Source: Amphiura filiformis
Lineage: Eukaryota > Echinodermata > Ophiuroidea > Amphilepidida > Amphiuridae
Direction of reading: 5' to 3'
Assembly (NCBI RefSeq): GCF_039555335.1
Contig: NC_092646.1
Coordinates: 32,928,880 to 32,992,879 of the forward strand
DNA: 64,000 nucleotides
Every line of letters begins with the position of its first letter. The first letter of the stretch is position 1. This document shows positions 1-64,000 of the stretch, in pieces. The position numbers and the translations under genes are program-made. The notes below the pieces were generated by a model that saw nothing but the letters and a program-made list of their open reading frames with translations, was not told the DNA's origin and searched no databases.

Positions 1-387
1 TGCATCTTGCCTCGTAACACGATCGTGTTTCTGACGTACATAATTGGACATATTATTTTAATATTGTGAAGCAAGACCATTTAGACATTTATAAATCATG
101 ACAGCTTTGAAATAATCATTTCGATCTGATAGCCGTGACCAGCTTAGCTCTTGAAACATATAATCAGACGGAGTTTAGTAGTTAAGGTGGTTATGGAGGC
201 ATTATAAAAGTGCTCTAAGCATGTTTTAAACAGATTAAGTGAGTAGAGCAAAGTACACTGATCAATATGCATTTTGTTTGGAGTAAATCGGACATACGGT
301 TTTCAAAATATATCAATTTATATTTTCTTTGTATCTTATTGTTTTATCTATAATCAATCAAGTTAATGAGCTAAAATGACTGGAGAA

Positions 388-740
388 GCTCATTAACATA
401 TAATTTTACCAATATTTTGCTAAAATCCATGCATAAATGTTCAGGGTACTTTTATTTTGCATATTTTGCCCTGAAACTTGGTCAAAGTGTTTCTAATATG
501 TGCTAATGTATTATATAGTGAAGCCGCCCTAATTTGCATAATTAATTAGCATTTATGCAAATTAGCTCATTAATTATGCAAATATGCAAATTAGAGGGCG
601 GCTTCACAATATAATACATTAGAACATATTAGAAACACTTTGACCAAGTTTCAGGGCAAAAATATGCAAAATAAAAGTACCCTGAACATTTATGCATGGA
701 TTTTTAGCAAAATATTGGCAAAAATTACATATTAATGAGC
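388..740. mobile_element. Foldback/MITE with ~170-bp inverted arms
   Basis: GCTCATTAA at 388 and TTAATGAGC at 732-740 are the ends of two nearly perfect inverted arms meeting at a TTAATTATGCAAAT-rich centre (about 540-580). There is no coding capacity. It abuts a second foldback at 767-1268. Confidence 0.8.
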
Positions 741-766
741 CTTTCCATTCCTTTATCTCATAAACT

Positions 767-1268
767 AGCTATATCAATGAAATTTTGTCATTGCAATCAC
801 TGGACCTTATGTACACTATGGTTCAAAAAGTATGTTTACTTTTTTTACAGGTGGCGCTAGATGCCAATAACCTGCTGCCCCAGTTACTGCACATAAACTG
901 CAAGATTGAGAAAATTGAAGCAAGCAGCGTTATTAAGATTCTGCATTTGCAGGGTTGCAGTGCCTAGAAAGTCGATGATGAAATGAAAGTTATCTTCGGT
1001 GGTGATTGTGATTTATCACTGTCGCTTTTTGGACAAGGAATTTTTATTTCATCACAGATTTTCTGGGCACTGTAACCCTTAAAATGGAACTTAATCATGC
1101 TACATGCCTCAATTTTCTCCATTTTGCTGGTTATGCGGTTACATAGGCAGGTACTGACATCTAGCGCCTGAAAAAAAAAGTAAACATACCTATGAGACCA
1201 TTAATTTTTTGCACCATAGTGTACATCAGGACCAGTGATTACACTGACAACATTTCATTGATATAGCT
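767..1268. mobile_element. Foldback/MITE, ~500 bp, 5' of the array
   Basis: AGCTATATCAATGAAAT at 767 is repeated in inverse at 1268, and the arms remain similar inward for about 200 bp (CACTGG.CCT.ATGTACACTATGG, then GGCGCTAGATG). The arms are imperfect, implying an older insertion than its neighbour. The reading frame at 785-967 belongs to this element and is not a gene. Confidence 0.75.
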
Positions 1269-1369
1269 CTTTCACTTCTGGGCAATTTCAAAAACTTTTT
1301 GATACCCCCTCGTACGTTTACATAAAATAAAGCCGCAACAAGTAGCTCAAATAAGCGTTGGATTATTAC

Positions 1370-1640
1370 GTTTTATGTCCACTTATACTAGGCTGTGCAA
1401 TAATTATTTATCGGGATAATTAATTGTCTGCAAACACTTGCTTTCAGAACTAAGTGAAAATTAAAAAAAAATATTGACGGTTGCATACCTTCATTCTTTT
1501 GAAACCCGATACCCAAGAATCAACTAGATGGTCGCCAATTATAGATAAACAAATTTGGTATTTTCTTATTTTTCACTTTTTTTTTATTTAAGTGTCCTTC
1601 ATACCAGTTGTGAAGTGTCTACCACATTTATCGTAAATAA
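1370..1640. repeat. Paralogous 3' flank shared by genes A, B and C (A copy)
   Basis: This block (GGCTGTGCAATAATTATTT, then TTGAA.CCCGA and AATCAACTAGATGG) is similar to 9530-9890 and 24280-24660, which lie at the same place downstream of genes B and C. It shows that the duplicated unit extends at least 1 kb past the stop codon. The flanks, unlike the coding exons, carry many indels. Confidence 0.7.
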
Positions 1641-1942
1641 CAATGTTTTAGTGGAAACGTTCCCACACTGTCCCCCGAGAATTGACAAGGACTGATTTTC
1701 TGATTTTGGTATGACTCCCCCCTCATATCTTGTAAGTGACAAATATCTACTTTAATAGTCTATACACAGAGTACTACAGAAAGCGTACCACCAGTCAAAG
1801 TTTCCGCATCACCCGATAATGAGGGCCGATTGTTCCATGAAATGCGACAGGCGAGACTGCTACGCAATTACCGTATATGATACTCTCAGTATATCCCCCA
1901 AGTGGTTAGGTTTTAGGCTTTATGACCAAAATGATCAAAATA

Positions 1943-2525
1943 TATCGTCACTGGGCGGGAAACACCTCGTATGTACTTTTGGCCCTTGAACATGGATAAA
2001 GCCTTGTAGGTGTAGACTTTATATCGAAGAGTTTGCTTTATCCATGTTCAAGGGCCAAAGTACATGCAGGTAAAAAAATCATATTTACTTTTGGCCCTTG
2101 AACATGGATAAAGCCTTGTAGGTGCAGACTCTATATTGAATAGGGAGCACGGTGGCCTAGCGGAACGGGCACTGACTCATGATCGAAAGGTTGCGGGTTC
2201 GAGCCCCGGCGACGTCATCGTGTTGTGCCCTTGAGTAAGGCACTTTATCTCGATTACTCCTCACCACCCAGGTGTTTAAATGGGTACCGGCATTCTTAAA
2301 TGCTGGGAAGGTAACAGACTCGCTGTAGAGGAGGTGTAGCGATCCCCCTATAGCAACATTACATAGAGGAGTCTGGCCCAATCGCCAATGAAAGAGAGAT
2401 GGGCACTCCGTTCACTGTTTATACAGGATCGTCTCCTTTACTTTACTTACTATATTGAATGGTTTGCTTCATCCATGTTCAAGGGCCAAAAGTACATACG
2501 AGGTTTTCCCGCCCAGTGACGATAT
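1943..2525. mobile_element. Compound foldback element interrupted by a SINE, next to the gene A stop codon
   Basis: The outer ends are ATATCGTCACTGGGCGGGAA and its inverse (TTCCCGCCCAGTGACGATAT). Inside, the word ACTTTTGGCCCTTGAACATGG occurs in direct and inverted copies (1976, 2085 and inverse at about 2041 and 2473). A SINE at 2142-2449 splits it. Its edge lies about 20 bp from the gene A stop codon, so the transcript's 3' end may fall within it. Confidence 0.8.
2142..2449 (+). mobile_element. tRNA-derived SINE, 308 bp
   Basis: It has a polymerase III A box (TGGCCTAGCGG) and B box (GGTTCGAGCCC), then a conserved tail region with GCCCTTGAGTAAGGCACTT. It is flanked by an 11-bp target duplication, CTATATTGAAT, at 2131-2141 and 2450-2460. 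Two older antisense copies occur at 16633-16800 and 30075-30320. Confidence 0.9.
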
Positions 2526-2544
2526 GTGACTCCTCCTTAGTCAG

Positions 2545-5500
2545 CTACATCCCAAAACATACATCCGATGGATCATCTCCACGTTGATCACCTGAAGATA
2601 GAAAAATAACAACCAGTCAAAATTTAACATCTGCGGCCACATGTGTAAAATTTTGCTTTCTCATCTTCTTCCTTTCTCGTTTCCCCCATCTTCTCTCCCC
2701 TCCTCTCTTTCTTTATCTTCCATCTTCACCATTTCAAATAAAGATTGGAAAAGTTCGGAAAACCAGGTGCAATGAGCGGTATTTATTCAGTAAACTTGGG
2801 GGTCAAAATGGCGGACAAGAATTGTCATTTTTCACGGTACCCTTTAAAACGAAAATACAGGTTAGCTATCAGAGGCGCGGCTGTGAGACAAATTGTTGGT
2901 TGAATTTTCACTAGAACTGAATGTGTGACTATAGTTACCAAATATACTTCTAGTGAAAAGTTATGTTACCAACAGCAACTTCATTAAACCACGCGTAAAG
3001 GTTTGTGCAAATTACGCAACAATGGGAGGGGATTTTGAAACACGGGCCAACCGTACCCTTAGGTTTAATTCCGGGAGAGATGATACATGCAACTTACCAT
3101 GTGCGTCTTTGAGATCGTTGCAGATCTGTCTGTAAGTTGAACTCTGTATAAGGCTATCTTGTGCTGGGTTCCACCAGTCAGGCAGTTCATTGTCCAGCCT
3201 CGTCATTATGCCCACGCCACCATTAGGTAAAATGCACGAAAATGGATTGTCTGACAATTTCGTAATAGCATCTGCTATATCCGGGGCTACATCGACGCGA
3301 AATGACGTGAAACCAGCATCTACCTAGATATTAAGAAAATTTAATAATCCACAAGTTACTGATCTATAAGAGTATGCCTAACACTGGTTTGATACTTTCA
3401 TGCCGCTTGGCGCTTTGCCGCTTTGAAGATGATTCTGCTTCACTGCGCAGTCGCACCAGAAACGCTAGCGGTGACCAGCGGCAACCCGATATATCGATCA
3501 CTCCACTCGCTTTCCTCAAGCGGCAGCATCGCTGGGAGAATTCAAGTCAACTCCGATCGGTGCCGCTCTGACGTATGAGAACAAAATACGATTTTCGAGC
3601 GGTGCAGAGCGGCAACAGTGGCTTTCAAAGTCATGCCGCTGCCGCTCAGCAAGCGACATGATGAACAGCTGATGAAGCGTCACGCCGCTCAGAGGCAAGC
3701 GGCAGAAAGTATGAAACCAGCATAAGCTAATCCTACTGAGCTAATCCAACGAGGCCTCAGTCAATGTCGCTGAACTCTGTGGCCAGTAGGCCTACCACAA
3801 AAGCGGCACAAACCCTTTAACAACAACTCAGAGACTTGCAGCGAAGAAGCGCACATCCTACTATAAACCTTTGCAGCAAGTATCAGCTTTCCGAGTTTTG
3901 TACACCGGGAAATTAGAAGCTTATTCTTGATTACGAGAATAAACAAAGAAACTACGTAGGCTCAAACTCGTACCGTTTTCGCAGCGTAAAGCACCAGAAT
4001 ACACGATGTATCAAAATGATTGAGAAGACTACCACATCAAAATGCAGCTAGCTCCATCTCATTTGTAGAGTCCTAAAATGGTACTTTGTGGTCATTTCTA
4101 GAATCCAATGTTACATTTCGTAGAGCAGACCTTTCAATCAATAACAAAACTGATGGGTACTGATGAGTTTATTTGATAATAGTGAAAGAGAGCTTTAACT
4201 TGATAAAAACTTAAAGAAACTACTTTTTACTCTGGGTAGTGGGATGCGCAATAACTAACTCTCCCAGAATTACACATTCCGGGAATTGAACCCGGGACCT
4301 CCCATTTATTGAGCGGACACTCTTCATACCACTGAGCTATTACCAACATTAACTTTTGCATGGGCTTAATATATAATGCGACTTTTAACGTACTCGATCA
4401 GTACTGTTGGACAGTTGTCTTCGTATGCGCCATGTCATTTATACATAGACTTTCACGTGTATCAAATGCTTTACATTTATTTTGTTGTCGTTAGAATATT
4501 GTGAGACAGAGCCCGTTTCGCCGCGCCACCGTGCCCCCAATTGAAAACCCCCTGATGAAGAACTTATCAAATTTTTTCGAAAGGCCCAGAAAGGCTCCCA
4601 ACATGCCCTATCATTATAATCATGCTATTAAGAAATATGCGACCACTATTAACCAATCCGGCCGTTCTGAGGGGGTAATATTCCAGACCTGGCCTTGAGA
4701 ATTATGACCCGTTCGGGAAAAACATGATCTAGTAGAAATCTATTTAACTTCAAATCTACCTGTCCACTGACGATAGCGTCCATCAAATCTTGTGGTCCGG
4801 CAAAATGTTGAATTTGGCTCGCAGGCAGATTGTTACCCTGTGCAAATAAGACAGACAATAAAAATCTCGCTGATCGATGTAAACAATATTCTAACATTGT
4901 TCTACCGTTGTGGAAGACAATTTGGTGATCCTTCATGTAATTAGGAGTTACTACAATCTGAGATGCAGCATCTCCGATCAATAGAGAGATTGCGATTTCC
5001 AAACGTACGTATCGAATGCCCGTGCAATCTATTCAAAATGCCATCACAGGAGAGTGATTTTGAATGGATTGCACAGGCATTCGATACGTACGTTTGGAAA
5101 TCGCAATCTCTCTATTACCTTTCTTAAAATGTGCGCAGCACAATTAATTCTTGTAAAACACACGGTAAAATCAGAACTTGCTTTTCAATACTGTTTCGTC
5201 TCAACTTGAGAGTAACGCCATGTTGGATTACGGAGTGACAGATTCGAATTAGTACGTCGCCATTGTGCGTCATTGTGAAATAAATAGTGCTTGTACGGCA
5301 CGTTTAGGGTGTAAAATTTTGACAGCCAAATGCCACAGGTGCAAAACACAGGAAAAACCTCATTAGAAGTCAAGTTATGAAGTGAAAATGACGCTTTGTT
5401 CAAGGCGGAGGCAACGTGACTCACCGTTACACCTTGTTGGCGTTTTAGACAGAACTCGTCGCTGACGTATCCATCAATGAAACCTATGATTTGACCGGTC

Positions 5501-8500
5501 AAATCCGTTGGGTCAACTCTTCTAGGATTGTTGCGCTTCACTAAAAGATATGTACTGAAGAGCTTCGAAAATGGTTTGGAGAATTTGAACGTGCGTGACC
5601 TGTCGTAGCTTTGTGCCCATCCTATAACAAAAGAATAGTTTGCACTATTTGTAATGTAAAGTTACCAGGGCATGTTGAAGATAAGGGCAATGATCCTTTG
5701 ATTCTATTGACCTTAGAATGTTTTTAAAGCTGCATTAATAAGACATAAGTCTTTTCTGTAAAAAGGTTTAAAACTATGTTTATTATTATGTTCCTGTTCG
5801 GAACGCTGGTTTAACTTTGTTTATGTTGACACACTCGATTGCATCCAAAGACGATATATGAAAATAGTTCTTTAAGACTGATAATTCGGCCGATAGAGAT
5901 TTTTTTTATTTGTTCACTGTCACTTACCTACGCAGCCATCGTACCATCCACCCAGTAACCCCACGCCTCCTCTTGTTACCTCTCCAGCCTGCGAATCCCA
6001 ACAGCGGTTGTATAAATCCCATATCAGGTGGCAATTCTTGTTCGCTCGCTTACAAACTATGAAATGTAACGATAAAATTAGTATAAAATTGTGCAGCCTT
6101 TTCACATTTGATTCATTACCATGGACATACTCGCTCCTAAAGTTGGGTAAAATGAATTTGCAGTTTTTTCAATTCGGGTTGATCCCATGGGAACTTGCAC
6201 ACATGTGCCCTCTACGAAGCAGGTTATATAGTTATACAGTTAATGCAAAGGAAGCAACACTATCATGATTCGTTTGACAAATATGTCGTAATTGGAACCA
6301 GCAGCCAATAGCTGCACCTTTTAGCTAGGATTAAGAGTTTATCCGTTTTCTTAGCCAATATTAACAAATGTGATTTTAAATCAGAGCTAAAAAGTACTCG
6401 GTGTTTACGACATACAGGGGTGAACATAACTGGTACCTTAATTCTTTTGAGCACTGTATATTGAGGTGAGTATAAATCACCACACGTACACTATTCGCTC
6501 CCTTTTATTTTTCTTTACTGCGACATTGTTCATCTTTCTTCCCAGGATAAATACGCTGGCGAAGTTACGTAATAATCGGATTAACTACCATAGCAATAGG
6601 TGAAAACATTTTTTGAATATACCGCGCTGCACTGATACGTTCACGCGGTACTTTTTCATTGAACCATATCATGCTGATTACTTGCACCTGTAAGATTAGT
6701 ATCTTTAAAAAGACCAGTATTGTATTCAATCTATGATTGCAGACATAAACAGGTGATGAGTGTAATCTGCTTGTAGTGCAGCGCGATATGTTCTAAATTG
6801 TTTTCACCTATTGCTATGGTAATTAATCCGATTAATTACGTAACTTCGCCAGCGTATAGGCTCACTACTGTACTTACCTTCAAATGCTATGTCTACTTGG
6901 AATCCTTTGACCTGTCCTGTTAAATCATCGCTGAAATTACATAATCAGGAAAGTCTTTGTCACTTTGTCTTTGTGTGAATAAAGCGCTATCCATGTACGT
7001 GCCAATAGGTACCGATGGTTCCTTCTATCGTACCCTGAACATTTGGTACTTTCCTTTTTATTCAATTGAAAAACGATATCACCATGCAAATGTTAATTAG
7101 GGACTATTATGCTTGATACAATTTAAAACACCAGGGTATGATAGAAAGAGTCATCGGTACCTAACCGGGCACCGATAGTGCCATAGGACCAAATAAGACG
7201 TGATGCCTAACGGTCTGTGCACTATTTATGTGCGTCAAGGAAGAGTAAAATTTCCTGCGGAATGAGTACTGTTAAATGTCAAAAATGTCAATTTTTAGTA
7301 ATTTGCCAAAATAATTGTATCTGTTATATCGCGAATTTCAAAATTCGCGGTATTCAGACGGACATTCCTCGTATTCAGATTTAGTGTGTCTGGTGTGCTC
7401 TCAGATCCCATAAAAATACTGTGCAAAGGCGGGTGATCGAACCCTAAAACAGTCTTGCCCGACGCGAAAAAGTTGTCATATAGGAAAGAGATAAAGTCGT
7501 ATATAAATTGCAGATTGATAGTATACAAATATTAACTGTCTATGAGTGTGATGGTCAAAATATAATCACGAGGTGAAAGATGGATTGTTCCATTCCACGA
7601 GCCGGAACGGCTAGTGGAATGGAACAATACATCTTTCACCGAATGATTATATTCGACCATTACACGAATTTAAGACAGTTAATATTTGTTTTATATCACT
7701 CATACATAAATTCTATTACTAAAATACTATTTAAGGTAGGAAATACATTTTTTCATCAACGTAACACCATCAACATCCCACCTCCTCTAACCAGTTCACA
7801 TAATTTATGTTTTGTTTTATTTGATTCTGTATTGATTATATGTATTTTCTAGTAATGTTTCTGATTTTAATGTAAGGGCAATCCTTCAATTTATTGTGTA
7901 ATCAATATTGGATCTGCCTGGCCTTGTGCCAAATGTTATAAAAAAATTAAATAAATAAATGGCAATCAACCAATGAACTGTCTAGAATTTATGTATGAGT
8001 GATATAATTACATGTATGCTTCGTTGTTGGCCATGTGACCAATAGCCAAGTTCCATATTTTAGTGTCAACCGCTCCAGTACCTAAAATTAAAATTTAAAA
8101 AAAAGAGGGAAAGTATAACATTATACAAAAACAGATTAAAGGCTTTCTACACACACATACCCACCCAGCCTATCCCACCCATGCATGTTCACCGACATAA
8201 ACGCTTTAAAATCAATCAATCTCAACGACACGAAAACACAAAATAAAACTCCGATATCTGTCACCATTAAAAATACAAATTGCATGGAATAACAAGTATC
8301 GAAAAGGCTGATATTTAAGCGTAGTTTTAATATGAATTGTGTCAAATAATTACAACTTTGAATCAGCGTTTTTGTTTGCACTTCTTTTGGGAGAGAAGGC
8401 TGTATACTGCAACTTATTGATCCCTACGTGCCTCTGGCTCTGACAACCTGCAATAACTGTGGTCACCTTCATGCAATTCACTTTTTCTGTAAATCCCATA

Positions 8501-8943
8501 AGCCTTTGCGAGTACACCTGAGAACTCGTCATGTGACGTCACGCCAATGCATTTATCGAACATCGTTACTTAACATTGCAAGTCGGCGTGGACGTCAGGT
8601 GTACTCACAAAGGCTTATGGGATTTACCGAAAAGGTGAATAACAAATTTGAAGTGAAAATGAAACTCTATTAAAGGCAGAGGTAACGTAGGTAATATGCT
8701 AACTTATGCTAATTTATACTAATTTATACTAATATCTATGTAGGCCTGCTATCTCTCACCTGTCATGCCACCGCTTGTCCCACCTGTCACGCAAGTATTC
8801 CCACTTTGACTTGAAAACACAACCAACGATATGATAAGAGCTACAATCGCAGCTAGACCAGTCACCATCATTCGAACGAGGTACAACTTATTATTTACAG
8901 AAGTGTTGGCCTGAGCCATATTCATTTGTAGTTCTTCTCTCAT
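2545..8943 (-). CDS. Gene A: membrane-anchored family-3 solute-binding-protein-like protein, paralogue 1
   Basis: Eight exons read on the minus strand: 8943-8760, 8081-8012, 6930-6878, 6056-5928, 5621-5425, 4837-4760, 3323-3098, 2591-2545 (stop TAG 2547-2545). Every junction has GT..AG and the frame closes without a stop, giving 327 residues. Order: short head, one hydrophobic helix (core VTGLAAIVALIISLVVF), then an extracellular domain with the marks of bacterial family-3 solute-binding proteins: DDLTGQVKGF.VDIAFE, LLGGWYDGCVGWAQSYDR, FSKPF, VDAGF, and a C-terminal lobe with PDWWNPAQDSL. The Arg of SYDR and the Asp of VDAGF align by motif with the residues that hold the amino-acid ligand in that family. 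Unlike B and C, the ATG of MSNAAEQ is GTG here and no in-frame ATG exists back to the stop at 9210-9208, so I start at the next ATG (8943); an unseen upstream exon or non-AUG start is possible. Exon 7 is four codons longer than in B and C. The product is likely a surface binder of a small ligand; the ligand is unknown. Confidence 0.72.
3382..3722. mobile_element. MITE in intron-side flank of gene A exon 7
   Basis: Inverted ends CTGGTTTGATACTTTC and GAAAGTATGAAACCAG enclose sequence rich in GCCGCT. Genes B and C lack it at the matching place (TGCATAAGCTAA, TGGTCTAAGCTAA), so it entered after A split off. A partial relative is at about 61530-61746. Confidence 0.75.
4275..4350 (-). repeat. tRNA-like sequence (SINE head or tRNA pseudogene)
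   Basis: On the minus strand it has TAGCTCAGTGG (A box) and GGTTCAATTCC (B box) with a closed T arm (CCCGG/CCGGG). The acceptor strands (GTTGGTA and ATGTGTA) do not pair and the anticodon arm is poor, so it is not called as a working tRNA gene. Confidence 0.7.
4980..5116. mobile_element. Hairpin MITE in gene A intron
   Basis: Arms of about 60 bp starting AATAGAGAGATTGCGATTTC are almost perfect inverses around a short loop. The element is absent at the equivalent place in B and C. Confidence 0.85.
6551..6857. mobile_element. MITE with ~75-bp inverted ends, gene A intron 3
   Basis: ATACGCTGGCGAAGTTACGT at the left is answered by ACGTAACTTCGCCAGCGTAT at the right, and similarity continues through CCATAGCAATAGGTGAAAAC. 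The core carries AT-rich sequence and no frame. Specific to copy A. Confidence 0.85.
7525..7689. mobile_element. Hairpin MITE, gene A intron 2
   Basis: Arms ACAAATATTAACTGTCTATG... and ...AGACAGTTAATATTTGT meet at CCACGAGCCGGAACGG. About 75 bp per arm, moderately diverged. Confidence 0.75.
8478..8640. mobile_element. Hairpin MITE, gene A intron 1
   Basis: CTGTAAATCCCATAAGCCTT and its inverse AAGGCTTATGGGATTTAC bound a 160-bp element containing two TGACGTCA-like words. Reading frames seen here on both strands are by-products of the palindrome. Confidence 0.8.
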
Positions 8944-9892
8944 CCTGAAGTATTCTTCGTTGGGTTCTTCTTTTTGCTGTTCTGCTGCGTTTGACACCTT
9001 TTGTAAAGTGTGCCGGGACTTCGATGGGGTTTGTTGTAGTGCGCATATAACCACTAAACTCAGCAACACTACGGCCGTACGATAAAAGTTCAATATCAAG
9101 GATTTTGGAAAAAATAGGAAATGATTTGACCATTGGTTCAGTACAAGGTCAACTTGGGCTTTCCTGTGGATACATTTTGTTTTGGTAATATAGGATCTAT
9201 ACTGCCGTTATTTTGTGATAAAAGGAAGCATAATTTTCTAATAGTGTATATATTATACATATATTCTTTCGTCACTTCAAAAATGTGAGAAAGTTGATGA
9301 ACTGCTACTTCCTGTGTCAAAAAATCCATCAAAACATCCAACAGGGAAAAAACTGGCAACACCAGTCAATCACCAAGAAATCAAAAGGGTTAGTTATCGA
9401 AACGTACACAGTAAGTGTAATTTATTGGATCAGAAATAAGAACATTTTGATTGAATAAAATGTATAAGAATAAGATTGTATGCAACATTAGAACCACGGT
9501 ATACATTAGGTAAGCATATCACGTTTTATGTGCCCCTCGGGCAGGGTTGTGAAATAATTATTTGTCGGGATGGGTTTACAAAATGGTCTGCAAAAAATAC
9601 AATTTTACCCCTTAACACATGCCAGATTTAGCTGTGAGGGACACTTGCTTTGAGAACTAAGTAAAAAGTAAAGAAAATGCATATTTACGGTTGCGTACCT
9701 TCGCTCTTTTGAATCCCGACAAAAAAGAATCAACTAGACATGCTAGATGGCCGCCAATTTTAGATGCAAATTTGGTATTTTGTTATATTTCCCTTTTTTA
9801 AACCAAATGTCCCTCACACACAAGGTATGAAGTGTTTATTATAAATTTATTGTATATTTATTTTAATATTCTCCACACCAAGGAGAGTGCAA

Positions 9893-10423
9893 CCCAGCAA
9901 ACACAAAATCGTTTTAAAACGTTTTAAATAAGTTATATTTTGGCTTTTGGTTTAGGTAAAAACGTTTTGTTTTTAAAATGTTTTCTTCAAAAAGTTTTAA
10001 TAACATTTAAATGTCGGGTTATATAAAGGTCATAAAAACGTATTTAAAACGGTATTGCAAATATTTTGGGCAAATATTTTTCGCAAAATATTTTTTCAAC
10101 CCAAAAATAACATTCTGTTTAGAATGTTTTGTATCAGGTTTTCAAAAATGTTTTTGGAATGTTATGAAAACGTTTTATACCCTTAATATACCCTTATATA
10201 ACCCGACATTTAAACGTTTTCTGACAACATATTATAACCTTTTGCGAATGATGTAAAACATTGTTTGTTTGCTGGGCAGTAGATTATCAAAAAATGTTTT
10301 TTAATGTTATGAAAACGTTTTATACCCTTAATATACCCTTATATAACCCGACATTTAAACGTTTTCTGACAACATAGTATAACCTTTTGCGAATGATGTC
10401 GAAAACGTTTCGTGTTTGCTGGG
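9893..10423. mobile_element. CAGCAAACAC-type MITE 3' of gene B
   Basis: Ends CCCAGCAAACACAAAATCGTTTT and AAAACGTTT.GTGTTTGCTGGG; the inside repeats AAACGTTTT and AACCCGACATTTAAA, and a second GTTTGCTGGG lies at about 10267, so it is a compound or duplicated copy. The matching site downstream of gene C (TTGCAAACAACC, about 24670) is empty, which implies a 2-bp target duplication (AA). Confidence 0.85.
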
Positions 10424-10769
10424 AAACAACCTTTTCCATGTACGTATCAATTTTATCGTACATAGAGGCATTGTCTTTAATAGGCGGTTACACAACAAAC
10501 TCCTCGGAATTAAAACAAAAACAAAACAACCTCATCATATTGAATTGAATATCGTAGTATCAATCATCGATTGTAAAACCAAATTGTGTTTTAAGCTATG
10601 TAGTAAACATGAAACATGACCAAAGTCTAATAATTCCTCCTTATAATTGAAGACCGAGTTAAAAAGACTAGTTTACGTATGACGTCCTGTCAACCAGACC
10701 AAAAATGCCGTACTTCACTGGTCAGCAACCAATCACGACGCGCCTTTTTTCCATGACGTCAGGCGCAAA

Positions 10770-13700
10770 CTACATACCAAGACATACATCGGATGGATCA
10801 TTTCCACGTTGATCACCTGAAGATTTAAAAATAACAACCATGTGATCACTAAACCGACAGAAGTCAGCATTAAGCATGTGCCGCATGTGTAGGAATACAT
10901 GAGAATCTCCTGCCTTTATCCCTTCCCCACCTTTTCTCCCCTCCCTCTCCCTACTTGTAGGCCATTTCAAATCAAGATCGAAAAAGTTCGAAAAACCAGG
11001 TGCAGTGAGCGGTATTTATTATGTAAGCAAAGGGTCAAAATGACGGACAAGCAAAAATGTCATGAATCAGTACCCTTTTGAGCGAAAATGCAGCTTATTT
11101 AGACAATGTCAACATGGGACGACCAGATATATATTTTCCTAACATATTGAACTAATAAAGCCTCCGCGGCCGGTACTTGGCACTTCACAATATAACAGAT
11201 ATGGAACAGCAAATGTTCGTCATTTCTCGGCACTTTAGATTTTGACCAATTACTGACAAATAAACATCAATCTCTTATACACAAGACACCATGCTTGATG
11301 ATCGTCTTTCATTTAGCTGCGCAGATATATTGTGTCCAGGCTAAATAGTTTATGCAGCCGCAATTTCGAGATCGGAGAGATGATACATGCAACTTACCAT
11401 GTGCGTCTTTAAGATCGTTGCAGATCTGTCTGTAAGTTGAACTCTGTATAAGGCTATCTTGTGCTGGGTTCCACCAGTCAGGCAGTCCATTATTCTGCCT
11501 CGTCATTATGGTAACGCCAGCATTGGGTAAATAGCACGAAAACGGATTGTCTAATAATTTCGTAATAGTCGATGGTACATCGCCACGAAATGACGAGAAA
11601 CCAGCATCAACCTGGATATTAAGACAATTTAAAAATCCACAAGTTACTGATCTATAAGATTATGCATAAGCTAAACCTACGAGGCCTCTCGATGAGGCCT
11701 CTGTCGATGTCGCTGCCGGGTGTCGCTGAACTCTGTGACCGGTCGACCCTACCACAAACTGCATAAACCCTTTAACAACAATTTCGAGAGTTGCAGCTGA
11801 GAAACGCATATCACACTATAAACATGATAAACCTTTGCAGCAAGGATCAGATTTTTCGAGTTTCGTATAGGTTACATCGGGACAATTAGTGGCGAGCTAA
11901 CTTTTTAGCGAGATTATTCCGGTGCCTGTCCATGGGGTTGATGTACTACGTCATACCCCCTAGAATAGTGCATGATGGGAAGAAGGGAAAAAGGTCTATA
12001 TCACGGACCTGGCCCTTACACCGGGACCATCAGTAGCTATACTACGTCATACCCCCTGGAATAGTGCATGATGGGAAGAAGGAAAAAGGTCTATATCACG
12101 GACCTGACCCTTACACCGGGACCATCAGTAGTTATACTACGTCATACCCCCTGGAATAGTGCATGATGGGCAGAAGAGAAAGGGTCTATATCTCGGACCC
12201 TGGAATAGTGCATGGTGGAAAGAACGGAAAAGGGTCTATATCCGAGACCTGGCCCTTGAGAAATATAAGATCTAGTAAAAAAAAGTCAACTCTACCTGTC
12301 CATTAACGATAGCGTCTATTAAAACCTGGAGTGAGGCAAAATGTCGAATTTGAGTCGAAGGCAGATTGTTTCCCTGTGCAAATGCAAAAAAATCAATCCA
12401 ATCAGAAATTTCTTTTATATCGATCGAAATAAAAGTCCTTTTTTTTCATTTCGTCAACAGATAACACAATTCAATGTTTATAGTAAGGCAAATGTGGTTA
12501 ATCTGTTGAAAACGACCTCCAAGCACAATTTTTTACCAAAATGTAGGTTTTAAAAGTCAAAACCTCAAGTGTTCCTTACAATATTTTTCCAATTTTATGT
12601 CATTAAATGAAAGAGCACACTCATATTGTTCATATACTAGCTTCATTTCAATGAGCAATGGCCAATTCTCTTTAAATTGCAAATCCTGTGCAAAAAAGTT
12701 ACTATTTTGCCTGTTTTGTCATACGGTTATAAATTCAATGAACTATGACTTTGCTAAAGAGCGCATACAAATTGATATGATATGTGTGAAACCGAATAAC
12801 CTGGAGATATTTAGATCTCGGGATGCTTTCTGAACATCCAGTCCCTTGTTTCTGCATCGACTACATCAGTGATAACAGTTGCTCTATTTGTCAGTCCCAT
12901 CGATATAAACAATATATCCAAACATAACGCGAAGACAATTTGGGATCTGAGATGCTGCATCTCATCTTGTTTTTCAATAAACTGTTGTCAGTCAAAGTAG
13001 GAAATACTGAATATGACAAATTGCGGCCAGTTGAGGGCGTTAGTTTTTGACAGCCAAATGTCGCAGGCGAAGAACGCAAGAACACAGGAAAAACCTCGGG
13101 TTGAGTTCATTTATGAAGTGAAAATGAACAAGGCAGAGGCAACGTTGAGCTGAATTTATACTCCATCGCTAAGCGACAATTGGTTTCTAGCCAATGTTGT
13201 TGCGTGCTTTTTGTTGCGTTGGGTAAAGTGCGCTACATCATTGGTCAAATACAATCGCTCTTTGCTCAGCAATGTAGTATAAATTCAGCTTTATGCCAGA
13301 TAGACTCACCGTTACACCTTGTTGGCGTTTTAGACAGAACTCGTCGCTTACGTATCCGTCAATGAAACCTATGATTTTACCAGTCAAATCAGTTGGGTCA
13401 ACTCCTCTAGGATTGTTACTCTTCACTAATAGATAGGTACTGGCGGACTTAGTAAATGGTTTAGAGAATTTGAACGTGCGTGACCTGTCGTAGCTTTGTG
13501 CCCATCCTATAACAAAAGAATAGTTCGCACTATTTGTTGTGTTAAGTTACAAGGGTGTGAAGAAGGTAAGGACATTGATCATTTGGTTCATTTGAGCCTC
13601 TGCAGTAGCAAAGTTTGTCAAAGTATGCTGTTGCTGTTTGGAATGCTTGGTTAACGTTGCCCATGCCAACAAATTAGGACGAATCCAGAGACGCGTTCTT

Positions 13701-16700
13701 CGTATTATATTGGGTGTCATTACGCTGAATTATACGATCATATCTTGGAAGAGTGCAATAGTTTTGTCGGACTCGGATTCGACACTCTCGACTTCGGCTC
13801 GAGTCCGGACTCGGACACAAAAGGACCCGGACTATATTGGGACTTGGATGCAAAGTGGACTTGGCTCGAATGGGATGAGGCACAGTGTCATCGCCCCGAT
13901 ATCTTCATGGCAGAAATCGCCATGGTAGGTTGAATCCACCGCCACGCATGGCCATTTGTATCGACCTGTTTAATAGTTTTGAGTCGCATAATGGGCCGAA
14001 GGACATCTGACTAAGGCTACTGACAATAGCCCCGATTAGGCCGGTGACTGACCTCGCCGAGTCGAGCATGGTCATATACTTTTAGACTACCTTCACGATT
14101 GCGCTATATAATTCGGCACATATAAATCAGAATTATTGTCAGTTTCTGACAAGTTTCAGACGCAAGCTTCTATCTCAAGACGCAAGCTAACGACTATCAT
14201 ATCTGTTCAAAATATATATTCAAGTGCAAGGAACCATATCTGGTTTCTTTATACGAAATCATTTACGGGAGATATTCATAATTTTCTACCCCGGTATCCA
14301 AAGATTTTCGTCTCATATCAAACTCGTGCATAGGACATTCACGTGTATCGATCCCGGGTATTGATTTTAGTATCTCTGCAGAGAAAGTAATTATTAGCCA
14401 GGCGATGTCGGTGTGTGAGGTATTGGTCTGTGTGCGTGAGTTTCTTGTAGACCATCAGCTTAACAGAGCATCGGATTTGCGAATGATGAGGGTATCGATA
14501 CGACATTGACCCATCATGCTCTTTCTAGATGAGTGATAAGTAATTGTCAACTTGGTTTTCGTTGGTAATTTCTAAAAATGCCACCGACATACCAGAGCCG
14601 CAGTTTATTGGTAATTTCTAAAAATGCCACCGACATACCAGAGCCGCAGTTTACAGTCTAACGGGGCTGTAGCAATTTGTTGTTGTTCTAAAAACTCAAT
14701 ATACAAATTCACAACGGGGACACCATGAACAGAGATAGCTAGAGATGAGGGGCACATTTGCACTATATGTCTATTATGATCCACTTCTGGGCGCTAGTAC
14801 GCCCTCTGTTGGTGATCACTACCAGAAGGAAGGATCAAGTACCATCACTCCGAAGAAGGCCTTTGAACAAGATGGCCGAAACTGTTAGGTCAGTATATTT
14901 GGTTTTGACAAGATGAACATTCCTAGAATTGTATCACACAAACCTAATGGATTTCTTCAGGACTAGAATATTCCAGAAAAAAATCGATAGTGTTCAAATT
15001 AACCTACAGAATATGTCCGATTGTCTTCTCTAATCAGAATTATTTATCAATGTACGGTTGAATATAAACCACCGTCATGGGTACCACTGTCTCTCTCTTA
15101 AAGTGCCCCTGATTCGTTAATTACATGATATTCTTAGTAACCAATCGAAATATAACCTTTAGATCTCTTAGTAATTTACTGGTCTAATCCCCTACTGACT
15201 ATTCTTAACATATCTCTGATTGGCTCAATGTGAATTATATAGTAAAATCTAACCAATGAAAATAGTTCTTATAATTATGTTCACTTTCACTTACCTACGC
15301 AGCCATCGTACCATCCACCCATTAACCCCACGCCTCCTCTTGTTACCTCTCCAGCCTGCGAATCCCAACAGCGGTTGTATAAATCCCATATCAAGCGGCA
15401 ATTCTTGTTCGCTCGCTTACAAACTATGAAATGTAAAGATAGAATATGAGTATAAAATTGTGCAGCCTTTTCACATTTGATTCATTACCATGGCCATACT
15501 CGCCCTCCTAAACCCAAATGAATTTGCAGTTTTTTAAAATTTAAATCCCATGGGAATTCACACTACTTACCTTCAAATGCAATGTCTACGTGGAATCCTT
15601 TGACCTGTCCTGTTAAATCATCGCTGAAATTAAATAATCAGGACAGTCTTTGTCACTTTGGCTTTATGAAAGAAAGAGTCATCGGTACCTAAGGGTGCAA
15701 TAATTATGTGTACCCCCGGAGGTGAATTATAGGGGGGGCAAAGATTTTTGGCAGGCCAAAAGGGGGGGGCAAGTATTTTTGGCAGGTCGAAAGGGGGGTC
15801 AAGCGATTTTTGGCAGGTCGAAAGGGGGGCAAGCAATTTTGGCACAGATATTTTGGGCACCGTTTCTATATTACGCCCTAAAAGGCGTAGGAAAACGTTA
15901 CGAACACGTTCAAATATGCAAAATGTCCTGCTCGCTGCGCTCGCATTATATGTTAAGACAATTTAAGGTTTTAAATTCGGGTTCCTCAAAATCTTGCATG
16001 TGTAAGGGGGGGGGGGCAAAGATTTTTTGGCACGTCAAAAGGGGGGGCAAAGGTTTTTTGGCACGTCGAAAGGGGGGGCAAAGGTTGTTTGGCACGGCCA
16101 AAGGGGGGGGGGGCAAGCGATTTTGGCAGACCATTTTGAAAATTCACCCCCCCTGGTACATATAATCATTGCACCACCCCTAACCGGGTACCGATAGTGC
16201 TATAGGACCAAATTAGATGTGATGCCTAAAAGTGTCTGTGCAATATTTACGTGCGCCGTGGAAAATTACTCCCAATTTTAGCAAAATACCACATTCGGGG
16301 AACTAATTTCCATAATGGGAGGAGCGTAATAAGCATGTCACTTTCAACTTTTTCATTGTGCTTTCTACGTCATTTTAGTGCGTACACTGCATAACATTAA
16401 TACGCTGCGCCAAAAATTGTTTTTCATCGCATTTTATTCCATCATAAATCCTACCCACCCCATTTTACTCCCTCCCCGATTACATAATTAATGCACGGCC
16501 CCTGAGAGACACGTGTATTAACTAAAAATATGAGATTAAAAATGGCAACATATTGTTAATTAATTACATCGGCTAGGCCTATAAGTGGTTCACTGCAACT
16601 TTATAAAGAGTCGAACCTGCAATTTTTACAGGACGGAGTGCCCATCTCTCTTTTGTTAGGGATTAGGCTAGACTCCACCGTGAAATGTTGCTGTGAATAC

Positions 16701-19700
16701 CGGTACCCATTTATACACAAGGGCACCGTCACGATGGCATATAACCTGGGCTCGAACCTGCAACCTTCCGAGCCCGTTCCACTCGTTCACAATGCTCTCC
16801 TGTAACCCAACTTCATAAGTTACAGGTTTACGATAATTAGCCCAGTTTTTCATTACGGTATAAGTTCCTTAAAGAAATTGTCATATCGCAAAGAGATCAA
16901 ATTAAAATTTACATATATGCTTCGTTGTTGTCCAGGTGACCAATAGCCAAGTTCCATATTTTAGTATCAACCGCTCCAGTACCTGAAATTGAAGACAGAG
17001 GGAAAGTATAACCTATAAGCTCTTAGACAGATTCACGGACTCTCCAGACTCTCCACATACAATACCTACCAGCATACCCAACCCATGTAAATAGACATAA
17101 AAGCTTTAAAGGCTATCAATGTTAACGATACAAAACCACAAAAGTCCATTTTCGGGGGAAAAGTTGAAATCAGCCTCTTTTGAAGGAAAACCTCACAAAG
17201 GTCCACTTTTTAATTCCCCGCACGCCCAATAAATCCTGGCTACGGGTCTGGTCGTTTAATCTAGGCCCTTCATGTCAGTTCGTTCTAAATTTAATTTTTT
17301 TAAAGTGCAGAGCTATAAAGGAAACATGCTGTACTCAACAGGACCTATCGTCTACTGCATCTATTTCCCGTTATATCAAGGTCCACACCACGAAGGTGAA
17401 TTCTTGTGTGAAATACTGCAGATATCCAAAAGTTAAGTTGTTAAAGAATTAATAAATAAATCCGTCCAAGATACTTTCAGGGGTAAAATGTGTAAGCGCT
17501 CTTTAGCAAAGTCATAGTGCATTGAATTTACACCCGTATGACAAAACAGGCGAAAACAGTAATCCTTTGCACAAGATTTGCAATTTAAAGAGAATTGGCC
17601 ATTTCTCATTCTAATGAAGCTAGTATATGGACAATGTAAGTGTGCTCTTGCATTTAATGACATAAAAATTGAAACATATTATAAGGAACACTAAAGGTTT
17701 TGACTTTTAAAACTACATGTTGGTAAAAAATTGTGCTTGGATTGGTCGTTTTCAACATATTTACCACATTCACCTTGCTATAAACATTGAATTGTATTAT
17801 CTATTGACGTAATGAAAAAAGTGTTTTAGGGGGAAGTATTGGCTTTCGTTCGATATAAAAAATTCTGATTGCATGAAGGGAACATTTGAGGTTTTGCCAA
17901 AAACCAATCACAGATGCCTATTTTCCACTAGATCTCACACAGCTCTTATTTATTTTTTTATTTTATTTTATTCATTTGGCAACAAACATCGAAAAATATA
18001 AAATAACATAAAGGAGGCCTCCTGAGCTGCCAGGGAGCACTGAAAAGCACAGGAATGCACTGTCGCCAGAAGGCGCAGTGCCCCCAACTCAGCAAACCTC
18101 AACATAATTTTACACAAAAGTTATATACAATTTAAAGGGGCATTTCGTGATCCACAGCCTCATCCCCCCACTTTTCTCAAAAAAAGTTGAGATTTTTATA
18201 TCACTGGAATACTCTAGCTACATAATGTTTATGTACCAAATATTTCTTGCAGATTAATTCGTTTAGCAAAAATATCGCCAAATTTGAATTTCGTTCTGGT
18301 GCACCAGAACGAAATTACAACACATTGTCTATGGAGCAGTGTAATACACATAATCATGCATAACTCGCAAACGCAAAATCGGAATCAACTGAAATTTTGG
18401 GAATATGCTTTTTCGTGGATATCTACTGAAAATGTCATAAAAAGAGGATGCTAGGATCACGAAATACTCCTTTAACACAAGAGACAAGAAAAAAAAAAAT
18501 GGCTACAGTGATGGAAAAGTTGAAGCTATGAGATGATGTTTAGAAAAGCCCTGAGTTGTTTTTTAAATGTGGTAAATGTGCATGTGACAAGTGAATTCCT
18601 GATGTCATTATTTATATTTGACCATATGGCTGCAAAAGAAACAAGCAATGTGTTTTTAAATGCATCTGTTTTGGCTGTGATTTCCTGTTTAAAAACGACT
18701 TCCATGCCGTTCATTTACACTCCACCTACAAAAAATAAAAGACATGAGTACTAATTAGACATGAACATGCAAAACATATTGATATATAAGTCCTTCTGTG
18801 ATTGAGTTTGATGAGTTCTTAAGTACAGAGTCTTTCCTCGTCTGACTGCTCCCTTCCCCCTCCTTTGACATAAAATGAGTCTTGTGGCCCTATGTTGAAT
18901 TTGCTCCAGTTTTTCAATGTTACATTTGCGATATACGTTCCAAACGGGTGCACAATAATCAATGACAGGTGACAGGTAATATAAGTGTACGATATAGCTT
19001 AAGAAGAACTTTTGAGTTGTTTTTGCCTGCAACAACCCTAATAAACCCCAGAAGTTATTTGCATGTTTAACTACATTATTAACATGACAATTCCAACGTA
19101 AGTCACTGGTAATAGACACACCCAGAAGACGCAATGTATCCGTTGTTTCAAGCTGGGTGCCATTAACATAGTAAGACAGGGTTGGCTTTGATTTACGCCG
19201 GGTGACACACATAACTTGGCACTTGGACGGGTTAAGTTGAAGCGCATTATTATTAGACCACCAGTTCAGTTTATCAAGATCTGACTGGAGAAGAACAATA
19301 TCTGTGGCATTTTTTATTTCTCTAAAGAGGAAGGTGTCGTCAGCATACTGGTAAATTGATGAATTCAGGTGTAAGTGGAGATCATTAAATAACAGTGGGC
19401 CCAGCACGGACCCTTGTGGAACTCCTGAAAGGACATTTGTCCAACCTGATCTCTTATGATGCTATGCACTCAACCGTGTAGTATAAACACCGACTGCGTA
19501 GATGCTAAACTCGTTGTACTTGGAAATGTATGTGTACTCGGGTGTATCGATGTGGAAACTGTGCATAGATAAGAGAATCGCCTTTTAGCCAAACTTTTTC
19601 ATATGTAATGGAGATATTACAATAATTATGGCTTTTATATGTGTTCAAATACTGACCAAATGTGGACAGAGAGTAGTAGATATTAAAGATTATCGTCAGT

Positions 19701-20399
19701 AAAAGACAAAATAAAAAAAAGGATGAAAATGAAGGGCTTTTTTCTTGTCAATTTGCCCTCGCATATTTTGATTATTTTCTATGAGCTCCAACTGGGACTC
19801 CAACATCTGTCTGTTGACATATACCAACGACAATATCATATTGGATTTGAAAATAATTATTGAAATTTAAAGCTGAATCTGTTAGCTATATAGCGTAAAA
19901 TTATTACGAATTAGGACAAAATAATTATAACTTTGAATCAGCGTTTTCGTTTGGACTTATTTTGGGGAGAGAGGCTGTATACTGCAACTCATAGAACTCT
20001 ACTTACCTCTGGCTATTGCCTGCTACACGTGGTCGCCTTCATACAATAGAAGAGCTCAGGGAAAACTCAAATTTAGAAGTGAAAATGAGTAGTTTATTGA
20101 AGGCAGCGGTAACGTACGTTTAATTTATGCAAATATCTACCTAAGCCCTGCTATCTCTCACCTGTCACGCCATTGCTTGTCCCACCTGTCACGCAAGTAT
20201 TCCCACTTTGACTTGAAAACACAACCAGTGATATGATAAGAGCTACAATGGCAGCTAGACCTGTCACCATCATGAGAACGATGTACAGCTTATTATTTAC
20301 AGAATTGTTGGCCTGAGCCATATTCATTTGTAGTTCTTCCCTCATCCTAAAGTATTCTTCGTTGGGTTCTTCTTTTTGCTGTTCTGCTGCGTTGGACAT
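10770..20399 (-). CDS. Gene B: membrane-anchored family-3 solute-binding-protein-like protein, paralogue 2
   Basis: Exons on the minus strand: 20399-20162, 16982-16913, 15623-15571, 15423-15295, 13506-13310, 12373-12296, 11611-11398, 10816-10770, all with GT..AG and intact frame, 341 residues. Start ATG 20399 (MSNAAEQQ) follows a leader whose frame differs by one base from that of copy C, so this Met is the best start. Residues 1-37 are an acidic, probably helical cytoplasmic head; about 38-61 form the single transmembrane helix; about 83-335 are the extracellular solute-binding-like domain. Lobe 1 holds residues 103-191, with Arg171 in SYDR; the hinge/lobe 2 includes GFIDGYVSDEFC (210-221) and Asp257 in VDAGF. 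The Cys residues (69, 122, 129, 139, 162, 221 and others) suit an extracytoplasmic fold. Intron 1 carries a LINE, intron 2 a Harbinger-like MITE and a SINE, and intron 4 Penelope and LINE debris. Function in ligand capture is inferred from the fold; no permease genes neighbour it. Confidence 0.78.
12390..12830 (+). repeat. Interspersed repeat R (also 17449-17942 and ~33122-33880)
   Basis: It contains TCTGTTGAAAACGACC, AAAAGTCAAAACCT and GACTTTGCTAAAGAGCGC. Related copies lie inverted at 17449-17942 and partly at 31560-31790, and forward at 33122-33880. Its frames look alike between copies but are riddled with stops; I see no gene in it. Confidence 0.65.
13668..13790 (+). mobile_element. LINE 3'-end fragment in gene B intron 4
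   Basis: Reads LGRIQRRVLRIILG, then, one frame over, a piece like the C-terminal tail of Jockey/CR1-type reverse transcriptases (ALEECN-like). A sister fragment is at 28046-28135 in the same intron of gene C, so it predates the B/C duplication. It is followed by a GACTCGGACTCG-type simple repeat (13770-13870). Confidence 0.55.
14540..14930 (-). mobile_element. Penelope-like element fragment, gene B intron 4
   Basis: Minus-strand sequence is the decayed relative of 28393-28830 in gene C, which still reads LWKRYVDD, the catalytic region of Penelope-type reverse transcriptase. Here the catalytic region has a 46-bp exact tandem duplication (14562-14607 and 14608-14653) and the Asp pair is lost (YVGG). 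Confidence 0.65.
15693..16180. mobile_element. PIF/Harbinger-like MITE carrying a G-run minisatellite, gene B intron 2
   Basis: Inverted ends GGGTGCAATAATTATG and CATTGCACCACCCC are flanked by the 3-bp duplication TAA (15690-15692, 16181-16183). The matching sites in genes A (7159) and C (29610) read GGTACCTAACCG without the element. The body is a minisatellite of roughly 28-30 bp units, each a run of 6-10 G then CAA..ATTTTTGGCA. The GGKRGG-like frames come from this repeat and are not proteins. Assignment to the superfamily rests on the 3-bp TAA duplication only. Confidence 0.75.
16633..16800 (-). mobile_element. Antisense SINE, internally deleted, gene B intron 2
   Basis: The inverse of the 2142-2449 SINE: AGTGCCCATCTCTCTTT at its tail, GGGCTCGAACCTGCAACC for the B box. 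The middle is shortened. The full antisense copy occupies the same intron of gene C (30075-30320), so both descend from one insertion. Confidence 0.75.
17949..19450 (-). mobile_element. 5'-truncated non-LTR retrotransposon (LINE), gene B intron 1
   Basis: Minus-strand frame from 19450: VLSGVPQGSVLGPLLF, then YADDTFLF (the reverse transcriptase catalytic box), NPSKCQVM and TLRLLGVSI, down to about 18740; a frameshift leads to the C-terminal tail (WSNINNDIRNSLV..). The 3' end is an A/T-rich AATAAATAA tail. The target duplication CTCTTA is at 17943-17948 and 19451-19456; the same repeat R elsewhere (33122-33127) has the uninterrupted site. The domains match the Jockey/CR1/L2 group. A 336-bp MITE interrupts its 3' region. 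Confidence 0.88.
18136..18471. mobile_element. TTAA-flanked MITE inside the LINE
   Basis: AGGGGCATTTCGTGATCC and GGATCACGAAATACTCCT form 18-bp inverted ends (16 of 18 pair), with TTAA on both sides (18132-18135, 18472-18475). TTAA is the target used by piggyBac-type transposases. The centre has the palindrome TTCGTTCTGGTGCACCAGAACGAA. Confidence 0.8.
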
Positions 20400-20689
20400 G
20401 TTTTTGCAAAGTGTGCAAGACGTGGTGTCGAGGCTTTTTGCAGTGCGTATAAAACGCTACTAAAGTCAGTAATACTACGGCCTTACAATAAAAGTTCAAT
20501 AGCAAGGATTTTGGAAACGATAGGAAATGATTTGACCATTGGTTCAGTACAAGGTCAAAGGCTTTCCTGTGGATATATTTTGTTTTGGTAATATATGGGA
20601 TCTATACTGCCGTTATTACTGCGGTCAATTTTGGGGAAAGAATTCCAAAAACAGGGAGCAATTGTGGGCAAGACGAACTTCACGAAGCG

Positions 20690-20830
20690 ACTTTCGCGCA
20701 CATTTATGGAACACCTTGGAATAAAATGCTCTAAAAAGGCTTTAGGAGAACACATTATGTAAACTTTCCTCCTCGCTACGTTCGCATATCCAGACCATTG
20801 AGAGGTTTGCAATATTTTGCATGTGCAAGG
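20690..20830. repeat. Dispersed repeat fragment
   Basis: CCTCGCTACGTTCGCATATC...GACCATTGAGAGGTTTGC is repeated at 33935-33985 (CCTCGCTACGCTCAGACCATTGAGAGGTTTGC). Both copies belong with the G-run repeat family seen at 15693-16180. Confidence 0.6.
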
Positions 20831-20938
20831 GGGTGTGGTGGGCAGATTGTAATAGAATTACCGTGTGTTGCATGAGAATATCTATTTGCGAACATACATT
20901 GCTTCCTTTACCCCTCTTTCGAACCACCTATGTTCTTT

Positions 20939-22093
20939 ATATCTTGGTGTAGATTATTCATCCAGTAGTTCAAAAAACATTATTTTGTAAATTAAATCAA
21001 ATACTGGAACTAAAATTTGCAACTCACTTTGCTACGTTGCGTCCGAAAGCATCGGACTTCGTCAGGCATCTGATTGAAGATGTTGTGATGACGTCAGATG
21101 TTGTGACGTCAGACGGCGAGGAATTCATTATCATAGACAAAAGCGAGTCGGAGTCCTTCTTTAATTTCATTAATCAAGTTGACCCGAACATCAAATTCAC
21201 TCAGGAGGAATGTGTGGACAATAAGTTAGCTTTTCTGGACTGCTTGGTTCATTTGAACAGTGACGGTACCCTCAACTCACGCATACCGATCACTATTTAC
21301 AATTTGACTCAACCATCCGCTGATCCACAAATTAGGCGTGATCAGAACCCTCCAATACCGTGCGGACACTGTCATAAGCAATTCTGAGGACATTCCGGAG
21401 GGAAAAGCTCACATACAGAAAGCCCTTGGAAAAGAAAGACTCCGCTAAATCCACCACAGGAGAGGTAAACTACGGCAATCGCACACATGTAACCATCCCA
21501 TACATCGCTGGATTATCTGAAAGGCTTAAGAACTCTTTCAAGTCCTTCGGCATCACTACGTGCTTCAAACCTACTAACATCCTACGGGGGAAGCTCGTGC
21601 ATGTCAAGGACAACCCCCCCCGAGATAAACAGTGCAATTTAGTTTATGGCATTACCTGTGCTGCTCCGGACTGTGGTGACTCCTATGTAGGGGAGACAAA
21701 AAATCTCTACGAGCGCGACTGAACCAACACAGGCGCCCTAGCTCCAGCGAAGCCCAAAACTCTGCTGTTTACAACCACTGAAATAAGAAAACTGAACATT
21801 TCTTAACCCTGAGGAAGCTGTTATCCTAGATATGGAGCCGGGAGAAGTGGTTTGAGCGAGGAGTCAGAGAATCCATATGGGAGAGAGTGGAGGAGCCCGC
21901 CATTAACAGAAAAGGGGGACTCCGCTTCCTGTTGTCACACGGATGGGACCCGGCGTTACAAGACATTCCTCGCCGTCTGACGTCACAACATCTGATGTCA
22001 CCACAACATGACAACATCTTCAACCAGATGCCTGACGAAGTCCGATGCTTTCGGACGCAACGTAGCAAAGTGAGTTGCAAATTTTAGTTCTAG
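20939..22093 (+). mobile_element. Penelope-like element PLE-1 with inverted terminal repeats, nested in PLE-2
   Basis: Flanked by a 10-bp target duplication TATGTTCTTT (20929-20938, 22094-22103). Plus-strand frame: NQVDPNIKFTQEE, LAFLDCLVHLNSDG (reverse transcriptase), an internal deletion at about 21290-21400, then GLSERLKNSFKSFGI and NLVYGITC...YVGETKNLYERD (GIY-YIG endonuclease), then WFERGVRESIW...INRKGGLRF. Arms 21006-21118 and 21971-22091 are inverted repeats. Penelope elements commonly carry such terminal repeats. The element cannot move by itself because the polymerase core is missing. Confidence 0.88.
22034..22062 (+). ncRNA. Hammerhead-ribozyme-like motif in PLE-1 right arm
   Basis: Just upstream of and through this span the order is CTGACGA (22032-22038), stem GTCCG...CGGAC, then GCAAC where the ribozyme core has GAAAC. 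The inverse copy is at 21034-21067 in the left arm. Penelope elements of several animals are known to carry hammerheads in their terminal repeats; the core change here suggests a weak or dead one. Confidence 0.4.
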
Positions 22094-22495
22094 TATGTTC
22101 TTTGTCGAGCACAATAACGTCTTTATCCTCAAAAGTATGCTTGGCTGCTTTGAGGTGCGTATAAACAGACGAATCGTTTAACCCCGTTGAGCTGGGGCGA
22201 CGATGTTGGTACATCCGTTTATGGAGCGGTTGTTTAGTATCCCCTATTTAATAGTCATCACAGTCCGTATCCTGGCAATTGATGGCATACACGATATTAC
22301 TCTGTTTGCGCTGAGGAATCTTGTCCTTAGGGTGGACTAACTTCTGTCTCAGTGTGTTACATGGTTTTAGTGAGACAGGGATCTGATGTTGTCCAAAAAT
22401 CCTCTTTAATTTCTCAGAGACATCTGAGACAATGTGATGCCAAAATTACGTGTGCTCGAAGAGGTAGTGGAAGCTTGTGTTGGTGGAGATGGATC

Positions 22496-23179
22496 CCCAG
22501 CAAACACAAAAACGTTTTTAAAACGTTTTAAATAAGTTATATTTTGGGTTTTGGTTTAGGTAAAAACGTTTTCATAACATTAAAATGTCGGGTTATATAA
22601 AGGTCATGAAATCGTTTTAAAACGTTTTGTATGAAAACACACTACAACAATATTTTTAAAATGTCTTCGAAATGTCATTGTAAACTATTTTTTTCAAACA
22701 TTTTTGGCCAAATATTTTGTCAACACTTAAATAACATTATGTTAAAATATTTGCACCCAGCAAACACAGAAATATTCTTAAAATGTTGCATACAATTCGT
22801 TTTAATAACATTTAAATGTCGGGTTATATTAAGGTCGTGAAAACATTTTAAAAACGTTATTGTAAATATTTTGGGCAAACATTTTTTGCAAAATATTTTT
22901 CAACCCCAAAAATAACATTCTGTTTAGAATGTTTTGTATCAAGTTTTTTAAAATGTTTTTGAAATGTTATTAAAACGTTTTTATACCCTTTATATAACCC
23001 GACATTTAAATGTTTTCTGTAAAACATTTGTGTTTGCTGTGCAGTAAATTACCAACAAATGTTATTTAATGTTATAAAAATGTTTTATACCATTAATGTA
23101 CCCTTAATATAACCCGACATTTAAACGTTTTCTGACAACCTTTTGCGAATGATGTCAAAAACGTTTTGTGTTTGCTGGG
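22496..23179. mobile_element. CAGCAAACAC-type MITE inside PLE-2
   Basis: Ends CCCAGCAAACACAAAAACG and CGTTTTGTGTTTGCTGGG; internal ACCCAGCAAACACAG at about 22754 shows a nested or tandem structure. Joining the flanks restores GGATCC in the PLE-2 frame (KDPSP), with TC duplicated, the same 2-bp duplication length as in the gene B copy. Confidence 0.85.
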
Positions 23180-23635
23180 TCCTTTCGCGGTTTCAAGGCT
23201 TTTTGAAAAGTCCAATCCTTGTATCCGCAGGTACCTAGGGCTGACTTGAGGTATTCGCGTTCAACCGATTTAGTTTCCTCTGTCGAAGGGATAGTTTCAG
23301 CACGATGATAGAGTGTTTTAATCACACCGAGTTTATGGATAAGCGGATGATGGGAGTCAAACAGTAGATACTGGTGTATGTGTGGCTTTACGGTATACTG
23401 ATGTTGAAAGTGTGCCGTCACCCTGAATTTTGACCAAACAGTCCAAAAAAGGCAACTTGTTGTCGTCCGTGCCCTCTTGGGTGAACTTGATATTTGTTCG
23501 CACTTTTTGATCTTCACGAGGTGTCATCGACGTAACAGAACCATTACGACGGTACCGTACCACTGTACGAGGCTAGTGCAGATTGTTCGAAGCGTTCCAT
23601 GTACAAGTTTGCGACGATTGGAGAATCAACGGGGT

Positions 23636-23990
23636 TAACCGATTCGTCTGTTTATAAGCAGCCAAGTATACTTTTGAGGATAAAAGACGTTATTGTGCTC
23701 GACAAAGAACATAGGTGGTTCGAAAGAGGGGTAAATGAAGCAATATATGTTCGCAGGGAGGAACCAACTTTGAATCGCGGAGGGGGTCTACGCCACAACT
23801 TCAGTAAAATTCCTCGGCGACTCCAGTGTGACGTCACTCCTACCACCGTGACGTCACAGGTCAATAACACAGAGCCAATTTTACATTACTAGGACTGATG
23901 AAGCATCAAAGATATGACGTGATACTGCAGTCAACAAAACAACAAAAACAGTAAGTCCAGTTGCAAAGATTTATAACCTAATCTAACTTT
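23636..23990 (+). mobile_element. Penelope-like 3' fragment PLE-3
   Basis: Plus strand reads DSSVYK, then KDVIVLDKEHRWFERG, then EEPTLNRGGGLRHNFSKIP, the C-terminal end of a Penelope endonuclease frame. It joins PLE-2 head to head at about 23635. It holds the uninterrupted version (GACAAAGAACATAGGTGG) of the site where PLE-1 inserted in PLE-2. CTGATGAAGCATC at 23893 may be a worn hammerhead start. Confidence 0.8.
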
Positions 23991-24279
23991 ATTCAACTAC
24001 CTGGATGATTGAGAATATTCATAGATATCTATTTGTTTAATTTTTATCTTTAAGCTCTTTTTTGAAATAGATACGGTATGGTGTATTTTATGTATTCTAT
24101 TATTTCGCATTCAACATGTTTAATGTATACTTGTTATATTTGTTATTATATTATCTATTGTGTAATGGTGCTTTTAATTGAAAGGGCGTCTGATAAATGA
24201 GTTTTAATAATAATAAAAAATTATAAGAATAAGATTTTATACAAATTATAACCACAAGACGGTATACATTAGGTAAACA

Positions 24280-24680
24280 TATAACGTTTTATGTACACTT
24301 ACAGGGCTGTGCAATAATTATTTGTCGGGATGGGTTTACAAAATGGTCTGCCAAAAAAAACCGTTTTCTCCCTGAACACATGCCAGATTTGGCTGTGAGG
24401 GACACTTGCTTTGAGAACAAAGTGCAAAATAAAGAAAATGCATATTTACAGTTGCGTACCTTCGCTCTTTTGAATCCCGACAAAAAAGAATCAACTAGAT
24501 GGTCGCCAATTATAGATGCAAATTTTTGTTATATTTCCCTTTTTTAAACCAAATGTCCCTCACACACAAGGTATGAAGTGTTCATTGTATTTTTTTTTTT
24601 TTAAATACACTCAAGAGTTGACAGCACTATTGTGTATATTTATTTTAATATTCTGCACACCAAGGATATTGCAAACAACC
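24280..24680. repeat. Paralogous 3' flank of gene C
   Basis: Matches 9530-9890 closely (GGGCTGTGCAATAATTATTT, TCAACTAGATGGTCGCC, CCTCACACACAAGGTATGAA) and 1370-1640 less closely. The gap in the alignment marks where the MITE entered beside gene B. Confidence 0.75.
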
Positions 24681-25050
24681 TTTTCCATGTACATATCAAT
24701 TTTATCGTACATAGAGGCATTGTCTTTAATAGGCGGTTACACAACAAACTCTCTCGGAATTAAAACAAAAACAAAACAACCTCATCATATTGAATTTAAT
24801 ATCGTTGTATTATCATGATTGTAGTCTCAGCATTCCCTATAACTGGTTTCGATTGTAAAAACAAGGCACACGATTAGGTTTTAGGCTATCAAACATGACC
24901 AAAGTCTGACAATTCCTCCTTATATATAATTGAAGACCGAATTAAAAAGACTAGTTTGCGTATGACGTCCTGTCAACCAGACCAAAAATGCCGTACTGCA
25001 CAGGTCAGCAACCAATCACGACGCGCCTTTGCCCTGACGTCAGGCGCAAA

Positions 25051-28000
25051 CTACATCCCAAGACATACATCGGATGGATCATTTCCACGTTGGTCACCTG
25101 AAGATTTAAAAATAACAACCATGTGATCACTAAAGCGACAGAAGTCAGCATTAAGCATGTGCCGCACGTGTAGGAATACATGAGAATATCCTGCCTTTAT
25201 CCCTTCCCCGCCTTTTCTCCCCTCCCTCTCCCTACTTGTAGGCCATTTCAAATCAAGATCGAAAAAGTTCGAAAAACCAGGTGCAGTGAGCGGTATTTAT
25301 TCTGTAAGCAAAGGGTCAAAATGACGGACAATAACAAATGTCATGAATCAGTACCCTTTTGAGCGAAAATACAGGTTATTTAGCCAATATCAACATTGGA
25401 TGATCAGATATATATTTTCCTAACATAATAATTGAACTAATAAAGCCTCCGCCGGTACTTGGCACTTCACAATATAACAGATATGGAACAGCAAATGTTC
25501 GTCATTTCTCGGCACTTAAGATTTTGATCCATACCTCGGAAACATGGCATGTTGCCTCAGGGGATCGTCATGCGTCAGGTACTCAAAAATAGCGCAAACA
25601 GCGCGAGCGTACACAAAAGAAACTTCGCACGTAAGATAAGCGATGTCGCCAGGTCTGTACGCTGTACCGGCGTCAGCTGAATTCTAGTACGCTTAGAGGG
25701 CACAGGCATGGAAAATTCCAATCTGTGTATTAATAATCTAAGTTTTGACCTATTACTGACACATAAACATCAATCTCTTATACACAAGACACCATGCTTG
25801 ATGGGCGTCTTTCATGTAGCTGCGCAGATATTTTGTGTCCAGGCCAAATAGTTTATGCAGCCGCAATTTCGCGATCGGAGAGATGATACATACAACTTAC
25901 CATGTGCTTCTTTGAGATCGCTGCAGATCTGTCTGTAAGTTGAACTCTGTATAAGGCTATCTTGTGCTGGGTTCCACCAGTCAGCCAGTCCATTGTCCAG
26001 CCTCGTCATTATGCTAACGCCACCATTGGGTAAATAGCACGAAAATGGATTGTCTGATAATAGCGTAATAGTATCTGGTACATCGCCACGAAATGTCGAG
26101 AAACCAGCATCAACCTAAAGATTAAGACAATTTAAAAATCCACAAGTTACTGATCTTTAAGAGTTGGTCTAAGCTAAACATACGAGGCATCCCAACCCAA
26201 CGAGGCCTCTGTCAATGTCGCTGAACTCTGTGAAGTGTACCACAAACTGCATAAACCCTTTCAACAATTTCGAGACTTGCAGCAAGGATCAGCTTTCCGA
26301 GTTTCGTATAGGTTACACCGGGACAATTCTAGCGAGCTTAATCCGGTGCCTATGTCCACGAGGTTGATGTACTACGAAATACCTCCTGGAATAGTGCATG
26401 TTGGGAAGAAGGGAAAAGTCAGTACCTGTCCTTTACATCGACAATTAGTAGCTAGCTAACTAGCGAGTTTTTTCTGGTGCCTATCCATGAGGTTGATGTA
26501 CTACGTTATACCCCCTGGAATAGTGCATGATGGGATGAAGGGGAAAAGGTCTATATACCTGACCTGGCCCTTACACCGGGACAATTAGTAGCTATACTAA
26601 ATCATACCCCGAACGGAAAAGGGTCTATAGGCCTATCCGAGACCTGGCCCTTAAAAAATATATTTCTTTTTAAAGAATTAAAAACAAGATCTAATTTCAA
26701 CTGTACCTGTCCATTAACGATAGCGTCTATTAAATCCTGAAGTGAATCAAAATGTCGAATTTGAGTCGAAGGCAGATCGTTACCCTGTGCAAATGCAAAA
26801 AAATAAATAAATAAAATCAATGGGCATTTCCATTTTAAATCCCAAATCCACTTACTCTACCCCTGCGGAAGATTTAGCTGAAGTGTTCCACAGAGGGATC
26901 ATGGGATTGAAATACTCACTCCAGTTGTGGAAAATATAGGTAAAGCCTTAATACAAAGGGATTATGGGTTTCAAAATGATTAACCCTGACCAATTACATT
27001 TGTAAAACACAATTGGTAAATATTTCCAAACTCTTTAACAGAGGTAGTGTGTATTTCAACTGGAATAGTCCAATCTCACTCATCGATCTGCTTCATACGT
27101 TTGAACCTAATAACCGATATTTGGATATTTAGATCTCAGGATGCTTTCTGAACAGCCAGTCTCTTGTTTCTGCATCGACTCTATCACTCAGTGAGATGAA
27201 GTTGCTCCATTTGACAGCCTCCTCGATGTAAACAATATATCCAAACATTGATCTATCGCGAAGGCAATTTGAGATCTGATATGCTACATCTCATAGACTT
27301 GTATTGTAAAACACTGTAAAATCAGAACTTGTTTTTTAATAACCTGTTGCTAGTCAAAGTAGGAATTACAGAATATGATAAATTACAGCCAGTTGAGGGC
27401 GTTAGATTTTGACCGCCAAATGCCTCAGGCGAAGAACGCAAGAACACATAGGAAAAACCTCGGGATAAGTCAATTTATGAAGTGAAAATGAACGAGGCAG
27501 AGGCAACGTTAAGCTGTATTTATACTCCATCGCTGAGCGACAATTGGTTTCTAGCCAATGTTGTAGCGTGCTTTGTGTTGCGTTGGGTAAAGTACGCTAC
27601 ATCATTGGTCAAATACAATCGCTCTTCGCTCAACAATGTAGTATAAATTCAGCTTTATGCTAGTAAGACTCACCGTTACACCTTGTTGTCGTTTTAGACA
27701 GAACTCGTCGCTTACATATCCGTCAATGAAACCTATGATTTTACCGGTCACATCCGTTGGGTCAACTCCTCTAGGATTGTTACTCTTCACTAATAGATAG
27801 GTACTGGCGGACTTAGTAAATGGTTTGGAGAATTGGAACGTGCGTGACCTGTCGTAGCTTTGTGCCCATCCTATAACAAGAGAATAGTATGCACTATCAT
27901 TGATCATTTGGTTAATTTGAGTCTACCCTGTAGCAAAGTTGGTCCAAAGTTTGGAGCTATGTTTATTATCATCCAACCGTTATTTATGGTACGCTAATGC

Positions 28001-31000
28001 TGGATTAACGCCCGGTTTAACGTTGCTCATGCCAATAAATTAGGACGAATCCAGAGACGCACTCTTCGTATTATATTGGGTGCAATTACATTGAATTATG
28101 CGATCATGTTTTGGAAGAGTGCAATAGTTTTGTCGGACTCAGACTCGACACCCGCGACTTGGGTTCGAGTCCGGAATCGGACACAAAAGGACCCGGACTG
28201 TGTTCTGACTTGGATGTAAAGTGGACTCGGCTCGTCTCGGACTCGGATAAGGTGGACTCAGATACAAGTTTTGGACTACGGTCGGTCCAGCGAAGGCCAT
28301 CATCGTTATGATGGTGATTTGGAATTGGTCCTTGCTTCTGGTTGATTGATCACCAACTGTGTGGTCTGCGATTGCCAACTTTGATATTTCGCCTAGTTTC
28401 TAAATGACGACCAGACCGGTTTCACCCACATAAGCATGATATTAAGTAGGCCTACGGTCACAATTGGTGCAAGGTTATATACACATAATCGGTCCCACAA
28501 AGGGGTCTCTTTTGTCCTTGGGGTGGGCCCCAACAATTTCCACAGGATGGTATGATGACGCACAGTGGTGGCAATGACATGCTTTCTAAAAATACGAGTA
28601 GCAATGTCATCAACATACCGTTTCCATAGCTGCAATTTACAGTCTAACGGGGCTGTGTGCAATTGCTTGTGACAACAACCGGGGACACCATAAACAGAGA
28701 AGAGGGGCACATTTTCAAAGTCACGTATTTGTATAATCCACTTTTTGGAGCTTATGCGTCCTCTGTTGGTGATCACTACCAGAATGAAGTTCACGTACCA
28801 TCACTCCAATGATGGCCTTCGACCAAATATATTTGGATTTGACAAGATGTACATTCCTATAATTGTATCACACAAACCTAATGGATTTCTTCAAGACTAG
28901 AATATTCCAGAAAAAAAATGGATAGTGTTCAAATTAACCTATAGAATCTGTCCGATTGTCTTCTCTAATCAGAATTATTTATCAATGTATGGTTAAATAA
29001 TTATAAACCACAAGGGTACTACTGTCTCTCTTAATGTGCCTCTGATTGGTTATTTCATGATATAATCTTCTAAGTAACCAATCAAAATACCCTTTAGATC
29101 TCTTAGCAATTTACTGGTCTAATCCCCTACTGACTATTCTTAACATATCTCTGATTGGCTCAATACGAATTATATAGTATTATCTAACCAATGAAAATAG
29201 TTCTTATATGTTCTCTTTCACTTACCTACGCAGCCATCGTACCATCCACCCATTAACCCCACGCCTCCTCTTGTTACCTCTCCAGCCTGCGAATCCCAAC
29301 AGCGGTTGTATAAATCCCATATCAGGCGGCAATTCTTGTTCGCTCGCTTGCAAACTATGAAATGTAAAGATAAAATATGAGTATAAAATTTTGCAGCCTT
29401 TTCACATTTGATTCATTACCATGGTCATGTCACTCGCTCTCCTAAAGTTGGGTAAAATGAATTTGCCGTTTTTAAAATTTAAATCCCATGGGAATTTACA
29501 TTACTTACCTTCAAATGCAATGTCTACGTGGAATCCTTTGACCTGTCCTGTTAAATCATCGCTGAAATTGAATCAGGAAAGTCTTTGTCACTTTGGGAGT
29601 CATCGGTACCTAACCGAGCACCAATTAGACGTGATGCCTATAAGTGTCTGTGCAATATTTATGTGCGCCGTGAAATGGTAAAAATTCCGAACGGCATTCG
29701 CGCCAAAATTACTCCCCATTTTAGCAAAGTACCAAATTCGGGGAACCAATTTCATGATGGGAGGAGCGTTATAAGCATGTCACTTATTTCAACATTTTCA
29801 TTGTGCTTTCTACGCCCTTTTAGTGCGTATACTGCATAACATTAATACGGTGCACCAAAAATTGCCTTCCATCGCATTTTGTTTTATCAGAAAGTCCCAC
29901 CCTTTTTACTTCCTCCCGCGGCTACATAATTATTGCACGGCCCCTGAGAGACACATGTATCAACTAAAACCATGTGATTAAAAATGACAGCATATTGGTT
30001 TTTTTTTTAATTACATCGGCTATAATAAGTGGTTCACTGCAACTTTATAAAGAGTCGAACCTGCAATTTTTACAGGACGGAGTGCCCATCTCTCTTTCGT
30101 TAGCGATTAGGCTAGACTCTACTGTGAAATGTTGTTGTGGGAGATCGCCACACCGAGCATGTTACCTTCCCAGCATTAAAGAATACCGGTACCCATTTAT
30201 ACATCTGGGTGGAGAGGAGTAATCGAGATAAAATGCCTTACTCAAGGGCACAACTGGGGCTCGAACCTGCAACATTCCGATTATGAGTCAGAGCCCGTTC
30301 CGCTCGTTCACCGTGCTCCCTTGTAACCCAATTTCATAACTTACATTTTTACGACAATTAGCCCAGTTTTTCATTACGGTATATGTTCCTTAAAGAAATT
30401 GTCATATCGTAAAGAGATCAAATTAACATTTACATATATGCTTCGTTGTTGTCCAGGTGACCAATAGCCAAGTTCCATATTTTAGTGTCAACCGCTCCAG
30501 TACCTGAAATTGAAGACAGAGAGGGAAAGTATAAACTATAAGCTCTTATACAGAGACAGATTCACGGCTCTCCACATACAAATACCTACCAGCCTACCCA
30601 ACCCATGTAAACCGACATCAACGCTCTAAAGGCAATCAATGTCAACGATACAAAACCACAAAAGTCCACTTTTTTTCGGAATAAGAGTTGAAATCAGTCC
30701 TATATTCACAAAGGTCCCACTTTTTACTTCCCCGCACGCCCAATAAATCCTGGTTACGGGTCTGGTCTTTTAATCTAGGCCCTATGTGTCAGTTCATTCT
30801 AAATTTAATTTAAACAAGAAACGTCTTTAAAAAGACAACGCCATGAATGAAATTCATGTTTCATAATTTTACATTGACAAGTATTTGAAATGCTACAATG
30901 TAGTATTTTTTGTTTGTAGCATGCGCACATGCACAACTAACCGGGTGGGAAATATTGTTACCACCACCAATGACATACTATAGGAAATTCTCAAGAATTT

Positions 31001-32785
31001 TTATGTTGAATGCTAAATTGAAAATGTGTGCTAAATAGGTCTACATTTAATTTATACTTGTGACTGATTACTCAATCCCAGGCATTCTCGGGCTTAATCC
31101 AATCTTTATTTTCTGAATGTGTTGATTATATTGTTACTATTAACTGTCCAGTTGCTCACTTGTTGACAGCTTATCCGTAGCCTGGATCAACAGGGGTGCA
31201 ATTGTATCATTTTTCATAGAGCAATTGTTCAAAATGTTTAATGTCAAATGCTTCCTAAAAACCTTATTTGTGAACGGATTTTCATCGTTGATAAAACAAA
31301 ATGTATGTTTAATATATTAATTGTTTCATTAATAGCAATTTCCCAAGTTTCCATCCATAAATAACCATAGATTATTATCTGTTTACAAAATAAGTGTTTA
31401 TTTTCAGATTTGCAAAGCGCAGAGCTGTAAAGGAAAGTACCTGCTGTACTCAACTGGGCCTATCGTCTAGACGTCTACTGTATCTATTTCCCGTTAGATC
31501 AAGGTCCGTACCACGAAGGTGAATTCTAGTGTGAAATACTGCAGATATCCAAAATAAGTTGTTAAAGAAATAATAAATAAATCCGTCCAAGATACTTTCA
31601 GGGTCATATCAATTTGTAAGCGCTCTTTAGCAAAGTCATAGTTCATTGAATTTACAACCGTATGACAAAACAGGCGAAAACTAACATTTTGCACAAGTTT
31701 TGCAATTTATAGAGAATTGGCCATTGCTCATTCTAATGAAGCTAGTATATGGCCAATATAAGTGTGCTCTTTTATTTAATGATATCCGGTTTGGGGGTTA
31801 ACAATTACCAGTAGAAAATGACGTTCTCCGGTATTTGGCCGCGAATGCCGGCTAAAGTTTCTCCGCTATTTCGTCGGCATTTATCCTTCTAAAACTAGGA
31901 TTTTTTTCCGGTGAGAAGAGCCGGTTTTCGTCAATAGAAAACCACAGCCTCCGTATCCTTGTTCGCCACAGTGGAGTACGGAGGCTTTGAGAGGTTTAAT
32001 CGCGAGGGGGGGGGGGTTGTGACAACCGGCACATATGCAAATGACATCAGCGGCATCGGGTATTTACCCGATATTTAGCGCAGTAGAAAATCACGGTGAG
32101 CAGGAATATTCAGGTATAATCTCTACCCGGAATGATTCTTTATTATACCGTACGTACAATAGAAAAATGCTGATTGTTGTAGTACAGTAAAAGTTACCCA
32201 GAATGGATTTTAGAAGGAATGACATAACAACGACAACATCGAATTGGATTTGAAAACAATTATTGAAAAGCTGAATATATTAGCTATAGTGTAACATTAT
32301 TACAAAATAATTACAACTTTGAATCGGCGTTTTCGTTTGGACTCATTTTTGAGAGAAGCTGTATACTGCAACTCATTGAGCTCTATTTACCTCTGGCTAT
32401 TGCCATCTACACGTGGTCACCTCCATACAATAGAAGAACTCGGGGAAACTTAAATTTTGATGTGAAAATGAAAACTGTATTTAAGGCAGCGGTAACGTAC
32501 GGAATATGCTAATTTATGTAATCTACGTAAACCCTGCTATCTCTCACCTGTCATGCCATTGCTTGTCCCACCTATCACGCAAGTATTCCCACTTCGACTT
32601 GAAAACACAACCAGTGATATGATAAGAGCTACAATGGCAGCTAGACCAGTCACCATCATTAGAACGAGGTACAACTTATTATTTGCAGAAGTATTGGCCT
32701 GAGCCATATTCATTTGTAGTTCTTCTCTCATCCTGAAGTATTCTTCGTTGGGTTCTTCTTTTTGCTGTTCTGCTGCGTTTGACAT
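25051..32785 (-). CDS. Gene C: membrane-anchored family-3 solute-binding-protein-like protein, paralogue 3
   Basis: Exons on the minus strand: 32785-32548, 30503-30434, 29561-29509, 29354-29226, 27870-27674, 26784-26707, 26114-25901, 25097-25051. All boundaries are GT..AG, exon lengths equal those of B, and the product is 341 residues. The chosen ATG (32785, MSNAAEQQ) matches B; the frame is open further up to another ATG at 32977, which would add 64 residues including a hydrophobic stretch (AVVLLTLVAFY), but B is frameshifted there, so that stretch is probably 5' UTR. Domain order is as in B: acidic head, one transmembrane helix, extracellular family-3 solute-binding-like lobes with GWAQSYDRSRTF, FSKPF and VDAGFSTFRGD. 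It differs from B at scattered sites (for example FQFSKPF for FKFSKPF). Introns share with B an antisense SINE and Penelope/LINE fragments, showing that B and C arose from one duplication after those insertions. About 200 bp upstream of exon 1 is similar in all three copies and may contain the promoter. Confidence 0.78.
28393..28830 (-). mobile_element. Penelope-like reverse transcriptase fragment, gene C intron 4
   Basis: Minus strand keeps LQLWKRYVDD, the catalytic motif of Penelope-type polymerases, with upstream VVITNRGRISSKKW; frames are broken. Same origin as 14540-14930 in gene B. Confidence 0.7.
30075..30320 (-). mobile_element. Antisense SINE, gene C intron 2
   Basis: The inverse of the 2142-2449 SINE over most of its length: ends GGACGGAGTGCCCATCTCTC and CCGTGCTCCC, with the core GGCACAACTGGGGCTCGAACC. 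More diverged than the plus-strand copy and lacking a clear target duplication. Confidence 0.8.
31795..32130. other. Unique-looking insert in gene C intron 1
   Basis: This stretch separates the end of repeat R from the exon 1 side and has no match in gene B. It holds AGTAGAAAAT twice (31812, 32084), a CCTCCGTATCC...GTACGGAGGC inverted pair (31950-31985) and a run of G (32008-32018). No gene is visible. Confidence 0.4.
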
Positions 32786-33544
32786 TATTTGTAAAGTGTG
32801 CAAGACGTCGCGTTGAGGCTTTTTATAGTGCGTATAAAACGCTACTAAAGTCAGTAATACTACGGCCTTACAATAAAAGTTCAATAGCAATGATTGTGGA
32901 AGCGATAGGAAAAGATTTTTATCATTGGTTCCGTTCAAGGCTTTCCTGTAGAATTTTGCTTGGGTATTATAGGACATAAAGGTTTCTATACTAAAACGAT
33001 TCTCTTATAAACCACATATGCACCTCGATAAGCAAACAGTGAATATTGTCTCTATGTCTTATGATTACACTTATGATTACACTGCACGGTAGCATCGTAA
33101 CAGCATGAGTGCATAGCATCGTAAGAGCTGTGTGATCTTCTAGATGGAAAATATGCCTCTGTGATTGGTTTTTGTCAAAACCTTAAGTGCTCCCTTCATC
33201 CAATCAGAAATTTTTTATATTGAATGAAAGCTAACACTTCCCCCTAAAAACACCTTTTCTCATTAGGTCAACAGATAACGAAATTCAGTGTTTGTAGGAA
33301 GGCGAATGTGGTAAATCTGTTGAAAACGACCTATCCCAGCTCAAATTTTGACCTTAAAGCCTTAATGTACGATCTTTTTTCAGAATACCTTTATTTCTTT
33401 CAAAACCGAGTTTTTGGCATATTTGTAATACTTACACATGTTCTAACTTAAATCTATGAGCAAACTGTCAAATTCACTCTATTTGTAGTAAAACGGGATG
33501 ATTTTCTGTTGGTCCGACATAAAATAATAATTTTTTAGATTATG

Positions 33545-33660
33545 ATTTTATGTCGGCCACGAATCGCAAACCGTGGTCTCCTACGAAACTAGTTTGGTTA
33601 CCGAGGAGCGTAACCAAACTGGCCGCGTAGGAGACTAACTCTGAGGCCGCACTCGCTGTC
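33545..33660. repeat. Hairpin: GTCTCCTACG...CGTAGGAGAC
   Basis: GTCTCCTACGAAACTAGTTT and its inverse close a stem around CGAGGAGC. It lies in a stretch (33350-33820) that interrupts repeat R and is probably a MITE, whose ends I could not fix. Confidence 0.5.
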
Positions 33661-34285
33661 CTAATCCAAATAATGCGAGATATTTCGAGTGATAGAGGTG
33701 AAGTTTATGATATTGTTTCTTTGCAAATTCCCAATGTTTTTCGCGTCCAAATGTATTGGGAACTTTCATAATGATTGCATATTATCATTTAGGAAGAAAA
33801 AAAGTAAAATCTAAAAAATTTTAAAAGTCAAAACCTAAATCGTTCCTTGTAATATTGCAAATCTTGTGCAAAAAGATGTTTTGGCGGGCCGAGGGGGGAG
33901 GGCAAGCGTAATTTTTGCACAGCTTTAAGAAAACAGTACAGATGCGAAGTTTTCACCTCGCTACGCTCAGACCATTGAGAGGTTTGCAATATTTTGCGTG
34001 CGCAATGGTGGCAAAGATTTTTTGGTATATCTAGAGGTGGGGGAGGGCATTTTGGGCACGCCGAGAGGTTGTCAAACAATGTCAACCCGGACTTTTTTGT
34101 AATAGGAATAATACCGTGGTGGAGCATGGACAGCGGAAACTGAAGTTCATTGATATTTTCATTGGTATCTAATGGTTTCCGAATAGGCCTACTTTTTTAG
34201 TGGCTGAGAATGTTTAATTGTCGACGACAGGATACTCATCAAGGTTTCACAAGGTCCAAGTTTCCTCTATCATGTCTATACATGC

Positions 34286-34863
34286 TATATCAGTTCGGGG
34301 GCACTCGTAATAACCGGACGTCTCTGATTTCAAAGACGGGTCAGTGATTTCACATACGGGAGTCTGTGATATCACATACGTCGAGCTTTGTTGACAGTTC
34401 GGCACTAGATGCAGCACATCGGAACGAAGCTGAGTGTATTACAATAAGCTTTCCTATGTTTAGCAAATATCTACCTGTGCAAAAATTATATCTATCTGTG
34501 CAAATTCTGATAAATGGTCCCAGAACACACTTAGATTGCAATGGCTAAAATCAAATGTTTTGAGGTAAAAAAAAATCCCAATTTTACTATCCAATTCATG
34601 AATTGGATAGTACAATTAGCAGGCAATCAACATGCTCAACTTGGGTTAGCCACAACCCTGATAAGGCCTATACACAAAACTATTGCCACTGCGCTGGGAC
34701 GTTCATCAAAATTACTTATATCGTTTGCGACTGGGTTTTGAAACTAGGGAGTATGTGATTTATGAGACGTCTCTGAAATATGATACTGTAAGGTGACATG
34801 ACGCTTCAAGAGTATTTGATATCAGAGACGTCTTTGAATTAGCAGTGCCCCCGAACTGATATA
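34286..34863. mobile_element. MITE with TATATCAGTTCGGGGGCACT ends
   Basis: The 20-bp ends are exact inverses. Inside are many variants of AGAGACGTCT and GATATCACATACG. The TATA at each edge fits the TA target of Tc1/mariner elements, but this is only suggestive. Confidence 0.8.
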
Positions 34864-35291
34864 TAAGACTTTTTTTTAAAGTGGAAATGGGTCATTGTGA
34901 CTGAACCTAACGTGTAACATTATGTGATATAGTAGATTGGACCAGGTGATAAAACAAGATAAGCTACCAATATATAGGCCTAGAGGTTTATAATGTTTGA
35001 ACTTGTTACAGTTTCATGCTGCTACGTAGCACTTCATCAGACTGGCAACCTTGCTTCTTTTTCCTTTCTGCAGGTTTTATTTTTAGTGGCTAGAAACTGC
35101 ATTCCTATCTGCAGTGTGTAGCAAAAAAGCAACTAGTCCGATGAGGTCATTTATTATTTTTTCTAACAAAACATTACATAATGTTAAATTTTAGACATAA
35201 ACAATACCAACAGATATCACACTAATACACATTAATTTTACGTTTTTTTTTTACATTTTCGATTCTTTATCAAATTATTCAACTTTTTCTG

Positions 35292-35985
35292 CATATTTGT
35301 GGTAATTTTTATTCTATAAACTATAAAATTGTGTACAAAGTGAGGGCGCTATTTACATATATTTTGAATTTTGATTAACCAAATAATAAGACTTATTCCT
35401 TACATTTCATGATGTTTTTGCAAATTTCCATGCCATTTTTAATTTTCTAATACCACTATACAAGTGTCTAGCCCGTTTTCAAGATGCAAACAAGATTTAA
35501 GATAAATAGCGCCATCATTGTTCACCTTTACTTAAAAGTGACCACACTTTACATGCCAACCATCATGCAGTTTATTGTTAACTACGTGTATGCACACAGC
35601 ACACGGGCACTCACAATAGGCAATTGACCCCTACTGATAGCGATGTGTTGTTAGTGTTATATATCAAAAAGTATAAAAGCTATGATTTTAGTACTGCATT
35701 TTTGTGGTAATTTTTATTCTATAAACTTTAAATTTGTGTACAAATTGAGGGCGCTATTTACATACATTTTGAATTTAGATTAACCAAATAATAAGACTTA
35801 TGCCTTACATTTCATGATAAAAAGATTTTTTTGAAAATTTCCATGTCATTTGTTAGTTTTTTTCTGATTTTCTAATACCACTTTACAAGTGTCTAGCCCT
35901 TTTCAAGATACAAACAAGATTTAAGATAAATAGCGCCATCATTGTTCACCTTTACTTAAAAATGACTACACTTTACATGCCATCA
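35292..35985. repeat. Direct duplication, two ~285-bp units
   Basis: Units 35292-35572 and 35690-35985 share TGTGGTAATTTTTATTCTAT, AGGGCGCTATTTACAT and AAGATAAATAGCGCCATCAT. Each unit begins and ends with mutually inverse GGGCGCTATTTA / TAAATAGCGCC words, so each may itself be a MITE. No gene. Confidence 0.75.
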
Positions 35986-36589
35986 GACAACCGTGAGGAC
36001 AGACTGCTGCTGAAAGGAACCTGTCCTGCCTGAAAGTAACCTGTCCATATAGGCCTACTTCCGTTTTGATGTATAGGCTAAAGAGTTAGCTCATAATGTT
36101 AATATTTTATGGGTATTTTTTGATAATTGGTTGTAAAGTTTAGAAAATGTGTTTTCCAAAATCAGTCTTTGCACAAGTCTTGGGCTTGATTGTCACAGCA
36201 TACGAAAAACATCCTAAAAACGCATGATTTTTGCCATTATTTTATAAAATTGACCAAAAATTAAAATGTGACTTTCATTGCCAGTTAGAACTAAACTAAA
36301 GGATTAGAATTTAGCTCATTTCCCAAAACAGGATAATATATTTTTAATCCAAAAAATATCAGTGCTGTATTTTTCCTGAATGGGGATTAGGTACCAACAC
36401 ATTTTCAATCATTATGCTATACTTAGAGGGTCGCACATCAAATACCGGTATTTCGGCGGTCGGTAGGCCTACACCACTACTGCAACATTTCAGAGCATCC
36501 GTTGGACGGGCTGGTTAATAAAATAGCACGTCCGGTGACAGAGACATATTGCATTATTATAACCTAGTTACTTGAAAATGCAGAGTCAT

Positions 36590-37420
36590 TTTGTGTGCAT
36601 CAAAAAGGACAGGAAACGTACTCCCTTAATACTGTCCTTGCTGACATATTTATTGCACTAGTTGACTGCTTGCAGATGCCAATTTATTTTATGAGGGAAT
36701 CCAGTGAGAAAAATGCTGTCTTTGCTGACATATTTGTTGAAATAGGCCTATAGTTGCTTGAAATGCCGATTCATCTTGTTGTGAACCCAGTGACAGGAAA
36801 ACGTACCTTGATACTGCTTAGTGCTGCACATTTATTGCACTAGTTGCTTTAAGAGATGTATGCCAATTTAGTTAAACGAGTTCTTCCACTGACATGAAAC
36901 CTGTATTGGTGCTGTCTTTGCAGACATATTCATTGAAACGGTCCTTGCTGACATATTTTGCACTTGTGGCCTGGGGGGCACTCCCATATATTGACATACG
37001 TCATGCGCCCATGAAAAAAAAACCCGTTATTTCTATGACCCAAACATATTCAAAAATTCCGGGCATTTTGTACAAAATAAATGAGTTTTGTTTATTTTGT
37101 ACTGTAAAATTGGGTAAAAAGCTATTTTTGATTGTCAATGATGTGAAATTTTGGGCGCTCCCATACAGAATCACCCTATTTTTGACATTGCCAACACCGA
37201 ATGATCCACTTTCTTCTGAAAATTTCTACACCGATAGACCCCTAGTTTTGTACGCTGGTGGGCACAGGTACGTCACTTTCAAATTCGAGTGCCTCCCCGG
37301 AAATTGTGGATGCAGGTTTTATTTTATGTGTGCATTCAGTGAGTTCTTTAGTGGCATGTAGGCCTACACTAGTTGAGAGCTTAGACCTACGGATGCCAAT
37401 TTATTTTACGAGGGAATCCA
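36590..37420. repeat. Degenerate minisatellite, ~90-100-bp unit
   Basis: Recurrent words: CTTGCTGACATATTTATTG, CACTAGTTGCTT, GATGCCAATTTATTTTA, GGGAATCCAGTGACAGGAAA. Further units occur at 38930-39320 and 40085-40155, separated by other repeats. Frames are closed. Confidence 0.65.
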
Positions 37421-37747
37421 GTGACAGAAAAGACCTATTTTGAAATTGTTCGTTGGCATTACTCAGTATAAGTTGATGTAAGTCGTTGAGTCAACTTTCC
37501 GAGTAATGCCAACGCGTACAATTTTGAGTAACGCTGACTCGATATCATTATGTTGGTCGCACTCATTTGCACTGACTTACTTTATTGAGTTCTTACAACT
37601 CAGAAAATGAAACTAGGTTAGCATTATAATTATTTTCTAGACATACTGCAGTTACTGTCCGTTTTCCTATACACAATACACAGTGCTCTTTCCCATTGAC
37701 GCGTGACCTTTACAAATAGCCCTACGTTAACAGTATGGGGATATGAC

Positions 37748-38052
37748 TAGTTAACGTCGCTGTGTGAAAAATAACCGGCCAATATTAAAAGTACTCTTCT
37801 AAAGTTCTAGAAAATATAGTTTTTAACATGTCCTAAATTTTAGCTAATTTAGATGTTTGGAAATATTCGTACTTTGGTGTTTTAGTTAATGTTATAGGTA
37901 ATAGTACATTGCCTAGTTAACGTCGCTGTGTGAAAAATAACCGGCCAATATTAAAAGTACTCTTCTAAAATTCTAGACAATATAGTTTTGTAACATGTCC
38001 TAAATTTTTAGCTAATTTAGGTGTTTGGAGAGGGTCGTACTTTTGTGTTTTA
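37748..38052. repeat. Direct duplication, two ~137-bp units
   Basis: CTAGTTAACGTCGCTGTGTG starts units at 37748 and 37914; both run to GTGTTTTAG with few changes. Spacing 166 bp. Confidence 0.8.
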
Positions 38053-38489
38053 GGAAGGACATGTAAACGACAGATAACACCAAAAATATGAAGAAATTAT
38101 TTCCAAACCGTGTTAAGTCAAAAATCATTATGTTGCTCATTTTCAAGAATGCTGGTTTACAAAAAGCACGCCATTGTCTGATTTCGTGAACAAAGCCACA
38201 CATAACATTGTTTCCTTTCGTTTCCTTTATAATCGGTTACCCAACTGAAGCTATGAATACCAGCTTTATTGCGATATCGCACATGAAAACAGTCACTTGT
38301 GCACAACCAGAGAAGATCCGATTTAATCAGTTGAGCTGTTTCAATGAGTGTTATCTTGGTTTAATAGCTTTTAATGGGGTTAAGTCCTGCAAAGGTCGAG
38401 ATGAATTCTACTGTAGACATGACTGCATCATGAGGTGTGCTATAGCATACAAAATTTTGCACTGATTACAAAAATAAATATTTGAATAC

Positions 38490-38880
38490 TGCTAATTGTG
38501 CAGAAAATGATCAAATTACGTGAATTAAGTAACAAAGTACCAAATTGGAATAACTCAAAACAATAAGTACCAGTAACTTAATATGAACGAGTTACATCAA
38601 CTTACATGTTGAGTTACAATAACTCAACTAATTGGTTCTTCGAACCTTGTTTATTTTTCTAAGTTCCCTGAACTTGAATAAGTTGGCATTACTTAAAAAG
38701 TTGACGCAACGACTTACATCAACTTTAATGCCAACAAAGTTGATTAGTTGACAGAACTTTTTGAGCTTTTTCAGCATTTTTTAAGTTCGGATAACTAAAA
38801 TGAATTTTGTTTTGGCAACTTTTACACTATTTTTGAGTTGTCCAAACTTACTCCTTCTGAATTGCGCCAACAAGGCGAAC
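38490..38880. repeat. AACTCA/AGTTGATGTAAG-rich simple repeat
   Basis: Many short direct and inverted copies of TTACATCAACTT and TTGAGTTA; related sequence at 37460-37620 (GTTGATGTAAGTCGTTGAG). Probably the two ends of one larger element. No gene. Confidence 0.55.
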
Positions 38881-39130
38881 AAGTCATTTCTATCATGAGT
38901 GTATCTTTATGCATAGGTTTTGCTTTATGCTGTATTTGCTGACATATTTATTGAAGTATAGTCTTGAAATGCTGATTCATTTTTTGAATACTGCTTTTGC
39001 TGAACATTTATTGCACTAGTTGCTTTAAGAGATGTATGCCAATTTAGTTAAACGAGTTCATCCAGTACCATGAAACCCTGCATTGGTGCTGTCTTTGCAG
39101 ACATAATTATCATGATTATATTAATTGCAA

Positions 39131-39380
39131 TTGCTTGCAGCTGGATGCCAATTCATTTTACAAGTGCATTCAATGGTGGGCAAGCCTACCCGGGGGATAC
39201 TCAAGTTTGGTTTGGGTGTGGGTGCGCCGCAGAGAATATACCAATTTTGCAAGCAATATAGTTGCTTGCAACATGGATGCCAATTCATTTTACAAGTGCA
39301 TTCAATGGTGGGAAAGCCTACCCGGGGGTACTCAAGTTTGGTTTGGGTGTGGGTACGTCGCAGAGAATATACCAATTTTT
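39131..39380. repeat. Tandem duplication, 132-bp period
   Basis: GATGCCAATTCATTTTACAA and AGCCTACCCGGGGG recur 132 bp apart, nearly identical. They contain a unit of the dispersed minisatellite seen at 36590-37420. Confidence 0.85.
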
Positions 39381-40426
39381 ATAGAAATTAAACCCATCGA
39401 TACACCAAATTTTGGCCAAATTTAATCCTAATTTACAAATTTTCCTCCAAATTGTTGGGCAATTTCACAAATGTTGGCTATAGTAACGGCCCAGTATGCA
39501 GGATTTCATGGGGGGGCTGATTTTGAAAAAGTGGACTTTTCTCCCGCATATGGAATAGTTTTCCTATGAAAGTCTCTTCAAATAAATTATACTCGACTCC
39601 AGTGTGTACAGAGGCGTTCAAAGTCAATGCACAATGCATACATTACCACACAACACATTAAGCAGGGCTGTACGGAAGAGGGTATGGTTCTTCCTACGGT
39701 ACGACAGCATTTTGTAACCAATCAGAGAGTAGAATCTGGCAAAGTATTTCTAGGAAATACCGTTTGAGCCAAGTCAATCGGACTTTCTATTATCAAGTGA
39801 GGGCCGTCTATAACACGCTACTTTAATGACACGGGGTGCATGTGAGTGTATTTCGCCGTAAATCGAGGAGATTTTGGGAATACCTTGCGGTGTTTAGTGC
39901 TCCTGTACGACTAGGTCTTCCACTTTGCTCAACTGTGGGACCCCTTTTATTCGAGCGCAAGAGACTACTTTTCCAGCACTTTTGTCAAAAAAAAGGGGTA
40001 CAAAACCTGATCTACGCTCGCAAATTCTGACATTTTGGGACTTTTTGTATACTTTTCCAAATTGCATCGCACCCCCTGCATACGGTCCTGATAGTTGCTT
40101 CCAGACTGCTAATTCATTTTACGAGTACGTCCAATGGCAGAAAAGCATATCTTGATGTATGTCCTTTTCACAGAGGAGGCAACTGCCCCCACCCCCTGGT
40201 GGCTATGCCACTGGTAACAGCTACCGGTATTCCAGGATTTATAAAATCAAACTAATTGAGATATATAATAATTCAACATTGCAAAAATGCTTTACGTTTT
40301 TAATAAATGAATTTATTATACATTTGGCACTGGTCATAGCACAAAATATCCATATTTAAAGAGGAAAATGAATACAAAAGTACAAATGTTTTTATATATA
40401 CAATTATAATAAGTCAGTAAACATTT

Positions 40427-40767
40427 TTAAGGGCTCAGTCACCCACCTTCGCACAGAGTAATTTTCTGGGACCTGAGAGCACACCCAACACACCAAATTG
40501 CAAGAAAAACTAAGATATTACTATTATTAGGTCTTTTTTGATGTCCCGTGTACATATTATTCAATACGAAAGGTCAAAGTTTCATTTATGCTGCTTGGCT
40601 TTTCCTCCCAGCTTCTTACATTAAATTTTATGTCAAAAGTGTTAATTTTTAAAAATTATTTGATATCATCAGGACATTTCCTCGTATCCAAAATGCAATT
40701 TGGTGTGTCTGATGTGCTCTCAGGCCCCACAAAAAATACTGTGCAAAGTAAGTGACCACACCCTTAA
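40427..40767. mobile_element. MITE, TTAAGGGCTCAGTCAC family
   Basis: Ends TTAAGGGCTCAGTCACCCAC and GTGACCACACCCTTAA; inside, CCTGAGAGCAC...ACACACCAAATTGCA is matched by inverse TGCAATTTGGTGTGTCTGAT. Relatives: 48143-48583 (complete) and 7300-7446 (one end). Confidence 0.75.
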
Positions 40768-41027
40768 AGGAAATATGGTATACCGGAATACACCAAGCAA
40801 TCTATATTGAAAACAGGCTTATTTGTATGGAGGTATTACGGTAATTAAGTTCCCCCTCACACACTATAAATAGGCTGTATCAAAATGATTGGGTAAACAT
40901 CAGTTTCAAGTGATTATGGACAAGACTGCCACATCAAAATGCAAAATAGGAATCATGTTACTCTGGTCCACATTTTGTAACACTATTAACAACCAACTTA
41001 ACAGGTAATGGTGCTATTCCAGTAGGA

Positions 41028-41187
41028 ATCCATACACCCCTTATGGAAGACATGACCTTAATCTTCCACACTGGGAGTGTGAATTTCAAATGGGATCACC
41101 TTTATAGGTGACTCCATTTGAAATCTACACTCCCTTTGTGGGAGAAGGTCATGTCTTCCATAGGAGGGCTCAAAATCATGTATGGAT
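41028..41187. mobile_element. Hairpin MITE
   Basis: ATCCATACACCCCTTATGGA and inverse at 41187 form near-perfect 70-bp arms around GGGATCACCTTTATAGGTG. Confidence 0.85.
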
Positions 41188-41389
41188 TGATAAATTGAGC
41201 ATTGAGTCCATCTTGCTTACTTTGATAATAACATTTCAAGGGCCCTGCAGGTCCGAATAGTATATCGGCAGTCACACAGTAACTTTCATGGGCTATTATT
41301 AAGCACATTGACTCAAATTACTTCATACACTGGTACAAATAATGTCATAAACTATATAAAACATTCATATCTCAAAAACGATTTAACAC

Positions 41390-41655
41390 AGGCTGGGACC
41401 AGGGGTTACTAAAATAGCCCCTGGTTCACGAGGTTTTACAGGGAACCAGGGGCTATTTTGAATGAACAAGGGGCTATTTAATATGGGGAAATTTACTGTG
41501 TACATTTTGATAATTCACTCAATCAGCCTGGGAAATAAGAAGCGTTGGACCAGGGGCTACTTTGTAAAAAAAATAGCCCCTGGTTCATGGGATTTTACAG
41601 GGAACCAGGGGCTATTTTCAATGAACCTGTGCCCCACATATTTCCCAGCCTGAGT
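41390..41655. repeat. Element built from AACCAGGGGCTATTTT words
   Basis: Two similar modules (41395-41460 and 41550-41620), each with AATAGCCCCTGGTTC followed by its inverse GAACCAGGGGCTATTTT around GGTTTTACAGGGA. The outer words CAGGCTGGGA and TCCCAGCCTG are inverse. No coding capacity. Confidence 0.7.
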
Positions 41656-41956
41656 CTAAATAGCAAAATGAAGAAAAGTAAAAAAATCAAAACAAATTAA
41701 TATGTACAGTCAGCACAATTAATAATAGCAGTTCATGATCCGCACCTTATAGCCAAAGTTGGTGTAAATTTCAAAAATCACGGTAAGCATGACCACAAGG
41801 ATATTTTCTTTAATTTGAGATATCAGTGATGGCAAATGATGCAGAAACAAATGAAACAAACACAAATAGAAGGCACAAAAGTTTCATCCCTATTGGTTTC
41901 GGCACATTACAATAACCTTATTCAACATGTTCAATCATGGCAAGTGCCGCGGAGAC

Positions 41957-42450
41957 GTTGACCATCAGTCAGAATTAATAGGTAAATTTTCACGGGAAAA
42001 TTGTCTGGACACGTGACACCCATGGGCGCAGACATATTAGCATATTGGAATGTGACCCCGAGCACAGCGGGTGTTCTTCCAATGTATTTGAATAGGGAAA
42101 ATTCCTCCTTTGATGCAAAATAAGTTACTTGTCGCAGGTTAATAATATTATGGTAAGAGTTTCCATAGATAAATATTTTTTTCCGTACTGAGATAGATAT
42201 TTTTTAAATTACGTTTTGATGATATTGAGAAGAAATTAAGATAACATAATATTCAATAAATAAATTTCTATCAAAATTGCGGTCAAAAATGCTATTCCAA
42301 TTCAAAATTACTAAGACTTGAATAGCGAGGTCACCGCCGGGGGTCAGAGATCAGGCTCGCGGTCAGACACTCACATTGATACGCATTGGTCACATGTCCA
42401 GAAAATTTTCCCCTGAAAATTTACCTATTAATGTTGACTGACCATGTTGA
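41957..42450. mobile_element. MITE with ~65-bp inverted ends
   Basis: GTTGACCATCAGTCAGAATT... and ...AATGTTGACTGACCATGTTGAC are inverse, as are AATAGGTAAATTTTC and GAAAATTTACCTATT and the GTC(T)GGACA words further in. Confidence 0.75.
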
Positions 42451-42960
42451 CGGAAAGTGAAAACTCAAGCCATGCATGATTAGCACAAACCATGAAACCA
42501 ATTAGGGTTGCATAATGTTGCCGGAATTTGTACCTTCCACTGGTTTTAGTATTGCAGCTGTTTTACTATCACTCAGTATCAGTTGGGCAACTCGATAAAT
42601 TTCTATGTGGACATGTCCATCTGGAAACTTGAATTCTGAATGTTGCACCAACCTTTCTGCTACTAACACAACTTTCTATGTAACACGATCTGGTCCATGA
42701 GGGCCAAAGGAGGCAAAGTTGAAATTGAGATACTGACAAAAATATGGAGGAAAAAAACAATAAATAAGAAAATACACATCACAAAACTTCAGAACCAATC
42801 AGTATGCTTGTATGCAGTATTATTATGTTTGTAGGTAAAATTATAGTAACTTTTCATGGAGCCTATCGTGTCATATAATACATGCACAAAATTATATAGA
42901 AAGGATCCAACTTTGGACAATAATGTGATCCAGTGTTGAGAGCACTGTATTACACATCAT

Positions 42961-43236
42961 CGGTCGCAACACAAAATACAAAATATGTGTCCGTTCAAAA
43001 CGTTTTTTAAGGATACCCTACTAGTATCGGAGTCAATACTCCTCCACTATTACCTCTCAGTGGCCTGATTCCATTTGTAAATGAAGTTTAAGGTTCAAAC
43101 TATTAAACTGTATCTTTGATAGTGAACAAGGAATAATTATTATAGGATAATACATTGTAGCTAGCTCTTAACCTATACGCCACTATGTGAAACGAAAATT
43201 TTGAAAATCACTCTACGCCACTATGTGTTGCGACCG
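42961..43236. mobile_element. Short MITE, CGGTCGCAACACA ends
   Basis: CGGTCGCAACACA and TGTGTTGCGACCG are exact inverse ends; CTACGCCACTATGTG occurs twice near the right end. It lies just downstream of the zinc-finger gene. Confidence 0.7.
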
Positions 43237-43314
43237 ACGAAATAATGACACTTCTGTAAATCGTAATATTAACATAGACCCTGGTCAGACGAACATAATT
43301 GTGTCATCTGACCA

Positions 43315-43545
43315 TCGTTTTCACATTTTGAAACCTCAATTTCATGAATGCTCTTGATATGCTTTTGTAACTGTCTTTCACTTGATAGACTTTTGAAGCA
43401 ATACTTGCACTGAAGGTGGGGAGGCATTTCTTTTGAGTGCATACTTTATCGTCTTGAAAAGCTTATCACATTCCTGGCATTTCAAACTTTCGCACCCTGT
43501 TTCCACATGCTGGCTTAGCTCACTCTCTTGTAGTGCCTGCTTTTA
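43315..43545 (-). pseudogene. Decayed duplicate of three zinc fingers just after the zinc-finger stop codon
   Basis: On the minus strand this segment reads LQESELSQHVETGC, then a shortened CDKLF unit, then LQCKYCFKSLSSE and LQKHIKS. It is a near copy of the coding stretch at about 44068-44281 in the gene, but about 30 bp of the middle finger is deleted and the frame shifts. It lies about 40 bp beyond the stop codon, so it is either 3' UTR of the same transcript or a leftover of unequal exchange within the finger array. Confidence 0.75.
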
Positions 43546-43580
43546 CACAAATGGATGTTAATTAAGTCATACATATTAAA

Positions 43581-46500
43581 TTAATTATCCTCATCTAGTC
43601 TTTTTTCATCTTTGTGGTTATGCTTCATGTGAGACGTCAATGAATACGGATGCACAAAGCCTTTACCGCACAAATTACACAGATACTCTTTCTTCCCGTC
43701 ATGGGTTTTCATGTGCGATTTGAGTCCAAAACCTGTGGAAAAACATTTGCCACATGATGGACATAAATGGGGCTTGTCTCCTGTATGAACTTTCATATGT
43801 CGTTTCAGATAATACATTCTAGGGAAGGTCTTGCCACAGTATGTACACAGGGGCTTCATATGCGTCACACTTGTTTCACCACCACTGTGGTACCGTGTTA
43901 TGTGAGACGCTAGGTATCTACTGGACGCTGATTTATGCCCACATTGGGTACATTCGTACTGTAAGGTATCAGGATGTCTATTTTGTATGTGTTTCCTCAA
44001 ATAAAGCTCCAAGGTAAAAATTTTCCCGCAAAATTCACATTTTGAAAGTTCTGAATCTCCAATCTCATGAACTCTCTTGATATGCTTTTGTAATTGTTTT
44101 TCACTTGATAGACTTTTGAAGCAATACTTGCACTGAAGGTGAGGAGGCATTTCTTTTGAGTGCATACTTATCATGTGGTGTTTCAAAAAGCTTTTCCTTG
44201 CGAAAAGCTTATCACATTCCTCGCATCTCAAACTTTCACACCCTGTTTCCACATGCTGGCTTAGCTCACTCTCTTGTAGGAACTTCTTTCCACAGTTTGT
44301 ACAATGAAATATTTCTTCACCGGTATGAGCTTCTCGCATGTGAATATCCCTTTGATAATTTGAATCAAGGCTTTTCCCACATTTAGCGCATATAAGCCTC
44401 TTACGTTTATACCCTGTCGTAAATTTGCTCAAATGTTTCTGTAACTTAAGCAGAGTTGGAAATGTTGTAACACAATGGTGACATTTCAGAGCTATTTTAT
44501 CATCAACATGGTTTGTCCGATGTTGAGTCATCTCTTCTCTAGATGCAAACTTATCCCCGCACTGTTTACATTCAAATGGAGTCTCACCGACATGAATTCT
44601 AATATGAGCACCAAGACCGGCTTTCCCTTTGAACTTTCTGTCACAGTACATGCACACCAACTCACACAGGTGCTTTGTTGCCTCATACCGAGTTTCAAAT
44701 GTTTTATCACATTGGCGACATTTCAGAGCGTTCTCATCATCAACATGGCATGTCCGATGTTGAGTCAGCTCTTCTCTAGATGCAAACTTATCCCTGCACT
44801 GCAAACATTCATATGGAGTCTCACCAACATGACTTTTCGTATGAACAGCAAGAGCGGCATTCCCTTTAATCTTTCTGTCACAGTACATGCACACCAACTC
44901 ACATAATATATTTTTATGTACGTGCCTTCTCGGTTTCTTGGTCTTATTTTCTCTTTTCTGATCATTATACTTTGACCTGTGACATTGCTTCTTACGTTCA
45001 TGATTATTTACATGCGTTTGTAAGTACTTTCGAGATTGAAATGCTTTATTGCACTTATAACAACTCAGCGCTTTCTTATCAACATGGCTTGTTCGATGTT
45101 GAGTCAGTTCTTCTCTACACGAGAACTTCTCTAAGCACTGCATACATTCAAACGGAGTCGCACCACCATGGTGTTTCATATGCAGTGCAAGAGAAAATTC
45201 CCGTGTGAACTTCATGTCGCAGTACATGCACACTATTTCAGTTTCTTGCTTATCAAGTTCATGATCATTTACATGCTTTTGTAAGGCTTGCCGAGATTTA
45301 AATGCTTTATTGCACTGATGACAACTCAGCGCTTCCGTATCAATGTGACTCGTCCGATGTTGAGTCAGCTCTTCTCTACACAAGAACTTCTCTAAGCATT
45401 GCATACATTCAAACCGAGTGTCATGCTCATGACGTCTCATATGCAACGAAAAAGCTATTTTCCCTTCAAACTTTCTATCACAGTATGTGCACACCATCTC
45501 GGTGTCTTTGTGATGTTGAGTTTCCCTGTATTTATCCAGATCTTCTTGACTAGAATTTGCTTTTACCATACTATGACTTACAGCGTGCAAGAGACATGCT
45601 TCTCTGCTTATAAATTGCTGTCCACAAGAACCACACTGAAAGTGAGTCTTGTTATGTTCATCCAGCTCTTGTTTGCTTGCAAAATTCCTGTTACACAAAT
45701 TGCACAGAAATTTTGGACTATCCTCATTGTCACCTATGTTTCTCACACACATTTGATCATGTCTGGCCAACTGTTTTTTGGTCATAAAATGCTCGCCACA
45801 TTTGCCACAAATAGTGCAGGGACATTCTGGGTGAGCTACACTTATATGTATATTAAGACCCCTCTTGCTCCAAAATGATGCACCGCACAGGTGGCATGAA
45901 ATATGACTGTGTGATTGGATGTGTGTTTCAAATTTCTTGTTCTTCTCTCGGTTGTCCTTACTGGTCAAACCCATTACAACTACAGATCTTTCTAAATTTG
46001 GTTTAGTTCCAAAATGTCTGTTGCAATGCTCGCATTGAGGGTGTGAATTCCTTTTCCTGGGTGTACTGGTGGCACAGAGTATGGCCACACCATTTCTGGT
46101 ATCCGAGATGCATTTGTGGCTGCTAAATCTCGCAAGTGAAGGGAATTGCAGCTTACAATTATCACACTCAATGGCTACCAAACTGCCAGCCACTTTACTT
46201 CTGTATGCCATTTCATCTTCATGTGGCTGTCTAGTGCTAGTGTCGCTAACTTCATGTATTGTTTTGTGTTCATTTAGGTCATCATTTGTGCCAAAACCCA
46301 TTCCACATTTCCTGCACATCCATCGGAGGAGTGAATGTTGCCTTTTCTCATGTCTGGCCACATCTGATGTTGCTGCAAGATGCATGTTGCAATGATTGCA
46401 CTTTGACTGGATACCAGGTCCTTGATGAGTTGAACCACTTTGACTGTCAGAGATGCATTTGTGTTGATCAAACTCCGTAAGCGTTAAGAAACGTTTTTTG

Positions 46501-47163
46501 CATTTGTCACACTCATATGCTACAGAAATTTTAGGAACTTTTTCTGTTGTTTGCTGCCGATTGTCCACTGAATGCACCATCTTACTATCTCTTTTTAAAC
46601 ATGAGTTTCTTCCCAATTGCATTTTGCAGTGGTCGCATGTACAAAGTGAATTATGCACAATTATTTCATGTGCTTTCAGGATGTCATATGTGGCAAAACC
46701 CAATGTACATTTACAGCACATCCATCTGTGAAATGGATGTTGCCTCTTCTTGAGTCTGATGACATCTGATGTTGTATCATTATTGCATTTTGGCTGGATA
46801 TGAGTCTTTTGATGAGATGAGTCACTTTGAGTGTCTGAGATGCATTTGTGAAGTTCAAATGCTAAACGTTTTAAAAAACGTTTCTTGCATTTGGCACACC
46901 CATATTTCTTTTTTGTTTGTTGAATTCCATTTCCTGGAATAACAGGGAGTCCTAGTATGTGGGTTACTTGCTTTGTGTTTTGACTTTGGTACAGTCTGAC
47001 ACCCCTCCTCACCTTGGAGATCCTACTTCTCCGTTTGTGATGACTTCTAGTTATATGCCTCCTATACCTCCCAAAATTTGACCACCATCGTAGACAGTAT
47101 CTGCATCTGAAGGGTTGAAGTAGCAGAGTACTTTTGGTGATTCTTGATGGAGGTGCTTGCACT
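43581..47163 (-). CDS. Polydactyl C2H2 zinc-finger protein, large 3' exon (5' end missing)
   Basis: One open frame of about 1,190 codons on the minus strand ends at stop 43583-43581. It is built almost wholly of C2H2 finger units: about 34 finger-like units by eye, some degenerate (for example CRQCDKTFETRYEATKHLC) or CCHC (FELHKC, QLARHDQMC). Four consecutive copies of a three-finger module (VC.YCDRKF / FEC.QC.EKF..EELTQHRT.H / L.C..CNKAF) lie at about 45505-44420. The last three fingers are canonical (CGKTFPRMYYLKRHMKVHT and following). Such proteins bind nucleic acid in the nucleus; no KRAB, BTB, SCAN or ZAD domain is visible. The frame can be read up to ATG 47315, but that part translates a (CT)n microsatellite and a typical acceptor (TTTCCTGTTTTCTTCCAG) sits at 47181-47164. 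I therefore place the exon start at 47163, with upstream exon(s) unidentified. Confidence 0.85.
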
Positions 47164-47240
47164 CTGGAAGAAAACAGGAAATAAATATTTAAGTTAGAAG
47201 AAAGTTCAAGAGGAAGAGAGAGAGAGAGAGAGAGAGAGGA
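47164..47240 (-). promoter_or_regulatory. Splice acceptor and (CT)n tract before the zinc-finger exon
   Basis: On the minus strand: a (CT)n run (47239-47213), TTCTTCTAACTTAA (possible branch region), then a pyrimidine-rich stretch ending TTCTTCCAG at 47164. This decides against translating the upstream sequence. Confidence 0.7.
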
Positions 47241-47315
47241 GCACCTATGTTGACAAAAATGCAAACATTTCCATGCTATATCGTGTGAGTAAGCTTGAAA
47301 ACTTGCATCAGTCAT

Positions 47316-48140
47316 ATTAATCTTGTCAGTGATGACCTATTATGACTCACACTTCCATCCATTCCATTGCCTAATTATGGTAGAATTTCACCAGATTCTT
47401 GCTTGACGATGCATTTACAGGTGTAATTTTGATGTATTTACCATGAAAATGATATTGTCCATGAGCATCGCAATAATAATACTAGTATTCGTTTAGCCGT
47501 AAATCCCTCCTTTCTACAGGAGCACTATCAGGAAATTTAACCCGATTTTACACTTCACTGACAATTCACCTTCAATAAATGCCCCCTTTGGAAAAATGCA
47601 AAGCCCCAGGGCCGTTTATAATATTACAAACAATATGATGCTGATTTTACGTAAGCTAAGGTAAACTTCAAAGTCAATTTTTGATTGAGTCCCATTAGCC
47701 GCAACATCCAAGGAGAAGGAGCATGGCTGTTTACCACCTGTGCATGACAAACACTTTTATCTAGGAAGGCCTCAATTTAAAGCTTATTGGTTTATGTTAG
47801 CTAGGTAAATTACAAAGTCAATTTGAGTCCATTAGCCACAACATCCAATTACAAGAGACCACAGTAGACAGTTCAATTCAAATGCTAACTAGATCATAAA
47901 TTCGAAAGCCAAAGCATGCAAACAAAGCTGTCATTTACATTAAATATTTTGTAGATATATTTTCACTAAATATCATATCATTGCTACTCACACACAAATG
48001 TTTGGAGACCATAAAAGTTTCAAAGTGCAAATTTCGCACTTTGACTTGATCCCTAGTGACACTTGTTCTCAGGTTACCCAGGTACATTCCTATTAATTGC
48101 GTAAAGTACCTGGGCACAAAATTACCAGGAAATCACAGCC
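47316..48140. other. No gene seen
   Basis: AT-rich single-copy-looking sequence upstream of the zinc-finger exon. AAATTACAAAGTCAATTTGAGTCCATTAGCC.. occurs twice in related form (about 47665-47710 and 47800-47835). I find no convincing exon with a donor that would join the zinc-finger exon. Confidence 0.5.
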
Positions 48141-48142
48141 TT

Positions 48143-48583
48143 AAGGGCTCGGTTAGCGATGTTTTCACATATTTTTCGTGGGACCTGAAAGCACCACAGA
48201 CGTATCGAATTGCATTTTTCAAAACAGGAATGTCCTTCTGATATCAACAAAAAAATCTGAAAAAATTTAGGTCTTTTGGAAAAAAACTTTCAATTAATCA
48301 TTGCCTTTTCATCCCACTCACACACACTTACAGTACATATCATTCATTAGATTTAGGCCTATACAATTAACAATTTACTTCCGACGACTGTTAAATTTCA
48401 AAAATATTAATTTTTAATCATTTGTCATAAAATATGTATTACATGTACATCGTGAATTTAAAAAAAAAATCAAAATTATTTGATATCAGAAGGACATTCC
48501 TCGTTTTAAAATTGCAACTCAATATGCCTGATGTGCTCTCAGGTCCTACAATAGATATGTGAAAACATTGCTATCCGAGCCCT
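48143..48583. mobile_element. MITE, AAGGGCTCGGTTAGCGATG family
   Basis: Ends AAGGGCTCGGTTAGCGATGT and ACATTGCTATCCGAGCCC; next inward TTTTCACATAT is matched by ATATGTGAAAA. Same family as 40427-40767. Confidence 0.8.
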
Positions 48584-50150
48584 ACAGTAACCTACCTATT
48601 TTGGCTACCCTGCATTCTGTATTTGGCTTTCATGTTTGGGTATGGGGACTTCACATGGTCTGGAGTTGACTAGTGTTGTTCCCCCAGCCAGATTGTTCCC
48701 TGCAGAACAAATTACGGTAAATGCTGTTGTTCCCTGCAAAACAAATGCTGAAATACAGAATTGAAGAGCAAAATCAATAAGTAGTAATACAATTTAAAGG
48801 GGTATGTTTTTTATTTACATTTAGGCAATTTATGTGTCCACATTTTGAGTTGCATTGCTCTAAAACTGGTTTCAGTTCCTAAGGGGTTGTGCAATCGGCC
48901 GCGAAACAACCTTTGAGAACGAAGTGTAAGACTGGTGGATTTTGTAATGTCAGAGCCGGCTTGTCATGTTTCCATACACACTGAACAAGTGCTATAGTGC
49001 TCCAGGAGTTTTGATATGAGAAGTAAAAATATATAACAATAATGCCCCATACTAGCCCACAGGATGTACACTTTGTTTGTTTGTTTTATTTCCTCTTTAA
49101 GCTGGGACACTCAATCAGTTGAAAACACAATTAATCATCTGTTCTTCCTTGAGGCCCAGGGATCAATACAACATTTACATAACATACAGTGTGGTTACCA
49201 CAATTTATCAAAATGTTTGAGTTGTTGAGTTTTGGTTTTGGTCATGTGGTTTCCTATTATCCTGCCTTTATCACAATGTTTGTTCACACCATTTTTAAAA
49301 ACGAAACATGTCGTGGGCAATAAATTATACTGGAGTAATGACCAACATGAGCTTTCTTCCGATATCAAAATCTCAATAAATGGGGGGGGGGTGGGGGGGG
49401 GCTCTGATTAGGTCACACCCCTTTAAAAGACAACATGCTTGGGACAAAAGCTACAAGTCGCATTTTTATATACAGTGTACATGTCAATAGGAGATGGATG
49501 CGATCCATGCCAAAAACCAGGAGCTTCAGGGGCTCCGCCCACTTGACCCCCACCGGGGCTTTACCCCAGCACCCCACCAGGGGCCCTAAGGCGGGCCCCT
49601 GGACCCCACCTGTTTAACGCTTTGAGGCAAGCAGCTCGTTCGCACATAAATACTACAACTTTTGATCACAAATTGGGAAAATTTTCAATCTTGCCCCCCG
49701 GAAGGTCAGGTCTGGTTACGCCCCCGAGCCTAGGTAAGAAGTATGGGTTGTGTTTAATTCTTAATCAAATCATCTCCATGCATCGTTTATGTTTCATACA
49801 AACAAACAAACAAACAAAGCCCCCACCCCACCTACCCCATCCTTCAATATAAGCACATGTATATGATTTCTAGGCCTAGAACTCGAAGAGTAATATGCCG
49901 CCACCTTCGACAGAGAGCATCAACTGTCGTCTGCGGGGATAGATTTCCGATATCAATCATGATAATAATTATGTTCTAGGCTATTGTATACTTCTGGTTA
50001 TATACCCTATACTGATTACTGTGACCTCCCCGCATAATAGTGTTATGATTGCAGACCAGATCTGCTCTACTTTTTAATCCCTTGATTTTTGGTTTCTGAA
50101 CAGATGAAACAAGGGACTGTTTTCTAATTATTATTATTGATGTCATTAAG
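48584..50150. other. No gene seen; simple repeats
   Basis: Holds TGTTGTTCCCTGCA twice (48690, 48725), a G run at 49381-49400, a GC-rich stretch 49510-49615 with CCACCGGGGCTTTACCCC-like near-palindromes, and a (CAAA)n/(ACAA)n tract at 49799-49818. Frames here lack domains. Confidence 0.5.
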
Positions 50151-50290
50151 GTGGTACTACACCCCCTGATAATATTGTGACTAATTTTGCATTTTTCTCA
50201 AAAATTACTACACACTGGTAACATTATTACACTGGTTATATTATAGCCTATAAGGAATCCAACTACTTCACTGAAATTTCAGTGATTCAA

Positions 50291-50788
50291 GACAAGTGGT
50301 TCATTACATATGTTTTAAAAGAAATAAGGTACCTGACCCTATAATAACTTTTGTTACCAGTGTGTTCTTTGTTTTAAAAAGATGATTATGTCTGTAGCTC
50401 AAATATCAAAAAAGTTATGGGCAAATGTTTGTTTTTAACATTTTTCATTTTTCTGCGGCCATCATTGACAATGCCTTACTGTACAAAAAAGCAAGTAATG
50501 CATCTTTTTTCACCACGGCGATCCGTTTTACACAAAGACAAGACAAGTGGTTCATTACATATGTTTTAAAAGAAATAAGGTACCTGACCCTATAATAACT
50601 TTTGTTACCAGTGTGTTCTTTGTTTTAAAAAGATGATTATGTCTGTAGCTCAAATATCAAAAAAGTTATGGGCAAATGTTTGTTTTTAACATTTTTCATT
50701 TTTCTGCGGCCATCATTGACAATGCCTTACTGTACAAAAAAGCAAGTAATGCATCTTTTTTCACCACGGCGATCCGTTTTACACAAAG
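50291..50788. repeat. Exact tandem duplication, 2 x 247 bp
   Basis: GACAAGTGGTTCATTAC...GATCCGTTTTACACAAAG occurs at 50291-50537 and again at 50542-50788 with a 4-bp spacer and no difference I could find. Either a very recent duplication or an assembly duplication. Confidence 0.9.
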
Positions 50789-52039
50789 GCGATTTTATTT
50801 TATAAAATCTAACTATCACTGCATGATGACTTCTGTATCAAGGATAAAGTACCAGCACTTTTTAGACTACGTCTCCAAGTTTCTGGTGTCCAAATTTCAA
50901 AATTTTGTATTTTCCTATAGGAATTACACACATTAAGCCATTTACTGTGGTAGCAACTTTTTGAGCTTTTTGAGTTGAACGTCACCCTCTATAATAAGCA
51001 ATGTGGACATACCTACATGTACCTACAGGGCCATGATGTTTGGGGCTACGTTTTTTGGCCCGCACCATCTCTAAGGTTTCTGAAACATCACCCCTTTTTT
51101 CAGGCTGTCAACCTATGTATAAGGGACCGTTCACAAACACTTGTAAGGGGGGGGCCTGATGCAAAAAGGGGGGCCCTGAAAATTTTTGGCCCACCTAAGC
51201 AGGGGCCCTGAAAAAAATTACTACAATTTTTCCTGGGAAAATTGAGTTTATATGCTTTTCTATGGGGCCAGAGCCAAAATTCCTGTTTGTGGTGGGACGG
51301 AATTTTGATAGGCCTTTTAAATTGTAGCTCTGTGCCTGTTTATTTTATGGATTCTTTATGTTCTTAATATAAACAAGTAAGTTACAGATTACATTCACAC
51401 ACAAGAAAAATAGTCCTAAGAATCAACACGTTGCCACGGTAACACAAATTCATTGATGTGGCGGGACGGAATGATAAACTTCATGTATTTGTGAACACAG
51501 TACATTTGTTGAATTTTTATCAAAAGTACTGGGATCCAACATTTGTTTCTAACATTGGTATTTCAAACTTCAACTATCCTTCTTTTGTTATGGGAGGAAT
51601 GATAAAATTTACCCCCATCTTTATAGTAGGCCTACGACCACGTTCATACATACTCACGATATAACGACGTTTCTGATTGGATTTGCGCCCTTTTTTGCTG
51701 GTCATAAATACCGCTTATGACCAGCACGCAGGGCATAAACAAGCTGCGCCACGCAGCGTTGGAACCCAATTAACACGATCCACGATTTGCTAGTGTTATG
51801 CGTGCATCGCCAAGATGTCACCGCGCCCATCTCACGCGGAGCGCAAAAGATGACGCGTATCACACGTTGACTCCTGGTCGTTGACCTCATGAGCCGAGCT
51901 GCTTCCTGCAAGTAGGCCTACTGATTTTCTTCCAATTTATGAAGGAAAACGGTATGGAAATGTTATTTAAACTTGTAAACCCTTATTATTTTCATCTGTA
52001 TTGAATTGCTAAGAATGTTGGGTATGTATGAACGGGGTT

Positions 52040-53160
52040 CATTCATAGGATTTCGGGCATGATCAGCCGCGGATCCAGAGAACAAAAAATACGGGGGGCG
52101 CAAAATACATGAGATAGAGGGCCACGAACCATGGCCGCGAGAGAAACTTTTGCAAAATGAAGACCTAATTGAAGACATTTGGTGGACCATTTTGACACTA
52201 TTATTGTGCAAAATATGAGTAAAATTTGAAAGAGCGGAAAATTGGTAAAATGGCAACGACGGCTCATTTCCCATTCGTGAACAAATTTACAATATTATTG
52301 TATAAATTCAATTGCTTACTTGACGCAGGGGATGTCTGAGGGGGGATGTTCCCCCCTCAGAAGTGAGCAACTTTTGCAAAATGAAGACCTAATTGAAGCC
52401 ATTTAGTGGACCATTTTGACACTATTATTGTGTAAAATTTGAGTTTGAAAGAGCTGAAAATTTGTGAAATGACCATGACGGATCATTTCCCATTCGTGAA
52501 CAAGTTTACAATATTCATAAATTCAATTGCTTGCCTGACGCAGGGGGGTGTCTGAGCAGAAGTGAGCAACTTTTGCAGAATGAAGACCTAATTGTAGGCA
52601 TTTGGTGGACCATTTTGACACAATTATTGTGTAAAATTTGAGTTTGGAAGAGCAGAAAATTTGTGAAATGACCATGACGGCTCATTTAAAATTTGTGGAC
52701 AAGTTATAGGCCTATATTGTATAAATTCAATTGCTTTAAACATAAAGTTACGGGTCCAAAGTATAAAGAAACAGGCAACTTATTTATAAATACGCAGGGG
52801 TGTCTGTGGGGGGATGTTCCCCCTAGAAGTTGGAAAATTTTGCAAAATGAAGCCATTTGGTGGACAATTTTAACACAATAATTGTGTAAAATTTAGTTAG
52901 ATAAAGTTCGGAAATGTGTGAAAATGAAGGCCCAATCGAAGCCATTCGTGGACCATTATTCACTGTAGGCCTAATCATTAAGTCATTACTTCAAACAATA
53001 TAGGCCTAAAGTGTACGGGTGTCCAAAACAAAAGCGAAAACGGGCAGTTGTTTACGCATTATATACATAGGGGCGTCTGAGGGGGGGGGTTTGCAAAATG
53101 ATGGCCCACTTGAAGCTATTTGGTGCACCATTTTTACACTATTTATATCATTGCTTTAAA
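52040..53160. repeat. Satellite-like array, period ~200-265 bp
   Basis: TTTTGCAAAATGAAG recurs at about 52147, 52372, 52571, 52837 and 53091, each followed by a CATTTGGTGGACCATTTTGACAC-like word and GCAGGGG.TGTCTGAG. Units become more diverged to the right. Confidence 0.8.
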
Positions 53161-53416
53161 CAGAAAAAGGGCCCGAACACAATTTGCAAAATTTTTAATG
53201 TTACACTGGTCCACTGACCATGCTGAGCCACGTACATTAGACTTGAGACACACAATTAGGCCTACTAAACCATGCATGGATTGAAGTCATTGACTCCGGC
53301 AATGCTTTTAAAAATAATCACAGGCGTAGGCCTATAACCTACGCCTATTAGGCCTTCGATCGACCCGACTGTGCAGTTTTTAGGCACGGGCCTACTCGAT
53401 TTCGCGCAATGTAACC

Positions 53417-53500
53417 TTTCTCTTCTCTTTTTCTTGCTTTTCTCTTCTTTTTCTCCTTTTTTTTCTTTTCTCTCCTTTCCCTTTCCCCTGTTTTGACGGG
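53417..53500. repeat. Polypyrimidine tract
   Basis: A run of TTCTCTTCTTTTTC-type sequence on the plus strand; the Lys/Glu-rich frame on the minus strand is its translation and not a gene. Confidence 0.85.
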
Positions 53501-54508
53501 CGCGCTACCATCTTTCCTACTTTTGCTATATTTTTTACGGGGCGCGCCTCCGCCACCCCCTGGATCCGCACCTGATGATCGCTGTTTATGCCCTCGACTC
53601 ACGCATCGGGCATAAACAGCGATCATACCCTCAATCCTATGAATGAACCCCTAATTCATTTTTTTTTTTAATCAAGTCAATGTGGCGGGACGGAATTTTG
53701 TCCACCATGTCAAAATCAAGAAAAAAAGCAATTGATTCACTTTAAAACTGACAAAATTGTTTTTTCTTTCACTTTATTGCAAAATATTGACTGAGAAAGA
53801 AATTTTTCATAGATTCCTTAACTTAAAAAAATCATCTCAAAATGTGGCGGCACCATGTTTTACACCAAAGACCCTGAAAATAGAATTATTGCTGGCATCA
53901 TACCACAAAAGGCCTGAAACAGAAGAAGTTAAAATGGTTTTAAGCCTATCGATGAATTCAATTTTTATGTACTCAGGAATGTTTATTACCATAATAGTTG
54001 ATATTTTGGAAAGTTTTGACCAATTTTTTTTTTTTGTCCCTTCCAGAACGTAAAAAAACAACCTCAAAATGTTGGGACGGAATTTTACACATATTTTAAT
54101 TTATTTCTTTATTTTTGCAAAGACTAGTCCACTGAAATTTTTTTAGTGCTGAAATTGTCTATATACTGTACATACAGATGACCTTTATAATACCATAATC
54201 TTTTTTAAATATGAAGTAACATCAAATTTAACAATTCTGTCCCGCCCCCCGAGAGGGCGCTACGACTATGTGTGTGTTTTATTGCTTCCAAAATTGATGG
54301 GCAAATTTTACTTTTTTTTCATAATCTTTGGTAAGTAATTAAGTGGTCTATTATTTAAAACCAGAGGAGAAATTCACTCCTGTAACAATTTCTAAATTTT
54401 TAGGTTGAGTGATGACCATTTTTGGCTCCTCTGGCGCCCTATGGGTTGACCGATAATTTTCATGTCGAAAAAAAAGGGATGTAGTATTTCGCGTATCTGA
54501 ATCTGCAT

Positions 54509-55820
54509 AACACTCCTATGGTTGGCCAAACAGTTCATAACGTTCATTAATACGTGTATTCGAAATTTCGAATACGCGCAATGGAACAGACCAATCAGCG
54601 TTGAGTTTCGAGAACGTGGGAGGGAAATTTTAAAGCCCGTGTATTTAAATCGAGGCACGTAAACAACCTCGTTCACTGCAGATAAAAATTCGGAGATAAT
54701 TTTACTGATTTTAATCCTCACCGTGCTACATCACGCCGTTTTTTGTAAGAAATGACGGGAATGAACAGAACATGCTAAAAGATCAGAGAATAAAGTCGTT
54801 TTTGGTATTTTCATACCTTTTTAGGGGATAAGGGTTAAAGGTAGGCCTATCGGCTTCCTTTATATAAAATGCTTTTTCAAAAATTCCTTTGGGGGAATTC
54901 AAGAATGCATTTATAAGTTTTGAAATATTTTCTGATGTAGCAAAAAATAGATAGGGTACACTCCACTTCTAATACCAACTTTATTCTATGTGGAATACAT
55001 TTATTCCGTCCTGGAATAAAAACATTTTAAACAGCGGATAGTGTATGTAACAAATGAATTAGCAATATATGTATCTGTCTCCACACTGAATCCTAAAGTA
55101 TTAGGCTAGGCTACATATAATATGAATTATTCTTTGAAAGTAGAGGATATTAGAACAGTGACCGTATCCTGCCCCTAAATCGGCCGATACCGAACAACAA
55201 CACATATACACAGCCTTGACCTGCGGTTGTCCAAATTCTGAGGGATTTGCATGCTGGTCAGACCTACCGTATAGGCTGCATGCATGGGGTGTATCCTGCA
55301 TAAGTTAGTGTTCATGTTCAAACCTGACACCTACCTCAGGTTCAAACACATGTTAAGTGTACGCTGCATGACTGTATGTTTCTGTTTTTAGGGATGATTA
55401 TCCTAATGTCTAATAAATGATGACGGGCAGTAATTTGGTAGTATGCACCCTTACAACACACATCGCGCGGTGTTTCTTTATGCAAAATAAAAGTTATGCA
55501 AAACATCATACTTTGTAAGTATGTAGAAATGAATGCTATATCGGGTCCGTTTCAAAATAATCTTCATTTACATTCTTCTCCCGCTTCTTATTCTTATTAA
55601 TAATTATAAGCCTTTTGATTATTAAGTCAAGTTTGTTATTAGTGCACGAGGACAAGTGCCAATTGCGTTGATATCACATGCGGGCAGTCTCACGAGGTCG
55701 AAATTGTAACCCACGTTCTCGAATCTAAACGCTGATTGGTTTATTCCATTACGCGTATTCGAAATTTCGAATACACGTATTAGTACACGTTATGAACTGC
55801 TTAGCCAACCATACACTCCT
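54509..55820. mobile_element. 1.3-kb foldback element with ~110-bp inverted ends
   Basis: Arms 54509-54620 and 55711-55820 are inverse (ACACTCCTATGGTTGGC and GCCAACCATACACTCCT at the outside; CCAATCAGCGTT and AACGCTGATTGG inside). Each arm holds the 16-bp palindrome ATTCGAAATTTCGAAT. The 1.1-kb core has no transposase-like frame. Confidence 0.8.
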
Positions 55821-57650
55821 GGTGGAGTCATACACGCAGGATGTGGTATTTCTAAAGCTTTCTAATAAACGTACTTCCCCACGACTGGTGGATTCCTACA
55901 CCTACTTATCATGCTTAAATACAAAATATTAATTTTATATGTTATAAAATAGCCCTTTGTCTGATCATGCTGGGGGATAGTACTTCCCAAGGCCAAGTAT
56001 AAGTTCCATAGCCGAGGCGATTGGCATGGGATTATGGGATGGTCTGATGATCATCATGAATGATCGGCGCGACGTAGCATTCAGATGAATATAAATAATA
56101 AATAAATATTTATAAAGCAAATTAAACTCATCAATTATCAAACAATTCATATTCAAACCTTTTTACGTCAGCAGGTTTTCTTATCCAAGACCCAAGCATG
56201 CAAGTAAGTTAGTAAGCTTATAAAAATCATTCATAAAAATCACCACATCATGTCAGCACATATCGGCAAGGTCATCAAGCACACTGCACACTGACACTGG
56301 TCATCAAGCTTTAGCCTACCTCCGTCAGGCCCTATCGCGGCGGCGTCCTACTTTACCCACAATCCTGTTCGTTTTTACCCATAATCCTGTTCGGCCGCGA
56401 ATAGGGCCTGACAAAACTTGTGTGTTAAAAGTGTAGCACTTTCTGGCAGGATTCCTGCCATTTGAGCGTGCGCAGTAGTGTCCTGTTTTGTCATAAATAT
56501 CAGCGGTACAGGTTTATTGTGCCGGGATCGGGTCATCACACACTGACACACGCGTGAAGTTGTTTACATAAACTGTGTCATTGGTCATCGTAATTTAACA
56601 ATTTAATCATGTATTTCATGCATTATCTTGGAGGAATCGTGACATTTATTTGTTCAGAATAACTTCATCATCAGTAAAAGGCATGCAGAACCGGCCGGGT
56701 AAGGGCTTGTGTTTTCAGACTCGGACATGATCATGTAGGCCCGGGCATGTATTGTCATGATTGTAGGCCGAATGCAAGTTTTCATCTACCGTCAACTTTA
56801 TAATCAGGTATTAATTATGGATGATATCTTTGTCAAACGACCTGCATAGTTAAGCATGCCTGATCTTCAAGAAAGCTTATGCACAAGCATGCAATATTAT
56901 CGGGTTTCTGATGCCTGGCCCTGAGCATGCTGACTGCTGAGACTGATCATGCCGAGGCCGCAGGGTGTAAAAATCTTTACTCACAAAACTGAGTATAAGC
57001 TTCAGCTTATAATAAATTACTTTAAAACGGGGAAGGATTTAGGGCCTATGAATATGATGTCATCCCGGATGTTATGTGTTTGTCTAGACCGACTTGTTTT
57101 CAACAAATATATTATTGGTGTCCATAGTTCTACCATTCAATTTGTGATGTGGCAGTGAGTAGATGTCAGTGACATGATTGACTGCGCATTTCATTGCATT
57201 TGGGCGCAGCTTCAAGTTCAAATAGCTAGCGTACCATGAAATTGCTGGCACACGAGTAAGGACACCACATAGATTGCTGATGTGTAAGTTAAAATAGCCT
57301 TCTCAATGCGTTGACATCACTGACACATGGGTGAAAAATATAGCCTAGGACAGGACTCTTTATACTATAGTGTCTGTGACTACTAATGGCCTAGGCCTAG
57401 TAGGCCTATATACATGATTTATTGATATTGTTAAAACTGTCTATGATATGTGATGTACAACTGCACAGCTAGGCCCGACATGTAGGCCTGCGGCTGAAGG
57501 CTACTGAAATTCAAATGATTTTTGGAGTTCTTGTAGTTCACATGTATGCACTAATATGAAAGTGAAACTTGTGTCACGATCATCGATCAATGCTCAAACA
57601 ATTAAATTTGTAGCCCCTAGGCAGCAGGCTAGCCGAGTGTTCATAACATA
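55821..57650. other. No gene seen; one hairpin
   Basis: GTCAGGCCCTAT and ATAGGGCCTGAC (56326-56412) form a hairpin enclosing two CCCA.AATCCTGTTCG words. Otherwise single-copy-looking, with several TAGGCCTA words at 57390-57490. Confidence 0.5.
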
Positions 57651-57656
57651 CTTTAA

Positions 57657-58382
57657 AAGGTCCGTTCATACTTCCACCGCATTTGCGATGCGTTGCTTTG
57701 CGATGCGGTGTGGTGCCGCACTGCATCGTACTGCAAACTACTGCATTGCGGCAACGCACCGCATCGCAAAGCAACGCATCACAAATGCGGTGGTAGTATG
57801 AACGAACCTTAAGGTGTGGGTACTGTGGATCTGGTCACAAGAACTTTCTCGTTTCCCTTGGAACTAATACCCAAAAAGTGAGCGCTCTAAGTCTAATACT
57901 AGAGCTAGCCTCAGCTAGGGCTAGGCCTATGTCACACCTTTTTATGGTACGGTACATCTACCACCGCATTTGCGATGCGTTGCTTTGCGATGCCGATACA
58001 TCGATTATTTTTTGCCGCAACTCGTCACATTTCCAAGTTAAAATGTATTTAACTTCATTGCGATACCGCAATGCAGTAGTTTGCAGTGCGATGCAGTGCG
58101 ACAACGCACCGCATAACGCGTCGCAAATGCGGTCAATGTGAGCAGACCTTTATCATGAAGGTCCGTTCATACTACCACCGCATTTGCGATGCATTGCTTT
58201 GCGATGCGGTACGGTGCGGTGCCGCACTGCACATCATACTGCAAACTACTGCATTGCGATATCGCAATGAAGTTAAATACATTTTAACTTGGAAATGCGA
58301 CGAGTTGCCGCAAAAAAGTAATCGATATATCGATATCGCAAAGCAACGCATCGCAAATGCGGTGGTAGTATGAACGAACCTT
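57657..58382. mobile_element. Cluster of three hairpin MITEs built from GCGATGCG words
   Basis: Units 57657-57810, about 57955-58150, and 58158-58382. The outer units end AAGGTCCGTTCATAC and GTATGAACGAACCTT; inside run repeated GCATTTGCGATGCG, TTGCTTTGCGATGCGGT and inverses. The central part of unit 3 is the inverse of unit 2 (AAGTTAAAATGTATTTAACT and AGTTAAATACATTTTAACTT). Frames on both strands are by-products. Confidence 0.8.
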
Positions 58383-58884
58383 AATTCTAGAGTAACAGGC
58401 GTACATAGTTCAATAAATATCCACGAATTATAAAGCTTATTTCCAAAATTTCAGCTGAAATTGACATGTGAGTTTACGTAGTAAATTACAGTACCAATAA
58501 GCTACGTACTGCGAAAATGCAAAATTGGACAATATCGTGAGCTTGTCAAACAAATCTGCAAGAAAGCTGAAGAGCACGCAATCATGTGATGGAGTATCAG
58601 GTAATTCAGGTTTCTGATGGTATACAAATCTCAACTTGGGGATGAGGCTGTCAATCGGGTCATAGACCTTTAATATGTCAATTGCACAAGATACGGTATG
58701 TGTTTTAAGGGTTTAAAATGGAACTTCTAGCACTTCACTATGCACTAGTGGTCAACTTGCACAAGTTGGTGGTGGTGCAATTCCACCCATAGTGGCTTAG
58801 GTTCCGTCTTCTATCCTTTTTACGTGCCTGATGGATGGTCATATATCTACGGAGCCCCCGAAGTGACATGAAAGAAAATCTCAG

Positions 58885-59150
58885 ACCCGAGTTAGTAAGT
58901 TGGGGCCCGAGTTACTATCTCGGACCCTGGGTTACTAAAACGGGCCCCGAGTTACTGAGTCGGAGCCCTGAGTTACTATCGCGAACCCGAGTTACTAAGT
59001 CGGGGCCCGACTTAGTAACCTGGGGTCCGAGATAGTAACTCAGGGCCCTGACTTACTATCTCGGACCCCGAGTTACAGAGTCAAGGCCCCGAGTTACTAA
59101 GTTGTGCCCGAGTGACTAAGGCGGGCCCGAGTTACTAAAGCGTTGCCCTG
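58885..59150. repeat. ~20-bp minisatellite, GAGTTACTAAGTCGGGGCCC-type
   Basis: About a dozen units of GGGCCCGAGTTACTA(A/T)..CGG; three units in the middle (59008-59050) are in the opposite orientation (CGACTTAGTAACCTGGGGTC). Confidence 0.85.
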
Positions 59151-59881
59151 AAAGAGGAGCATCTGAAGGGGTTGGAGTGTTGTTGTTTTTGTCACTTTGT
59201 ATGATCAGGGAAGTGGTGATAATTGTAAGAGAATTAGAGAAGAGTCAATCTGGTCACAACATTAATGATTTCTTGCATGTTTTTAATAATAAATGCTACT
59301 TTTTCTTTGTTATCATTAGTGGTGCAGTTTGATCCGGTTGTGAAGTGTACACTTTTTATTGTTTATTTCTTAATCATAAAAACTTAGAAAAAGATAAAAA
59401 CAGGGGTTTTAATTCTTGTTTGTTTTTTTATTTCCTGTACTTGAGACTGGTGGGGGAAAAGACACATGACAGAGATGTAAGCCACAAAAAAACTCCTGTG
59501 AAAGGCATGAAAATGCCCCGAAGAACCAAACCAAAACAAACCCAGGAAATTTCCCGAAAACTTACATCTCTGGTACAAAGAGAATAACCACCAGCCCCTG
59601 CTCTTAATCAACTACTGCTCATACAATCAAATCACACATTATGAAAGTTATTTTAAAATTAAATACCGGTACATGGAAATGATCTGTGTCCAGAAGAAAG
59701 TGAATGCACAAGAATGCACATGGCAAGAAGCACGGACAGCCAAAAAGCTGGGAAATGACAAACACAGATCAACCCAATAGTTGCATTGACATAATAATAA
59801 GGCTGGCATTTTTGGGCAGGCTCATGGGTACCCGCCTGAGATTACACTGCCCGGGTTCCCGAATTTTTTTTTTTTTTTTTG

Positions 59882-60113
59882 GTTTTGTAGTGTCCCTGGA
59901 CCTAGACCTAAATGCTAGGATCATTCAAGGTTGACCAAAAAAAATTTTGCACAATGTTTTGTGCATTTTTCAAATTCAATGCATTTTGATATCATTAATA
60001 GAGTATGACATGAAAACAAAGTATCAATTTTCATATTAAAAACACAAAACATCATGCAAAAAATCTTTGAATGATCCTAGCATTTAAGTCTAGGTCCAGG
60101 GACACTACAAAAC
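59882..60113. mobile_element. MITE with ~50-bp inverted ends
   Basis: GTTTTGTAGTGTCCCTGG and CCAGGGACACTACAAAAC, continuing through CTAGACCTAAATGCTAGGAT. It interrupts an outer pair of CCCGG(G)TA(C)C words at 59828-59860 and 60145-60178, probably the ends of an older element. Confidence 0.85.
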
Positions 60114-60439
60114 TGAAAAAATAAATAACTTTTTTTGCAATTTCGTTACCCGCCGAAAAATGTGCCGGGTACCGGGCAGTGAATTACCCAAAATGACACC
60201 CTACATAATAAACAACAAAATCATGAAGAGGAATCAATATTCATAAGAAAACAACACCCGCCCAAGGTGTTTTAATTCTTGTGACTCTACATGTATTGTG
60301 ATTCACAATGTATGGATGTAGAGTTACAAGAAATATAACACCTGTTTTTGTGACTGAACATCTACAATGGGATTGGTGGCAATTTTTTTGGAATCTTTGA
60401 TATAAAATCTTTAACTTCCGATTATGAACATGAAATCTG

Positions 60440-60570
60440 CCATAGTCTTGTTGGACTTGGATTCGAGTCTAGACTCAGACACAAATGAATTCGGAAGTGG
60501 CTGACTGACCTGGATACAAATGGAATCACTCTGACTCAGATGACTGAGATGAAGTGGACTTGGATAAAAA
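60440..60570. repeat. GACTTGGATTCGAGTC-type simple repeat
   Basis: Alternating GACT/GGA words (GACTTGGATTCGAGTCTAGA, GACTCAGATGACTGAGATGA). Related to 13770-13870 and 28130-28270, where it follows LINE fragments. Confidence 0.6.
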
Positions 60571-60610
60571 TCTGACCCAATCTTTTATTTCATTTATTTT
60601 TGATGAACCC

Positions 60611-60805
60611 CAGTGGTGGTGCCACGGGGGGGCAAATGCCCCCAGTCAGAACTCTTGCCCCCTGTTGCCCCCCAGAAAAACCCAAAATTACGAAAATTTC
60701 CACTTTTTACAGTAATTTTATGCGCATAAACTTTGTTGATTTTGCCCCCTGAAATTCACTTTGCCCCCTAATGCCCCCGAAAAAAATTTCCTGGCGCCGC
60801 CACTG
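60611..60805. mobile_element. hAT-like MITE, 195 bp
   Basis: Ends CAGTGGTGGTGCCA and TGGCGCCGCCACTG (12 of 14 inverse), 8-bp target duplication ATGAACCC at 60603-60610 and 60806-60813. CAGNGG ends plus an 8-bp duplication are the hallmark of hAT elements. The interior is rich in TTGCCCCC words. Confidence 0.9.
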
Positions 60806-60813
60806 ATGAACCC

Positions 60814-63310
60814 TGCACGATACTGTTAAACAGGAAGCCCCACTTGGTCAGTTCACCACAGAAGAACTGACTTACACCTGTTACTTTAATGACAGACAGA
60901 ACAGAATTTACATGGATAAATTTTAACCTTGACTAATTCCCTAAGGAACTTGAACCAAAAGTGGGGCTTCCACTTTAACATCAGTAAGGAAAAATACGAT
61001 ATGAATTTCACTCTTGGAGGAATGTGAAGAGTTACAAAATCGCTCTCTTAAACAATGATTGTGAATGTTACAATTGGTCTTTTTCATATTTTCAGTTCAG
61101 CAAAATGCCAGCACCCATTGCTTGCTAATCATTCATCTATTGTTGCTGTCTCAGGCAAAACTTGTTATAGTTGAAATCCATCTTCTTGATCTGTAAATTT
61201 AACAACAAAAAGGAACGCTAAATCAATAACAGTAAAGAATATTGATATGCAATCATGTACAGTATTACAGCATGTTGGCTTTCAAAATCGTAACACATTC
61301 CAATTTCAAAAGTTGTTGAAATATGCATAAAAAATTGCTTGATTGGCGTAACACAATTTGGAGGTTAGTTCTGTGATTAGGCTTGGAATTGTTACTCAAG
61401 ACTAGAGAACAATTAATTTTTTACGGTACTTTACAATTTCAGTGGCAACCTTTTGCCTAATTCTCAGTATTTTTTTTACTTGCTTCAAGTTTGATAGTTT
61501 CACATCAGTTGGGCCTACTTTCAGTGTGCCACCTCCAACAGACCACCATTGTATGTGTACGCTCTGCGGCTGCAGAACAAAATACAATTGTTGGAGTGGT
61601 GCTACGCGGAAAGAGTGCCATTCAGAGTCATGTCACTGCCTCTCCGCGGTGTGCCGCTCGGCTTGCAGACAATTACAAACGGCATGATGACGCGTCATGC
61701 CACTCCGCTCAGCGGCTAGTGGCAGAAAGTATGAAACCAGCATAAGGCAGAAAAATAAGACTCATCAAGCACGCTTGTTGGGCACAGTGCTTACGCTAGA
61801 ATGTAATGCGTGACTGGCGAACGCTTATGTGAATTTACGCAAGTTGCGTGAGTTGGGACTCTATTGACACACGCAGTAACAAAACCCGAATAATTTCCAC
61901 CTTTATACGCCGAACAAACTTTAGTGTTGATGTTGGTGTTAGTTTTTACCATTTAACCTAGGCCGGTCTTTTAATTCACTGAGCATGCATGTTGCATGGC
62001 ATGTTTGACTGTCAAGAGCTGACAGTTGAAGTCTGAATTGTGAATGCCTAGCTAGACAGACAACAATGCATGCCATTGTATTGTGATATTTTAGTGATTT
62101 GCTTTTGAACGATGCACACTCCCATGCTCCAGTCATGTCTTGCCAGTTACCAGCAGTACAACACTCAACACAGTACACAAAATTAAGTACACTTCTGACC
62201 GAGTAAACTTACCACAAACGGCACAAATCTCAGTATTCACCCGGTCCCGGGTATTCACCCATGATTCTAGCGGATCTCTATGTGATGATGTTAGGTTGCA
62301 GATGCCATGAATGTGCAGGGCGGTGGATGTTGTGACGATCAGGCTCATTCATTTCACATTTTCAGGAGCTCGAGTGGCACGAGTGCACTTCAGCATAGGA
62401 GGCCTGGCATCATGCAGTTTTCAATACACATTAATTATGTGCATAGCATGCATGCATAGTGCTGAGTGCCAGTGGTACTGATCCCCGGTTACGATATTTG
62501 TCCTTATCAAATATACGTAAAATTGAGCACTGTATATGCCCAAGTGGAGTCCAGGTGTGCCCACTTACTCAAAGTTTCTACATGCTTCATTGAAAGTCAA
62601 GAAATATTAGTAAAAGTTATTTTTTTAGGGAAATTACATTCGAAATTTACATCTAAGCGACAGATAAAATAAACTGAGCCAGTGCATCGCCGACGTGAAT
62701 TTCGGTCTTATATGCTTGAAAAATCCATATTCATGAGGTGACGTTTCATGACGTAGGGTCAAATTCTACTGCTACACTCTATGCGCTATATTTTTGTCAG
62801 TCTCCGAACCGGCACAGAGAAGCGGCCGTGCGCATAGGTTAGGAGACTGACGGATTTAGTCTAATCAAGCTTGCGGTTGATTTACCTCATGAAGTAAAAC
62901 GCACAGATCCAGCTCAACCAACTTTCATATTGTTAAAAATTACGGTGTGGACATTTATTCTTTTAATAGGTAACTTAATTTTTTTAAACAAAAGGAATAG
63001 ATTTGTTGTTTTTAAAGTAGTAAATAAACAATTGATCTATCCGAACACTAATATTATGCGATTTTAACCATAAAAATTGTTCAATTGAAATATTTTATTG
63101 AATATTAAAAAGCAGTAGCACAAGGAAGGCACGTTACAATTTACACTACCAGCGCTGGTTTTTATCTGACAGCTGTTTGCGTACGTGTAAACAAACTCGG
63201 GAGAGGAGACGAGACAATGATGAACTAAACCTGTAAGTTTACATTTAAAATATTTAATAATAATTAATATTATTTCAAAAGCACTCAGGCAATAAATATG
63301 AGTCAGGATT
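60814..63310. other. No supported gene
   Basis: Contains a partial MITE (about 61530-61746, ending GAAAGTATGAAACCAGCAT), the word AAGTGGGGCTTCC inverse to GGAAGCCCCACTT (60833, 60959), a GTCAGTCTCC...GGAGACTGAC hairpin (62797-62851) and a strong donor-like GTG/GTAAGT on the minus strand at about 62210. No domain-bearing frame. Confidence 0.45.
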
Positions 63311-63537
63311 AAGGGACCGTTCACAAACCCCGGGGGAGGGGGGCACCGTACTTTTAGTGGCAGTACAAGATCATGTCAGAAATTAATATTTTGTTCTGGG
63401 TCTGATTATTCGGACTAGTGGCAATGGGGACTAGTCACGATTATCGCACTTTCAGTTTTGAGAAAATGATGTCAAATTTTTACAAGCCGACGACGGATGT
63501 CGGCTTGTTCTGTCTCTTCTCAATTCTTTCTTCTTTA

Positions 63538-63615
63538 CACAGCCGTGACGTTAGTCACGGCTGTGTCTTTTTTCTTACAGGTTCTTTCTTCTTCTTTCTT
63601 CTTCTTCTTCTTCTT
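63538..63615. repeat. Hairpin and (TTC)n microsatellite
   Basis: CACAGCCGTGACGTTAGTCACGGCTGTG forms a perfect-looking 12-bp stem; it is followed by TTCTTTCTTCTTC repeats at about 63583-63615. Nothing else is recognised to the window end. Confidence 0.8.
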
Positions 63616-64000
63616 TCTGCCGACCACTACATTTGCTCTAGCACTTACATGCTTACACTGATTTTGACCTAACTTGGTCACAACCATCATTGACCATGCC
63701 CCTACATGTCATATGAAACTCGTGGGGTCAAAGGTCACGCAGGGGTCATAGGGGTCAAAACGTGATTTCAACTCAAAATGCTTCTTCTCTCACAGATTAC
63801 GTAGGAGAGTTACACCACTTGCACACATGCATTGTTATTATCCAGTGTCTATGGGGTCCTCACAGATTTGGGGTCAAAGGTCATTAAGGGGTCACTTCCG
63901 GTATAAAACGAAAAAACTTCAAAAATTTTATTTGCTAAGAAAAACATAGGACAGTAAAGATATGTTCACACATAAATTGTTGTTACCCTGTGTATATGTG

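Follow-up and report, generated by a model that had tools for sequence, protein, structure and literature searches.

Animals are known to use the family-3 solute-binding fold chiefly within glutamate-gated channels, and in bacterial BvgS-type sensor kinases a membrane-tethered family-3 periplasmic domain serves sensing. The proteins described here are encoded in a 64,000-nucleotide stretch of the Amphiura filiformis genome (here called the window), and the sequence of their domain is closest, among the proteins compared, to the bacterial HisJ/LAO/ArtJ branch. A first-pass annotation of this DNA knew of no functional description of such an animal family, and none was found in the excerpts of the literature matches listed. 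In these excerpts, the domain is mentioned in lists: SBP_bac_3 genes are listed in a tardigrade (PMC9145152), a predatory mite (PMC6902594), and anaerobic fungi (PMC11291939). These entries have the same Pfam domain as the window proteins, a likeness that comes from mention in a list and not from sequence.

Gene array and exon structure

The minus strand of the window carries, between positions 2545 and 32785, a row of three near-identical paralogous genes with eight exons apiece, which we call G1 (32785-25051), G2 (20399-10770), and G3 (8997-2545). All 21 introns start with GT and end with AG, and the intron phases (1, 2, 1, 1, 0, 0, 1) are the same in the three genes, in agreement with the annotated models. 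The products are 341 (G1), 341 (G2), and 345 (G3) residues long and share 88 to 94% protein identity. A reverse transcriptase fragment lies within intron 1 of G2. No tRNA genes were found in the window under the bacterial code setting, and no Rfam families were found at the gathering score.

In G1, exon 1 (32548-32785) encodes the start ATG, an N-terminal tail with the motif YFRM, the transmembrane helix, and the stalk cysteine Cys69. The binding domain begins in exon 2 (30434-30503), and exon 3 (29509-29561) holds the GFHVD motif. By alignment, exon 4 (29226-29354) contributes the pair Cys122/Cys129 (LAO Cys38/Cys45) together with a family-specific insert, and exon 5 (27674-27870) contributes the Arg of SYDRSRT (LAO Arg77) and FSKPF. 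The second lobe is encoded in exon 6 (26707-26784), followed by VDAGF, the aligned LAO Asp161 position (Thr), and the end of the domain in exon 7 (25901-26114), and the C-terminal tail GDQRGNDPSDVCLGM with the stop codon in exon 8 (25051-25097). The G2 exons are located, in order, at 20162-20399, 16913-16982, 15571-15623, 15295-15423, 13310-13506, 12296-12373, 11398-11611 (where Ser aligns with LAO Asp161), and 10770-10816, which includes the stop. Those of G3 are located at 8760-8997, 8012-8081, 6878-6930, 5928-6056, 5425-5621, 4760-4837, 3098-3323 (four residues longer, again with Ser aligned at the Asp161 position), and 2545-2591, also ending in a stop.

The reading frames are open through all eight exons in each gene. 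At the start position, however, G3 has GTG where G1 and G2 have ATG, there is no upstream in-frame ATG, and the earliest Met is residue 19; the frames had been called intact, and this is therefore certain for two of the three genes. We rejected a longer exon 1 that would continue upstream in the same frame, since that frame is closed in G2.

Synonymous changes exceed nonsynonymous ones in each pair of genes, with dN/dS values of 0.27 for G1-G2 (P = 1.5e-5 by Fisher's test), 0.46 for G1-G3 (P = 0.002), and 0.30 for G2-G3 (P = 3e-7). G1, G2, and G3 are tandem paralogues under purifying selection, and the proposed expansion by duplication is supported.

Domain assignment and bacterial relatives

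The Pfam profile SBP_bac_3 (PF00497) matched G1, G2, and G3 with 30.6, 31.3, and 29.3 bits, respectively, above the curated cutoff of 26.4 bits. The match thus exceeds chance, and the family-3 solute-binding domain named in the annotation is present in all three copies. GluA2 also clears this profile (72.3 bits), so the SBP_bac_3 match alone cannot tell a bacterial type from a glutamate receptor. When G1 was scanned against NCBIfam, the top match was TIGR01096 (lysine/arginine/ornithine binding; E = 3.5e-7), whose score of 30 bits is below subfamily membership (curated cutoff, ∼256 bits).

The nearest relatives found belong to the bacterial histidine/arginine/lysine-binding branch, with at most 29% identity in the best segments, and the profile alignment with bacterial proteins spans both lobes. 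In a PDB search run to an E value of 10, where the lowest-ranked rows are unrelated proteins, the best matches were proteins that bind arginine, nopaline, or histidine, together with amino-acid ABC binding domains, and no glutamate receptor was among the matches. A profile comparison against 59 proteins from bacteria or carried by phages gave a probability of 99.0 over 200 aligned columns, versus 14.6 for a three-sequence glutamate-receptor profile. In a 58-row tree, from which long-branch loci and near-copies were left out by hand and to which three glutamate-receptor domains were added, the window family fell within the basic-amino-acid branch (support, 98/96). Its stem branch is very long, at 3.63 changes per site in this tree and 4.25 in a larger one (95 of 104 rows, with identical rows removed). 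The PDB matches, the profile probabilities, and the tree agree with the earlier statement that the likeness to bacterial proteins is the closer one.

Our comparison set consisted of 101 rows: 7 E. coli proteins, 67 "near" rows, and 27 "broad" rows, 9 of which duplicate others (18 distinct); one phage protein and one viral-contig protein are included. The Cys38/Cys45 pair, aligned with Cys122/Cys129 in all three window copies, occurs in 65 of the 101 rows and in four of the seven E. coli proteins (HisJ, LAO, ArtJ, and ArtI). It occurs in 54 of the 67 near rows versus 7 of the 27 broad rows, the former share being biased upward since the near rows were picked by their likeness to a window protein.

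With the mixed alignment, relatives were found at at least 57 bacterial loci (from 596 stretches) and on one viral contig (from 86 stretches). Family-specific peptide patterns, two per scan, matched 46 genome-contig stretches and 42 viral-contig stretches, none of which encodes a relative at an E value of 1e-3; relatives with neither pattern would escape these scans. At an E value of ≤1, 219 plasmid records were matched, every one with <60% identity, as were 4 phage records. Three Rhizobium proteins (L018, L026, and L047) resemble the window family in lacking residue 69 and having Ser at 161. They rank 34, 33, and 74 of 101 with 17 to 20% identity to G2, and a tree group uniting one of them with the window family had a support of 85/76; because of the low overall identity and this group support, we do not claim a special tie.

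Binding pocket, membrane segment, and alternative explanations

From the LAO structures, we take Arg77 to be the carboxylate-binding residue and Asp161 to be the amine-binding residue. The Arg of SYDR, one of the family-3 motifs named in the annotation, aligns with Arg77 and is invariant in G1, G2, and G3. The Asp of VDAGF, also named there, is not the ligand Asp; the aligned ligand position (Asp161) is Thr in G1 and Ser in G2 and G3. Asp11, Tyr14, Ser72, and Thr121 of E. coli LAO are also replaced and position 69 is missing; an intact amino-acid site is not supported by these motifs. As the amine-binding aspartate is absent, binding of α-amino acids in the usual way is not expected.

Each protein has one hydrophobic segment (19-residue windows above 1.6 begin at residues 34 to 49), preceded by a tail of ∼37 residues and located before the domain, consistent with the single transmembrane helix and the absence of channel helices noted previously. 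YFRM occupies residues 16 to 19 in all three frames, and a G3 product begun at Met 19 would lose its Tyr. Judged from sequence, this tail motif fits endocytosis. The net charge is +1 on the tail flank of the helix and 0 or +1 on the opposite flank, so near equal that charge does not settle the orientation; we infer a type II surface protein.

Several other explanations were considered. The window proteins might descend from animal ionotropic glutamate receptors, having lost the channel and retained the ligand-binding domain alone. The two share a binding-fold superfamily, GluA2 contains FSKPF, and BLASTP aligns it with 22% identity over 144 residues (single-comparison E = 2e-4). A clade of the window family and the glutamate receptors was also not rejected by the AU test (P = 0.148), so the ancient bacterial origin suggested in the annotation is favored but not proven. 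Also to be set against that origin are the very long stem branch and the single-sequence comparisons, in which E. coli GlnH (7.5 bits) and GluA2 (6.8 bits) score similarly low. We nevertheless consider descent from glutamate receptors improbable: Lig_chan-Glu_bd (PF10613) was matched neither by the G2 domain at an E value of ≤10 nor by the three proteins at an E value of ≤1 (GluA2 control, 157.7 bits), the three glutamate receptors compared take positions 86, 87, and 89 in a ranking that lists 103 of 104 rows, the tree places the family elsewhere, and the family keeps the bacterial branch's Cys pair. That the three genes are decaying or nonfunctional duplicates of a gene located elsewhere has a very slight chance of being correct, since the ATG lost in G3 and the reverse transcriptase fragment in G2 have to be set against open frames and intact splice sites throughout and dN/dS values of 0.27 to 0.46 (P ≤ 0.002).

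The remaining alternatives concern what the domain does and where it faces. A clamshell that no longer binds small ligands could now mediate contacts between proteins, acting as a co-receptor, for instance, or in recognition at the cell surface. Two of the six pocket positions scored are matched in each copy (Arg77 and Ala at 72, counted as a match since 16 of the 101 comparison rows carry Ala), versus at least three in 94 of the 101 rows, and the missing position 69 and the family-specific insert in the first lobe point the same way. Arg77, however, is invariant, the domain is under purifying selection, and bacterial members that still bind ligands vary in their pocket residues as well, making this reading rather unlikely. 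An intracellular sensor, with the domain facing the cytosol or an organelle lumen, would agree with the weak charge bias and with the sole glycosylation sequon, which is at residue 31 in the supposed cytoplasmic tail, the supposed ectodomain having none. It seems highly improbable given the nine invariant cysteines downstream of the hydrophobic segment, on the domain side, two of which align with the disulfide pair of the periplasmic family.

Proposed function and comparison with known systems

The explanation that we favor, tentatively and at somewhat less than an even chance, is a bacterially derived type II clamshell receptor for a small, probably carboxylate-bearing ligand, with an endocytic tail and a history of tandem duplication. 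As the pocket is changed relative to the bacterial proteins, the window proteins are probably surface receptors or scavengers for some other small molecule, and the retained arginine suggests that the ligand is probably acidic. The putative type II protein would reside in the plasma or endosomal membrane with the clamshell outside, closing on its ligand via this arginine and not binding an α-amino acid in the usual manner; the YFRM tail would internalize the loaded receptor or couple it to adaptors, and the stalk cysteine may form a dimer link. The gene was probably taken from a bacterium long ago, with introns and the signal anchor gained after the transfer and tandem duplication since. A bolder version, possible but doubtful, is that a bacterial gene acquired an anchor and an internalization motif and had its pocket rebuilt on the Arg for another acidic molecule, giving a multiplying receptor family free of channel and kinase; the ligand might then be some metabolite of microbes or else an internal signal. 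A stand-alone anchored domain nearer the bacterial side would add another animal route to sense or collect small molecules and would be a clean case for how a component of a transport chain turns into a receptor, and the altered pocket leads to a specific, testable ligand prediction.

The window proteins resemble BvgS-type kinases in having a family-3 domain tethered to the membrane, but neither a kinase nor any other domain was matched in their ∼37-residue tail. With ionotropic glutamate receptors they share the binding-fold superfamily, occurrence in animals, and FSKPF, whereas they have no channel helices, no Lig_chan-Glu_bd match, and a lower similarity. The likeness to HisJ, LAO (ArgT), ArtJ, and ArtI extends to the motif order across almost the entire domain, including GF.VD, and to the Cys38-Cys45 pair and Arg77. 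Unlike these secreted proteins, the window proteins are anchored by an N-terminal helix, have Asp161 and most pocket residues replaced, carry an extra insert and extra cysteines, and are encoded by genes with introns.

Gene models and surrounding sequence

Gene models were obtained by comparing the three regions with one another and by reading the sequence. All three genes lie on the minus strand and yielded complete eight-exon models: G1 (32785-25051; 341 residues), G2 (20399-10770; 341 residues), and G3 (8997-2545; 345 residues). Each of the 21 introns starts with GT and ends with AG, and the intron phases are 1,2,1,1,0,0,1 in every copy, as anticipated by the first-pass annotation, which had described three eight-exon genes with equal phases. 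Intron lengths differ among the copies (range, 147 to 3179 bases), and portions of the introns can be aligned between copies even now. In G3, GTG stands where ATG is expected; the first Met is residue 19, and no in-frame ATG was found upstream of the start position. Pairwise synonymous divergence is 0.11-0.20 and dN/dS is 0.27-0.46, with a significant synonymous excess in all three pairs, showing that the coding sequences have been under selection. A tblastn search of the window with the three products revealed no fourth copy, the matches at E < 0.001 being confined to the known exons.

Several other features were recorded. G2 intron 1 holds a reverse transcriptase fragment (RVT_1; 45.3 bits; 18751-19461, minus strand), and G2 intron 2 holds 31-base minisatellites, G-rich on the plus strand, at 15731-15844 and 16010-16109. 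Reading-frame fragments at 20953-23572 have, by eye and from a motif, the look of Penelope-type elements; none of the four fragments scanned had a Pfam match at E up to 0.01. A long single open frame of 1251 residues (43581-47336, minus strand) encodes C2H2 zinc fingers and is overlapped by tandem repeats at 44453-44903 and 44985-45508. This frame, the reverse transcriptase fragment, and the presence of introns in the genes together indicate, with fair confidence, that the DNA is from an animal. At 50288-50788, a 251-base unit occurs in two tandem copies that are 100% identical, a pair that either arose by duplication very recently or is an artefact of assembly.

Domain type and affinity

The family-3 solute-binding domain proposed earlier was borne out, as SBP_bac_3 scored above the Pfam cut-off in all three products; no second Pfam family did so. 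For G1, the top NCBIfam model was lysine/arginine/ornithine-binding protein, with a score far under the model's own cut-off. The top PDB matches were arginine-, nopaline-, and histidine-binding proteins and the binding domains of amino-acid transporters, and the weakest rows were unrelated proteins. No glutamate receptor appeared among the PDB matches at E up to 10, in a set with 359 distinct GluA2-matching sequences at 1e-20.

The SBP_bac_3 match alone is not decisive, because the GluA2 control also scored 72.3 bits on this model (157.7 on Lig_chan-Glu_bd). Solute-binding and glutamate-receptor InterPro domains are described as overlapping in a paper on prokaryotic glutamate receptors, where the Delta 1 receptor carries a solute-binding InterPro domain (PMC2950845). 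Lig_chan-Glu_bd matched neither the G2 domain (E up to 10) nor any of the three proteins (E up to 1). When three-sequence profiles were scored on the three window proteins, HisJ/LAO/ArtJ gave 19.2-20.1 bits, GlnH/TcyJ/GltI gave 6.9-15.2, and GluA2/GluK2/GluN1 gave 5.9-7.4. By single-sequence comparison, three glutamate receptors ranked 86, 87, and 89 among the 103 listed of 104 rows, slightly lower than E. coli GlnH. In profile-profile alignment, the probability was 99.0% for the bacterial set and 14.6% for the glutamate-receptor one, although the sets are unequal (59 versus 3 sequences), an imbalance that favours the bacterial one. In a 58-row tree, the window family fell inside a group with basic-amino-acid proteins (support, 98/96), whereas the glutamate receptors adjoined GlnH (90/65). 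We consider a bacterial affinity likely but not proven, since a single clade of window proteins and glutamate receptors was not rejected by the AU test (P = 0.148), direct BLASTP against GluA2 gave 22% over 144 residues, the stem leading to the family, at 3.63 changes per site in the 58-row tree, is very long, and the bacterial rows were in part selected for likeness to a window protein. Direct transfer is one way in which a bacterial affinity may have arisen.

The same tree placed the annotated hisJ binding protein of a Pseudomonas phage record (L006, 1372-2172) next to the product of an IMG/VR contig (L064; support, 100/98); both are examples of binding proteins encoded on phage or viral contigs.

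Unnamed animal proteins labelled with an SBP_bac_3 domain are present in public protein databases. Non-exhaustive literature searches turned up no paper that describes the function of an animal family of this kind. The domain is mentioned in a tardigrade stress list (PMC9145152), and a list for a predatory mite gives an expansion to 22 genes and also names phage terminase genes (PMC6902594). 'Bacterial extracellular solute-binding proteins' are mentioned for shrimp hepatopancreas (PMC5070816), and SBP_bac_3 genes are described as received by transfer in anaerobic fungi (PMC11291939). The main text of a survey of animal glutamate receptors does not contain the terms 'solute', 'periplasmic', or 'bacterial' (PMC6307864).

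Protein layout and predicted behaviour

Each product has a single segment hydrophobic enough to span the membrane (windows starting at residues 34-49), in agreement with the one transmembrane helix read earlier. About 37 residues form an N-terminal tail in front of it, with YFRM; C-terminal to it are nine cysteines, invariant across the copies. The flanking charges do not decide the membrane orientation, and the only glycosylation sequon lies in the tail; the cysteines, together with the periplasmic disulphide pair, suggest that the binding domain would face the outside of the cell. YFRM, an internalisation-type motif, suggests that the protein would be internalised, and the stalk carries the ninth, odd cysteine, which points to possible dimerisation.

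Binding pocket

The E. coli LAO protein, translated from its genomic region, served as the ruler for the pocket, with its ligand-contact residues. Cys38, Cys45, and Arg77 (LAO numbering) are retained, position 52 is Trp, as in 66 of the 101 comparison rows, and the residue at position 69 is missing. Ser72 is replaced by Ala, Thr121 by Val, and Asp161 by Thr in G1 and Ser in G2 and G3; Asp11 is replaced by Gly and Tyr14 by Asp or Ala, at positions whose placement depends on a gap and is the least sure. Among the comparison rows, Arg is found at 77 in 90 of 101 and Asp at 161 in 84 of 101. MAFFT, HMMER, and hhalign alignments agree on the placement of position 77 and also of position 161, save that the HMMER alignment of G1 ends one residue before the latter. 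The Asp in VDAGF, which the first-pass annotation listed among its motifs, lies five positions upstream of the ligand Asp and is not that residue.

In three Rhizobium binding proteins (L018, L026, and L047), the residue at position 69 is likewise missing and position 161 is Ser; at the first two loci, permease-like reading frames lie downstream and a peptidase-like one upstream, by eye.

The presence of Arg77 suggests that the ligand would carry a carboxylate. Judged by sequence, the family keeps the fold's pattern together with one anchor for a carboxylate, whereas the anchor for the amine has been lost.
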